64,000 bases of DNA from Dromaius novaehollandiae (lineage: Eukaryota > Chordata > Aves > Casuariiformes > Dromaiidae), in contig NC_088102.1 of the NCBI RefSeq assembly GCF_036370855.1, positions 72,487,601 to 72,551,600 on the forward strand, in the 5' to 3' direction. How positions within the stretch are numbered: position 1 is the first letter of the stretch; each line of letters begins with the position of its first letter. A program made the position numbers and the translations under genes. Below are positions 1 through 64,000 of the stretch, one piece after another. The notes beneath the pieces are model-generated. The model was given only the letters and a program-made list of their open reading frames with translations. It was not told where the DNA came from and did no database searches.

Positions 1-123
1 GCTGCCCTGGCAGCGAGGCCTGCGATTCTGCCTATATATTGCCCTCCCCATAGCGGGGGCCTCTGGTGGCCCAGGAGGCAAGCAGGAGCTGGGGACCGCA
101 GCATTGGGCAGGAGGTGTTTGGG
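1..123 (+). promoter_or_regulatory. Core promoter and 5' UTR of SRCR gene A
   Basis: A TATA box (tatatatt) lies at 33-40, about 85 bases before the chosen ATG at 124. The same core occurs before genes C, E, F and G. The inverted CCAAT box and the GATA motifs seen upstream of those genes would fall just outside the window here. At the place where gene C has an upstream ATG (C 18214), gene A reads ATT. Confidence 0.7.
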
Positions 124-3100
124 ATGGCCACCATCAGCCAGCTCCTTGCCAGCGCACTGGGACTGCTGCTGTGCGTGCAGCTCTGCAGGGGTGAGTGCCT
201 GCGGGCTCCCCGGGGCTGGAGCTGCCTGCCCTCACGCTGAGAGTGGGAGGCAGTCCTGGGGTTGGGGAGGCCACCGTGGAGCTGGGGTGGCCATCATGGG
301 TCTGTGCGTGACCTGCTGGGTGGGCTTCTCAGAGGCACCAGTGGAGGCACACCACCTGGGCAGCCCCCAGGGGCCCACGGTGCCTGCACTGTGCTGGGGA
401 CAGGGTTTTTGCAGTGGGGCCGAACACTGAGCACATGTGGCAGGACATGTCCTCTGCTGTGTTCACCTTGCATTGGGTGCTGGACATTCAGGGTCTGGAT
501 ATGGCCCTACCTTTCTTCACACCTGGTGTCCTGCAGTGCACCCAAGGCTTTTCCACCCACACAGCCATATGCCAGGGTCCAAAAGCCAGGCCCGCAGTGG
601 GGAGTGGAGGCCATCAGGGCAGGGAACAGCTGTGGGACAGAGCTCCCTGGCCAGCCTGGCAGGGCATGCTACACCAGACAACACTGACACCATGCTGGGA
701 CTCCATGTCCTCCTTTATGGTCCCACATGGGCACCCACAGGCACTGGGGAGCTGCGACTGGTTGACGGAGGCAGCCGCTGCGCTGGCCGGGTGGAGGTGA
801 AGCACGAGGGCCAGTGGGGCACCGTGTGCAGCTATGACTTCCTCTGGGATGTCCGTGGGGCCTCCGTGGTCTGCAGGCAGCTGGGATGTGGCACCGTGGC
901 AAGGACTTCCCCATACATGCCGTTCGGGGCAGGTGCTGGCCGGATTTGGCTGCAACCTTTTCTATGTCGTGGCACTGAGACAGCACTCCACCACTGTCCC
1001 CACTACGGCTGGGGCCAGCACTACTGTGGCCATGACACAGATGTTGGGGTGACGTGCTCAGGTGAGGGATCAGGATACTCTGCCGGGGAGCAGACCCTTG
1101 GCTGCGTGCAGTTGGGAGATGGCATGGCTATGCACAGGGCCTCCCCACTGGGGCCTGCCCAGGCACAGATGGGGTACAAGAGTAGAGCTGGAGTGCAGCA
1201 CCCTCATGCCCTGAGGGCACCTCTAATACAGATGCTGTGGAGCTCAGGCTGGTGAATGGAGGTGGTCCCTGTGCAGGCAGAGTGGAGGTGAAGCTGCGGG
1301 GCCAGTGGGGAACGGTGGCAGATGACGTATGGGACATGGAGGATGCCGAGGTGGTGTGTCAGCAGCTGGGCTGTGGCTCGGCCAAAAGCGCCCATGACTC
1401 GACCCGCTTTGGGAGAGGGTCTGGACCTATTCAACTGGCTCTTGTGGACTGTCGTGGGGATGAGTCTGCACTCTGGGAATGCACTGTCCCGGGATGGGGG
1501 CCATACCCTGGCCGCCATGACTGGGATGTTGGTGTGGTCTGCCAAGGTAAGAGCCATGGGGTCCCTCCAGGCTGCCTCGCACTCAGGCCCCGCTATGCCA
1601 GCACCAGGATTATGGGGGCAACCCACCTGCAAGCCCCCAGCGTGTTCCACAGACCCCCAAGAGACCCCAGACTCTCTCCTCCGGCAGGGTTTGTGCGGCT
1701 GGTCGGCGGGGACGGCGCCTGCTTGGGCCGCGTGGAGGTCAGGCAGGGCCGAGGCTGGGTCACCCTCTGCAAGGCCCACGTGGACCTCAACACCGCCCAC
1801 GTCATCTGCAAGGAGCTGGGTTGCGGAGCAGCTCTGGCCATCACTGGGGCAGCACGCTTTGGGGCAGGAGCCGGGCCCATCTGGGACGGGGGCTTTGAGT
1901 GTGCAGGCAACGAATCCCTCCTGTCTGCCTGCGCCCGCAGGCTGCCCCATGGCCAGGGTTGCACGCACAACAGCGGCGCTGGCGTCATCTGCTCCCGTAA
2001 GAGAGCAGGGCGTGGGGCAGAAGCTGCAGCGGGAGGCGCGGGGAGACGGGCAGCAGGGACAGGGGTGCCCAGGGCAGGGACAGGGTAGGGAGGCTGTGGG
2101 CTGGCTTGTGGCAGCCCCCAGGGGTGCGGGAAGGCAGCGGGGTGTGGGAGGCAGAGGGCTGCCATGCCTGCATGCCCCCACCATTGCAGAGCAGGGGACA
2201 TGAGGCCTTCATCTCCAGCACCCTTTTCTCCCTCCCAGCCTACACGGGCTTCAGGCTGGTGAACGGCAGCACAGAGTGCACAGGGCGGGTGGAGCTGGAG
2301 GCACGCGGCACCTGGGGCTCCCTCTGCGATGCCGGCTGGGACATGCCCGATGCCCAGGTGCTCTGCCACCACCTCGGCTGCGGCTTTGCCGCCTCCATGC
2401 CCCGTGGAGGGTATTTTGGGACAGGGAGCGGCCCGCTGTGGCAGGACACATTTCACTGCAGCGGGACCGAGTCCCACCTGGGAGAGTGCCCTGCCATGGC
2501 GCTGGGGATCCCTGCCTGCTCGCCGGACCACGCTGCTGCAGTCAATTGCTCAGGTGCGTGTGGGGCAGGTGGTGCCAGCCACAAGGGCTTCCTGGGGGGA
2601 GGGGACCCAGCACCCCAAAAAGGAAGGGTACCCCACTCCCCCTACTGCCACCAGGAGCTGTGGGGCACAGGGCCCATCTGGGGAAGCAGGGCCATGTCAG
2701 GGCAGGAGGAGGGCTGAGCCCAGGCATAGGGCAGCAGGCACATGGGCAGGACGAGGGCAGTGGGGCCATGCTGTCCCCCAGCATCCTGTGGGACTCCTTG
2801 GCACCCCACGGTCCCCACAGAGCCTCAGGACATCTCCCCTCTGTGCGGGGACAGGTGGCACTGAACCCCTGCGGCTGGTGGACGGGGAGAGCCGCTGTGA
2901 CGGGCGCCTGGAGGTGGCCCTACGTGGGGCCTGGGGCCGAGTCCTGGCACAGCAGTGGGATGCCAGCAGTGCCAGCGTGGTGTGCCGGCAGCTCCGGTGC
3001 GGCACGGTGCAGAAGGCCTATGCTGCCCCAGTGCTGGGGCCAGGCTCGAGCCCCCTGGGGCTAAGCGGGCTCCGGTGTGTGGGCACGGAGGCTCGCCTGG

Positions 3101-6068
3101 CCCAGTGCAACTCCACGCTGCCCAGCGCTGTGCCGCCGGACCATGCCGAGGAAGCGGCAGTTGTGTGCTCGGGTGAGTGTGCCGGGAAGGGCCCCGGAAC
3201 ACTGTGGGGGCCCGAGCAGCTGCCCCAACCCAAGCTGTCTCTGGCTGCAGGGAGCCAGCGCGTGCGGCTGGTGAGTGGCCCTGGGCGCTGTGCTGGGAGA
3301 GTGGAGGTCTACGTGCAGGGGACCTGGAGCCGCGTCTGCGAGGACACCTGGGACCTGTGGGATGCCGCTGTCGTCTGCCACCAGTTGGGCTGCGGCGAGG
3401 TCCTGGCAGTGCCCGGCTCGGCCCGCTACGGCCGGGGCTCGGGGCCAGTGTGGCTGGGTGCTGGCGCCTGCTCCGGGGCCGAGGCGACACTCTGGGAATG
3501 CCCAGCCCCGGCACCAGCCCCAGCCCTGGCCCCGGGGCAGCGTGGCTGTAAGGAGGGTGCTGGTGCGGCAGCCATCTGCTCAGGTCAGCACCGCGCTCCA
3601 CCAGGGCCAGGGCCAGCGGGGCTGTGGGACCGGTTGTGGCATCAGCCCTCCCGACCGGCCTCCCTGCCCACCTCCCCACACCCTGGGCAGTCCGGGGAGT
3701 GAGACGGCACCTTCGCCCCACTGCCCTGCCGTGTCCACTCCTTAGGATGCTTCTCATGGTGACCCGGGGAGGTGGGCGGAGTGGCCGGGACAGCAGGGGT
3801 GTCGCCCAGCCCCGCCTGAGCTGTGCCTACGCCCCCATGCTACCCCCTTGCAGAGCTCACAGCCCTGCGGCTGGCAGGCGGCAGCAGCTGCACCGGGCGC
3901 CTGGAGGTCTTCTACAACGGGACGTGGGGCAGTGTGTGCGCCAACGGCACCAGCCCTGCCACAGCCGCTGTGGTGTGCCAGCAGCTGGGCTGTGGGGCTG
4001 GGGGCCGGCTGTCACCTACACCCACAACCACACAGGGCTCAGGCCCCGCGTGGCTGGCCTGGGTACAGTGCGAGCTGGGGGCCGACTCCCTCTGGCACTG
4101 CCCCTCGGCACCCTGGCAGCTGCAGCCCTGTGACTCCCCTGGGGACACCCACATCTTGTGCGACGGGGAGCCTGGAGGTACCAGAGCAACTCCCACATCA
4201 GCCACGGCAACCAGCTGTCCAGATGGCACATCCTGCACAGGTAGCTCTGCCTGCACAGGGCAGCGCGGTGGCCCCAGGGATCCTCCAGCTCGGGGTGGTG
4301 CAGCCTCTCTGTCCCGCCAGCCACTCCCCTGCATCCCGCTGTGCGTCCACAGTGATGCAGCATGGGACATGGCCAGACTCCCTCCAGCCGTGCAGCTCGT
4401 GTCGGTGTCGTCGCAGGTGCTCACAGGACCCACACGGCAGGGGCTGGATCCATGCCAGTGCCCACCATGCTCTGTATCGTCCTGGGCACCCTGCTCTGCC
4501 TGGCCCTGGGGACCCTCGCTGTGCAGGCATGGCGTGCCATGGCTCAGCACAGAGGTGGGTTGTGCCGGTGGTCTCTGGGGCTGAAGCTACTAGGACGAGG
4601 AGTCAGGGCAGAGCCAGTCAGGGCTGGGGGCTGCTGATGGCTCTGGGGACTGCCTGGCCATGGGGCAGCCTGGCTGCACAGGCTGGGGGCAGGCGTGGCA
4701 GTGGAAGCCAGGAGGCCAGTGCTGAGCGAAGGCAGGACCCGGCGCAGCACAGAGGCCAGGCAGGGGCACCAGAGCTGCTCGGAGGATGGGGCAGAGCAGT
4801 GGGGCTGTGCCACAGGGTTATCAAGGTCACAGCTGGTGACCCCCACCATCCCATGTGCTGCTCCCACAGCCTGGGGTTATGGCTGCCCTTGCTTTCCAGG
4901 CCCTGGCAGAGCCACGGACGCAATCTCTGAGGCTGTCTATGAGGAGCTCGACTACACTCTGATGCCGGAGTACCAGGAGGTGCCCAGTGGCTCAGGTGCA
5001 TGCACCCTGACTCCCGTGCTCAGGCCAGCCCAGCCCGGTGCCTCTTCCTGGGGAGGGAGGTCTCTGCACTGAGACCCCCACGCACCCATTGCTGCAGCAG
5101 CCGGGCTGAGAGCCCGGCCACGTGCTGACCATGGGAAGCTGCAGAGCAGGGCTGTATCCTGACCCCTCACAGTCCCCGCTGTGTGGCGAGGCTGTCCTGC
5201 CCAGGGTGCTGGCCAGCCTTTGAGGCTGGGAAGCCTCCCCTAATGCCCCATCGCGCAGGCTCGCCTTCAGATGGCTCAGTGACAAAGCTCTCGTATTACA
5301 CCAGTGACAGCGTGGAGGCCAGCAGCCCCACGACAGCAGCAAGTACAGGGCTGGGGTGCAGAGCCGCAGCCCTCGCGCCGCAGCCGGTGCCAGCAGGGGA
5401 CTCACATCGTGCCTGGGCAGCATGGCCACGTGGCGCTCAGTTATTTTCTGGGCCGGCACTCAAAGCTGGGGCCGCACCTCCTGGCTGCTGACTCCATCCG
5501 AGAGCTGGCATCCCAATGCAGCTGGCCCCCATGTCGGCACCCGCAGCTCCATGGCCAGTGGGGGCTGGCACTATACGACCCCTGCCCTGGAACTTCATTT
5601 CACTGCCCTGTCTGTCGCAGACACCCCTGCACTGCCCAGACACGACCCCTTGGACGGGTACGACGATGCCACGGCCGTACTGCACCTGGGAGAGGTCGCT
5701 GCTCCGGGGCCGAGCGAAAGCGATGGAGATGTCTCCGAGGTGGCAGCACTGGGAGGTAAGAGGTGCCGCAGCCCACACAGCAGCACTGCCCTTCCCAGCG
5801 CTGTGCCATCCCGCTGGGAGAGGCGGCTCCCCCGTGCTCTACCACGGTGGTGGGCAGTGCCTGGGCACAGGGGGAGCCCTGGCCCTGGCCTGGCAGCCGG
5901 GGGATGAAACGGCCCCTAGAGGCACCAGCCATGCTGTCCCCAGTGCGGAGTCCATCCTCGCTGAGCCACTTGGATCTGCCGGGAGCTGCGACAGATGCAC
6001 CAGCCTCAGCACCCCGGGATGCGGGCTATGACGATGTTGGTGCCAGCGGCCCCGGGACATTGCTGTGA
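124..6068 (+). CDS. SRCR gene A: seven-domain WC1/CD163-like membrane receptor
   Basis: This is a predicted 980-residue type I receptor. Exons: signal peptide 124-190; SRCR1 741-1061; SRCR2 1232-1546; SRCR3 1688-1996; SRCR4 2239-2553; SRCR5 2855-3172; SRCR6 3251-3583; SRCR7 plus stalk 3854-4240; transmembrane 4417-4554; tail exons 4900-4995, 5259-5342, 5621-5755 and 5944-6068. All junctions are GT-AG and phase 1, and all exons are open. The membrane helix lies near residues 801-823. The tail has YEEL (Tyr848) followed by DYTL (Tyr853), then YDDA (Tyr908) and YDDV (Tyr968). One exon per domain and eight cysteines in most domains mark group B SRCR. By family knowledge this would be a gamma-delta T-cell co-receptor or scavenger receptor; the ligand is unknown. 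SRCR2 and SRCR5 lack cysteines 2 and 7. Near twin of gene G. Confidence 0.85.
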
Positions 6069-6303
6069 GGACGGCAGGGCCACACTGCAGCAGTCCCTGA
6101 GGACACGCGTGGTGCCATGGAGCTCTGCCCCCACGCAGCCACAGGTCAGCCACGGCAGGCATCGTCTGTCTCATTAACTGCCCACTTGGGCCGGCCAGAG
6201 ACTATGGGCACCATGGAGATATGCCTCCATCATCCTTCCCACGCAGCCCTCCAGGCGCTGCCTGAGTTTGTCTGTGCTTCCACTGTGCATTTCTCTCTTT
6301 TCT

Positions 6304-6327
6304 ATTAAATAAAAATACAAATAAAAG
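6304..6327 (+). terminator. Polyadenylation signals of gene A
   Basis: ATTAAA at 6304-6309 overlaps AATAAA, and a further AATAAA lies at about 6320. They sit about 235 bases after the stop codon. The same cluster is found at the matching place in gene G. Confidence 0.7.
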
Positions 6328-6329
6328 AA

Positions 6330-6915
6330 TATTTGGAGCCTTGGCCCCAAGGTGAAGGCTTTGGGCACATTGCCGTATCACCAGGGGTGGCTGGGGCAGA
6401 AACGGAGCATGTCCTGCTCAGCGTGAGCCCTGTTGCACAGAGACAGGAACTCTCCTGCCGGCCTTGCACGGCTCCAGTTAATCACTGTTGCTGCTGTGGG
6501 TCTTTTGCCCACGCTATCCTACACGGGGATGTTGCCCTGCACAGGGCCCCAGCTACTGTGACCCACACCTGCCCCAGAGCAGCGCGGCACCAGCTTGACA
6601 TTCACCACTGCTGGTGGTGCACACTGCCCATATCAGGGACTGCCATAGAGCGAGTGCTGCTCTGTGGAAAGAGCCAAGCATGGGCAGCGCCGCCCGATGC
6701 AGCAGTGGTGGAGCAGCTGGCAGGCTTCCTCTCCTCACTGGAGGTTTCCCTTGCTGTAAGGCAGGCCTGCAGCCCAAACACAAGGGCAGGACAACAGTGT
6801 GACAAGTGGAGATGTCTTGGAGGGAGGCTATGGTCTGCCTTCCTGCCTGCCAACAAGCAAAGCCCCCATCTGGGAGAGCAGGGCAGATGCTTTGTCTCCT
6901 TGATTGGAGGCATCA
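6330..6915. repeat. 3'-flank block after gene A
   Basis: No gene is visible here. The block is shared with 11670-12172, 24515-25095, 38203-38704, 49430-50050, 58124-58711 and 63349-63925. It begins right after each polyadenylation site and ends at CR1 sequence in most copies. Its short open frames are not kept between copies, so it is a duplicated spacer, not coding sequence. Confidence 0.65.
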
Positions 6916-7376
6916 CTGGGCACCAGTGAAAAGAGTCTGGCCCCATCCTCTTCACACACTCCCTTCACATAGTTATACTAATCAATAAAAATCCCCCCAC
7001 TCAGGCTTCTCTTCTCCACCATGAACAGGCCCAGCTCTCTCAGCCTTTCCTCGCATGACACATGCTCTCGTCCCTTCAGCATCTTAGGAGCCCTTTGCTG
7101 CACTCGCTCCAGGAGCTCCATGTCTCTCTCATCTTGAGGAGCCCAGAACTGCACATAGCACTCCAGACGTGGCCTCCCCAGGGCTCAGTAGAGGCACAGG
7201 ATCACCTCCCTCCACCTGCTGACAACACTCTGCCTAATGCAGCCCAGCATACCCTTGGCCTTCTTGGCCACAAGGGCACAGTACTGGCTCACGGTCAGCT
7301 TGTTGTCCACCAGGCCTCCCAGGTCCTTCTCTGCACGGCTGCTTTCCAGCAGGTCAGCCACCACCCTCTACTGCAT
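6916..7376 (-). mobile_element. CR1 LINE fragment, minus strand
   Basis: The sequence reads as the reverse complement of the 3' part of a CR1 LINE (end of the reverse transcriptase frame and 3' UTR). Typical minus-strand CR1 wording such as gggcaccagtgaaaagagtc and caggaggtcagccacc-like blocks are present. It ends sharply against receptor sequence at about 7377, and the matching junction at 59168 shows it was there before the large duplication. Confidence 0.8.
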
Positions 7377-7642
7377 GGACAGACACTCCTGCCCTGCCCA
7401 GGGACTACATCCTAGATGGGTACAATGATGCCGTGGCCACGCTGCACCCCGGAGCGGCCCCCGGTCAGGGGCCGAGCAAGGAAGGTCTCCGAGGCAGCAG
7501 GGCTGGGAGGTACGAGGCACCACAGCCTGCGTGGCAGTGCTGCTGTTCCCAGCACCGTGCCTTCCCATCAGGAGAGGCAGCTCCCCCATACTGTGGGGCT
7601 AACCACCCTGATCATCTCCCCACACCCTGAGCAGTCCTGGGC

Positions 7643-7659
7643 GGGGGGGGGGGGGGGGG
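7643..7659 (+). repeat. G17 homopolymer
   Basis: An uninterrupted run of 17 G lies in the SRCR6-7 intron remnant of module B. The matching run in module H (59437-59451) has 15 G. Whole genes have only a short G run here. Confidence 0.9.
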
Positions 7660-9074
7660 AGAGCACCTTTGCCCCACTGCCTCGAGGTGTCCGCTCCTTG
7701 GGGTGCTTCTCTTAGTGCCCCAGGGAGGTGGGCGGAGTGGCCAGGACAGTGGGGGTGTCTGCCCACGCCCGCCTGAGCCGTGCACCTGCACCATGCTGCC
7801 CCCTTGCAGAGCTCACAGTCCTGCAGCTGGCGGGCGGCAGCAGCTGCACCGAGCGCCTGGAGGTCTTCCACAACGGGACGTGGGGCAGCGTGTGCGCCAA
7901 CGTCACCAGCCTCGCCACAGCTGCTGTGGTGTGCCGGCAGTGGGGCTGAAGGGCCACAGGCCGGCTGGCATCTGCCCCCGCAGGCACACAGGGCTTGGGC
8001 CCCCGCATGGCTGGCCTGGGTGCAGTGTGGGCTGGGGACCGACTCCCTCTGGCACTGCCCCTCGGCACCCTGGCACCTGCAGCCCTGCGACTCCCTCGGG
8101 GATATTCACACCATGTGTGATGGGGAGCCTGGCGGCACCAGAGGGACTCCCACATCAGCCATGGCAACCAGCCGCCCAGATGGCACAGACGGCATAGGTA
8201 CCTCTTCCCGCGCAGAGCAGCACGGTGGCCCCAGGGACCCTCCAGCTCCGACCAGCACAGCCCAGTGGAGGAGGAGCAGCTCTGGCAAGGAGATCCCAGC
8301 TGCCCGGGCACTGATACCCCTCGGCCTCATGCAGGGGTTGGCCCCCGGGCACAGGGGTGCCCTCCTTGGCCTCCCTGTCCCTCCTGCCACTCCTCTGCAC
8401 CCCCCGTGCATCCACAGTGATGCAGCATGGGACAGGGTCCCCAGACTCCCTCCAGCTCTGCCGCATGTTGGTGTCGTCGCAGGTGCCCACAGGAGCCCCA
8501 CAGCGGGTGCTGGGGCCATGCCAGTGCCCGTCATCTTCTGCATCATCCTGGGGACCCTACTCCGCCTGGCCCTGGGGGCCCTCGCCGTGCAGGCAAGGCG
8601 CGCCATGGCTCGGCACAGAGGTAGGTCATGTCGGGGGTCTCTGGGGCTGAAGCTACCAGGAGGAGGCGCCAGGGCAGAGGCTGTCTGGGCTGGGGGCTGC
8701 TGATGGTTCCTGGGACTGCCTGGCCACGGGGCGGCCCAGCTGCACAGGCTGTAGGTGGGTGTGGCAGTAGAGGCCAGGAGGCCAGTGCCGAGCAGGGGCA
8801 GGACCCAGGGCAGCACGAGGGTCAGGCAGGGGTGCCAGAGCCACTCAGAGGATGGGGCAGAGCAGTGGAGCTGGGCCACAGGGTTATTGCGGGCACAGCT
8901 GGTGACCCCCACCATCCCACATTCTGTGCCCACGGCCTGGGGTTACGGCTGCCCTTGCTTTCTAGGCCCTGGCAGAGCCACGGATGCAATCTCTGAGGCC
9001 GTCTATGAGGAGCTCGACTACACCCTGACACTGGAGTACCAGGAGGTGCCCAGTGTCTCAGGTGCATGCACCCT

Positions 9075-9354
9075 GGGACAGGAGCTTCAAGTGTTCAGGC
9101 AACGAATCTCTCCTGTCTGCCTGCACCCACAGACTGCCCCATGGCCAGGGCCGCACACTCAGCACCGATGCCAGTGTTGTCTGCTCTCATAAGAGCACGG
9201 AGCACGGGGAAAAGGCTGCAGAGGGAGGCACTGGGAGACGGGCAGTGGGGACAGGGGTGCCCTGGGCAGGGACGGGGCATGGAGGCTGTGGGCTGGCTTG
9301 TGGCACCCCCCAGGGGTGTGGGGAGGCAGAGGGATGCGGGAGGCAGAGGGCTGC
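9075..9354 (+). repeat. SRCR3 half-exon plus intron patched into a tail intron of module B
   Basis: Between tail exons 1 and 2 lies the second half of an SRCR3 exon (about 9081-9190, with the GNESLLSAC motif) followed by its downstream intron. Both sides then resume gene C-like tail-intron sequence (compare 23186-23210). The donor after the fragment reads AT instead of GT, as in gene F. The same patch is in module H at about 60866-61145. Confidence 0.75.
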
Positions 9355-10690
9355 AATGGCCTGGCAGGCCATGACTCCCAACAGCCCCTCCCTCGCCAGC
9401 CCGGCTCAGCCCAGTGCCTCTCCGTGGGGAGGGAGGTCCCTGTACTGAGGCCCCCACGCACCCGCTGCAGCAGCTGGGCTGGGAGCCCGGCCACGTGCAG
9501 GCCGTGGGGAGCTGCAGCGCAGAGGCATCTCCTGGCCCTCCACAGTCACCGCTGTGTGGCAAGGCTGTCCTGCCCAGGGTGCTGGCCAGGCCATGGGTCC
9601 AGGCAGCCTCCCCTAACGCCCCATCCTCCAGGCTCCCCGTCGGAGGGCTCAGTGATGAAGCTGCCATGTTGCACCGTCCACAATGTGGAGGCCACCAGCC
9701 CCGGGACAGCAGCAGGTACGGGGCCGGGGCGCAGGACCGTGCTGCCGTGTGCCCAGAGCTGCAGCCCTCTGAGGCAGCTGGTGCCAGCAGGGGCCTCACA
9801 TGGTGCCTTGGCAGCATGGCCATGTGGCCCTCGGTTATTTTCTGGCCTGGCACTTGTGGCTGGGGACAAGTCTTGGGCTGCTGGCTCCATTCGAGAGCTG
9901 GCAGCCCCATGCAGCAGGCCCTAACATTGGCACCCCCAGTTCCACAGCCAGTGGGGGCTGGCACAACGCGGCCCCTGCCCCCGCCTTTGTTTCACTGACC
10001 ATCTGTCGCAGACAACCCTGCCCAGGCATGACCTCCCAGATGGGTACAATGATGCCGCGGCCACGCTGCACCCTGGAGTGGCCCCTGCTCAGGGGCCGAG
10101 CAAGGAAGGTGTCTCTGAGGCAGCGGGGCTGGGAGGTAAGAGGCACCACAGCCTGCGTGGCAGTGCTGCTGTTCCCAGCACCGTGCCATCCCACCAGGAG
10201 AGGCAGCTTCCCCGCGCTGTGCCGCAGTGGTGGGCAGCGTGTGGGCATGGGGGGGATCCCCAGGCGGGTCCTGGCAGCCAGGGGATGAAACAGCCGCTAC
10301 AGAAACTGGCCTTGCTGACCCCAGTGGGGAGCCCACCCTCGCTGAGCCACCTGGAGCTGCCGGGAGCTGTGACAAACGCCCTAGCCTCAGCGCCTGGGGA
10401 CATGGGCTACGGCGACGTTGGCGTCAGCAGCCCCGGGACATCGCTGTGAGCACGATGGGGCCACGCTGCAGCAGTCCCTGGGTACGCACGTGGTGCCATG
10501 GGGCTCTGCCCCCACGCAGCCATGGCCCAGCCTCAGAGGGCGTTGGCTGCCTGATTGACCACCCACTCAGGCCTGCCAGGGCCTACGGGCACTGTGGAGA
10601 TCTGCCTCCATCATCCCGCCAACACAGCCCTCTGGCCATGCCAGACTTTGTGTGTCCTTCCACTGTGCATTTCTCTCTTTTCTATTGTTC

Positions 10691-11680
10691 TCATGGCCGG
10701 GGCACAGGGCCATGCTGCCACGTGCCCGGAGGTGCAGCCCTCTGATGCAGCTGGTGGTCTCACGTGGTGCCTGGGCAGCATGGCCATGTGGCCCTCGGTT
10801 ATTTTCTGGCCTGGCATTCATGGCTGAGGACTAGCCTCAGGGCTGCTGGCTCCATCCGAGAGCTGGCAGCCCCACACAGTGGGCCCCAACATCGGCAGCC
10901 CCAGGTCCATGGCCAGTGGGGGCTGGCACAACGCAACGCCTGCCCCAGCCTGGGTTTCACTGTCCTGTCTGTTGCAGACACCCCTGCACTGCTCTGGCAC
11001 AACCCTCCCCAAACGGGTACGGTGATGCTGCGGCCGTGGTGTACTCAGGAGAGGCCACTGCTCCGGGACTGAGCAACGGAGATGTCTCCGAGCCGGCAGC
11101 ACTGGGAGGTAAGAGGCGCCGCAGCCCACACAGCAGCGCTGCTGTTCCCAGCACCGTGCTGTCTGGCCGGGAGAGGTGGCTCCCCCATGCACTTCCGCGG
11201 CAGTGTGCAGTGCCTGGGCACAAGTGGAGCCCTGGGCCTGGACCTGGCAGACGGGGGATGAAACGGCCCCTAGAGGTACCAGCCATGCTGTCTGCAGAGG
11301 GGAGCCGGCCCTCGCTGAGCCACCCAGAGCTGCCGGGAGCCGCGACAGATGCACCAGCTTCAGCGCCCCAAGACATGGGCTACGACGATGTTGGTGTCAG
11401 CGGCCCCGGGACGTTGCTATGAGGATGGCAGGGCCACACTGCAGCAGTCCCTGAGGACACGCGTGGTGCCATGGGGATCTGCCCCCACGCAGCCACAGGC
11501 CAGCCACAGCGGGCATCGCCTGTCTCATTAACCGCCCACTTGGGCCGGCCAGGGACTATGGGCACCATGGAGATGGGCCTCCATCATCCCTCCTGCGCAG
11601 CCCTCCAGGCGCTGCCTGAGTTTGTGCTTCCACTGTGCATTTCTCTCTCTTCTATTAAAAAAATAAAAAAATGTTTGCAG
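10691..11680 (+). pseudogene. Module B2: second copy of the receptor 3' end
   Basis: Module B2 begins inside the intron after tail exon 2 and holds only tail exon 3 (10978-11108) and the last exon (11298-11422). Tail exon 3 is 131 bases, two more than in genes C and E, so it is out of frame. The last exon is open and keeps YDDV. ATTAAA at 11654-11659 and AATAAA at 11662-11667 follow. It is fused head to tail to module B, so a transcript from B would end here. Confidence 0.75.
11654..11667 (+). terminator. Polyadenylation signals of module B2
   Basis: ATTAAA and AATAAA in the run tctattaaaaaaataaa. They are the first such signals downstream of module B. Confidence 0.6.
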
Positions 11681-12172
11681 CCTCGGCCCCAAGGTGAGGC
11701 CTTTGGGCACATTGCCGTATCCCGGGGGTGGCTGGGGTGGACACGGAGCACGTTCTGCTCAGCGTGAGCTCTGTTGCACGGACCAGTAACTCTCCTGCCG
11801 GCCTCACACGGCTCCAGTTAATCGCTGTTGCTGCTGCGGGTGTTTTGTCCGCACTGTCCTAAGCTGAGATGCCTCCCTACATGGCACCCTGGCTGCTGTG
11901 GCCTGCACCCGCCCCAGAGCAGCGCTGCACCAGGTCGACATTCTCCATCGCTGCTGGTGCACACTGCCCACGTCAGAGACTGCCACAGAGCAAGTGCTGC
12001 TCTGCGGAAAGAGCCAAGCATTGGCAGTGAGGCCCGATGCAGCACTGGTGGAGCAGCTGATAGGCTTCCTCTCCTCGCTGGAGGTTTCCCTTGCTGTAAG
12101 GCAGGCCTGCAGCCCAAACACAAGGGCAGGACAATAGTGTGACAAGTGGAGATGTCTTGGAGGGAGGTTATG
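11670..12172. repeat. 3'-flank block after module B2
   Basis: A copy of the spacer block described at 6330. It stops early at about 12172, where CR1 sequence begins, as in the copy after gene E. No gene seen. Confidence 0.6.
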
Positions 12173-13048
12173 ACACATATTCCTGTCCCTTCAGCATCTT
12201 AGGAGCCCTTTACTGCACTCACTCCAGGAGCTCCATGTCTCTCTTGTCTTGGGGAGCCCAGAACTGCACACAGCACTCCAGACGTGGCCTCCCCAGGGCT
12301 CAGTAGAGGCACAGGATCACCTCCCTCCACCTGCTGACAACACTCTGCCTAATGCAGCCCAGCATACCCTTGGCCTTCTTGGCCACAAGGGCACGGTGCT
12401 GGCTCACGGTCAGCTTGTTGTCCACCAGGCCTCCCAGGTCCTTCTCTGCACGGCCACTTTCCAGCAGGTCAGCCACCACCCTCTACTGCTGCAGCGGGTA
12501 TTCCTCCCCAGGGGCAGGCCTCTGCACTTCCCTTGATTCAGCTTCATGAGGTTCCCCTCTGCCCATCTCCCCAGACTGTCGAGCTCCCTCAGAAGGGCAG
12601 CACAGCCCTCTGGGGTATCAGCCACTCCTCCTGGTTTTTGATCATCAGCACACTTGCTGTGGGTGCACTCTGTCCCTTCGTCCACGTCACTGAGGAAGAA
12701 GATGAACAGTACTGCACCCAGCAGGGACCCCTGGCAGACACCGCTAGCTTGCTAGCTACAGGCCTCCAACGAGACTTTGTGCTGCTCATCACAACTCTCT
12801 GAGCTCTGCCAGACAGCCAGTTTTAAGCCACCTCACTGTCTGCTCCTCTAACCCACACTTCCTCAGCTTGCCTGTGAGGATGTGATGGGAGACAGTGTCA
12901 AAAGCCTTGCTCAAGTCAAGGGAGACAACTTGCCCTGCTCTCCCCTCATCTATCCAGCCAGGCATCCCATCCTAGAAGGCTGTCATGCTGCTTAATCCCT
13001 GCTTGCTGTCTTTCACATCCCTCAACACATTAAACTCCAAATGGGCCT
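12173..13048 (-). mobile_element. CR1 LINE, reverse transcriptase region, minus strand
   Basis: Read on the minus strand, this carries the 3' half of the CR1 reverse transcriptase frame. Around 12410-12690 the minus strand encodes a DVDEGTECTHSKCADD-like stretch typical of CR1. Further upstream parts of the element follow up to about 13048. Stops and gaps show it is inactive. The same insertion lies after gene E at 38705, so it predates that duplication. Confidence 0.8.
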
Positions 13049-13260
13049 TGACCTTTCGACAAGCACCACACACCACTGTGCTACTGGGAGCTATGGAGAT
13101 GGGAAAGACAATGACAAGGAGGAAGATCACCGTGGAGTGGGCAGGAGCAGTCCTTCATACACAGTTTGACTATGTTTTCTACCTCAACTGGAAAGAAATC
13201 AGCCCCACTACAGCAGGGAGTGCAGCACACTTGATTTCCAAGCTCTGTCATTGCCCCTAC
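13049..13260 (+). pseudogene. NLRP-like NACHT exon remnant, copy 1
   Basis: The plus strand encodes a piece resembling the start of an NLRP-family NACHT domain: TTVLLG, a damaged P-loop (GAMEMGKT), then FDYVFYLNWKEIS and a HLISKLC stretch. Family knowledge: NLRP3-like proteins have GxxGxGKT followed by RFDYVFYINCRE. Here the second P-loop glycine is lost and the upstream part seen in copy 2 (40050) is missing. No Walker B or leucine-rich repeats are seen nearby. It is a remnant of a sensor gene carried along with the spacer. Confidence 0.65.
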
Positions 13261-14040
13261 TTGGACTCTTCCATCTGGGCTGGACCAGAAGCACCTCTGC
13301 CTGGAGCCTGCACTTGCATTCACTCCCCTGGCCTTCACGGTCTGGGTGGGTTTTTCCAGGCACAGCCCACATGGACTCACGAGCCACCTGGGCCCCTGCA
13401 TGGCCAATGCCTTTTGCTCAGACAGCAAGCAGGTCCTGCGGTGTCCTATGGGACGCAGGTATGGAGTTGTGCTGTCTAGACTTGTGCGCCCCCAAGCTAA
13501 AGAGAAACCTGAAACGAGAGCTCAAGGCCCCTGTGACCTGCTGCCCCAACAAGAGCCGGCACAGAGCCTGGCTTGGGTCAGAGTGGTTTGGCCTGCCCTG
13601 TGGGACTCCTGCCATGTGCTAGCCATGGCTCCCGTTCCCTGATTCAGAGCTGGAAAGCACTGAAACACAGATGTGGTTCACCTGAGCAGACAGACAGGAC
13701 AACCACAGTGTCCCTCTCTCGCCTGCACTGCCCTGGGTGCACCAGGGCTGCTTGGAGGCCAGTGTGGCAAATCCCAAAGTGAGCTGCGTGGCTCTGAGCC
13801 CCTTCTGATCTCTGTTACCCTTCCCCCGGCAGCCCCAGGACAGTAAAAGCCATGGGCAGGGAGTGGGCATGGCAGCAGGGCTGTGGCCGTGCAGGCCCCC
13901 TGGGGTCGGATGCAGTGGGGCAGGGACAGTGTGTCACCATCGAGATCGACCATGCCTGCGGTCTTGACAGCAGTGAGTACCTGGGGTCGTTTTAGCAGTT
14001 CTTCTCCTTTTCTTGCACTATTGAAAGATTGAACATATCG
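13261..14040. other. Spacer shared with 40276-41040, unassigned
   Basis: This stretch follows the NACHT remnant and is matched by the spacer between genes E and F. It may hold more of the old NLR gene, but I recognise no domain. No conserved open frame. Confidence 0.4.
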
Positions 14041-15520
14041 GGATTAAAGGAAGAAACATAGCAGGAGCTGGCTGCACTCAAGGGAAGAAAGGAATTTTGC
14101 TGCTGTCATACCGGTGGGGGAGGACGATGGCATTATGGATGGGGGTGCCTCGAAGGGAGGCCACGGCCTGCCTTCCTGCCTGCCACCAAGCGTTGGCCCC
14201 ATCCAAGACAGCAAGGCACATGCTTTGTGTCCGTGATTGCAGGCATCACCCACAAGGTGCACAAAGTGGGCCTGGGAAGAAAGCTGAATGCACATCTCTC
14301 AATGCTAAATATCCCTCTCCAGCTTCCCAACTGCTGCACTTCCATCTCTATAATCAGCTCACAGCTTTGATACCTCCCGTGATTGTCCCACCAGTTAAAC
14401 ACAGAAGGTCTATGCGGTCAGTGGGTATGCTGCATGAGCTTTCTATGCCACTCTTGTCTCTCTGCAAGGCCTGCTGGCATTTGTACGCAGCCCATACCGG
14501 AATGCTGAGGTCTGACAAGCCCCTGCCACTAGTCCACTTCCCGACAGCTTCTGTTGCTGTGACCTGCTACTCTTTCAACTAGGGAAGCAAGTGGCTATGC
14601 ACTGAGGTTTGCAGCCAAGGTAGGATGTGTCCTGCGAGAGCCCTGACTCAGTTGCTGGTCTGCACCTCGTCCCTGGTGTCTGTACACAGTGGGAAAATCC
14701 CCACACTGGGGCACTGGAGCTGTCTGTTGTGCTGCAGCTGGGAAAAATGTCCCCACATGGCAGCTGAGCTTGCCTGGGCAGGGAGGGATTCCCACCAGCT
14801 GTGAAGCGACTGTGGGCAGGTGCTGGCCACCCTCATCCCTGCCCTGACAGAGGGCTCCCGGATGTTGGATGGAGGGCGCATTCCGAGGTGGAGCGAGGTG
14901 CTGGGAACTGCCCTGCCCTTGGGTGGGTGCTGCTGCCACAACTTAGAGGTGGCCCGAGAGACCTGCAAGGCACTGCTGGGCTGAACTGCTTTGCTGCTAC
15001 AGCCAGCCACGAGCATAGGTCCCCTTGACCCCCCCAGTCCACCTAGCTACCTACTGCAGATGCTGAAGCAGCCACCCTTCCAGGCGTTGTGTGGGAGGGA
15101 AACAAGGGGGCAGGGCTGGGGCCATGCCTGATTCACTGGACCTGAAAAGGGCACAGACTGGAAGTGGCATCCTCCCATGTTCCCACTGCAGTCAGTGGGG
15201 AGAAACAGGCCGTAAAAGGGAGAATGCAGGTGCAGGCTGGACTGAACCATCCCGGGCGCTGTCTCCCTCTGCCCTCCCAGTTCTGCACCAGCACCTGCAC
15301 TAGCAGGGAGTAGGGCCTGGCAGCTCGGCAGTGGCATTACAACCTGAGGCCAATGCCGCACAGGGTAAAGAAGCCCTTTGTGTCAGGAAGGCCTTGAAGT
15401 GGCCAGAGCTTTCCAGATCCTTTTGCCTTGGGGTGACGTTTCAGTGCATCTGCACAGGGCCGACAGCGTGGCACGACTGAAGCTGCCCTGCGCTCTGCCT
15501 TGTGTTCACAGAAGCACAGA
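14041..15520. other. Duplicated spacer block, unassigned
   Basis: This block is shared with 28430-29800 and 41041-42555. It contains no recognised gene. A frame of about 160 codons at 14097-14582 is partly kept in the other copies but starts and breaks differently, so I do not call it coding. Confidence 0.45.
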
Positions 15521-16465
15521 CGCACACAACGGCAGAGATTGGAAGGGACTTCTGGAGATCATCGAGGCCAATGCCCCTGCCCATGAGGGTCATCTAAAGC
15601 CCATCGCCCAGGACCCTATCCAGATGCCTCTGCAATGCCTCCAAAGACGGAGACTCCACAGCCTCCCCGGGCAACCTGTTCCCGGGCTCCGTCACCCTCA
15701 CAGGAAAGAAGCTTTTCCTTCTGGGCAGACGGAACTTCCTGGGTTTCAGGTTGTGCCCGTTGCCTCTCATCCTATCGCTGGGCACCACTGAAAAGCTCTT
15801 GACACCCTCCCTTCAGATATTTATGCCCACTGATAAAGATCTCCCCACAGGCTTCCCTTCTCCACAAAGAACAGGCCCAGTTCTCTCAGCCTTTCCGCGT
15901 GTGACAGATGCTCCCATCCCTGAAGCATCATACGAGCCAAATGGGCCTTGACATTCCGAGCCCCATCCTTGCCTGCTTGGACAACATCCCTCCATTCCTC
16001 CCACATTTCCTGAGGCTGGCTCCAAACCGGCCCTTCCTCAGCTTTTCACAGTTCTCCTTAACCATGGTGTCAAACAAGTGTCGCATAGGATTGGTGTGCT
16101 GTTGGAGTGGCCCTACTGATGAGGAGATCCTAAGAAATAAGGCTCCATTTCAAGCTGACTGTGCTTCCTCTTGCTTTAGAGTACAAACAGAAATGCAGAG
16201 CACACACGATAAGAGAGTTCTTGCAGGCAAGCTTGATTCTCATGCACTGCTGGACCCTCCTCTCCTGCCTGAGCCCTTTCCCTAAGCACAGTGGCCTGGG
16301 AGACCTCACTGGCAAAGCTCCTCCTCCCTTCCTCCTCTTGTATGTGCCCTTTTTCACTGGAGTTCGGGTCAGCTTATCCAGGCCACCCTCCTGAGGCATT
16401 AGCTCATCTCCTGAGCCTCGCGACAGAGGCTTGTGCTTAGTGGAGGCTGTCCTTCATTCCCTGCA
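15521..16465 (-). mobile_element. CR1-like LINE pieces, minus strand
   Basis: From about 15525 the sequence reads as the reverse complement of a CR1 3' end (ttggaagggacttctggaga, caacctgttcccgggctc, aggaaagaagcttttcctt). From about 15940 it continues with material resembling more upstream CR1 sequence (ttgcctgcttggacaacatc). Shared with 29806, 42560 and, in part, 50050. Confidence 0.65.
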
Positions 16466-17045
16466 TGGGAATGCCCTATCCAGACGCTTCTGCAATTTCT
16501 CCAAGAACAGAGATTCCACAACCTCCCCGGGCAACCTGTTCCAGGGCTTCCTCACAGGAAAGAAGTTTTTCCTTCTGGGCAGACAGAACTTCCTGGCTCT
16601 TGATACCCTCCCTTCAAATATTTATACCCACTGATAAAGATCCACCCCCCCCAGGCTTTTCTTCTCCACCATGAACAGGCCAAGCTCTCCCAACCTTTCC
16701 TCATGTGACTGATGTTCTCATCCCTTAAGCACCTTAGGAGCCAAATGGGCCTTGACCTTCCAAGCCCCATCCCTGCCTACTCGGATAAAATCCTGATCCT
16801 CTTGCACTACTGGACCCTCCTCTCCTGCCTGAGCCCTTTCCCTAAGCACAGCAACCAGGGAGACCTTGTTGGCAAAGCTCCTCCTCCCTTCCACCTCCTC
16901 TATGTGCCCTTTTTCACTAGAGCTCAGGCCAGCTTATCCAGGCCACCCTCCTGAGGAATCAGCTCATCTCCTGAGCCTCGCAACAGAGGCTTGTGCTTGC
17001 TGGAGGCTCTCCTTCATTCCCTGCTGGCTGTCCTACACTCAGGTA
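16466..17045 (-). mobile_element. Second CR1-like fragment, minus strand
   Basis: A further CR1 3'-end copy (dccaacctccccgggcaac-type wording at about 16520) follows the first in the same direction and partly repeats it, including the cctcctctcctgcctgagcc segment. It is present only before gene C, so it marks a local duplication. Confidence 0.55.
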
Positions 17046-18059
17046 GGTGCTGGGGAGGTTAAATGTGATGATCACAAAGGCAAAGCCCTGACAGTGATGC
17101 CACCCACACAGAGCGATATTAAGCTGGGGGAGGTCTCCACTCCTGGCCAGACCGTCCCCTTGACCAGCAGGCTCAAGGGAACCAACACCGGTCTCCCATA
17201 TCCCTCAGATTTGTCTGAAGAGGCCCTCAATCACTCTGGATTTGCTCCAGGTCTCTGTGGCACTGGCACTGCAAAGAGATACTGATACACAGAAGCCTAG
17301 CGTTATCGTACTCTGAAATGCAGCTGGCTGAGCTGAAACAGAAGCAGGTGGTGAGATGCTGGCTGTTCAGCAGGCCCAGCAGGTGCATGTGCTCTGACAC
17401 ACAGCAGCACTCAGGCTGCTGCAGCTGCTTCCCCTTGGGGGCTGGTGTGCAGTGGGGGAACCACCTCCTTCCTGCCTCAGAACTGTGTGGGGTGAGTGTG
17501 GCAGTGTGGGAACTGTGGGGCTGAGGGGCACAGGCCTGCAGGCAACTGGATAGCACCTCCATCTGCCCGCAAGCTGCTGTGAGGGGCCCAGGCCCTCCTG
17601 CCAATGTGCCATGGAGCCTGGGGCTGGGCTTGACTTGGTGCCGCCCTGGAGCTTTCTAGCCCAGAGCCAGCCCCAGTGCCTGCCCCATGTGGAGGGCTGC
17701 AGTGCGGAGGGACCTGGTGCCAGAGGTCAGCCCCACAGCAGCAAGGAGCCTGCAGCAGATGCTGCCCGCAGCACAGGACAGTCCCTGTCAAGGAAGGGCT
17801 CTTGCCACGCTCCCTGGCACAGTGTGACACACCCAGACCCATGCGGGATCAGGCATAGGAAGGGCCCACACACCCTGCACCCACTGCAGCACCCAGGTGC
17901 GGAGTCCTGCTCAGATCATCATCAGGCTCCCCACGGGGACAGCCAGGCAGGCACCCACCCACTGGTGGGGTGCGTGTGATGGCAGAAGTGGAGCCGAGAC
18001 GCATATATAGGCATGCACAGGGATGGAGAAGGTTATTGGAGGCTGGGGCTCCGTCAAAT
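17046..18059. repeat. Conserved 5' flank of gene C
   Basis: About 1.1 kb shared with the upstream regions of genes E (30770), F (43520) and G (50745). No gene is seen. Open frames in it differ in length among the four copies, so it is more likely regulatory or passive spacer than coding. Confidence 0.6.
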
Positions 18060-18213
18060 GGGAGATAACCCTCCTGATAACGTCTCAAAAGGTGCCTGAT
18101 GCTGTTGATTGGCTGCCCTGGCAGCGAGGCCTGCACCTCTGCCTATATATTGCCCTCCCCACCACAGCAGTCTCTGGTGGTCCAGGAGGCAAGCAGGAGC
18201 TGGGGGCTGCACC
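18060..18213 (+). promoter_or_regulatory. Promoter of gene C: GATA, CCAAT and TATA motifs
   Basis: AGATAA at 18063-18068 and TGATAA at 18075-18080 fit the GATA-factor consensus. An inverted CCAAT box (ATTGG) is at 18108-18112 and a TATA box (tatatatt) at 18144-18151. The order and spacing are the same before genes E, F and G. GATA factors act in blood-cell genes, which suits a leukocyte receptor; actual binding is inference. Confidence 0.65.
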
Positions 18214-24281
<6,068 letters not shown>

Positions 24282-24505
24282 GCATGGTGGGGTCACGCTG
24301 CAGCAGTCCCTGAGGACATGCGTGGTGCCGTGTGACTCTGCCCCCACAGAGCCACAGCCTGGCCACAGAGGAAATCGTCTGCCTGATTGACCGCCTGCTT
24401 GGGCCTGCTGGGGACTACGGGCACTGTGGAGAACTGCCTCCATCATCCCTTCCATGAAGCCCTCCATGCAGCCTTCCATGTGTGTGCTTCCACTGTGCAT
24501 TTTCT

Positions 24506-24511
24506 ATTAAA
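24506..24511 (+). terminator. Polyadenylation signal of gene C
   Basis: ATTAAA in tttctattaaaaaaacc, about 225 bases after the stop codon, at the place shared by all copies. Confidence 0.65.
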
Positions 24512-24514
24512 AAA

Positions 24515-25095
24515 ACCAAGAATTTTTGAGCCTTGGCCCCAGGGTCGGTGCTTTGGGCATGTTGCCATCTCCCAGGGGTGGCTGGGGCAGACACGAAACA
24601 CGTCCTGCTCAGCATGAGCCTTCTCGCGCAGAGCCAGTAACTCTCCAGCTGCCCTCACCCAGCTCTGGTTAATCACAGTCGCTGCTGCCGGTGTTTCGTC
24701 CACGATGCCCTACACCGGGATGCCTCCCCGCATGGTGCCCCAGCTGCTGTGGCCCACACCTGCCGTAGGGCAGTGCTGTACCAGGCTGACATTTGCCATC
24801 GCAGGTGGGGCACACTGTCCATGGCAGGGGCTGCCATGGAGTGAGCACGGCATTGTGGAAAGAGCCGACCATCAACAGCGCTGCCCGATGCGGCCATGGT
24901 GGAGCAGCTGGCAGGCTTCCTCTCCTCACTGGAGGTTTCCCTTGCTGTAAGGCAGGCCTGCAGCCCAAACACAAAGGCAGGACAGTAGCGTTACAGGGGC
25001 AGACGTCCGAGAGGGAGGCTACAGTCTGCCCTCCTGCCTGCCAACAAGCACATGCCCCATATAGGAGAGGAAGGCACACACTTTGTCTCCTTCAT
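24515..25095. repeat. 3'-flank block after gene C
   Basis: A more diverged copy of the spacer block described at 6330. No gene seen. Confidence 0.55.
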
Positions 25096-26734
25096 TGCGG
25101 GCATCATTGGGTACCACTGAAAGCACTCTGGCCCCATCCTCTTCACACACTCCCTTCACATAGTTATACTAATCAATAAAAATCCCCCCACTCAGGCTTC
25201 TCTCCTCCACCATGAACAGGCCCAGCTCTCTCAGCCTTTCCTCGCATGACACATGCTCCCGTCCCTTCAGCATCTTAGGAGCCCTTTGCTGCACTCGCTC
25301 CAGGAGCTCCATGTCTCTATTGTCTCGGGGAGCCCAGAACTGCACACAGCACTCCAGACGTGGCCTCCCCAGGGCTCAGTAGAGGCAAAGGATCACCTCC
25401 CTCCACCTGCTGACAACACTCTGCCTAATGCAGCCCAGCATACCCTTGGCCTTCTTGGCCACAAGGGCACAGTGCTGGCTCGCGGTCAGCTTGTTGTCCA
25501 CCAGGCCTCCCAGGTCCTTCTCTGCACGGCTGCTTTCCAGCAGGTCAGCCACCACCCTCTACTGCTGCAGGGGCAGGCCTCTGCACTTCCCTTGATTCAG
25601 CTTCATGAGGTTCCCCTCTGCCCATCTCTCCAGACTGTTGAGCTCCCTCGGAAGGGCAGCACAGCACTCTGGGGTATCAGCCACTCCTCTCAGGATCATC
25701 CTTGGATCATCAGCACACTTGCTGTGGGTGCACTCTGTCCCTTCATCCACATCACTGAGGAAGAAGATGAACAATACTGCACCCAGCAGGGACCCCTGGC
25801 AGACATCGCTAGCCACAGGCCTACAACGAGACTTTGTGCTGCTCATCACAACCCTCTGAGCTCTGCCAGACAGCGAGTTTTAAGCCACCTCACTGTCTGC
25901 CCATCTAACCCACACTTCCTCAGCTTGCCTGTGAGGATGTGATGGGAGACAGTGTCCAAAGCCTTGCTCAAGTCAAGGGAGACAACTTGCCCTGCTCTCC
26001 CCTCATCTACCCAGCCAGGTGTCCCATCCTAGAAGGCTCTCACGTTGGTTAAGTACGATTTCCCCCTTTGGGAATCCACGCTCACTACTCTGGATCACTT
26101 TCTTAGCCACCACATGCTTGCCAGTGGTGTCCAGGATGAGCTGCTCCATCACCTTGGCAGGGATCGAGGTGAGGCTGCCCGGCGTGTACTTCCCTGCACC
26201 CTCCTTCTTGCCCTCGTGGAAGACTGGAGTGGCACTGGCTCTCTTCCATGCCTCAGGCACCGCTCCTGAACTCCAGCACCTTTCAAAGAGGACTGAGAGG
26301 GGCCTAGCAAGCACCTTGGCCAGCTCGTCAGCACCCCTGGGGGCATGCCATGAGGGCTCATGGACTTGTGGATGTCCAGTTTGCTTCAGTGATCCCTAAG
26401 TCCATCCTCCTCCACCAAGGAAATGTCTTCCTCTCTTGAGGCTTTCTCCCTGCTCTCCAGGGCCTGGGATATGCGGAGGGCCAGTCTTCATGGGAAAGAC
26501 TGCAGCAAAGCAGCATTCAGGATCTCTGCCTTTTCCGTATGCTTTGTCACCAGGGCCCCTGCCCCAGTCAGCAGTGAGCGCACACTTTCCCTTCTCTTCC
26601 TCTGGTTATCGATAGATTTAAAGAAGCCCAGCTTGCTGTCCTTCACATCCCTCAACACATTAAACTCCAAAGGGGCCATTAACTTCCAAGACCCACCGCT
26701 GCCTACTCAGACAACATCCCTCTATTCCACCAGG
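25096..26734 (-). mobile_element. Long CR1 LINE fragment, minus strand
   Basis: This is the longest CR1 piece in the window, about 1.6 kb. On the minus strand it encodes reverse transcriptase segments, including PEAWKRASATPVF and IPAKVMEQLILD near 26100-26310, and the DVDEGTECTHSKCADD-like stretch near 25740. More upstream CR1 sequence follows to 26734. Several frame breaks mean it is not active. Confidence 0.85.
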
Positions 26735-27945
26735 TTTGCTGTGGGCTGGCTTGCGGCAGCACCCAGGGCATGGGGAGGCAGAGGGCTGCCATGCCTGCAT
26801 GCCCCCACCATTGCAGAGCAGGGGACATGAGGACTTCGTCTCCAGCACCCTTTCTCCCTCCCAGCCTACACGGGCTTCAGACTGGTGAACGGCAGCACAG
26901 AGTGCACAGGGCAGGTGGAGCTGGAGGCGCACGGCACCTGGGGCTCCCTCTGCGATGCCGGCTGGGACATGCCTGACACGCAGGTGCTCTGCCACCACCT
27001 CGGCTGCGGCTTTGCCACCTCCGTGTCCCACGGAGGGTGTTTCGGGACAAGGAGCGGCCCGCTGTGGCGGGACACTTTTCACTGCTGTGGGACCGAGTCC
27101 CACCTGGGAGAGTGCCCTGCCATGGCGCTGGGGACCCCTGCCTGCTCGCTCGGCCATGTTGCCGCAGTCAATTGCTCAGGTGCGTGTGGGGCAGGTGGCG
27201 TCAGACAGGAGGGCCTCCTGGGGAGGGGGCCCAGCACCCCAAAAAGGAGGAGTGCCCCTCCCTCCCACTGCCAGCAGGAGCTGTGGGGCACAGAGCCCGT
27301 CTGGGGAAGCAGGACCATGTCAGGGCAGGAGGAGGGCTGAGCCCACACACAGGGCAGCAGGCACATGGGCAGGAGGAGGGCAGTGGGGCCGTGCTGTCCC
27401 CCGGCAAGCTGTGGGGCTCCTTGGCACCCCACGGTCCCCACAGTGCCTCAGGACATCTCCCCTCTGTGTGGGGCCAGGTGGTGCTGAACCCCTGAGGCTG
27501 GTGGATGGGGAGAGCCGCTGTGACGGGCGCCTGGAGGTGGCCCTGGGTGGGGCCTGGGACCAAGGCCTGGCCCAGTGCAATGCCACACTGCACAGCTCTG
27601 TGCCACCAGGCCGCACCCAGGAGACGGCGGTTGTGTGCTCAGGCGCGTGTGCCGGGAAGGGCCCCAGGGCACCACAGGGGCCCGAGCAGCTGCCCCAGCC
27701 TGGGCTGTCTCTGGCTGCAGGGAGACGACAGGTGCGGCTGGTGAGCGGCCCCAGGTTCTGCCCCAGCAGAGTGGAGGTCTATGTCCAGGGGGCCTGGAGC
27801 TGCATCTGCAAGGACACCTGGGACCTCTGGGACGCCGCCGTCGTCTGCCACCAGCTGGGCTGCGGTGAGGCCTTGGCAGTGCCCGGCTTGGCCCACTATG
27901 GCCAGGGCTCTGGACCAGTGTGGCTGGGCACCGGCAGCTGCTCTA
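26735..27945 (+). pseudogene. Gene D: SRCR4-6 remnant trapped in CR1 sequence
   Basis: This remnant starts in the SRCR3-4 intron and holds SRCR4 (26865-27179, open), a shortened SRCR5 (27478-27642) and the first two thirds of SRCR6 (27721 to about 27943), then stops in CR1. SRCR5 has lost 153 bases, exactly 51 codons, so it stays in frame but lacks its core, including the VVCRQL region. Its donor reads GC (ctcag|gcgcg). There is no promoter, signal peptide or membrane exon, so no receptor can be made from it alone. Both ends abut minus-strand CR1 pieces that overlap each other by about 280 bases. Confidence 0.8.
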
Positions 27946-28340
27946 CAGGGCCTGGGATGTGGGGAGGGCCAGTCTTCACAGGAAAGACTGCAGCAAAGCA
28001 GCATTCAGGATCTCTGCCTTTTCTACATGCTTTGTCACCAGGGCCCCTGCCCCAGTCGGCAGCGGGCCCACAATTTCCATTCTCCTCCTCAATTACCAGT
28101 GGATTTAAGGAAGCCCTGCTTGCTGTCCTTCACATCCTTCAACATATTAAACTCCAAAGGGACCTCGGCCTGGACATTCCAAGCCTCATCCTTGCCTGCT
28201 TGGACAACATCCCTCTATTCCTCCCACGTTTCCTGAGGCTGGCTCCACACAAGCCCTGTCTCGGTTTTTGGCAGTTCTCCTTAAGCATGGTGTCAAACAG
28301 ATGTCCCCTGGCATTGGAGTGCTCTAAGAGTAGTTCAGGA
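27946..28340 (-). mobile_element. CR1-like fragment right of gene D, minus strand
   Basis: The stretch from about 27948 (gggcctgggatgtggggagg) repeats the CR1 sequence found left of gene D from 26458 (gggcctgggatatgcggagg) and continues past it to about 28340. The same sequence is in the spacer after gene E at 39600-39990. Confidence 0.65.
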
Positions 28341-29800
28341 AACCACAAGTGTAAGTCAGAGACTTGCAGCCATGGGCTGGAGGTTTCCCTTGCTGTAAGG
28401 GAGGCCTGCAGCCAAAAAACAAGATGGAGATGTCTCAGAGGAAGGCTATGGCCTGCCTTCCTGCCTGCCACCAAGCGTTGGCCCCATCCAAGACAGCAAG
28501 GCACGCGGTTTGTGTCCGTGATTGGAGGCATCACCCACAAGGGGTACAAAGCGGGCCTGGGAAGAAAGCTGAATGCACATCTCTCAATACTAAATATCCC
28601 TCTCTGGCTTCCCAACTGCTGCACTTCCATCTCTATAATCAGCTCACAGCTTTGATACCTCCCGTGATTGTCCCACCAGTTAAACACAGAAGGTCTATGT
28701 GGTCAGTGCATATGCTGCATGAGCTTTCTATGCCACTCTTGTCTCTCTGCAAGGCCTGCTGGCATTTGTACGCAGCCCATACCGGAATGCTGAGGTCTGA
28801 CAAGCCCCTGCCACTAGTCCACTTCCCGACAGCTTCTGTTGCTGTGACCTGCTACTCTTTCAACTAGGGAAGCAAGTGGCTATGCACTGAGGTTTGCAGC
28901 CAAGGTAGGATGTGTCCTGCGAGAGCCCTGACTCAGTTGCTGGTCTGCACCTCATCCCTGCTGTCTGTACACAGTGGGAAAATCCCCACACTGGGGCACA
29001 GGAGCTGTCTGTTGTGCTGCAGCTGGGAAAAATGTCCCCACATGGCAGCTGAGCTTGCCTGGGCAGAGAGGGATTCCCACCAGCTGTGATGCAACTGTGG
29101 ACAGGTGCTGGCCACCCTCATCCCTGCCCTGGCAGAAGACTCCAGGATGTTGGATGAAGGGTCCATTCTGAGGTGGAGCAAGGTGCTGGGAATTCCCCTG
29201 CCCTTGGGTGGGTGCTGCTGCCACAACTTAGAGGAGGCCTGAGAGACCTGCAAGGCATTTCTGGGCTGAACTGCTTTGCTGGTACAGCCAGCCACGAGCA
29301 CAGGTCCCCTTGACTCCCCAGTCCACCTAGCTACCTACTGCAGATGCTGAAGCAGCCACCCTTCCAGACATTGTGCGGGAGGGAAACAAGGGGGCAGGGC
29401 TGGGGCTGTGCCTGATTCACCGGACCTGAAAAGGGCACAGACCAGAAGTGGCATCATCTCATGTTCCCACTGCAGTCAGTGGGGAGAAACAGGCCGTACG
29501 GGGAGAGGGGGGAACACAGGTGCAGGCTGGACTGAACCATCCCAGGCACTGTCTCCCTCTGCCCTCCCAGCTCTGTAGCAGCACCTGCACTAGCGGGGAG
29601 CAGGGCCTGATAGCTCAGCAGTGACATTACAACCTCAGGCCAATACCACACAGGGTAAAGAAACCCTTTGTGTCAGGAAGGCCTTGAAGTGGCCAGAGCT
29701 TTCCAGATCCTTTTGCCTTGGGGTGACAATTAAGCGCATTGGCACAAGGCCGACAGCGTGGCACGACTGAAGCTGCCCTGCGCTCTGCCTTGTGTTCACG
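28341..29800. other. Duplicated spacer block between D and E, unassigned
   Basis: Shared with 14041-15520 and 41041-42555. The first 90 bases resemble a piece of the 3'-flank block. No NACHT remnant is seen here, unlike the other two spacers. No gene recognised. Confidence 0.45.
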
Positions 29801-30765
29801 GAAGCACAGAAGCACACAACGGCAGAGATTGGAAGGGACCTCTGGAGATCATCGCGGCCAATGCCCCTGCCCATGAGGGTCATCTAAAGCCCATCGCCCA
29901 GAACCCTATCCAGACGCCTCTGCAATGCCTCCAAAGATGGAGACTCCACGACCTCCCCAGGAAACCTGTTCCCGGGCTCTGTCACACTCACAGGAAAGAA
30001 GCTTTTCCTGCTGGGCAGACGGAACTTCCTGGGTTTCAGGTTGTGCCCGTTGCCTCTTGTCCTATCGCTGGGCACCACTGAAAAGCTCTTGACACCCTCC
30101 CTGCAGATATTTATGCCCACTGATAAAGATTCCCCCACAGGCTTCCCTTCTCCACCATGAACAGGCCCAGTTCTCCCAGCCTTTCCGCGTGTGACGTGCT
30201 TCCATCCCTTAAGCATCGTAGGAGCCAAATGGGCTTTGACATTCCGAGCCCCATCCTTGCCTGCTTGGACAACATCCCTCCATTCCTCCCACATTTCCTG
30301 AGGCTGGCTCCACACCAGCCCTTCCTCAGCTTTTCGCAGTTCTCCTTAACCATGGTGTCAAACAGGTGTCACACAGCATTGGAGTGCTGTTAGAGTAGTC
30401 CTATTGATGAGGAGCTCCTAAGAAATCGAGCTCCATTTCAAGCTGACTGTGCTTCCTCTTGCTTCAGAGTACAAACAGAAATACAGAGCACACATGATAA
30501 GAGAGTTCTTGCAGGCAAGCTTGATTCTCATGCACTACTGGACCCTCCTCTCCTGCCTGAGCCCTTTCCCTAAGCACAGCAACCAGGGAGACCTTGTTGG
30601 CAAAGCTCCTCCTCCCTTCCTCCTCCTCTATGTGCCCTTTTTCACTGGAGTTCAGGTCAGCTTATCCAGGCCACCCTCCTGAGACATCAGCTCATCTCCT
30701 GAGCCTCACGACAGACCACTCTTGTGCTCGGCGGAGGCTCTCCTTCATTCCCTGCTTGCTGCTCT
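29801..30765 (-). mobile_element. CR1-like LINE pieces before gene E, minus strand
   Basis: CR1 3'-end wording (ttggaagggacctctggaga, ggaaacctgttcccgggctc) at about 29828-30200 is followed by more upstream CR1-like sequence. It matches the pieces at 15521 and 42556. Confidence 0.65.
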
Positions 30766-31769
30766 GCACTTAGGCAGATGCTGGGGAGGTTAAATGTGAT
30801 GATCACAAAGGCAAAGCCCTGACAGTGATGCCACCCACACAGAGCGATATTAAGCTGGGGGAGGTCTCCACTCCTACCCAAAATGTCCCCTTGACTAGCA
30901 GGCTCAAGGGAACCAACACCAGTCTCCCATATCCCTCAGATTTGTCTGAAGAGGCCCTCAGTCACTCTGGATTTGCTCCAGGTCTCTGTGGCAGTGGCAC
31001 TGCAAACAGATACTGATACACAGAAGCCTAGCGTTATCATACTCTGAAATGCAGCTGGCTGAGCAGAAACAGAAGCAGGTGGTGAGATGCTGGCTGTTCA
31101 GCAGGCCCAGTAGATGCCTGTGCTCTGACACAGAGCAGCACTCAGGCTGCCACAGCTGCTTCCCCTTGGGAGCTGGTGTGCAGTGGGGGAACCAACTCCT
31201 TCCTTCCCCGTCACTGCATGGGGCAAGCGTGGCTGCCATGGGGACTGTGGGGCTGAGGGGCACAGGCCTGCAGGCAGCTGGGCAGCACCTCCATCCGCCT
31301 GCAAGCTGCTGTGAGGGGTCCAGGCCCCCCTGCCAATGTGCCATGGAGCCTGGGGCTGGGCTTGACTTGGTGCCGCCCTGGAGCTTTCTAGCCCAGAGCC
31401 AGCCCCAGTGCCTGCCCCATGTGGAGGGCTGCAGTGAGGAGGGACCAGTGAGCAAGGAGCCTGCAGCAGATGCTGCCCGCAGCACAGGACAGTCCTTGTT
31501 GGGGCAGGGCTCTTGCAACGCTCCCTGGCACAATGTGACACACCCAGACCCATGTGGGATCAGGCATAGGAAGGGCCCACACACCCTGCACCCACTGCAG
31601 CACCCAGGTGGGGAGCCCTGCTCAGATCATCATCAGACTCCCCACGGGGACAGCCAGGCAGGCACCCACCCACTGGTGGGGTGCGTGTGATGGCAGAAGT
31701 GGAGCCGAGACGCATATATGGGCATGCACAGGGATGGAGAAGGTTATTGGAGGCTGGGGCTCTGTCAGA
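30766..31769. repeat. Conserved 5' flank of gene E
   Basis: Copy of the ~1.1 kb upstream block. A 213-codon frame at 31049-31690 is the longest in any copy; it is shorter or broken in the others, so it is not called as a gene. Confidence 0.55.
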
Positions 31770-31945
31770 TGGGAGATAACCCTCCTGATAACGTCTCAAA
31801 AGGTGCCTAACGCTGTTGATTGGCTGCCCTGGCAGCGGGGCCTGCGCTTCTGCCTATATATTGCCCTCCCCATAGCGGGGGCCTCTGGTGGCCTGGGAGG
31901 CAAGCAGGAGCTGGAGGCTGCAGCATTGGGCAGGAGGTGTTTGGG
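31770..31945 (+). promoter_or_regulatory. Promoter of gene E: GATA, CCAAT and TATA motifs
   Basis: AGATAA 31774-31779, TGATAA 31786-31791, ATTGG 31819-31823 and TATA box 31855-31862, in the same order and spacing as before gene C. Confidence 0.65.
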
Positions 31946-34900
31946 ATGGCCACCATCAGCCAGCTCCTTGCCAGCGCACTGGGACTGCTGCTGTGCATGC
32001 AGCTCTGCAGGGGTGAGTGCCTGTGGGCTCCCCGGGGCTGGAGCTGCCTGCCCTCATGCCGAGAGTGGGAGGCAGCCCTGGGGATGGGGAAGACACGATG
32101 GGGCTGGGGTGGCCCCCATGGGCCTGTGTGTGACCTGCTGGGCAGGCTTCCCAAGGACACCAGTGGAGACATCCCACCTGGACAGCTCTCGGGCACTCGC
32201 GGTGCCTGGGGTGTGCTGGGGACAGGGTTTTTGCAGTGGGGCCAAACACTGAGCACATGTGGCAGTATGCATGCCCCACAGTTTTCCCCTTGCGTCAGGT
32301 GCTGGACATTCAGGGGCTGGATATGGCCCTGCCTTTCTTCACAGCTCGCATCCTGCAGTGCCCCCAGGGCTTTTCCACATACACGGCCATATGCCAGGGC
32401 CCAAGAGCCAGCCCCACAGTGGGGAGTGGAGGCCATCAGGGCAGGGAACAGCTGTGGGACATAGCCCCCTGGGCCCACCTGGCAGGGCAGGCTGCACCAG
32501 GCACCCGTGGCATCATGTGGGGGCTCCACATCCTCCTTTGTGGTCCCACATGGGCACCCACAGGCACTGAGGAGCTGAGACTGGTTGACGGAGGCAGCCG
32601 CTGCGCTGGCCGGGTGGAGGTGAAGCACGAGGGCCAGTGGGGCACCGTGTGCAGCTATGACTTCATCTGGGATGTCCGCGGAGCCTCCGTGGTCTGCAGG
32701 CAGCTGGGATGTGGCACCGTGGCCAGGACTTCCCCATACACCCCATTTGGGGCAGGTGCTGGCCGGATTTGGCTGCAACCCTTCTTCTGCCGTGGCACCG
32801 AGACAGCGCTCCACCACTGCTCCCACTATGGCTGGGGCCAGCACTACTGCGGACATGACTGGGACGTGGGGGTGACATGCTCAGGTGAGGGATTAGGTGA
32901 CTGTGCTGGGGGGCAGCCCTTTGGCTGCACGCGGTTGGGAGCCATTATGGCCATGCCCAGTGCCTCCCCACCAGGGACTCCCCGGGTGTGGGAGTGGCGC
33001 TGGAGGGCAGCACTCTCATGCCCTGAGGGCACCTCTAATGCAGATGCCGTGGAGCTGAGGCTGGTGAATGGAGGTGGTCCCTGTGCCGGCAGAGTGGAGG
33101 TGAAGCTGCGGGGCCAGTGGGGGACGGTGGCAGATAACGAATGGGACATGGAAGATGCCGAGGTGGTGTGTCAGCAGCTGGGCTGTGGCTCAGCCAAAAG
33201 CGCCCATGCCTGGAGCCGCTTTGGGAAAGGGTCTGGACCAATTCATCTGGCTGTCGTTGACTGTCGCGGGGATGAGTCCGCCCTCTGGGAATGTACTATC
33301 AAGGGATGGGAGCTGTACAATGGAAGCCATAGCTGGGATGTTGGCGTGGTCTGCCAAGGTAAGAGCTGTGGTGGTCACAGCCCAGGCTGTCTCGCCCCCG
33401 GGGGCCACCTGTGCCAGCACCAAAGCTCTGGTGGCAGCCCCTCCACATGTCCCAGGGACCTCCAGGCGACCCCGGACTCTCTTCCCCGGCAGGGTTTGTG
33501 CAGCTGGTCAGTGGGGACAGTGCCTGCTCGGGTCGTGTGGAGGTCAGGCAGGGCCGAGGCTGGGCAACCCTCTGCAAGGCCCACGTGGACCTCAACGCTG
33601 CCCATGTCATCTGCAAGGAGCTGGGCTGTGGAGCCGCTCTGGCCATCACTGGGGCAGCACACTTTGGGGCAGGAGCTGGGCCCATCTGGGACGGGGGATT
33701 TGAGTGTGCAGGCAACGAATCCCTCCTGTCTGCCTGCACCCGCAGGCTGCCCCACAGCCAGGGCTGCACGCACAGCAGTGACGCCGGCATCATCTGCTCC
33801 CGTAAGAGAGCAGGGCACGGGGCAGAGGCTGCAGCGGGGGGCATGGGGAGACGGGCAGCGGGGACAGGGGTGCCCAGGGCAGGGACGGGGCAGGGAGGCT
33901 GTGGGCTGGCTTGTGGCAGCCCCCAGGGCATGGAGAGGCAGAGGGCTGCCATGCCTGTGTGCCCCCACCATTGTAGCTGCACAGGGCCATCGTCTCCAGC
34001 ACCCTTTCTCCCTCCCAGCCTACACAGGCTTCAGGCTGGTGAACGGCAGCACGGTGTGCGCAGGGCGGGTGGAGCTGGAGGCACGCGGCACCTGGGGCTC
34101 CCTCTGCGATGCCGGCTGGGACATGCCCGATGCCCAGGTGCTCTGCCACCACCTCGGCTGCGGCTTTGCTGCCTCCGTGCCTCGCAGAGGGTATTTTGGG
34201 ACAGGGAGCGGCCCGCTGTGGCAGGACACATTTCACTGCAGCGGGACCGAGTCCCACCTGGGAGAGTGCCCTGCCACGGCGCTGGGGACCCCCGCCTGCT
34301 CACTGGGCCACGCTGCCGCAGTCAATTGCTCAGGTGCGTGTGGGGCAGGTGGTGTCAGACAGGAGGGCCTGCTGTGGGGAGGGGACCCAGCACCCCAAAT
34401 GGAGGGGTGCCCCTCCTTCTCACTGCCAGCAGGAGCTGTGGGGCACACGGCCCATCTGGGGAAGCAGGGCCATGTCAGGGCAGGAGGAGGGCTGAGCCCA
34501 CACACAGGGCAGCAGGCACATGGGCAGGAGGAGGGCAGTGGGGCCGTGCTGTCCCCCGGCAAGCTGTGGGGCTCCTTGGCACCCCACGGTCCCCACAGTG
34601 CCTCAGGACATCTCCCCTCTGTGTGGGGACAGGTGGCACTGAACCCCTGCGGCTGGTGGACGGGGAGAGCCGCTGTGACGGGCGCCTGGAGGTGGCCCTG
34701 GGTGGGGCCTGGGGCCGAGTCCTGCCACAGCAGTGGGATGACAGCGGTGCCAGTGTGGTGTGCCGGCAGCTCCGGTGCGGCACGGTGCAGAAGGCCTACG
34801 CCGCCCCAGTGCTGCAGCCAGGCTCGATCCCCCTGGGGCTGAGCGGGCTCCAGTGTGCAGGCACGGAGACCCACCTGGCCCAGTGCAATGCCACGCTGCC

Positions 34901-37900
34901 CAGCGCCGTGCCATCGGGCCACACCGAGGAGGCGGTGGTTGTGTGCTCAGGTGAGTGTGCTGGGAAGGGCCCCGGGGTGTCACAGGGGCCTGAGTGGCTG
35001 CCCCATCCCGGGCTGTCTCTGGCTGCAGGGAGCCGGCGGGTGCGGCTGGCGAGCGGCCCTGGGCGCTGTGCTGGGAGAGTGGAGGTCTACGTGCAGGGGG
35101 CCTGGATCCATGTCTGCGAGGACGCCTGGGACCTCTGGGACGCTGCCGTCGTCTGCCGCCAGCTGGGCTGCGGCAAGGCCCTGGCAGTGCCCGGCTCAGC
35201 CCGCTACGGCCGGGGCTCGGGGCCAGTGTGGCTGGGTGCCGGTGGGTGCTCCGGGACCGAGGCGACACTCTGGGACTGCCCGGCCCTGGCCCCAGCCCCA
35301 GGGCAGCGTGGTTGCAAGCAGGGTGCTGGCGCAGCAGCCGTTTGCTCAGGTCAGTGGCATCCTCCACTGGGGCCAGACGTAGCAGGGCTATGGGACTGGC
35401 CGTGGTGCCAGCCCTCCCCACCGGCCTCCCTGACCAGCTCCCCACACCCTGGGCAGTCCCGGGGAGCGAGATGGTGCCTTTGCCCCACTGCCCCAGCGTG
35501 TCCGCTGCTTGGGGTGCTTCTCTTAGTGCCTCGGGGAGGTGGGCGGCGTGGTCATAAGAGTGGGGGTGTCTGCCCAGCCCTGGCTCAGCTGTGCCCCGCC
35601 CCACTCATGCTATCCCCTTGCAGAGCTCACAGTCCTGCGGCTGGCGGGTAGCAGTGGCTGCACTGGGCGCCTGGAGGTCTTCTACAATGGGACGTGGGGC
35701 AGCGTGTGCGCCAATGGCACCAGCCCCGCCACAGCCGCCGTGGTGTGCCAGCAGCTGGGCTGCGGGGCCACGGGCCGACTGGCATCTGCCCCAGCAACCA
35801 CACAGGGCTCAGGCCCTGCGTGGCTGGCCTGGGTGCAGTGCGAGCTGGGGGCCAACTCCCTCTGGCACTGCCCCTCGGCACCCTGGCAGCTGCAGCCCTG
35901 CGACTCCCCTGGGGACACCCACATCACATGTGACGGGGACCCTGGTGGCACCAGAGTGACTCCCACGCCAGCCAGGGCAACTGGATGCCCAGACGGCACA
36001 GCTTGCACAGGTAGCTTTGCCAGCGCAGTGGCCCCAGGGACCCTCCAGCTCGGGCTGGCGCAGCCCAGTGGAGGGGGAGCAGCTCTGTCAAGGAGACCCC
36101 AGCTGCCCGGGCACTGTCACCCCTCTGCTTCATGCAGCAGTTGGCCCTTTGGCCCAGGGGTGCCCTCCTTGGCCTCGCTGTCCCGCCAGCCACTCCCCTG
36201 CATCCCCCTATGCATCCACAGTGACGCAGGATGGGACAGGGTCCCCAGCCTCCCTCCAGCTCTGCCGTGTTTTGGTGTCCTCACAGGTGCTCACAGGAGC
36301 CCCACAGCAGGTGCTGGGGCCATGGCAGTGCCCACCATCCTCTGCATTGTCCTGGGCACTCTGCTCTGCCTGGCCCTGGGGGCCCTCGCTGTGCAGGCAT
36401 GGCGCGCCATGGCTCGGCACAGAGGTGGGTCGCACTGGGGTTCTCCGGGGCTGAATCTACCAGGACGAGGCGCCAGGGCAGAGCCAGTCAGGGCTGGGGG
36501 CCACTGATGGCTCCCGGGACTGCCCGGCCATGGGGCGGCCCGGCTGCACAGGCTGGGGGCAGGTGCAGTGTTGGAGGCCAGGAGGCCAGTGCCGAGCAGG
36601 GGCAGGACGCGGCGCAGCATGGGGGCCAGGCAGGGGCACCAGAGCCACTCAGCGGATGGGGCACAGCAGTGGAGCTGGGCCACAGGGTTGTCGGGGGCAC
36701 AGCTGGTGACCCCCACCATCCCATGTGCTGTGCCCATGGCCTGGGGTTATGGCTGCCCTTGCTTTCCAGGCCCTGGCAGAACTGGGGACACAATCTCTGA
36801 AGCTGTCTATGAGGAGCTCGACTATACTCTGACGCCAGAGTACCAGGAGGTGCCCAGTGGCTCAGGTGCGTACACCCTGACTCCCGTGCTCGGGCCAGCC
36901 CAGCCCGGCGCCTCTTCCCGGGGAAGGAGGTCTCTGCGCTGAGGCCCCCACGCACCCGCTGCAGCAGCTGTGCTGGGAGCCCAGCCATGTGCTGGCCACG
37001 GGGAGCTGCAGTGCAGGGCTGTATCCTGGCCCCTCACAGTCCCCGCTGTGCGGTGAGGCTGTCCTGCCCAGGGTGCTGGCCAGGCCGTGGGACTGGGCAG
37101 CCTCTCCTAACGCCCCATCCTCCAGGCTCTCCATCAGAAGGCTCAGCAGCAAAGCTGCCGTATTACACCAGTGACAGCGTGGAGGTCAGCAGCCCCGCGA
37201 CAGCAGCAGGTACGGGGCTGGAGTGCAGGGCCGTGCTGCAGCGTGCCGAGAGGTGCAGCCGTCATGCCGCAGCCAGTGCCAGCAGGGGCCTCACATGGTG
37301 CCTGTGCAGCATGGCCACGTGGCCCTTGGTTATTTTCTGGGCCGACACTCGTGGCTAGGAACGAGCCTCTGGGCTGCTGGCTCCATTCGAGAGCTGACAG
37401 CCCCATGCAGCAGGCCCAGCCCCCATGTCGGCACCCGCAGCTCCATGGCCAGTGGGGGCTGGCACAACGCGACCCCTGCCCTGGCCTTCATTTCACTGCC
37501 CCGTCTGTCGCAGACACCCCTGCCCTGCCCAGGCATGGCCCCCCGGATGGGTATGACGATGCCGCGGCCGTGCTGCACCCGGGAGAGGCCGCTTCTCCAG
37601 GGTTGAGCGACGGAGATGTCTCCGAGGTCACGGTGCTGGAAGGTAAGAGGCACCACAGCCCATACAGCAGCACTGCCATTCCCAGCGCTGTGCCATCCCG
37701 CCGGGAGAGGTGGCTCCCCCGTGCTCTATTGCGGCGGTGGGTGGTGCCTGGGCATGGCGGGGACCACTGGCCTGGACCTGGCAGCCGGGGGATGAAATGC
37801 CCCCTAGAGGCACCGGCCATGCTGTCCGCAGCGGGGAGCCGGCCCTCGCTGAGCCACCTGGAGCTGCCAGGAGCCACGACAGATGCACCAGCTTCAGCGC

Positions 37901-37956
37901 CCCGAGACATGGGCTACGACGATGTTGGTGTCAGTGGCCCCAGGACATCACTGTAA
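31946..37956 (+). CDS. SRCR gene E: seven-domain WC1/CD163-like membrane receptor
   Basis: Predicted 974 residues. Exons: signal peptide 31946-32012; SRCR1 32564-32884; SRCR2 33044-33358; SRCR3 33493-33801; SRCR4 34019-34333; SRCR5 34633-34950; SRCR6 35029-35349; SRCR7 plus stalk 35624-36010; transmembrane 36287-36424; tail 36770-36865, 37126-37209, 37514-37642 and 37832-37956. All are open, with GT-AG phase 1 joins. SRCR2 is almost identical to that of gene C (WELYNGSH) and unlike A and G. SRCR6 is the shortest among whole genes (107 codons) because its proline-rich loop is shorter. The tail has YEELDYTL, a YYTSD stretch, GYDDAAAV and GYDDVGVS. The start is MATISQ because the upstream ATG of gene C is ATT here. 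Confidence 0.85.
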
Positions 37957-38186
37957 GCATGGCGGGGCCGCGCTGTGGCAGTCCCTGAGGACACACACGG
38001 TGCCATGGGGATCTGCCCCCATGAGCCACAGGCCAACCACAGCAGGCATCGTCTGTCTCACTAACAGCCCACTTGGGCCGGCCAGGGACTATGGGCACCA
38101 TGGAGATGTGTCTCCAACATCCCTCCTGCGCAGCCCTCCAGGCGCTGCATGAGTTTGTGCTTCCACTGTGCATTTCTCTCTCTTCT

Positions 38187-38200
38187 ATTAAAAAAATAAA
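38187..38200 (+). terminator. Polyadenylation signals of gene E
   Basis: ATTAAA 38187-38192 and AATAAA 38195-38200, about 230 bases after the stop codon. Confidence 0.7.
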
Positions 38201-38202
38201 AA

Positions 38203-38704
38203 AATGTTTGCAGCCTCGGCCCCAAGGTGAGGCCTTTGGGCACATTGCTGTATCCCGGGGGTGGCTGGGGTGGACAAGGAGCATGTCCTGCTCAGAGTGA
38301 GCTCTGTTGCATGGAGCCAGTAACTCTCCTGCCGGCCTCACATGGCTCCAGTTAATCGCTGTTGCTGCTAGGGGGCTTCCGCCCGCACTGTCCTAAGCCG
38401 AGATGCCTCCCTACATGGCACCCTGGCTGCTGTGGCCCTCACCCGCCCCAGAGCAGCTCTGCACCAGGTTGACATTTGCCATTGCTGGTGGTGCACACTG
38501 CCCACGTCAGAGACTGCCAGGGAGCGAGCACTGCTCTGCGGAAAGAGCCAAGCATTGGCAGTGCTGCCCAATGCAGCACTGGTGGAGCAGCTGGCAGGCT
38601 TCCTCTCCTCGCTGGAGGTTTCCCTTGCTGTAAGGCAGGCCTGCAGCCCAAACACAAGGGCAGGACAATAGTGTGACAAGTGGAGATGTCTTGGAGGGAG
38701 GTTA
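38203..38704. repeat. 3'-flank block after gene E
   Basis: Copy of the spacer block at 6330, closest to the copy after module B2; both end at the same CR1 junction (gttatgacacatattcctgt). No gene seen. Confidence 0.6.
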
Positions 38705-40000
38705 TGACACATATTCCTGTCCCTTCAGCATCTTAGGAGCCCTTTGCTGCACTCACTCCAGGAGCTCCATGTCTCTCTCGTCTTGGGGAGTCCAGAACTG
38801 CACACAGCACTCTAGATGTGGCCTCCCCAGGGCTCAGTAGAGGCAAAGGATCACCTCCCTCCACCTGCTGACAACACTCTGCCTAATGCAGCCCAGCATA
38901 CCCTTGGCCTTCTTGGCCACAAGGGCACGGTACTGGCTCACGGTCAGCTTGTTGTCCACCAGGCCTCCCAGGTCCTTCTCTGCACAGCTGCTTTCCAGCA
39001 GGTCAGCCACCACCCTCTACTGCTGCAGCGGGTATTCCTCCCCAGGGGCAGGCCTCTGCACTTCCCTTGATTCAGCTTCATGAGGTTCCCCTCTGCCCAT
39101 CTCCCCAGACTGTCGAGCTCCCTCGGAAGGGCAGTGCATCCCTCTGGGCTATCAGCCACTCCTGGTTTTCGATCATCAGCACACTTGCTGCGGGTGCACT
39201 CTGTCCCTTCATCCACATCACTGAGGAAGAAGATGAACAATACTGGACCCAGCATAGACCCCGGCAGACACCGCTAGCTACAGGCCTCCAACGAGACTTT
39301 GTGCTGCTCATCACAACCCTCTGAGCTCTGCCAGACAGCCAGTTTTCAAGCCACCTCACTGTCTGCCCATCTAACCCACACTTCCTCAGCTTGCCTGTGA
39401 GGATGTGATGGGAGACAGTGTCCAAAGCTCAAGTCAAGGGAGACAACTTGCCCTGCTCTCCCCTCATCTACCCAGCCAGGCGTCCCATCCTAGAAGGCTC
39501 TCACGTTGGTTAAGCATGATTTCCCCCTTTGGGAATCCACACTTGCTACTCTGGATCTGGAAAAGTCAGCCTCTCTTGAGGCTTTCTCCCTGCTCTCCAG
39601 GGCCTGGGATATGCGGAGGGCGGTCTTTGCAGGAAAGAATGCAGCAAAGCAGCATTCAGGATCTCTGCCTTTCCTACATGCTTTGTCACCAGGGCACTTT
39701 GCCCAGTCAGCAGTGAGCCCACAACTTCCCTTCTCCTCCTTTGGTTATTGATGGATTTAAAGAAGCCCTGCTTGCTTCACATCCCTCAACACATTAAACT
39801 CCAAAGGGGCCGGGGTCTCGGCCTGGACCTTTTGAGCCCCATCCTTCCTACTCGGACAACATCCCTCTATTCCTCCATGTTTCCTGAGGCTGGCTCCACA
39901 CAAGCCCTGCCTCAGCTTTTGGCAGTTCTCCTTAAGCATGGTGTCAAACAGATGTCCCCTGGCATTGGAGTGCTCTAAGAGTAGTTCAGGAAACCACAAG
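38705..40000 (-). mobile_element. CR1 LINE, reverse transcriptase region, minus strand
   Basis: Same insertion as at 12173 but longer. It carries the minus-strand reverse transcriptase 3' half to about 39500 and more upstream CR1 sequence to about 39990. The two copies differ by internal deletions, showing decay after duplication. Confidence 0.8.
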
Positions 40001-40275
40001 TGTAAGCCACACACATGCAGCCACAGGCAACAAGCAAGCCAACGCTGCTGTTACTATGGCACGGCTGTTTCAACCTCATGAAGAAGGACAAGCGCCACAC
40101 ACCACTGTGCTGCTGGGAGCTGCAGGGATGGGAAAGACAATGACAAGGAGGAAGATCACCGTGGAGTGGGCAGGAGCAGTCCTTTATACACAGTTTGACT
40201 ATGTTTTCTACCTCAACTGGAAAGAAATCAGCCCCACTACAGCAGGGGGTGCAGCACACTTGATTTCCAAGCTCT
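40001..40275 (+). pseudogene. NLRP-like NACHT exon remnant, copy 2
   Basis: This is the better preserved of two copies. The plus strand encodes ARLFQPHEEGQAPHTT, then VLLGAAGMGKT (a complete P-loop, GxxGxGKT), a RKITVEWAG stretch, FDYVFYLNWKEIS and AHLISKLCHCP. This order (LF-P-EE, P-loop, DYVFY, LISK) is that of the NACHT start in NLRP3-like proteins. The cysteine of the usual INCRE motif is tryptophan here, and no Walker B or downstream domain is recognised before sequence similarity is lost. It is a gene fragment, not a working sensor. Confidence 0.7.
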
Positions 40276-41040
40276 GTCATTGCCCCTACTTGGACTCTTC
40301 CATCTGGGCTGGACCAGAAGTGCCTGGAGCCTGCACTTGCACTCACTCCCCTGGCCTTCACAGTCTGGGTGTTTTTTTCCAGGCACAGCCCACATGGACT
40401 CACGAGCCACCTGGGACCCTGCATGGCCAATGCCTTTTGCTCAGACAGCAAGCAGGCCCTGTGGTGTCCTAGCGGGATGCAAGTACGGAGTTGAACTCTC
40501 TAGACTTGTGCACCCCCGAGCTTAAGAGGAACCTGAAACGAGAGCTCAAGGCCCCTGTGACCTGCTGCCCCAACAAGAGCCGGCACAGAGCCTGGCTTGG
40601 GTCAGAGTGGTTTGGGAGGGCCCTGTGGGACTCCTCCCATGTGCTTAACCCTGGCTCCCGTTCCCTGATTCAGAGCTGGAAAGCACTGAAACACAGATAT
40701 GGTTCACCTGAGCAGACACTGAGACAGGACAACCACAGTGTCCCTCTCTCGCCTGCACAGCCCTGGGTGCACCAGGGCTGCTTGGAGGCCAGTGTGGCAA
40801 ACCCCGTGAGCTGTGAGGCTTTGGATACCTTCTGCCTCTTTTCCCCAGAAGCACCAGGGCAGTGAAAGCCATGGGCAGGGAGTGGGCATGGCAGCAGGGC
40901 TGTGGCCGTGCAGGCCCCCTGAGGTCGGATGCTGTGGGGCCGGGACAGTGTATCGCCATCGAGGTGGACCATGCCGTGTGGTCTCCGGCGGCAGTTCTTC
41001 TCTTTTTCTTGTTCGATTGAAAGACTGAACACATTGGGAT
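40276..41040. other. Spacer after NACHT remnant 2, unassigned
   Basis: Matches 13261-14040. No gene or domain recognised. Confidence 0.4.
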
Positions 41041-42555
41041 TAAAGGAAGAAATGTAGCAGGAACTGGCTGCACTCAAGGGAAGAAGGGAATTTTGCTGCT
41101 GTCATACCGGTGGGGGAGGACGGTGGCATTATGGGTAGGCGTGCCTCAAAGGGAGGCCATGGCCTGTCTTCCTGCATGCCACCAAGCGTTGGCCCCATCC
41201 GAGACAGCAAGGCACGCGGTTTGTGTCCGTGATTGGAGGCATCACCCACAAGGGGTACAAAGGAGGGTTGGGAAGAAAGCTGAAGGCATGTCTCTCAATG
41301 CTAAATATCCCTCTCTGGCTTCCCAGCTGCTGCACTTCCATCTCCATAATCAGCTCACAGCTTTGGTACCTCCCATGAATGTTCCGCCAGTTAAACACAG
41401 AAGGTCTACATGCTCAATGGTTACGCTGCATTAGCTTTCTATGCTGCTCTTTCCTCTCTATGTGGTCAGTGCATATGCTGCATGAGCTTTCTATGCCACT
41501 CTTGTCTCTCTGCAAGGCCTGCCGGCATTTGTACGCAGTCCATACCGGAATGCTGAGGTCTGACAAGCCCCTGCCACTAGTCCACTTCCCGACAGCTTCT
41601 GTTGCTGTGACCTGCTACTCTTTCAACTAGGGAAGCAAGTGGCTATGCACTGAGCTTTGCAGCCAAGGGAGGATGTGTCCTGCGAGAGCCCTGACTCAGC
41701 TGCTGGTCTGCACCTCATCCCTGGTGTCTGTACACAGTGGGAAAATCCCCACACTGGGGCACTGGAGCTGTCTGTTGCACTGCAGCTGCAAAAAATGTCC
41801 CCACATGGCAGCTGAGCTTGCCTGGGCAGAGGAGGATTCCCACCAGCTGTGACGCAACTGTGGGCAGGTGCTGGCCACCCTCATCCCTGCCTTGGAAGGG
41901 GGTTCCGTGATGTTGGATGAAGGGTGCATTCCGAGGTGGAGCGAGGTGCTGGGAACTCCCCTGCCCTTGGGTGAGGGCTGCTGCCACAACTTAGAGGAGG
42001 CCCAAGAGACCTGCAAGGCATTGCTGGGCTGAACTGCTTTGCTGGTACAGCCAGCCACGAGCATAGGTCCCCTTGACAACCAAATCCACCTAGCTACCTA
42101 CTGCAGATGCTGAAGCAGCCACCCTTCCAGGTGTTGTGTGGGAGGGAAACAAGGGGACAGGGCTGGGGCCATGCCTGATTCACCAGACCTGAAAAGGGCA
42201 CAGACTGGAAGTGGCATCCTCCCATGTTCCCACTGCAGTCGGTGGGGAGAAACAGGCCATACAGGGGGGGAACGCAGGTGCAGGCTGGACTGAACCATCC
42301 CAGGCACTGTCTCCCTCTGCCCTCCCAGTTCTGCACCAGCACCTGCACTAGCAGGGAGCAGGGCCTAGCAGCTCGGCAGTGGCAGTGCAACCTCAGGCCA
42401 ATGCCGCACAGGGTAAGGAAGCCCTTTGTGTCAGGAAGGCCTTGAAGTGGCCAGAGCTTTCCAGATCCTTTTGCCTTGGGGTGATGTTTCAGTGCATCTG
42501 CACAGGGCCGACAGCGTGGCACGACTGAAGCTGCCCTGCGCTCTGCCTTGTGTTC
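41041..42555. other. Duplicated spacer block between E and F, unassigned
   Basis: Matches 14041-15520 and 28430-29800. A short local duplication (ctatgtggtcagtgcatatg after a similar ctacatgctcaatggtta piece, 41400-41490) is found only in this copy. No gene seen. Confidence 0.45.
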
Positions 42556-43519
42556 ACGGAAGCACAGAAGCACACAACGGCAGAGGTTGGAAGGGACCTC
42601 TGGAGATCATCGCGGCCAATGCCTCTGCCCATGAGGGTCATCTAAAGCCCATCGCTCAGGACCCTATCCAGATGCCTCTGCAACGCCTCCAAAGACGGAG
42701 ACTCCACGACCTCCCCAGGCAACCTGTTCCCGGGCTCTGTCACCCTCACAGGAAAGAAGCTTATCCTGCTGGGCAGACGGAACTTCCTGGGTTTCAGGTT
42801 GTGCCCGTTGCCTCTTGTCCTATCGCTGGGCACCACTGAAAAGCTCTTGACACCCTCCCTTCAGATATTTATGCCCACTGATAAAGATCCCCCCACAGGC
42901 TTCCCTTCTCCACCAAGAACAGGCCCAGTTCTCTCAGCCTTTCCGCGTGTGACAGATGCTCCCATCCCTTAAGCATCATACGAGCCAAATAGGCCTCGAC
43001 CTTCCGAGCCCCATCCTTGCCTGCTTGGACAACATCCCTCCATTCCTCCCACATTTCCTGACGCTGGCTCCACACCAGCCCTTCCTCAGCTTTTCGCAGT
43101 TCTCCTTAACCATGGTGTCAAACAAGTGTCACATAGCATTGGTGTGCTGTTAGAGTAACCCTACTGATGAGGAGCTCCTAAGAAATCAAGCTCCATTTCA
43201 AGCTGACTGTGCTTCCTCTTGCTTTAGCATACAAACGGAAATGCAGAGCACACATGATAAGACAGTTCCTGCAGGCATCTTGATCCTCGTGCACTGCTGG
43301 ACCCTCCTCTCCTGCCTAAGCCCTTTCCCTAAGCACAGTGGCCTAGGAGACCTTGTTGGCAAAGCTCCTCCTCCCTTCCTCCTCCTCTATGAGCCCTTTT
43401 TCACTGGAGTTCGGGCCAGCTTATTCAGGCCACCCTCCTGAGACATCAGCTCATCTCCTGAGCCTCACGACAGACCACTCTTGTGCTCTCTGGAGGCTCT
43501 CCTTCATTCCCTGCTGGCT
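42556..43519 (-). mobile_element. CR1-like LINE pieces before gene F, minus strand
   Basis: CR1 3'-end wording at 42570-42980 followed by more upstream CR1-like sequence, as at 15521 and 29801. Confidence 0.65.
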
Positions 43520-44524
43520 GCGCTGCCCTCAGGCTGATGCTGGGGAGGTTAAATGTGATGATCACAAAGGCAAGGCCCTGCCAGGGACACCACCCATGCA
43601 GAGCAATGTTAACCTGGGGGAGGTCTCCACTCCTGGGCAGAACGTCTCCTTGACCAGCAGGCTCAAGGGAACCAACACCGGTCTCCCATGACCCTCAGAT
43701 TTGTCCCCAGAGCACATTGGATGCTCTGGATTTGCTCCAGGTCTCTGTGGCACTGGCACTGCAAAGAGATACTGATACACAGAAGCCTAGCATTATCGTA
43801 CTCTGAAATGCAGCTGGCTGAGCAGAAACAGAAGCAGGTGGTGAGATGCTGGCTGTTCAGCAGGCCCAGCAGGTGCGTGTGCCCTGACACACAGCAGCAC
43901 TCAGGCTGCTGCAGCTGCTTCCCCTTGGGGGCTGGTGTGCAGTGGGGGAACCAACTCCTTCCTGCCTTGGTGCTGTGTGGAGTGAGCATGGCTGCCATGG
44001 AAGTTTGGGACTGTGCGGCACACGCCTGCAGGCAGCGCCTCCATCCGACTGCAAGCTACTGTGAGGGGCCCAGGCCCTCCTGCCAATGTGCCATGGAGCC
44101 TGGGGCTGGGCTTGACTTGGTGCCGCCCTGGAGCTTTCTAGCCCAGAGCCAGCCCCAGTGCCTGCCCCATGTGGAGGGCTGCAGTGCGGAGGGACCTGGT
44201 GCCAGAGGTCAGCCCCACAGCAGCAAGGAGGCTGCAGCAGATGCTGCCCCCTGCAGAGAACTGTCGCTCTTGCCAGGCTCCCTGGCACAGTGTGACACAC
44301 CCAGAACCACGTAGGCTCAGACATAGGGAGGGCTCGTACACCCTGCACCCACTGCAGCACCCAGGTGGGGAGTCCTGCTCAGATCATCATCAGGCTCCCC
44401 ACGGGGACAGCCAGGCAGGCACCCACCCACTGGTGGGGAGCGCATGATGGCAGAAGTGGAGCCGAGACGCATATATGGGCATGCACGGGGATGGAGAAGG
44501 TTATTGGAGGCTGGGGCTCCGTCA
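43520..44524. repeat. Conserved 5' flank of gene F
   Basis: Copy of the ~1.1 kb upstream block with small deletions around 44030 and 44250. No gene seen. Confidence 0.55.
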
Positions 44525-44702
44525 GATGGGAGATAACCCTCCTGATAATGTCTCAAAAGGTGCCTAATGCCGTTGATTGGCTCCCCTGGCAGCGGGGCCT
44601 GCGCTTCTGCCTATATATTGCCCCCACCACCACAGCAGTCTCTGGTGGCCCAGGAGGCGAGCGGGTGCTGGGGGCTGCACTGTGGGGCAGGAGGTGTTTG
44701 GG
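44525..44702 (+). promoter_or_regulatory. Promoter of gene F: GATA, CCAAT and TATA motifs
   Basis: AGATAA 44531-44536, TGATAA 44543-44548, ATTGG 44576-44580 and TATA box 44612-44619. All motifs are kept although the gene body is damaged, so F may still be transcribed. Confidence 0.65.
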
Positions 44703-47700
44703 ATGGCCACCACCAGCCAGCTCCTTGTCAGAGTGCTGGGGCTGCTGCTGTGCGTGCAGCTCTGCAGGGGTGAGTGCCTGTGGGCTCCCCGGGGCTGGAG
44801 CTGCCTGCCCTCTGCAAGGCCCACGTGGACCTCAACACCGCTCATGTCATCTGCAAGGAGCTGGGCTGTGGAGCAGCTCTGGCCATCATTGGGGCGGCAC
44901 GCTTTGGGGCAGGAGCCGTGCCCATCTGGGATGGGGGCTTTGAGTGTGCAGGCAACGAATCCCTCCTGTCTGCCTGCGCCCGCAGGCTGCCCCATGGCCA
45001 GGGCTGCACCAATGCCAGTGATGCCGGCATCATCTGCTCCCATAAGAGCACGGGGTGCAAGGCAGAGGTTGCAGCAGGGGGTGCGGGGAGAAGGGCAGCA
45101 GAGACAGGGGTGCCCTGGTCAGGGATGTGGCAGGGAGGCTGCAGGCTGGCTTGTGGCAGTCCCCAGGGGAGCGGGGAGGCAGCAGGGTGTGGGGAGGCAG
45201 AGGGCTGCCATGCCTGAGTACTCCCACCTTTGTAGAGGCACGGGGCACAGAGCCGTCGTCTCCAGCACCCTTTCTCCCTCCCAGCCTACACGGGCTTCAG
45301 GCTGGTGAACAGCAGCACAGAGTGCGCAGGGCAGGTGGAGCTGGAGGCACGCGGCACCTGGGGCTCCCTCTGCGATGCCAGCTGGGATATGCCCGATGCC
45401 CAGGTGCTCTGCCACCACCTCAGCTGCGGCTTTGCCGCCTCCGTGCCCCACAGAGGGTATTTTGGGACAGGGAGCGACCCGCTGTGGCAGGACACGTTTC
45501 ACTGCAGCGGGACCAAGTCCCACCTGGGAGAGTGCCCTGCCACGGTGCTGGGGACCCCCGCCTGCTCACCAGGCCGCACTGCCGCAGTCAATTGCTCAGG
45601 TGCGTGCAGGGCAGGTGGTGTCAGACAGGAGGGCCTGCTGTGGGGAGGGGACCTGGCACCCCAAAAGGAGGTGTGGCCCTCCCTCTCACTGCCACCAGGA
45701 GCTGTGGGGCACAGGGCCCGTCTGGGGAAGCAGGGCCATGTCAGGGCAGGAGGAGGGCTGAGCCCAGGCACAGGGCAGCAGGCACATGGGCAGGAGGAGG
45801 GCAGTGGGGCTGTGCTGTCCCCCAGCATCCCATGGGGCTCCTTGGCACCCTGCGGTCCCCACAGCGCCTCAGGACATCTCGCCTCTCTGTGGGGCCAGGT
45901 GGCACTGAACCCCTGAGGCTGGTGGATGGGGAGAGCCGCTGTGATGGCCGCCTGGAGGTGGCCCTGGGTGGGGCCTGGGGCCAAGTCCTGGCTCAGCAGT
46001 GGGACGCCAGCAGCACCAGTGTGGTGTGCCAGCAGCTCCGGTGTGGCACAGTGCAGAAGGCCTACACCGCCCCAGTGCCGGGGCCAGGCTCGAGCCCCCT
46101 GGGGCTGAGTGGGCTCCGGTGCACGGGCACGGAGGCTCGCCTGGCCCAGTGCAACTCCACGCTGCCCAGCACCACACTGCTGGCCACGTCAAGCAAGCGG
46201 TGTCTGTGTGCTCAGGTGAGTGTGCCGGGAAGGGCCCCAGGGCGCCATGGGGGACCGAGCGGCTGCCCCATCCCGGGCTGTCTCTGGCTGCAGGGAGCCA
46301 GCAGGTGCGGCTGGCGAGCGGCCCTGGGCGCTGTGCTGGGAGAGTGGAGGTCTACGTGCAGGGGGCCTGGATCCATGTCTGCGAGGACGCCTGGGACCTC
46401 TGGGACGCCACCGTCGACTGCCACCAGCTGGGCTGTGGAGAGGCCCTGGCAGCGCCCGGCTTGGCCCACTATGCCCGGGGCTCGGTGCCAGTGTGGCTGG
46501 GCGCCGGTGGCTGCTCCGGGGCCAAGGTGACATTCTGGGACTGCCCGGCCCCAGCCCCGGACCCAGGGCATCACAGCTGCAAGCAGGGCGCTGACGTGGC
46601 AGCCTTCTGCTCAGGTCAGCGCCATGGTCCACCGTGTCCAGGGGCAGCAGGGCTGTGGGACCGGCCGTAGCACCAGCCCTCCCCACGGACCTCCCTGACT
46701 AGCTCCCCACACCCTGGGCAGTCCTGGGGGGTGAGATGGCACCTTTGCCCCACTGCCTCGAGGTGTCCGCTCCTTGGGGTGCTTCTCTTAGTTCCAGGGG
46801 AGGTGGGTGGAGTGGCCAGGACAGTGGGGGTGTCTGCCCAGCTCCAGCTGAGCCATGCACCCCCACCATGCTGCCCCCTTGCAGAGCTCACAGTCCTGCG
46901 GCTGGTGGGCAGCAGCAGCTGCACCGGGTGCCTGGAGGTCTTCTACAATGGGACATGAGGCAGTGTGTGCGCCAATGGCACCAGCCCGGCCACAGCCGCC
47001 GTGGTGTGCCAGCAGCTGGGCTATGGGGCCACGGGCAGCTGGCATCTGCCCTCACAACCACACAGGGCTCAGGCCCCGCGTGGCTGGCCTGGGTGCAGTG
47101 CGAGCTGGGGGCCAACTCCCTCTGGCACTGCCCCTCAGCACCCTGGCAGCTGCAGCCCTGCGACTCCCCTGGCGATACCCACATCACGTGCGACGGGGAC
47201 CCTGGAGGCACCAGAGTGACTCCCACGCCAGCCATGGCAACTGGATGCCCAGACGGCGCAGCCTGCACAGGTAGCTCTGCCTGCGCAGGGCAGCGTGGTG
47301 GCCCCAGGGATCCTCCAGCTGGCGCAGTCCAGTGGAGGGGGAGCAGCTCTGGCAAGGAGACCCCAGCTGCCGAGCACTGCCCTGAGCTGCATGCAGTCCC
47401 CCCAGGCACAGGGGTGCCCTCCTTGGCCTCCCTGTCCCTCAAGCTGCTCCCCTGCATCCTCTTGTGGGTCCACAGTGATGCAGGATGGGACAGGGTTCCC
47501 GACATCCTTCCAGCTCTGCCGTGTTGGTGTCCTCGCAGGTGCCCACAGGAGCCCCGCGGGGGGTGCTGGGGCCATGCCGGTGCCCACCATCCTCTGCATT
47601 GTCCTGGGCACTCTGCTCTGCCTGGCCCTGGGGGCCCTCGCCGTGCAGGCATGGCGTGCCATGGCTCGGCACAGAGGTGGGTCGCACCAGGGTTCTCCGG

Positions 47701-49194
47701 GGCTGAATCTACCAGGACGAGGCGCCAGGGCAGAGCCAGTCAGGGCTGGGGCTGCTGATGGCTCCCGGGACTGCCCGGCCATGGGGCGGCCCAGCTGCAC
47801 AGGCTGGGGGCAGGTGCAGCGTTGGAGGCCAGGAGGCCAGTGCCAAGCGACGGCAGGACCTGGCGCGGCACGAGGGCCAGGCAGGGGCACCAGAGCCACT
47901 CGGTGGATGGGGCACAGCAGTGGAGCTGGGCCACAGGGATATCGGGGGCACAGCTGGTGACCCCCACCATCCCATGTGCTGTGCTCATGGCCTGGGGTTA
48001 TGGCTGCCCTTGCTTTCCAGGCCCTGGCAGAGCTGGGGACACAATCTCTGAGGCCGTCTATGAGGAGCTTGACTACACTCTGACGCCAGAGTACCAGGAG
48101 GTGCCCAGTGGCTCAGGTGTGTGCACCCTGACTCCCGTGGGAAGAGGCCAGCCCAGCCCGGCGCCTCTTCCAGGGGAGGGAGGTCTCTGCGCTGAGGCCC
48201 CCACGCACCCGCTGCAGCAGCTGTGCTGGGAGCCCAGCCATGTGCTGGCCACGGGGAGCTGCAGTGCAGGGCTGTATCCTGGCCCCTCACAGTCCACACT
48301 GTGCGGTGAGGCTGTCCTGCCCAGGGTGCTGGCCAGGCCGTGGGACTGGGCAGCCTCTCCTAACGCCCCATCCTCCAGGCTCTGTGTCGGAGGGCACAGT
48401 GACGAAGCTGCCGTATTACACCAGCGACAGCGTGGAGGTCAGCAGCCCCGCGACAGCAGCAGGTATGGGGCCGGAGTGCAGGGCCGTGCTGCAACGTGCC
48501 CAGAAGTGCAGCCTTCGCGCTGCAGCCGGTGCCAGCCTGGGGCCTCACATGGTGCCTGTGCAGCATGGCCATGTGGCCCTTGGTTATTTTCTGGGCCGAC
48601 ACTCGTGGCTAGGGACGAGCCTCTGGGCTGCTGGCTCCATCCGAGAGCTGGCAGCCCCATGCCGTAGGCCCCAATGTCGGCACCCCTAGCTCTGTGGCCG
48701 GTGGGGGCTGGCACAACATGACCCCTGCCCCAGCCTTCATTTCACTGCCCCGTCTGTCGCAGACACCCCTGCCCTGCCCAGGCACGACCCCCCAGATGGG
48801 TATGATGATGCCACAGCTGTCCTGCACCCGGGACAGGCTGCTGCTCTGGGGCCAAGTGACAGAGATGTCTCTGAAGTGGCCACGCTGGGAGGTAAGAGGT
48901 GCCGCAGCCTGCACAGCAGCACTGCTGTTCCCAGTGCCATGATGTCCTGCCAGGAGAGACAGCTCCCATGTGCTGTGCCGCAGCAGTGGGCAGTGCCTAG
49001 GCATAGGGGGAGCGGGGGGATGAAATGGCCCCTACAGACACCGGCCATGCTGTCCGCAGCGGGGAGCTGGTCCTCGCTGAGCCACCCAAAGCAGTGAGGA
49101 GCCACGACTGACGGTCAGGCTTCGGTTCCCAGGGACGCGAGCTACGATGACGTGGGCATCATCAGCCCCGGGACGTTGCTGTGAGCATGGCAGG
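44703..49194 (+). pseudogene. Gene F: decayed SRCR receptor lacking SRCR1-2 and half of SRCR3
   Basis: Parts: signal peptide 44703-44769; SRCR3 remnant about 44809-45041; SRCR4 45285-45599; SRCR5 45899-46215; SRCR6 46294-46614; SRCR7 46885-47270; transmembrane 47539-47676; tail 48021-48116, 48379-48462, 48763-48891 and 49060-49194. A deletion joins intron 1 to the middle of SRCR3 at a shared ccctc (44808-44812), removing the SRCR3 acceptor. The SRCR3 donor is AT. SRCR5 is one base short near 46170-46190. SRCR7 has TGA at 46956-46958 in place of the conserved Trp and is one base short near 47035. The last exon stops early at 49095-49097. Tail exons 1-3 are intact with YEEL and YDDA. Skipping SRCR3, 5 and 7 would leave a short open receptor with SRCR4 and 6; that is inference. 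Confidence 0.8.
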
Positions 49195-49415
49195 GCCACA
49201 CTGCAGCAGTCCCTGAGGACACGTGTGGTGCCATGGGGCTCTGCACCCACGCAGCCACAGGCCAGCCACAGGACGCATCGTCTGTCTCATTAACCGCCCA
49301 CTCGGGCCAGTCAGGGACTATGGGCACCATGGAGATATGCCTCCATCATCCCTCCCGCGCAGCCCTCCAGGCGCTGCCTGAGTTTGTGCTTCCACTGTGC
49401 ATTTCTCTCTCTTCT

Positions 49416-49421
49416 ATTAAA
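49416..49421 (+). terminator. Polyadenylation signal of gene F
   Basis: ATTAAA at the shared position. The following AATAAA of other copies reads AATTAAA here. Confidence 0.6.
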
Positions 49422-49429
49422 AAAATTAA

Positions 49430-50050
49430 AAAATGTTTGGAGCCTCGGCCCCAAGGTGAGGGCTTCGGGCACATTGCCATATCGCCAGGGGTGGCTGGGG
49501 TGGACAAGGAGCATGTCCTGCTCAGAGTGAGCTCTGTTGCACATAGCCAGTAACTCTCCTGCCGGCCTCACACGGCTCCAGTTAATTGCTATTGCTGCTG
49601 CAGGTCTTTCGCCCGCACTGTCCTACACTGGGATGTCACCACACACGGCGCTCTGACCACTGTTGCCTTCACCCGCCCCAGAGCAGCGCTGCACCAGGTC
49701 GACATTTGCCATCGCTGGTGGTGCACACTGCCCATGGCAGGGACTGCAGTGGAGCAAGCGTTGCTCTATAGAAAGAGCCAAGCATGGGCAGCGCTGCCTG
49801 ATGCAGCAGTGGTGGAGCAGCTGGCAGGCTTCCTCTCCTCGCTGGAGGTTTCCCTTGCTGTAAGGCAGGCCTGCAGCCCAAACACAAAGGCAGGACAATA
49901 GTGTGAAAATTGGAGATGTCTTGGAGGGAGGCTATGGTCTGCCTTCCTGCTTGCCACCTAGTAAAAGCCCCCATCTGGGAGAGCAGGGCAGATGCTTTGT
50001 CTCCTTGATTGCAGGCATCACTGGGCACCACTGAAAGCAGTCTAGCCCCA
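49430..50050. repeat. 3'-flank block after gene F
   Basis: Copy of the spacer block at 6330. It is the best match to the last copy in the window (63349-63925), which lies behind module H2. No gene seen. Confidence 0.6.
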
Positions 50051-50744
50051 TCTTCTTCACACACTCCCTTCACATATTTATACCCATCAATAGAGACCCC
50101 CCCCCCATCAGGCTTCCCTTCTCCACCACGAACAGGCCCAGTTCTCTCAGCCTTTCCTCGTGTGACAGATGCTCCCATCCCTTAAGCATCATACGAGCCA
50201 AATGGGCCTTGACCTTCTCAGCCCCATCCTTGCCTGCTTGGACGACATCCCTCCATTCCTCCCACATTTCCTGACGCTGGCTCCACACCAGCCCTTCCTC
50301 AGCCTTTCGCACTTCTCCTTAACCATGGCGTCAAACAGGCGTCACATAGCATTGGTATGCTGTTAGAGTAACCCTACTGACGAGGAGCTCCTAAGAAATC
50401 GAGCTCCCTTTCAGGCTGACTGTGCTTCCTCTTCGTTTAGATTACAAACAAAAATACAAAGCGCACATGACAAGACAGTTCCTGCAGGCAGTTATGATTC
50501 TAATGCACTGCTGGACCCTCCTCTCCTGCCTGAGCCCTTTCCCTAAGCACAGCAGCCTGGGAGACCTTGTTGGCAAAGCTCCTCCTCCCTTCCTCCTCCT
50601 CTATGTGCCCTTTTTCACTGGAGTTCAGGCCAGCTTATCCAGGCCATCCTCCTGAGACATCAGCTCATCTCCTGAGCCTCACAACAGACCACTCTTGTGC
50701 TCGCTGTAGGCTCTCCTTCATTCCCTGCTGCCTGTGCTGCACTT
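50051..50744 (-). mobile_element. CR1-like LINE pieces between F and G, minus strand
   Basis: A short CR1 3' piece (50060-50200, with a C-rich run at about 50097-50107) joins more upstream CR1-like sequence. The NACHT and 14041-type blocks are missing, making this the shortest spacer, about 2.5 kb between F and the G promoter. Confidence 0.6.
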
Positions 50745-51739
50745 AGGCAGATGCTGGGGAGGCAAAGCCCTACCAGTGACAACACCCATGCAGAGCGATA
50801 TTCACCTGGGGGATGTCCCCACTCCTACCCAAAATGTCCCAAATGACCAGCAGGCTCAAGGGAACCAACACCGGTCTCCCATATCCCTCAGATTTGTCCA
50901 AGAGCCTCTCAGTTGCTCTGGATTTGCTCCAGGTCTCTGTGGCACTGGCACTGCAAAGAGATACTGATACACAGAAGCCTAGCGTTATCATACTCTGAAA
51001 TGCAGCTGGCTGAGCAGAAACAGAAGCAGGTGGTGAGATGCTGGCTGTTCAGCAGGCCCAGCAGATGCCTGTGCTCTGACACAGAGCAGCACTCGGGCTG
51101 CTGCAGCTGCTTCCCCTTGGGGGCTGGTGTGCAGTGGGGGAACCAACTCCTTCCTGCCTCGGCACTGCATGCGGCAAGCGTGGCTGCCATGGGGACTGTG
51201 GGGCTGAGGGGCACAGGCCTGCAGGCAACTGGATAGCACCTCCATCCACCCACAGGCTGCTGTGAGGAGCCCAGGCCCTCCTGCCAATGTGCCATGGAGC
51301 CTGGGGCTGGGCTTGACTTGGTGTCGCCCTGGAGCTTTCTAGCCCAGAGCCAGCCCCAGTGCCTGCCCCATGTGGAGGGCTGCAGTGCGGAGGGACCTGG
51401 TGCCAGAGGTCAGCCCCACAGCAGCAAGGAGGCTGCAGCAGATGCTGCCCCCAGCACAGGACAGTCCCTGTCAAGGAAGGGCTCTTGTCATGCTCCCTGG
51501 CACAGTGTGACACACCCAGACCCATGCGGGATCAGGCATAGGAAGGGCCCACACACCCTGCACCCACTGCAGCACCCAGGCGGGGAGCTCTGCTCAGATC
51601 ATCATCAGGCTCCCCACGGGGACAGCCAAGCAGGCACCCACCCACTGGTGGGGAGCGCATGATGCCAGAAGTGGAGCCGAGACGCATATATGGGCATGCA
51701 CGGGGATGGAGAAGGTTATTGGAGGCTGGGGCTCCGTCA
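50745..51739. repeat. Conserved 5' flank of gene G
   Basis: Copy of the ~1.1 kb upstream block. No gene seen. Confidence 0.55.
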
Positions 51740-51917
51740 GATGGGAGATAACCCTCCTGATAACGTCTCAAAAGGTGCCTAATGCCGTTGATTGGCTCCC
51801 CTGGCAGCGGGACCTGCGCTTCTGCCTATATATTGCCCTCCCCACCACAGCAGCCTCTGGTGGCCCAGGAGGCGAGCGGGTGCTGGGGGCTGCACTGTGG
51901 GGCAGGAGGTGTTTGGG
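51740..51917 (+). promoter_or_regulatory. Promoter of gene G: GATA, CCAAT and TATA motifs
   Basis: AGATAA 51746-51751, TGATAA 51758-51763, ATTGG 51791-51795 and TATA box 51827-51834. Window base 1, upstream of gene A, aligns a few bases after this CCAAT box. Confidence 0.65.
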
Positions 51918-54900
51918 ATGGCCACTACCAGCCAGCTCCTTGCCAGCGCACTGGGACTGCTGCTGTGCGTGCAGCTCTGCAGGGGTGAGTGCCTGCGGGC
52001 TCCCCGGGGCTGGAGCTGCCTGCCCTCATGCCGAGAGTGGGAGGCAGCCCTGGGGTTGGGGAGGCCACCGTGGGGCTGGGGTGGCCCCCATGGGTCTGTG
52101 CGTGACCTTCTGGGTGGGCTTCTCAGAGGCACCAGTGGAGGCACACCACCTGGGCAGCCCACAGGGGCCCACGGTGCCTGCACTGTGCTGGGGACAGGGT
52201 TTTTGCAGTGGGGCCAAACACTGAGCACATGTGGCAGGACATGTCCTCTGCTGTGTTCACCTTGCATCGGGTGCTGGACATTCAAGGTCTGGATATGGCC
52301 CTACCTTTCTTCACACCTGGTGTCCTGCAGTGCACCCAAGGCTTTTCCACCCACACAGCCATATGCCAGGGTCCAAAAGCCAGGCCCGCAGTGGGGAGTG
52401 GAGGCCATCAGGGCAGGGAACAGCTGTGGGACAGAGCTCCCTGGCCAGCCTGGCAGGGCATGCTACACCAGACAACACTGACACCATGCTGGGACTCCAT
52501 GTCCTCCTTTATGGTCCCACATGGGCACCCACAGGCACCGGGGAGCTGCGACTGGTTAACGGAGGCAGCCGCTGCGCCGGTCGGGTGGAGGTGAAGCACG
52601 AGGGCCAGTGGGGCACCGTGTGCAGCTATGACTTCCTCTGGGATGTCCGTGGGGCCTCCGTGGTCTGCAGGCAGCTGGGATGTGGCACCGTGGCAAGGAC
52701 TTCCCCATACATGCCGTTCGGGGCAGGGGCTGGCCGGATTTGGCTGCAACCTTTTCTATGTCGTGGCACTGAGACAGCACTCCACCACTGTCCCCACTAC
52801 GGCTGGGGCCAGCACTACTGTGGCCATGACACAGATGTTGGGGTGACGTGCTCAGGTGAGGGATCAGGATACTCTGCCAGGGAGCAGACCCTTGGCTGTG
52901 CGCAGTTTGGAGATGGCATGGCTATGCCCAGGGCCTCCCCACTGGGGCCTGCCCAGGCACAGATGGGGTACAAGAGTAGAGCTGGAGTGCAGCACCCTCA
53001 TGCCCTGAGGGCACCTCTAATACAGATGCTGTGGAGCTCAGGCTGGTGAATGGAGGTGGTCCCTGTGCAGGCAGAGTGGAGGTGAAGCTGCGGGGCCAGT
53101 GGGGAACGGTGGCAGATGACATATGGGACATGGAGGATGCCGAGGTGGTGTGTCAGCAGCTGGGCTGTGGCTCGGCCAAAAGCGCCCATGACTCGACCCA
53201 CTTTGGGAGAGGGTCTGGACCTATTCAACTGGCTCTTGTGGACTGTCGCGGGGATGAGTCTGCACTCTGGGAATGCACTGTCCCGGGATGGGGGCCATAC
53301 CCTGGCCGCCATGACTGGGATGTTGGTGTGGTCTGCCAAGGTAAGAGCCATGGGGTCCCTCCAGGCTGCCTCGCACTCAGGCCCCACTATGCCAGCACTA
53401 GGGTTATGGGGGCAGCCCCCCTGCAAGCCCCCAGCGTGTTCCACAGACCCCCAAGAGACCCCAGACTCTCTCCTCCGGCAGGGTTTGTGCGGCTGGTCGG
53501 CGGGGACGGCGCCTGCTCGGGCCGCGTGGAGGTCAGGCAGGGCCGAGGCTGGGCCACCCTCTGCAAGGCCCACGTGGACCTCAACACCGCCCACGTCATC
53601 TGCAAGGAGCTGGGTTGCGGAGCAGCTCTGGCCATCACTGGGGCGGCACGCTTTGGGGCAGGAGCTGGGCCCATCTGGGACGGGGGCTTTGAGTGTGCAG
53701 GCAATGAATCCCTCCTGTCTGCCTGTGCCCGCAGGCTGCCCCACAGCCAGGGCTGCACACACAGCAGTGACGCTGGCGTCATCTGCTCTCGTAAGAGCGT
53801 GGGGTGTGGGGCAGAGGCTGCAGCGGGGGGCATGGGGAGACGAGCAGCGGGGACAGGAGTGCCCAGGGCAGGGACGGGGCAGGGAGGCTGCGGGCTGGCT
53901 TGTGGCAGCCCCCAGGGGTGAGGGAAGGCAGCAGGGTGTGGGAGGCAGAGGGCTGCCATGCCTGCACGCCCCCACCATTGCAGAGCACGGGACATGAGGC
54001 CTTCATCTCCAGCACCCTTTTCTCCCTCCCAGCCTACACAGGCTTCAGGCTGGTGAACGGCAGCACAGAGTGCACAGGGAGGGTGGAGCTGGAGGCACGC
54101 GGCACCTGGGGCTCCCTCTGCGATGCCGGCTGGGACATGCCCGATGCCCAGGTGCTCTGCCACCACCTCGGCTGCGGCTTTGCCGCCTCCGTGCCCCACA
54201 GAGGGTGTTTTGGGACAGGGAGCAGCCCGCTGTGGCAGGACACGTTTCACTGCAGTGGGACTGAGTCCCACCTGGGAGAGTGCCCTGCCACGGTGCTGGG
54301 GACCCCCGCCTGCTCGCCGGACCACGCTGCTGCAGTCAATTGCTCAGGTGCGTGTGGGGCAGGTGGTGCCAGCCACAAGGGCTTCCTGGGGGGAGGGGAC
54401 CCAGCACCCCAAAAAGGAAGGGTACCCCACTCCCCCTACTGCCACCAGGAGCTGTGGGGCACAGGGCCCATCTGGGGAAGCAGCGCCATGTCAGGGCAGG
54501 AGGAGGGCTGAGCCCAGGCATAGGGCAGCAGGCACATGGGCAGGAGGAGGGCAGTGGGGCCATGCTGTCCCCCAGCATCCTGTGGGACTCCTTGGCACCC
54601 CGCGGTCCCCAAAGAGCCTCAGGACATTTCCCCTCTGTGTGGGGACAGGTGGCACGGAACCCCTGCGGCTGGTGGATGGGGAGAGCCGCTGTGACGGACA
54701 CCTGGAGGTGGCCCTGGGTGGGGCCTGGGGCCGAGTCCTGGCACAGCAGTGGGATGCCAGCAGTGCAAGCGTGGTGTGCCGGCAGCTCCGGTGCGGCACG
54801 GTGCAGAAGGCCTATGCTGCCCCAGTGCTGGGGCCAGGCTCGAGCCCCCTGGGGCTGAGCGGGCTCCGGTGTGTGGGCACGGAGGCTCGCCTGGCCCAGT

Positions 54901-57856
54901 GCAACTCCACGCTGCCCAGCGCCGTGCCGCCGGACCATGCCGAGGAAGCGGCAGTTGTGTGCTCGGGTGAGTGTGCCAGGAAGGGCCCCGGGGCACTGTG
55001 GGGGCCCGAGCAGCTGCCCCATCCCGGGCTGTCTCTGGCTGCAGGGAGCCAGCGCGTCCGGCTGGTGAGTGGCCCTGGGCGCTGTGCTGGGAGAGTGGAG
55101 GTCTACGTGCAGGGGACCTGGAGCCGCGTCTGCGAGGACACCTGGGACCTGTGGGACGCCGCTGTCGTCTGCCACCAGTTGGGCTGCGGCGAGGTCCTGG
55201 CAGTGCCCGGCTCGGCCCGCTACGGCCGGGGCTCGGGGCCAGTGTGGCTGGGTGCTGGCGCCTGCTCCGGGGCCGAGGCGACACTCTGGGACTGCCCAGC
55301 CCCGGCACCAGCCCCAGCCCTGGCCCCGGGGCAGCGTGGCTGTAAGAAGGGTGCTGGTGCGGCAGCCATCTGCTCAGGTCAGCACCGCGCTCCACCAGGG
55401 CCAGGGCCAGAGGGGCTGTGGGACCGGTTGTGGCATCAGCCCTCCCGACCGGCCTCCCTGCCCACCTCCCCACACCCTGGGCAGTCCGGGGAGTGAGACG
55501 GCACCTTCGCCCCACTGCCCTGCCGTGTCCACTCCTTAGGATGCTTCTCATGGTGACCCGGGGAGGTGGGCGGAGTGGCCGGGACAGCAGGGGTGTTGCC
55601 CAGCCCCGCCTGAGCTGTGCCTACGCCCCCATGCTACCCCCTTGCAGAGCTCACAGCCCTGCGGCTGGCAGGCGGCAGCAGCTGCACCGGGCGCCTGGAG
55701 GTCTTCTACAATGGGACGTGGGGCAGTGTGTGCGCCAACGGCACCAGCCCTGCCACAGCCGCTGTGGTGTGCCAGCAGCTGGGCTGTGGGGCTGGGGGCC
55801 GGCTGTCACCTACACCCACAACCACACAGGGCTCAGGCCCCGCGTGGCTGGCCTGGGTGCAGTGCGAGCTGGGGGCCGACTCCCTCTGGCACTGCCCCTC
55901 GGCACCCTGGCAGCTGCAGCCCTGCGCCTCCCCTGGGGACACCCACATCTTGTGCGACGGGGAGCCTGGAGGTACCAGAGCAACTCCCACATCAGCCACA
56001 GCAACCAGCTGTCCAGATGGCACAGCCTGCACAGGTAGCTCTGCCTGCACAGGGCAGCGCGGTGGCCCCAGGGATCCTCCAGCTCGGGGTGGTGCAGCCT
56101 CTCTGTCCCACCAGCCACTCCCCTGCATCCCGCTGTGCGTCCACAGTGATGCAGCATGGGATATGGCCAGACTCCCTCCAGCCGTGCAGCTCGTGTCGGT
56201 GTCGTCGCAGGTGCCCACAGGACCCACGCGGCAGGGGCTGGATCCATGCCAGTGCCCACCATGCTCTGCATCGTCCTGGGCACCCTGCTCTGCCTGGCCC
56301 TGGGGACCCTCGCTGTGCAGGCATGGCGTGCCATGGCTCAGCACAGAGGTGGGTTGTGCCGGTGGTCTCCGGGGCTGAAGCTACTAGGACGAGGCGTCAG
56401 GGCAGAGCCAGTCAGGGCTGGGGGCTGCTGATGGCCCTGGGGACTGCCTGGCCATGGGGCAGCCTGGCTGCACAGGCTGGGGGCAGGCGTGGCAGTGGAA
56501 GCCAGGAGGCCAGTGCTGAGCGAAGGCAGGACCCGGCGCAGCACAGAGGCCAGGCAGGGGCACCAGAGCTGCTCGGAGGATGGGGCAGAGCAGTGGGGCT
56601 GTGCCACAGGGTTATCAAGGTCACAGCTGGTGACCCCCACCATCCCATGTGCTGCTCCCACAGCCTGGGGTTATGGCTGCCCTTGCTTTCCAGGCCCTGG
56701 CAGAGCCATGGACGCAATCTCTGAGGCTGTCTATGAGGAGCTCGACTACACTCTGATGCCGGAGTACCAGGAGGTGCCCAGTGGCTCAGGTGCATGCACC
56801 CTGACTCCCGTGCTCAGGCCAGCCCAGCCCGGTGCCTCTTCCTGGGGAGGGAGGTCTCTGCACTGAGACCCTCACGCACCCATTGCTGCAGCAGCCGGGC
56901 TGAGAGCCCGGCCACGTGCTGACCATGGGAAGCTGCAGAGCAGGGCTGTATCCTGACCCCTCACAGTCCCCGCTGTGTGGCGAGGCTGTCCTGCCCAGGG
57001 TGCTGGCCAGCCTTTGAGGCTGGGAAGCCTCCCCTAATGCCCCATCGCTCAGACTCACCTTCAGATGGCTCAGTGACAAAGCTCTCATATTACACCAGTG
57101 ACAGCGTGGAGGCCAGCAGCCCCACGACAGCAGCAAGTACAGGGCTGGGGTGCAGAGCCGCAGCCCTCGCGCCGCAGCCGGTGCCAGCAGGGGACTCACA
57201 TCGTGCCTGGGCAGCATGGCCACGTGGCGCTCAGTTATTTTCTGGGCCGGCACTCAAAGCTGGGGCCGCGCCTCCTGGCTGCTGACTCCATCCGAGAGCT
57301 GGCATCCCAATGCAGCTGGCCCCCATGTCGGCACCCCCAGCTCCGTGGCCAGTGGGGGCTGGCACTACACGACCCCTGCCCTGGAACTTCATTTCACTGC
57401 CCTGTCTGTCGCAGACACCCCTGCACTGCCCAGACACGACCCCTTGAATGGGTACGACGATGCCACGGCCGTGCTGCACCTGGGAGAGGTTGCTGCTCCG
57501 GGGCTGAGCGAAAGCGATGGAGATGTCTCCGAGGTGGCAGCACTGGGAGGTAAGAGGTGCCGCAGCCCACACAGCAGCACTGCCCTTCCCAGCGCTGTGC
57601 CATCCCGCTGGGAGAGGCGGCTCCCCCATGCTCTACCACGGTGGTGGGCAGTGCCTGGGCACAGGGGGAGCCCTGGCCCTGGCCTGGCAGCCGGGGGATG
57701 AAACGGCCCCTAGAGGCACCAGCCATGCTGTCCCCAGTGCGGAGTCCATCCTCGCTGAGCCACTTGGATCTGCCGGGAGCCGGGACAGATGCACCGGCCT
57801 CAGCGCCCCAGTATGCGGGCTATGACGATGTTGGTGCCAGCGGCCCCGGGACATAG
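51918..57856 (+). CDS. SRCR gene G: seven-domain WC1/CD163-like receptor, twin of gene A
   Basis: Exons lie at the gene A positions plus 51,794: signal peptide 51918-51984; SRCR1 52535-52855; SRCR2 53026-53340; SRCR3 53482-53790; SRCR4 54033-54347; SRCR5 54649-54966; SRCR6 55045-55377; SRCR7 plus stalk 55648-56034; transmembrane 56211-56348; tail 56694-56789, 57053-57136, 57415-57549 and 57738-57856. All are open. The stop is TAG at 57854-57856, so the protein ends GPGT and is two residues shorter than A (978). YEELDYTL, GYDDATAV and GYDDV are kept; the residue before GYDDA is N instead of D. The constant offset across exons and introns shows that A and G were copied recently as part of a much larger block. 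Confidence 0.85.
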
Positions 57857-58097
57857 CTGTGAGGACGGCAGGGCCACACTGCAGCAGTCCCTGAGGACAC
57901 GCGTGGTGCCATGGAGCTCTGCCCCCACGCAGCCACAGGCCAGTCACGGCGGGCATCGTCTATCTGATTAACCGCCCACTCGGGCCGGCCAGGGACTATG
58001 GGCACCATGGAGATATGCCTCCATCATCCTTCCCACGCAGCCCTCCAGGCACTGCCTGAATTTGTCTGTGCTTCCACTGTGCATTTCTCTCTTTTCT

Positions 58098-58121
58098 ATT
58101 AAATAAAAATACAAATAAAAG
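58098..58121 (+). terminator. Polyadenylation signals of gene G
   Basis: The same ATTAAA/AATAAA cluster as gene A, shifted by 51,794. Confidence 0.7.
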
Positions 58122-58123
58122 AA

Positions 58124-58711
58124 TATTTGGAGCCTTAGCCCCAAGGTGAAGGCTTTGGGCACATTGCCGTATCACCAGGGGTGGCTGGGGCAGAAACGGA
58201 GCATGTCCTGCTCAGCATGAGCCCTGTTGCACAGAGACAGGAACTCTCCTGCCGGCCTTGCACGGCTCCAGTTAATCACTGTTGCTGCCGTGGGTCTTTT
58301 GCCCACGCTATCCTACACGGGGATGTTGCCCTGCACAGGGCCCCAGCTACTGTGACCCACACCTGCCCCAGAGCAGCGCGGCACCAGCTTGACATTCACC
58401 ACTGCTGGTGGTGCACACTGCCCATGTCAGGGACTGCCATAGAGCGAGTGCTGCTCTGTGGAAAGAGCCAAGCATTGGCAGCGCCGCCCGATGCAGCAGT
58501 GGTGGAGTAGCTGGCAGGCTTCCTCTCCTCACTGGAGGTTTCCCTTGCTGTAAGGCAGGCCTGCAGCCCAAACACAAGGGCAGGACAATAGTGTGACAAG
58601 TGGAGATGTCTTGGAGGGAGGCTATGGTCTGCCTTCCTGCCTGCCAACAAGCAAAGCCCCCATCTGGGAGAGCAGGGCAGATGCTTTGTCTCCTTGATTG
58701 GAGGCATCACT
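58124..58711. repeat. 3'-flank block after gene G
   Basis: Copy of the block at 6330-6915 and its closest match. No gene seen. Confidence 0.6.
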
Positions 58712-59168
58712 GGGCACCAGTGAAAAGAGTCTGGCCCCATCCTCTTCACACACTCCCTTCACATAGTTATACTAATCAATAAAAATCCCCCCACTCAGGC
58801 TTCCCTCCTCCACCATGAACAGGCCCAGCTCTCTCAGCCTTTCCTCACATGACACATGCTCTCGTCCCTTCAGCATCTTAGGAGCCCTTTGCTGCACTCA
58901 CTCCAGGAGCTCCATGTCTCTCTCATCTTGAGGAGCCCAGAACTGCACATAGCACTCCAGACGTGGCCTCCCCAGGGCCCAGTAGAGGCAAAGGATCACC
59001 TCCCTCCACCTGCTGACAACACTCTGCCTAATGCAGCCCAGCATACCCTTGGCCTTCTTGGCCACAAGGGCACAGTACTGGCTCACGGTCAGCTTGTTGT
59101 CCACCAGGCCTCCCAGGTCCTTCTCTGCATGGCTGCTTTCCAGCAGGTCAGCCACCACCCTCTACTGC
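58712..59168 (-). mobile_element. CR1 LINE fragment, minus strand
   Basis: Copy of the fragment at 6916-7376 with the same ends. Here the minus strand still has an 86-codon open piece (58898-59158) with GGLVDNKLTVSQYC and LGCIRQSV, typical of the CR1 reverse transcriptase end. Confidence 0.8.
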
Positions 59169-59436
59169 ATGGACAGACACTCCTGCCCTGCCCAGGGACT
59201 ACATCCTAGATGGGTACAATGATGCCGTGGCCACGCTGCACCCCGGAGCGGCCCCCGGTCAGGGGCCGAGCAAGGAAGGTCTCCGAGGCAGCAGGGCTGG
59301 GAGGTACGAGGCACCACAGCCTGCGTGGCAGTGCTGCTGTTCCCAGCACCGTGCCTTCCCATCAGGAGAGGCAGCTCCCCCATACTGTGGGGCTAACCAC
59401 CCTGATCATCTCCCCACACCCTGAGCAGTCCTGGGC

Positions 59437-59451
59437 GGGGGGGGGGGGGGG
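59437..59451 (+). repeat. G15 homopolymer
   Basis: Counterpart of the G17 run in module B. The two-base difference is one of the few length changes between the big repeat copies. Confidence 0.85.
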
Positions 59452-60865
59452 AGAGCACCTTTGCCCCACTGCCTCGAGGTGTCCGCTCCTTGGGGTGCTT
59501 CTCTTAGTGCCCCAGGGAGGTGGGCGGAGTGGCCAGGACAGTGGCGGTGTCTGCCCACGCCCGCCTGAGCCGTGCACCTGCACCATGCTGCCCCCTTGCA
59601 GAGCTCACAGTCCTGCAGCTGGCGGGCGGCAGCAGCTGCACCGAGCGCCTGGAGGTCTTCCACAACGGGACGTGGGGCAGCGTGTGCGCCAACATCACCA
59701 GCCTCGCCACAGCTGCCGTGGTGTGCCGGCAGTGGGGCTGAAGGGCCACAGGCCGGCTGGCATCTGCCCCCGCAGGCACACAGGGCTTGGGCCCCGCATG
59801 GCTGGCCTGGGTGCAGTGTGGGCTGGGGACCGACTCCCTCTGGCACTGCCCCTCGGCACCCTGGCAGCTGCAGCCCTGCGACTCCCTCGGGGATATTCAC
59901 ACCATGTGTGATGGGGAGCCTGGCGGCACCAGAGGGACTCCCACATCAGCCATGGCAACCAGCCGCCCAGATGGCACAGACGGCATAGGTACCTCTTCCC
60001 GCGCAGAGCAGCACGGTGGCCCCAGGGACCCTCCAGCTCCAACCAGCACAGCCCAGTGGAGGGGGAGCAGCTCTGGCAAGGAGATCCCAGCTGCCCGGGC
60101 ACTGATACCCCTCGGCCTCATGCAGGGGTTGGCCCCCAGGCACAGGGGTGCCCTCCTTGGCCTCCCTGTCCCTCCTGCCACTCCTCTGCACCCCCCGTGC
60201 ATCCACAGTGATGCAGCATGGGACAGGGTCCTCAGCCTCCCTCCAGCTCTGCCGCGTGTTGGTGTTGTCGCAGGTGCCCACAGGAGCCCCACAGCGGGTG
60301 CTGGGGCCATGCCAGTGCCCGTCATCTTCTGCATCATCCTGGGGACCCTACTCCGCCTGGCCCTGGGGGCCCTCGCCGTGCAGCCAAGGCGCACCATGGC
60401 TCGGCACAGAGGTAGGTCATGTCGGGGGTCTCTGGGGCTGAAGCTACCAGGATGAGGCACCAGGGCAGAGCCAGTCAGGGCTGGGGGCTGCTGATGGTTC
60501 CTGGGACTGCCTGGCCATGGGGCGGCCCAGCTGCACAGGCTGGAGGTGGGTGTGGCAGTAGAGGCCAGGAGGCCAGTGCCGAGCAGGGGCAGGACCCAGG
60601 GCAGCACGAGGGCCAGGCAGGGGTGCCAGAGCCACTCAGAGGATGGGGCAGAGCAGTGGAGCTGGGCCACAGGGTTATCGCGGGCACAGCTGGTGACCCC
60701 CACCATCCCACATTCTGTGCCCACGGCCTGGGGTTACGGCTGCCCTTGCTTTCTAGGCCCTGGCAGAGCCACGGATGCAATCTCTGAGGCCGTCTATGAG
60801 GAGCTCGACTACACCCTGACACCGGAGTACCAGGAGGTGCCCAGTGTCTCAGGTGCATGCACCCT

Positions 60866-61145
60866 GGGACAGGAGCTTCAAGTGTTCAGGCAACGAATCT
60901 CTCCTGTCTGCCTGCACCCACAGACTGCCCCATGGCCAGGGCCGCACACTCAGCACCGATGCCAGTGTTGTCTGCTCTCATAAGAGCACGGAGCACGGGG
61001 AAAAGGCTGCAGAGGGAGGCACTGGGAGACGGGCAGTGGGGACAGGGGTGCCCTGGGCAGGGACGGGGCATGGAGGCTGTGGGCTGGCTTGTGGCACCCC
61101 CCAGGGGTGTGGGGAGGCAGAGGGATGCGGGAGGCAGAGGGCTGC
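60866..61145 (+). repeat. SRCR3 half-exon patch in module H
   Basis: Same patch as at 9075-9354, with the GNESLLSAC motif and an AT donor. Its presence in both blocks shows it formed before the 51.8-kb duplication. Confidence 0.75.
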
Positions 61146-62426
61146 AATGGCCTGGCAGGCCATGACTCCCAACAGCCCCTCCCTGGCCAGCCCGGCTCAG
61201 CCCAGTGCCTCTCCGTGGGGAGGGAGGTCCCTGTACTGAGGCCCCCACGCACCCGCTGCAGCAGCTGGGCTGGGAGCCCGGCCACGTGCAGGCCGTGGGG
61301 AGCTGCAGCGCAGAGGCATCTCCTGGCCCTCCACAGTCACCGCTGTGTGGCAAGGCTGTCCTGCCCAGGGTGCTGGCCAGGCCATGGGTCCAGGCAGCCT
61401 CCCCTAACGCCCCATCCTCCAGGCTCCCCGTCGGAGGGCTCAGTGATGAAGCTGCCATGTTGCACCTTCCACAATGTGGAGGCCACCAGCCCCGGGACAG
61501 CAGCAGGTACGGGGCCGGGGCACAGGACCGTGCTGCCGTGTGCCCAGAGCTGCAGCCCTCTGAGGCAGCTGGTGCCAGCAGGGGCCTCACATGGTGCCTT
61601 GGCAGCATGGCCATGTGGCCCTCGGTTATTTTCTGGCCTGGCACTTGTGGCTGGGGACAAGTCTTGGGCTGCTGGCTCCATTCGAGAGCTGGCAGCCCCA
61701 TGCAGCAGGCCCCAACGTTGGCACCCCCAGTTCCACAGCCAGCGGGGGCTGGCACAACGCGGCCCCTGCCCCCGCCTTTATTTCACTGACCATCTGTCGC
61801 AGACACCCCTGCCTAGGCATGACCTCCCAGATGGGTACAATGATGCCGCGGCCACGCTGCGCCCTGGAGTGGCCCCTGCTCAGGGGCCGAGCAAGGAAGG
61901 TGTCTCCGAGGCAGCGGGGCTGGGAGGTAAGAGGCACCACAGCCTGCGTGGCAGTGCTGCTGTTCCCAGCACCGTGCCATCCCACCAGGAGAGGCAGCTT
62001 CCCCGCGCTGTGCCGCAGTGGTGGGCAGCGTGTGGGCATGGGGGGGGATCCCCAGGCGGGTCCTGGCAGCCAGGGGATGAAACAGCCACTACAGAAACTG
62101 CCCTTGCTGACCCCAGTGGGGAGCCCACCCTCGCTGAGCCACCTGGAGCTGCCAAGAGCTGTGACAAACGCCCTAGCCTCAGCGCCTGGGGACATGGGCT
62201 ACGGCGACGTTGGCGTCAGCAGCCCCGGGACATCGCTGTGAGCACGATGGGGCCACGCTGCAGCAGTCCCTGGGGATGCACGTGGTGCCATGGGGCTCTG
62301 CCCCCACGCAGCCACGGCCCAGCCTCGGAGGGCGTTGGCTGCCTGATTGACCACCCACTCAGGCCTGCCAGGGCCTACGGGCACTGTGGAGATCTGCCTC
62401 CATCATCCCACCAACACAGCCCTCTG

Positions 62427-63350
62427 ATGCAGCTGGTGGTCTCACGTGGTGCGTGGGCAGCACGGCTGTGTGGCCCTCGGTTATTTTCTGGCCTGGCATT
62501 CATGGCTGAGGACTAGCCTCAGGGCTGCTGGCTCCATCCGAGAGCTGGCAGCCCCACACAGAGGGCCCCAACATCGGCAGCCCCAGGTCCATGGCCAGTG
62601 GGGGCTGGCACAACGCAACGCCTGCCCCAGCCTGGGTTTCACTGTCCTGTCTGTTGCAGACACCCCTGCACTGCTCTGGCATAACCCTCCCCAAATGGGT
62701 ACGATGATGCTGCAGCCATGGTGTACTCAGGAGAGGCCACTGCTCCGGGACTGAGCAATGGAGATGTCGCCGAGCCAGCGGCACTGGGAGGTAAGAGGCG
62801 CCGCAGCCCACACAGCAGCGCTGCTGTTCCCAGCACCGTGCTGTCTGGCCGGGAGAGGCGGCTCCCCCATGCACTTCTGTGGCAGTGTGCAGTGCCTGGG
62901 CACAAGTGGAGCCCTGGGCCTGGACCTGGCAGACGGGGGATGAAACGGCCCCTAGAGGCACCGGCCATGCTGTCTGCAGAGGGGAGCCGGCCCTCGCTGA
63001 GCCACCCAGAGCTGCCGGGAGCCGCGACAGATGCACCAGCTTCAGCGCCCCGAGACATGGGCTACGACGATGTTGGTGTCAGTGGCCCCGGGACATTGCT
63101 GTGAGCATGGCAGGGCCACACTGGAGCAGTCCCTGAGGACACACACGGTGCCATGGGGATCTGCCCCCACGCAGCCACAGGCCAGCCACAGCGGGCATCG
63201 CCTGTCTCATTAACCGCCCACTTGGGCCGGCCAGGGACTATGGGCACCATGGAGATGTGCCTCCATCATCCCTCCTGCGCAGCCCTCCAGGTGCTGCCTG
63301 AGTTTGTGCTTCCACTGTGCATTTCTCTCTTCTATTAAAAAAATAAAAAA
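62427..63350 (+). pseudogene. Module H2: copy of module B2
   Basis: Tail exon 3 at 62660-62790 (131 bases, out of frame as in B2) and last exon 62980-63104, open and keeping GYDDVGVS. ATTAAA at 63333-63338 follows. The sequence after about 63350 no longer follows B2 but matches the flank of gene F. Confidence 0.75.
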
Positions 63351-63925
63351 ATGTTTGGAGCCTCGGCCCCAAGGTGAGGCCTTTGGGCACACTGCTATAT
63401 CCCGGGGGTGGCTGGGGTGGACAAGGAGCATGTCCTGCTCAGCGTGAGCTCTGTTGCACATAGCCAGTAACTCTCCTGCCGGCCTCACACGGCTCCAGTT
63501 AATTGCTATTGCTGCTGCAGGTCTTTCGCCCGCACTGTCCTACACTGGGATGTCACCACGCACGGCGCTCTGACCACTGTTGCCCTCACCCGCCCCAGAG
63601 CAGCGCTGCACCAGGTCGACATTTGCCATCGCTGGTGGTGCACACTGCCCATGGCAGGGACTGCAGTGGAGCGAGCGCTGCTCTATAGAAAGGGCCAAGC
63701 ATGGGCAGCGCTGCCCAATGCAGCAGTGGTGGAGCAGCTGGCAGGCTTCCTCTCCTCACTGGAGGTTTCCCTTGCTGTAAGGCAGGCCTGCAGCCCAAAC
63801 ACAAGGGCAGGACAATAGTGTGACAATTGGAGATGCCTTGGAGGGAGGCTATGGTCTGCCTTCCTGCCTGCCACCTAGTAAAAGCCCCCATCTGGGAGAG
63901 CAGGGCAGATGCTTTGTCTCCTTGA
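63349..63925. repeat. 3'-flank block after module H2
   Basis: Closest to the block after gene F (49430-50050), including the catagccagtaactctcctg wording and the accacctagtaaaagccccc segment, rather than to the block after B2. No gene seen. Confidence 0.6.
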
Positions 63926-64000
63926 TTGGGGGCATCATTGGGTACCACTGAAAGCACTCTGGCCCCATCCTCTTCACACACTCCCTTCACATATTTATAC
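63926..64000 (-). mobile_element. CR1 LINE start, cut by window end
   Basis: Reads gggtaccactgaaagcactc and then CR1 minus-strand sequence, as at 25105 and 50025. The window ends inside it. Confidence 0.6.

What the first reader, a model, noticed from the sequence alone, without database searches (positions are those of the whole stretch)
1..64000. Head-to-tail array of WC1/CD163-like receptors in a CR1-bearing genome
Four whole genes, one decayed gene and five fragments lie on one strand. Each whole gene has signal peptide, seven SRCR exons, membrane exon and a tyrosine-motif tail. WC1 is best known as a multigene co-receptor family of gamma-delta T cells in ruminants and pigs; birds are also rich in gamma-delta T cells. 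An array with the same YEEL/YDDV tail in a sauropsid-like genome may be a parallel or ancestral co-receptor system.
Basis: partly seen in the sequence, partly recalled or inferred. Interest (0 to 1): 0.75.

Follow-up and report, generated by a model that had tools for sequence, protein, structure and literature searches.

The report
Bird array of 37 WC1-like receptors
[quoted passage not shown] relatives in chicken were already reported, but this copy number and this shortened domain layout were not seen in the papers searched.

Summary
In detail: four 12-exon genes (signal peptide, seven SRCR exons, membrane exon, three tail exons), one decayed gene and five SRCR fragments, all on +. The window is about one eighth of an array of 37 units, each with signal-peptide, SRCR6, SRCR7 and YEEL exons, over 517 kb. 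Of 16 units read in full, 14 are open to the last stop. Coding sequence is constrained (dN/dS 0.25), and SRCR modules and tails have been exchanged between copies. In a domain tree SRCR3-7 group with the b, c, n, d and e positions of the genome's other CD163/WC1-like genes; b and c also with human CD163, b, c and e with recalled bovine WC1. SRCR1 is unplaced, and no named DMBT1 row was included. The membrane-proximal d' domain is missing. Best reading: WC1/CD163c-alpha-like, ligand-binding signalling receptors, probably of gamma-delta T cells; expression is untested. Herzig et al. 2010 already proposed avian WC1 orthologues and an ancestral multigene state. Not seen in print: the scale, the d'-less layout, the mosaicism and the NLRP relics carried along.

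The parts
124..6062 (+). Whole WC1-like gene A, 12 exons, open frame to stop (949 aa)
18235..24275 (+). Whole WC1-like gene B, 12 exons, open frame (944 aa), GC donor after SRCR1
31946..37950 (+). Whole WC1-like gene C, 12 exons, open frame (943 aa); mosaic of two gene types
51918..57856 (+). Whole WC1-like gene E, 12 exons, open frame (947 aa)
51918..51984 (+). Gene E signal-peptide exon
52535..52855 (+). Gene E SRCR1 exon (N-terminal, class unresolved in the tree)
53026..53340 (+). Gene E SRCR2 exon (groups with first domain read of the C1:87 Mb gene, 93/96; 6 Cys; most high-variability sites of the SRCR exons)
53482..53790 (+). Gene E SRCR3 exon, b type
54033..54347 (+). Gene E SRCR4 exon, c type (clade weak)
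54649..54966 (+). Gene E SRCR5 exon, n position (6 Cys)
55045..55377 (+). Gene E SRCR6 exon, d type
55657..56034 (+). Gene E SRCR7 exon, e type, running into a linker (TSCPDGTACT); no d' exon follows
56211..56348 (+). Gene E transmembrane exon
56694..56789 (+). Gene E tail exon Y1: [15 protein letters not shown]
57415..57549 (+). Gene E tail exon Y2: NGYDDA
57738..57856 (+). Gene E tail exon Y3: GYDDV, stop
44703..48115 (+). Decayed copy: signal-peptide exon, SRCR3 lacking its start, SRCR4, cut SRCR5, SRCR6, frame-broken SRCR7, YEEL exon
26876..27950 (+). Fragment: SRCR4, pieces of SRCR5, most of SRCR6
7821..9190 (+). Two fragments: broken SRCR7 (7821-8124) and 3' part of SRCR3 (9074-9190), with a YEEL exon between them (8965-9057)
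59613..60981 (+). Two fragments laid out like the 7821-9190 relic: broken SRCR7, YEEL exon (60756-60848), SRCR3 piece
13069..13248 (+). Relic of an NLRP-type NACHT exon between genes
40098..40277 (+). Relic of an NLRP-type NACHT exon between genes

Best explanation
The window is part of a lineage-specific tandem array of type I membrane receptors of the WC1/CD163c-alpha-like group of group B SRCR proteins, probably in a bird. Each protein has a signal peptide, two N-terminal SRCR domains, then the b-c-n-d-e cassette, a short linker, one membrane pass and a tail with YEEL and two YDD tyrosine motifs. Shown here: gene structure of 16 units, unit number in the assembly, class of SRCR3-7, coding constraint, exchange of modules among copies. 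Inferred: SRCR domains bind microbial or self surface ligands, and the YEEL tyrosine is phosphorylated by Src-family kinases when the receptor is co-engaged with an antigen receptor, raising the response. The likeliest cell is the gamma-delta T cell. Copies differ modestly, most in SRCR2, SRCR5, SRCR6 and the tail, so the array probably gives dose and a limited set of specificities (four to five types among the 16 read) rather than many sharply different ones. It grew by unequal exchange of units of about 14 kb, many of which also carry a dead NLRP piece.
For: 37 of 37 units hold signal-peptide, SRCR6, SRCR7 and YEEL exons (from; one of the 37 signal-peptide matches is partial). 16 of 16 units read in full have all 12 exons, 14 of 16 open to the last stop. 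dN/dS is 0.25 overall, 0.18-0.35 per exon, over 14 of the 16 genes. Domain tree of 48 rows: e clade 100/99, n clade 100/100, b clade 99/97, c clade 90/69 (weak), d with the genome's two other d domains 90/87. Human CD163 is the top solved relative of the whole ectodomain. YEEL fits the Y-(Q/E)-(D/C/E)-(I/L) motif shared by WC1 and CD163c-alpha-like molecules, and its tyrosine is required for potentiation in WC1 (PMC2906472, passages). WC1 binds bacteria through SRCR domains and is phosphorylated by Src-family kinases (PMC5949365, PMC8356672, passages). In cod a CD163-like SRCR gene marks a T-cell cluster expressing tcrb with putative tcrg and tcrd (PMC9276791, passages).
Against: No expression data. 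No signature of positive selection: pN is below pS in 29 of 29 windows of up to 20 codons over SRCR1-3 among four type representatives. d' is absent: 0 of 377 tblastn hits of three d' queries lie outside known SRCR exons in the 264 kb searched. SRCR1 is unplaced, with best blastp match to a C32 domain; SRCR2 does not group with recalled WC1 domain a; SRCR6 does not group with human CD163-7 and recalled WC1 d, which pair with each other. SRCR5 alone scores slightly higher to a DMBT1 domain (73 bits) than to any single CD163 domain (68 bits). A chicken blood single-cell paper holds none of the words WC1, SRCR, scavenger, CD163, DMBT1, SCART in its main text (PMC10826067). A 20-kb pair of blocks at 99.92% identity leaves part of the copy number open to assembly duplication.
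Confidence: 0.6

Rival explanations
1. The array encodes endocytic scavenger receptors of macrophages or thrombocytes, like CD163A taking up haemoglobin complexes, and the tail tyrosines serve internalisation.
For: Human CD163 is the closest solved relative; chicken uses a CD163-family member, PIT54, for haemoglobin (PMC8081666, passages), and PIT54 also matches.
Against: CD163A tails share no significant identity with WC1/CD163c-alpha-like tails and have YREM (PMC2906472, passages), whereas all 37 units have a YEEL-exon match. A domain in the n position is present. 37 copies are many for one housekeeping ligand (inference).
Confidence: 0.2
2. Mucosal or epithelial pattern-binding proteins of the DMBT1 type.
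For: DMBT paralogues are expanded in Sauropsida (PMC12032555); this genome has other large SRCR clusters on C32 and C6; SRCR1 matches C32 domains best by blastp; SRCR5 alone scores 73 bits to DMBT1 against 68 to the best CD163 domain.
Against: SRCR3-7 group with CD163/WC1-like domains; only SRCR-type Pfam families are found, no CUB or ZP; each gene read has a membrane exon and a tyrosine tail. No named DMBT1 row was in the tree, and the C32 cluster was not identified.
Confidence: 0.04
3. Much of the copy number is an assembly artefact (haplotypes laid in tandem), and the real array is smaller.
For: 72187131-72207130 and 72267001-72287000 differ at 16 of 20,000 positions with no gap; three units recur at a constant offset of 79,870 bases (positions).
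Against: The other long blocks listed (cut-off 97% identity and, for the window, over 4,000 bases) are 97.4-98.1% identical; types differ by up to 11-13% in SRCR1 and SRCR2 exons; neighbouring units are often of different types. Divergent haplotypes of an immune locus could still explain some 2% differences; I raised this rival from 0.12 to 0.15 on rechecking.
Confidence: 0.15

Closest known systems
Chicken WC1/CD163c-alpha hybrid genes (CD163_1, CD163_8 of Herzig et al. 2010, PMC2906472; 'antigen WC1.1-like' genes, PMC12032555)
   Same: N-terminal a-type domain followed by a cassette with c-n-d-e; Y-x-x-(I/L) tail; multigene
   Different: Those end in d'; here d' is absent and two domains precede b. 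Numbers given there: at least 18 CD163-family genes; 6 WC1.1-like (plus 7 in leghorn). Here 37 units in one row
The genome's own WC1-like genes at C5:77.54 Mb and C1:87.04-87.06 Mb
   Same: b, c, n, d, e domains in the same order; the C5:77.54 copy has a membrane exon and YQEI, and its C10 copy also two GYDDA motifs
   Different: They have a further domain after e (d' by position; the two pair at 98/93 in the tree), and one domain before b in the stretch read (the stretches further upstream were not read); the C1 gene has two c-like domains. Per-domain identity to gene E about 48-65% among the best matches listed
Bovine WC1 (13 genes, PMC5949365)
   Same: Group B SRCR multigene array, b-c and d-e pairs, YEEL motif
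   Different: The 11-domain form is a-b-c-d-e-d-b-c-d-e-d' (PMC2906472), without n; PMC12032555 reports no synteny between chicken WC1-like genes and cattle
Mammalian SCART / CD163c-alpha
   Same: Domain n, Y-x-x-(I/L) tail; gamma-delta T-cell expression of SCART2 in mouse and enrichment in WC1+ cells in cattle (PMC2906472)
   Different: At most two genes in non-artiodactyl eutherians; domains m and l

Membership tests
Group B SRCR receptors (CD163/WC1 group) | Tandem SRCR domains with 6-8 cysteines, one exon each | tested here: met
   Pfam SRCR, 7 stretches, E 1e-174; 6 or 8 Cys in 27 of the 28 domains of the four whole genes, 9 in gene E SRCR4; one exon per domain, phase-1 introns
Group B SRCR receptors (CD163/WC1 group) | Domain-by-domain kinship and order b-c ... 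d-e | tested here: met
   c clade weak (90/69), d supported only with the in-genome d domains, WC1 rows recalled
WC1 (artiodactyl) | Cassette without n, ending in d' | tested here: not met
   extra domain between c and d; no d' (0 of 377 d' hits outside known SRCR exons)
WC1 (artiodactyl) | N-terminal domain of class a | tested here: inconclusive
   SRCR2 groups with the C1:87 Mb first domain (93/96); SRCR1 unplaced; recalled WC1 a groups weakly with the C5:77.54 Mb first domain (92/36)
WC1 (artiodactyl) | Tail with YEEL | tested here: met
   37 of 37 units have a match to the YEEL exon; 16 of 16 units read have YEEL
WC1 (artiodactyl) | Multigene array | tested here: met
   37 units, mean spacing 14.2 kb
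WC1 (artiodactyl) | Expression on gamma-delta T cells and co-receptor activity | not testable with these tools
   no RNA or functional data
CD163c-alpha / SCART | Domain n and Y-x-x-(I/L) tail | tested here: inconclusive
   Tail met. SRCR5 forms a 100/100 clade with the two in-genome domains in the n position, but no mammalian n row was in the tree; the letter is by position and Herzig's scheme
CD163A | Nine domains and the YREM tail | tested here: not met
   seven domains, YEEL tail
DMBT1 | SRCR with CUB and ZP domains | tested here: not met
   only SRCR-type families at E up to 0.01 in the gene E protein

The most novel reading that the evidence does not exclude
A bird lineage has built the largest WC1-type receptor repertoire so far described, with a private d'-less layout, in which exchange between tandem copies keeps re-pairing ectodomain types with SRCR7 and signalling tails, and in which some copies (2 of 16 read) have frameshifted tails that keep YEEL but lose both YDD motifs, so that individual gamma-delta T cells can carry combinations of ligand modules and signal strengths. 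Caveat: the clearest ectodomain-tail re-pairing (72212913) also has a changed splice donor after SRCR3, so that copy may be dead; other mosaics (72157230, 72199996, window gene C) have intact models. For this I lowered the probability from 0.3 to 0.25.
Probability: 0.25. Interest if true: 0.7.

Novelty: new variant of a known kind. Interest (0 to 1): 0.45.

Why it matters
[quoted passage not shown] A 37-unit array with clear exon models makes that testable in a bird: which cells express it, whether one cell uses one or many copies, and whether the conserved YEEL tyrosine signals. It also suggests that the receptor can lose its membrane-proximal domain and still be kept under selection in many copies.
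Full report
WHERE IT IS. The window is contig C5:72487601-72551600 (+) of a 1.468-Gb assembly in 271 contigs. C1 is 219.5 Mb and C5 77.9 Mb long. A lysozyme exon on C1 matches pheasant, turkey and hen lysozymes best among 257 matching solved sequences, of which 60 were shown. I take the genome as a bird; the order is not determined, and solved lysozymes are mostly galliform. The six DM-domain matches lie on C35, C8 and C258, so C5 is probably not the Z chromosome.

WHAT IS IN THE WINDOW. A profile built from the window's own SRCR domains finds 44 SRCR stretches on plus and none on minus (list). Gene E was modelled exon by exon: signal peptide 51918-51984, SRCR1 52535-52855, SRCR2 53026-53340, SRCR3 53482-53790, SRCR4 54033-54347, SRCR5 54649-54966, SRCR6 55045-55377, SRCR7 plus linker 55657-56034, membrane exon 56211-56348, tail exons 56694-56789 (YEEL), 57415-57549 (NGYDDA) and 57738-57856 (GYDDV, stop). 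All introns of gene E are phase 1 with GT-AG ends. The same 12 exons were found in 16 of 16 units read in full (4 in the window, 12 in C5:72.05-72.25 Mb). Of these, 14 of 16 stay open to the last stop (941-949 aa). Two (72129332, 72240887) have a frameshift in the second tail exon, which keeps YEEL but loses the YDD motifs; 72212913, counted among the 14, has its SRCR3 donor changed from GT to AT; two use a GC donor after SRCR1. These are models; no transcript was available.

THE ARRAY IS EIGHT TIMES LARGER THAN THE WINDOW. Genome searches with single exons give 37 full-length SRCR7 copies without stops in the array, 37 full-length SRCR6 copies at 86-100% identity (the decayed gene adds one at 80%), 43 YEEL exons, all 43 matches being in this array, and 38 signal-peptide matches, all in the array, one partial. 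Matching positions shows 37 of 37 units with signal peptide, SRCR6, SRCR7 and YEEL in order, from 72089813 to just beyond 72606292, with a mean spacing of 14.2 kb. Six YEEL exons are not assigned to a unit; three of them are the window's decayed gene and its two broken SRCR7 relics. The other 21 units were not read in full; that they are intact outside these four exons is inference.

HOW REAL THE COPY NUMBER IS. Blocks over 4,000 bases and at least 97% identical shared between the window and 72.13-72.19 Mb are 97.5-98.1% identical. That is more than most allelic differences in my judgement, but an immune locus can have divergent haplotypes. 72187131-72207130 and 72267001-72287000 differ at only 16 of 20,000 bases without a gap. 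That pair, part of a run of three units that recurs at a constant offset of 79,870 bases, could be a very recent duplication or an assembly duplicate.

WHICH FAMILY. The best solved relatives of the gene E ectodomain are human CD163 chains, then PIT54, CD5-like and CD6. CD163 domains 5-6 align to window SRCR3-4, and CD163 7-8 to window SRCR6-7. In a maximum-likelihood tree of 48 domains (the bootstrap had not fully settled), SRCR7 sits with e domains including recalled bovine WC1 e (100/99); SRCR5 with the two in-genome domains in the n position (100/100); SRCR3 with b domains of CD163, recalled WC1 and both in-genome genes (99/97); SRCR4 with c domains (90/69, weak); SRCR6 with the two in-genome d domains (90/87), while human CD163-7 and recalled WC1 d pair with each other. 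SRCR2 groups with the first domain read of the C1:87 Mb gene (93/96). SRCR1 is unplaced, and its best blastp matches are C32 domains by a small margin (111 and 110 against 109 bits for human CD163-2). Three of five C32 rows form their own clade and two are unplaced; that cluster was not identified (a C32 domain matches CD163, PIT54, CD5-like, CD6 and DMBT1 chains). SRCR5 alone scores 73 bits to a DMBT1 domain and 68 to the best single CD163 domain. Letters a to e, n and d' follow Herzig et al. 2010. Reservations: the WC1 rows are from memory, and no named DMBT1 or SCART row was in the tree.

WHAT IS MISSING. The in-genome relatives at C5:77.54 Mb (one domain, then b-c-n-d-e and a further domain, membrane exon, YQEI) and C1:87.04-87.06 Mb have a domain after e in the d' position. 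The array has none: of 377 tblastn hits with three d' queries, 0 lie outside the known SRCR exons of the window and C5:72.05-72.25 Mb. A linker resembling the WC1 interdomain piece (recalled) directly follows e and leads to the membrane exon. So this subfamily lacks d', most simply by loss, and has two domains ahead of b.

SELECTION AND EXCHANGE. Over 14 genes dN/dS is 0.25 (0.18 in SRCR1, 0.26 in SRCR2, 0.24 in the YEEL exon, 0.34-0.35 in the membrane and second tail exons). The proteins are therefore constrained. There is no sign of positive selection in 29 windows of SRCR1-3. Variability is highest in the tail, membrane exon, SRCR5, SRCR2 and SRCR6 (tail values inflated by the two frameshifted copies). 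Grouping each exon at 4% divergence shows four to five types and mosaics: 72157230 and window gene C join the front of one type to the back of another, 72199996 carries an SRCR2 of another type, 72212913 pairs the front of one type with the SRCR7 and tail of another (and has the changed donor named above). This comes from direct comparison; no formal recombination test was run.

A HITCH-HIKING NLRP PIECE. Just upstream of the array lies an NLRP-type gene with NACHT, winged-helix and HD2 matches (72077918-72079667). Pieces matching its NACHT exon recur in 25 places in the array, two of them in the window (13069-13248 and 40098-40277; Pfam NACHT over cut-off). The duplicating unit thus appears to have included part of this neighbour.

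HOW IT LIKELY WORKS. In WC1 the SRCR domains bind bacteria, and the receptor, co-engaged with the gamma-delta TCR, is phosphorylated by Src-family kinases and raises the response (PMC5949365 and PMC8356672, passages); the YEEL tyrosine is needed (PMC2906472, passages). The array has a YEEL exon in every unit. [quoted passage not shown] about 0.9 for membership in the WC1/CD163c-alpha-like group). It is not shown: no expression data exist here, and one chicken blood single-cell paper holds none of the words WC1, SRCR, scavenger, CD163, DMBT1 or SCART (PMC10826067).

WHAT IS NEW. Already in print: at least 18 CD163-family genes in chicken, seven with an a-type domain, hybrids with a cassette c-n-d-e-d', Y-x-x-(I/L) tails, and the view that a multigene state is ancestral (PMC2906472, first part of the text and passages); [quoted passage not shown] Not seen in the papers searched: a 37-unit array, a d'-less layout with two leading domains, module and tail exchange, and NLRP hitch-hiking. 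Membership: I place it in the WC1/CD163c-alpha-like group, but it fails the WC1 layout (n present, d' absent), so I do not call it WC1 in the strict sense; that does not lower the claim that it works like WC1.

Noticed in passing
C5:72077918-72079667 (L011); window 13069-13248 and 40098-40277: An NLRP-type gene (NACHT, winged helix, HD2) flanks the array upstream, and 25 truncated matches to its NACHT exon lie inside the array.
   Followed up: partly
C5:77.547, C8:0.254, C9:35.87, C10:30.158 and 30.263, C48:0.505, C86:0.19 Mb (L029, L032): WC1-like e domains equally like the array's (52-53% identity) sit at seven places on six contigs, six of the seven within about 0.1-0.5 Mb of a contig start or end (the C9 length was not seen). 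The two copies read (L029, L032) are 96.6-97.9% identical and have b-c-n-d-e-d' after one domain. This looks like subtelomeric spread.
   Followed up: partly
C6:44593551-44632404: 17 SRCR exons with identical score at roughly 2.0-2.5 kb spacing: a very homogeneous internal repeat of an SRCR gene.
   Followed up: no
C32:1.15-1.445 Mb: A dense cluster of many further SRCR exons on both strands; five of its domains do not group with SRCR3-7 of this family. Its identity was not determined.
   Followed up: no
C5:72187131-72207130 versus 72267001-72287000: 20-kb blocks 99.92% identical without a gap: very recent duplication or assembly duplicate.
   Followed up: partly
window 1-64000: High G+C (0.56-0.69 in 4-kb steps) and 425 ORFs of 85 aa or more on both strands, most of them not exons.
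   Followed up: no
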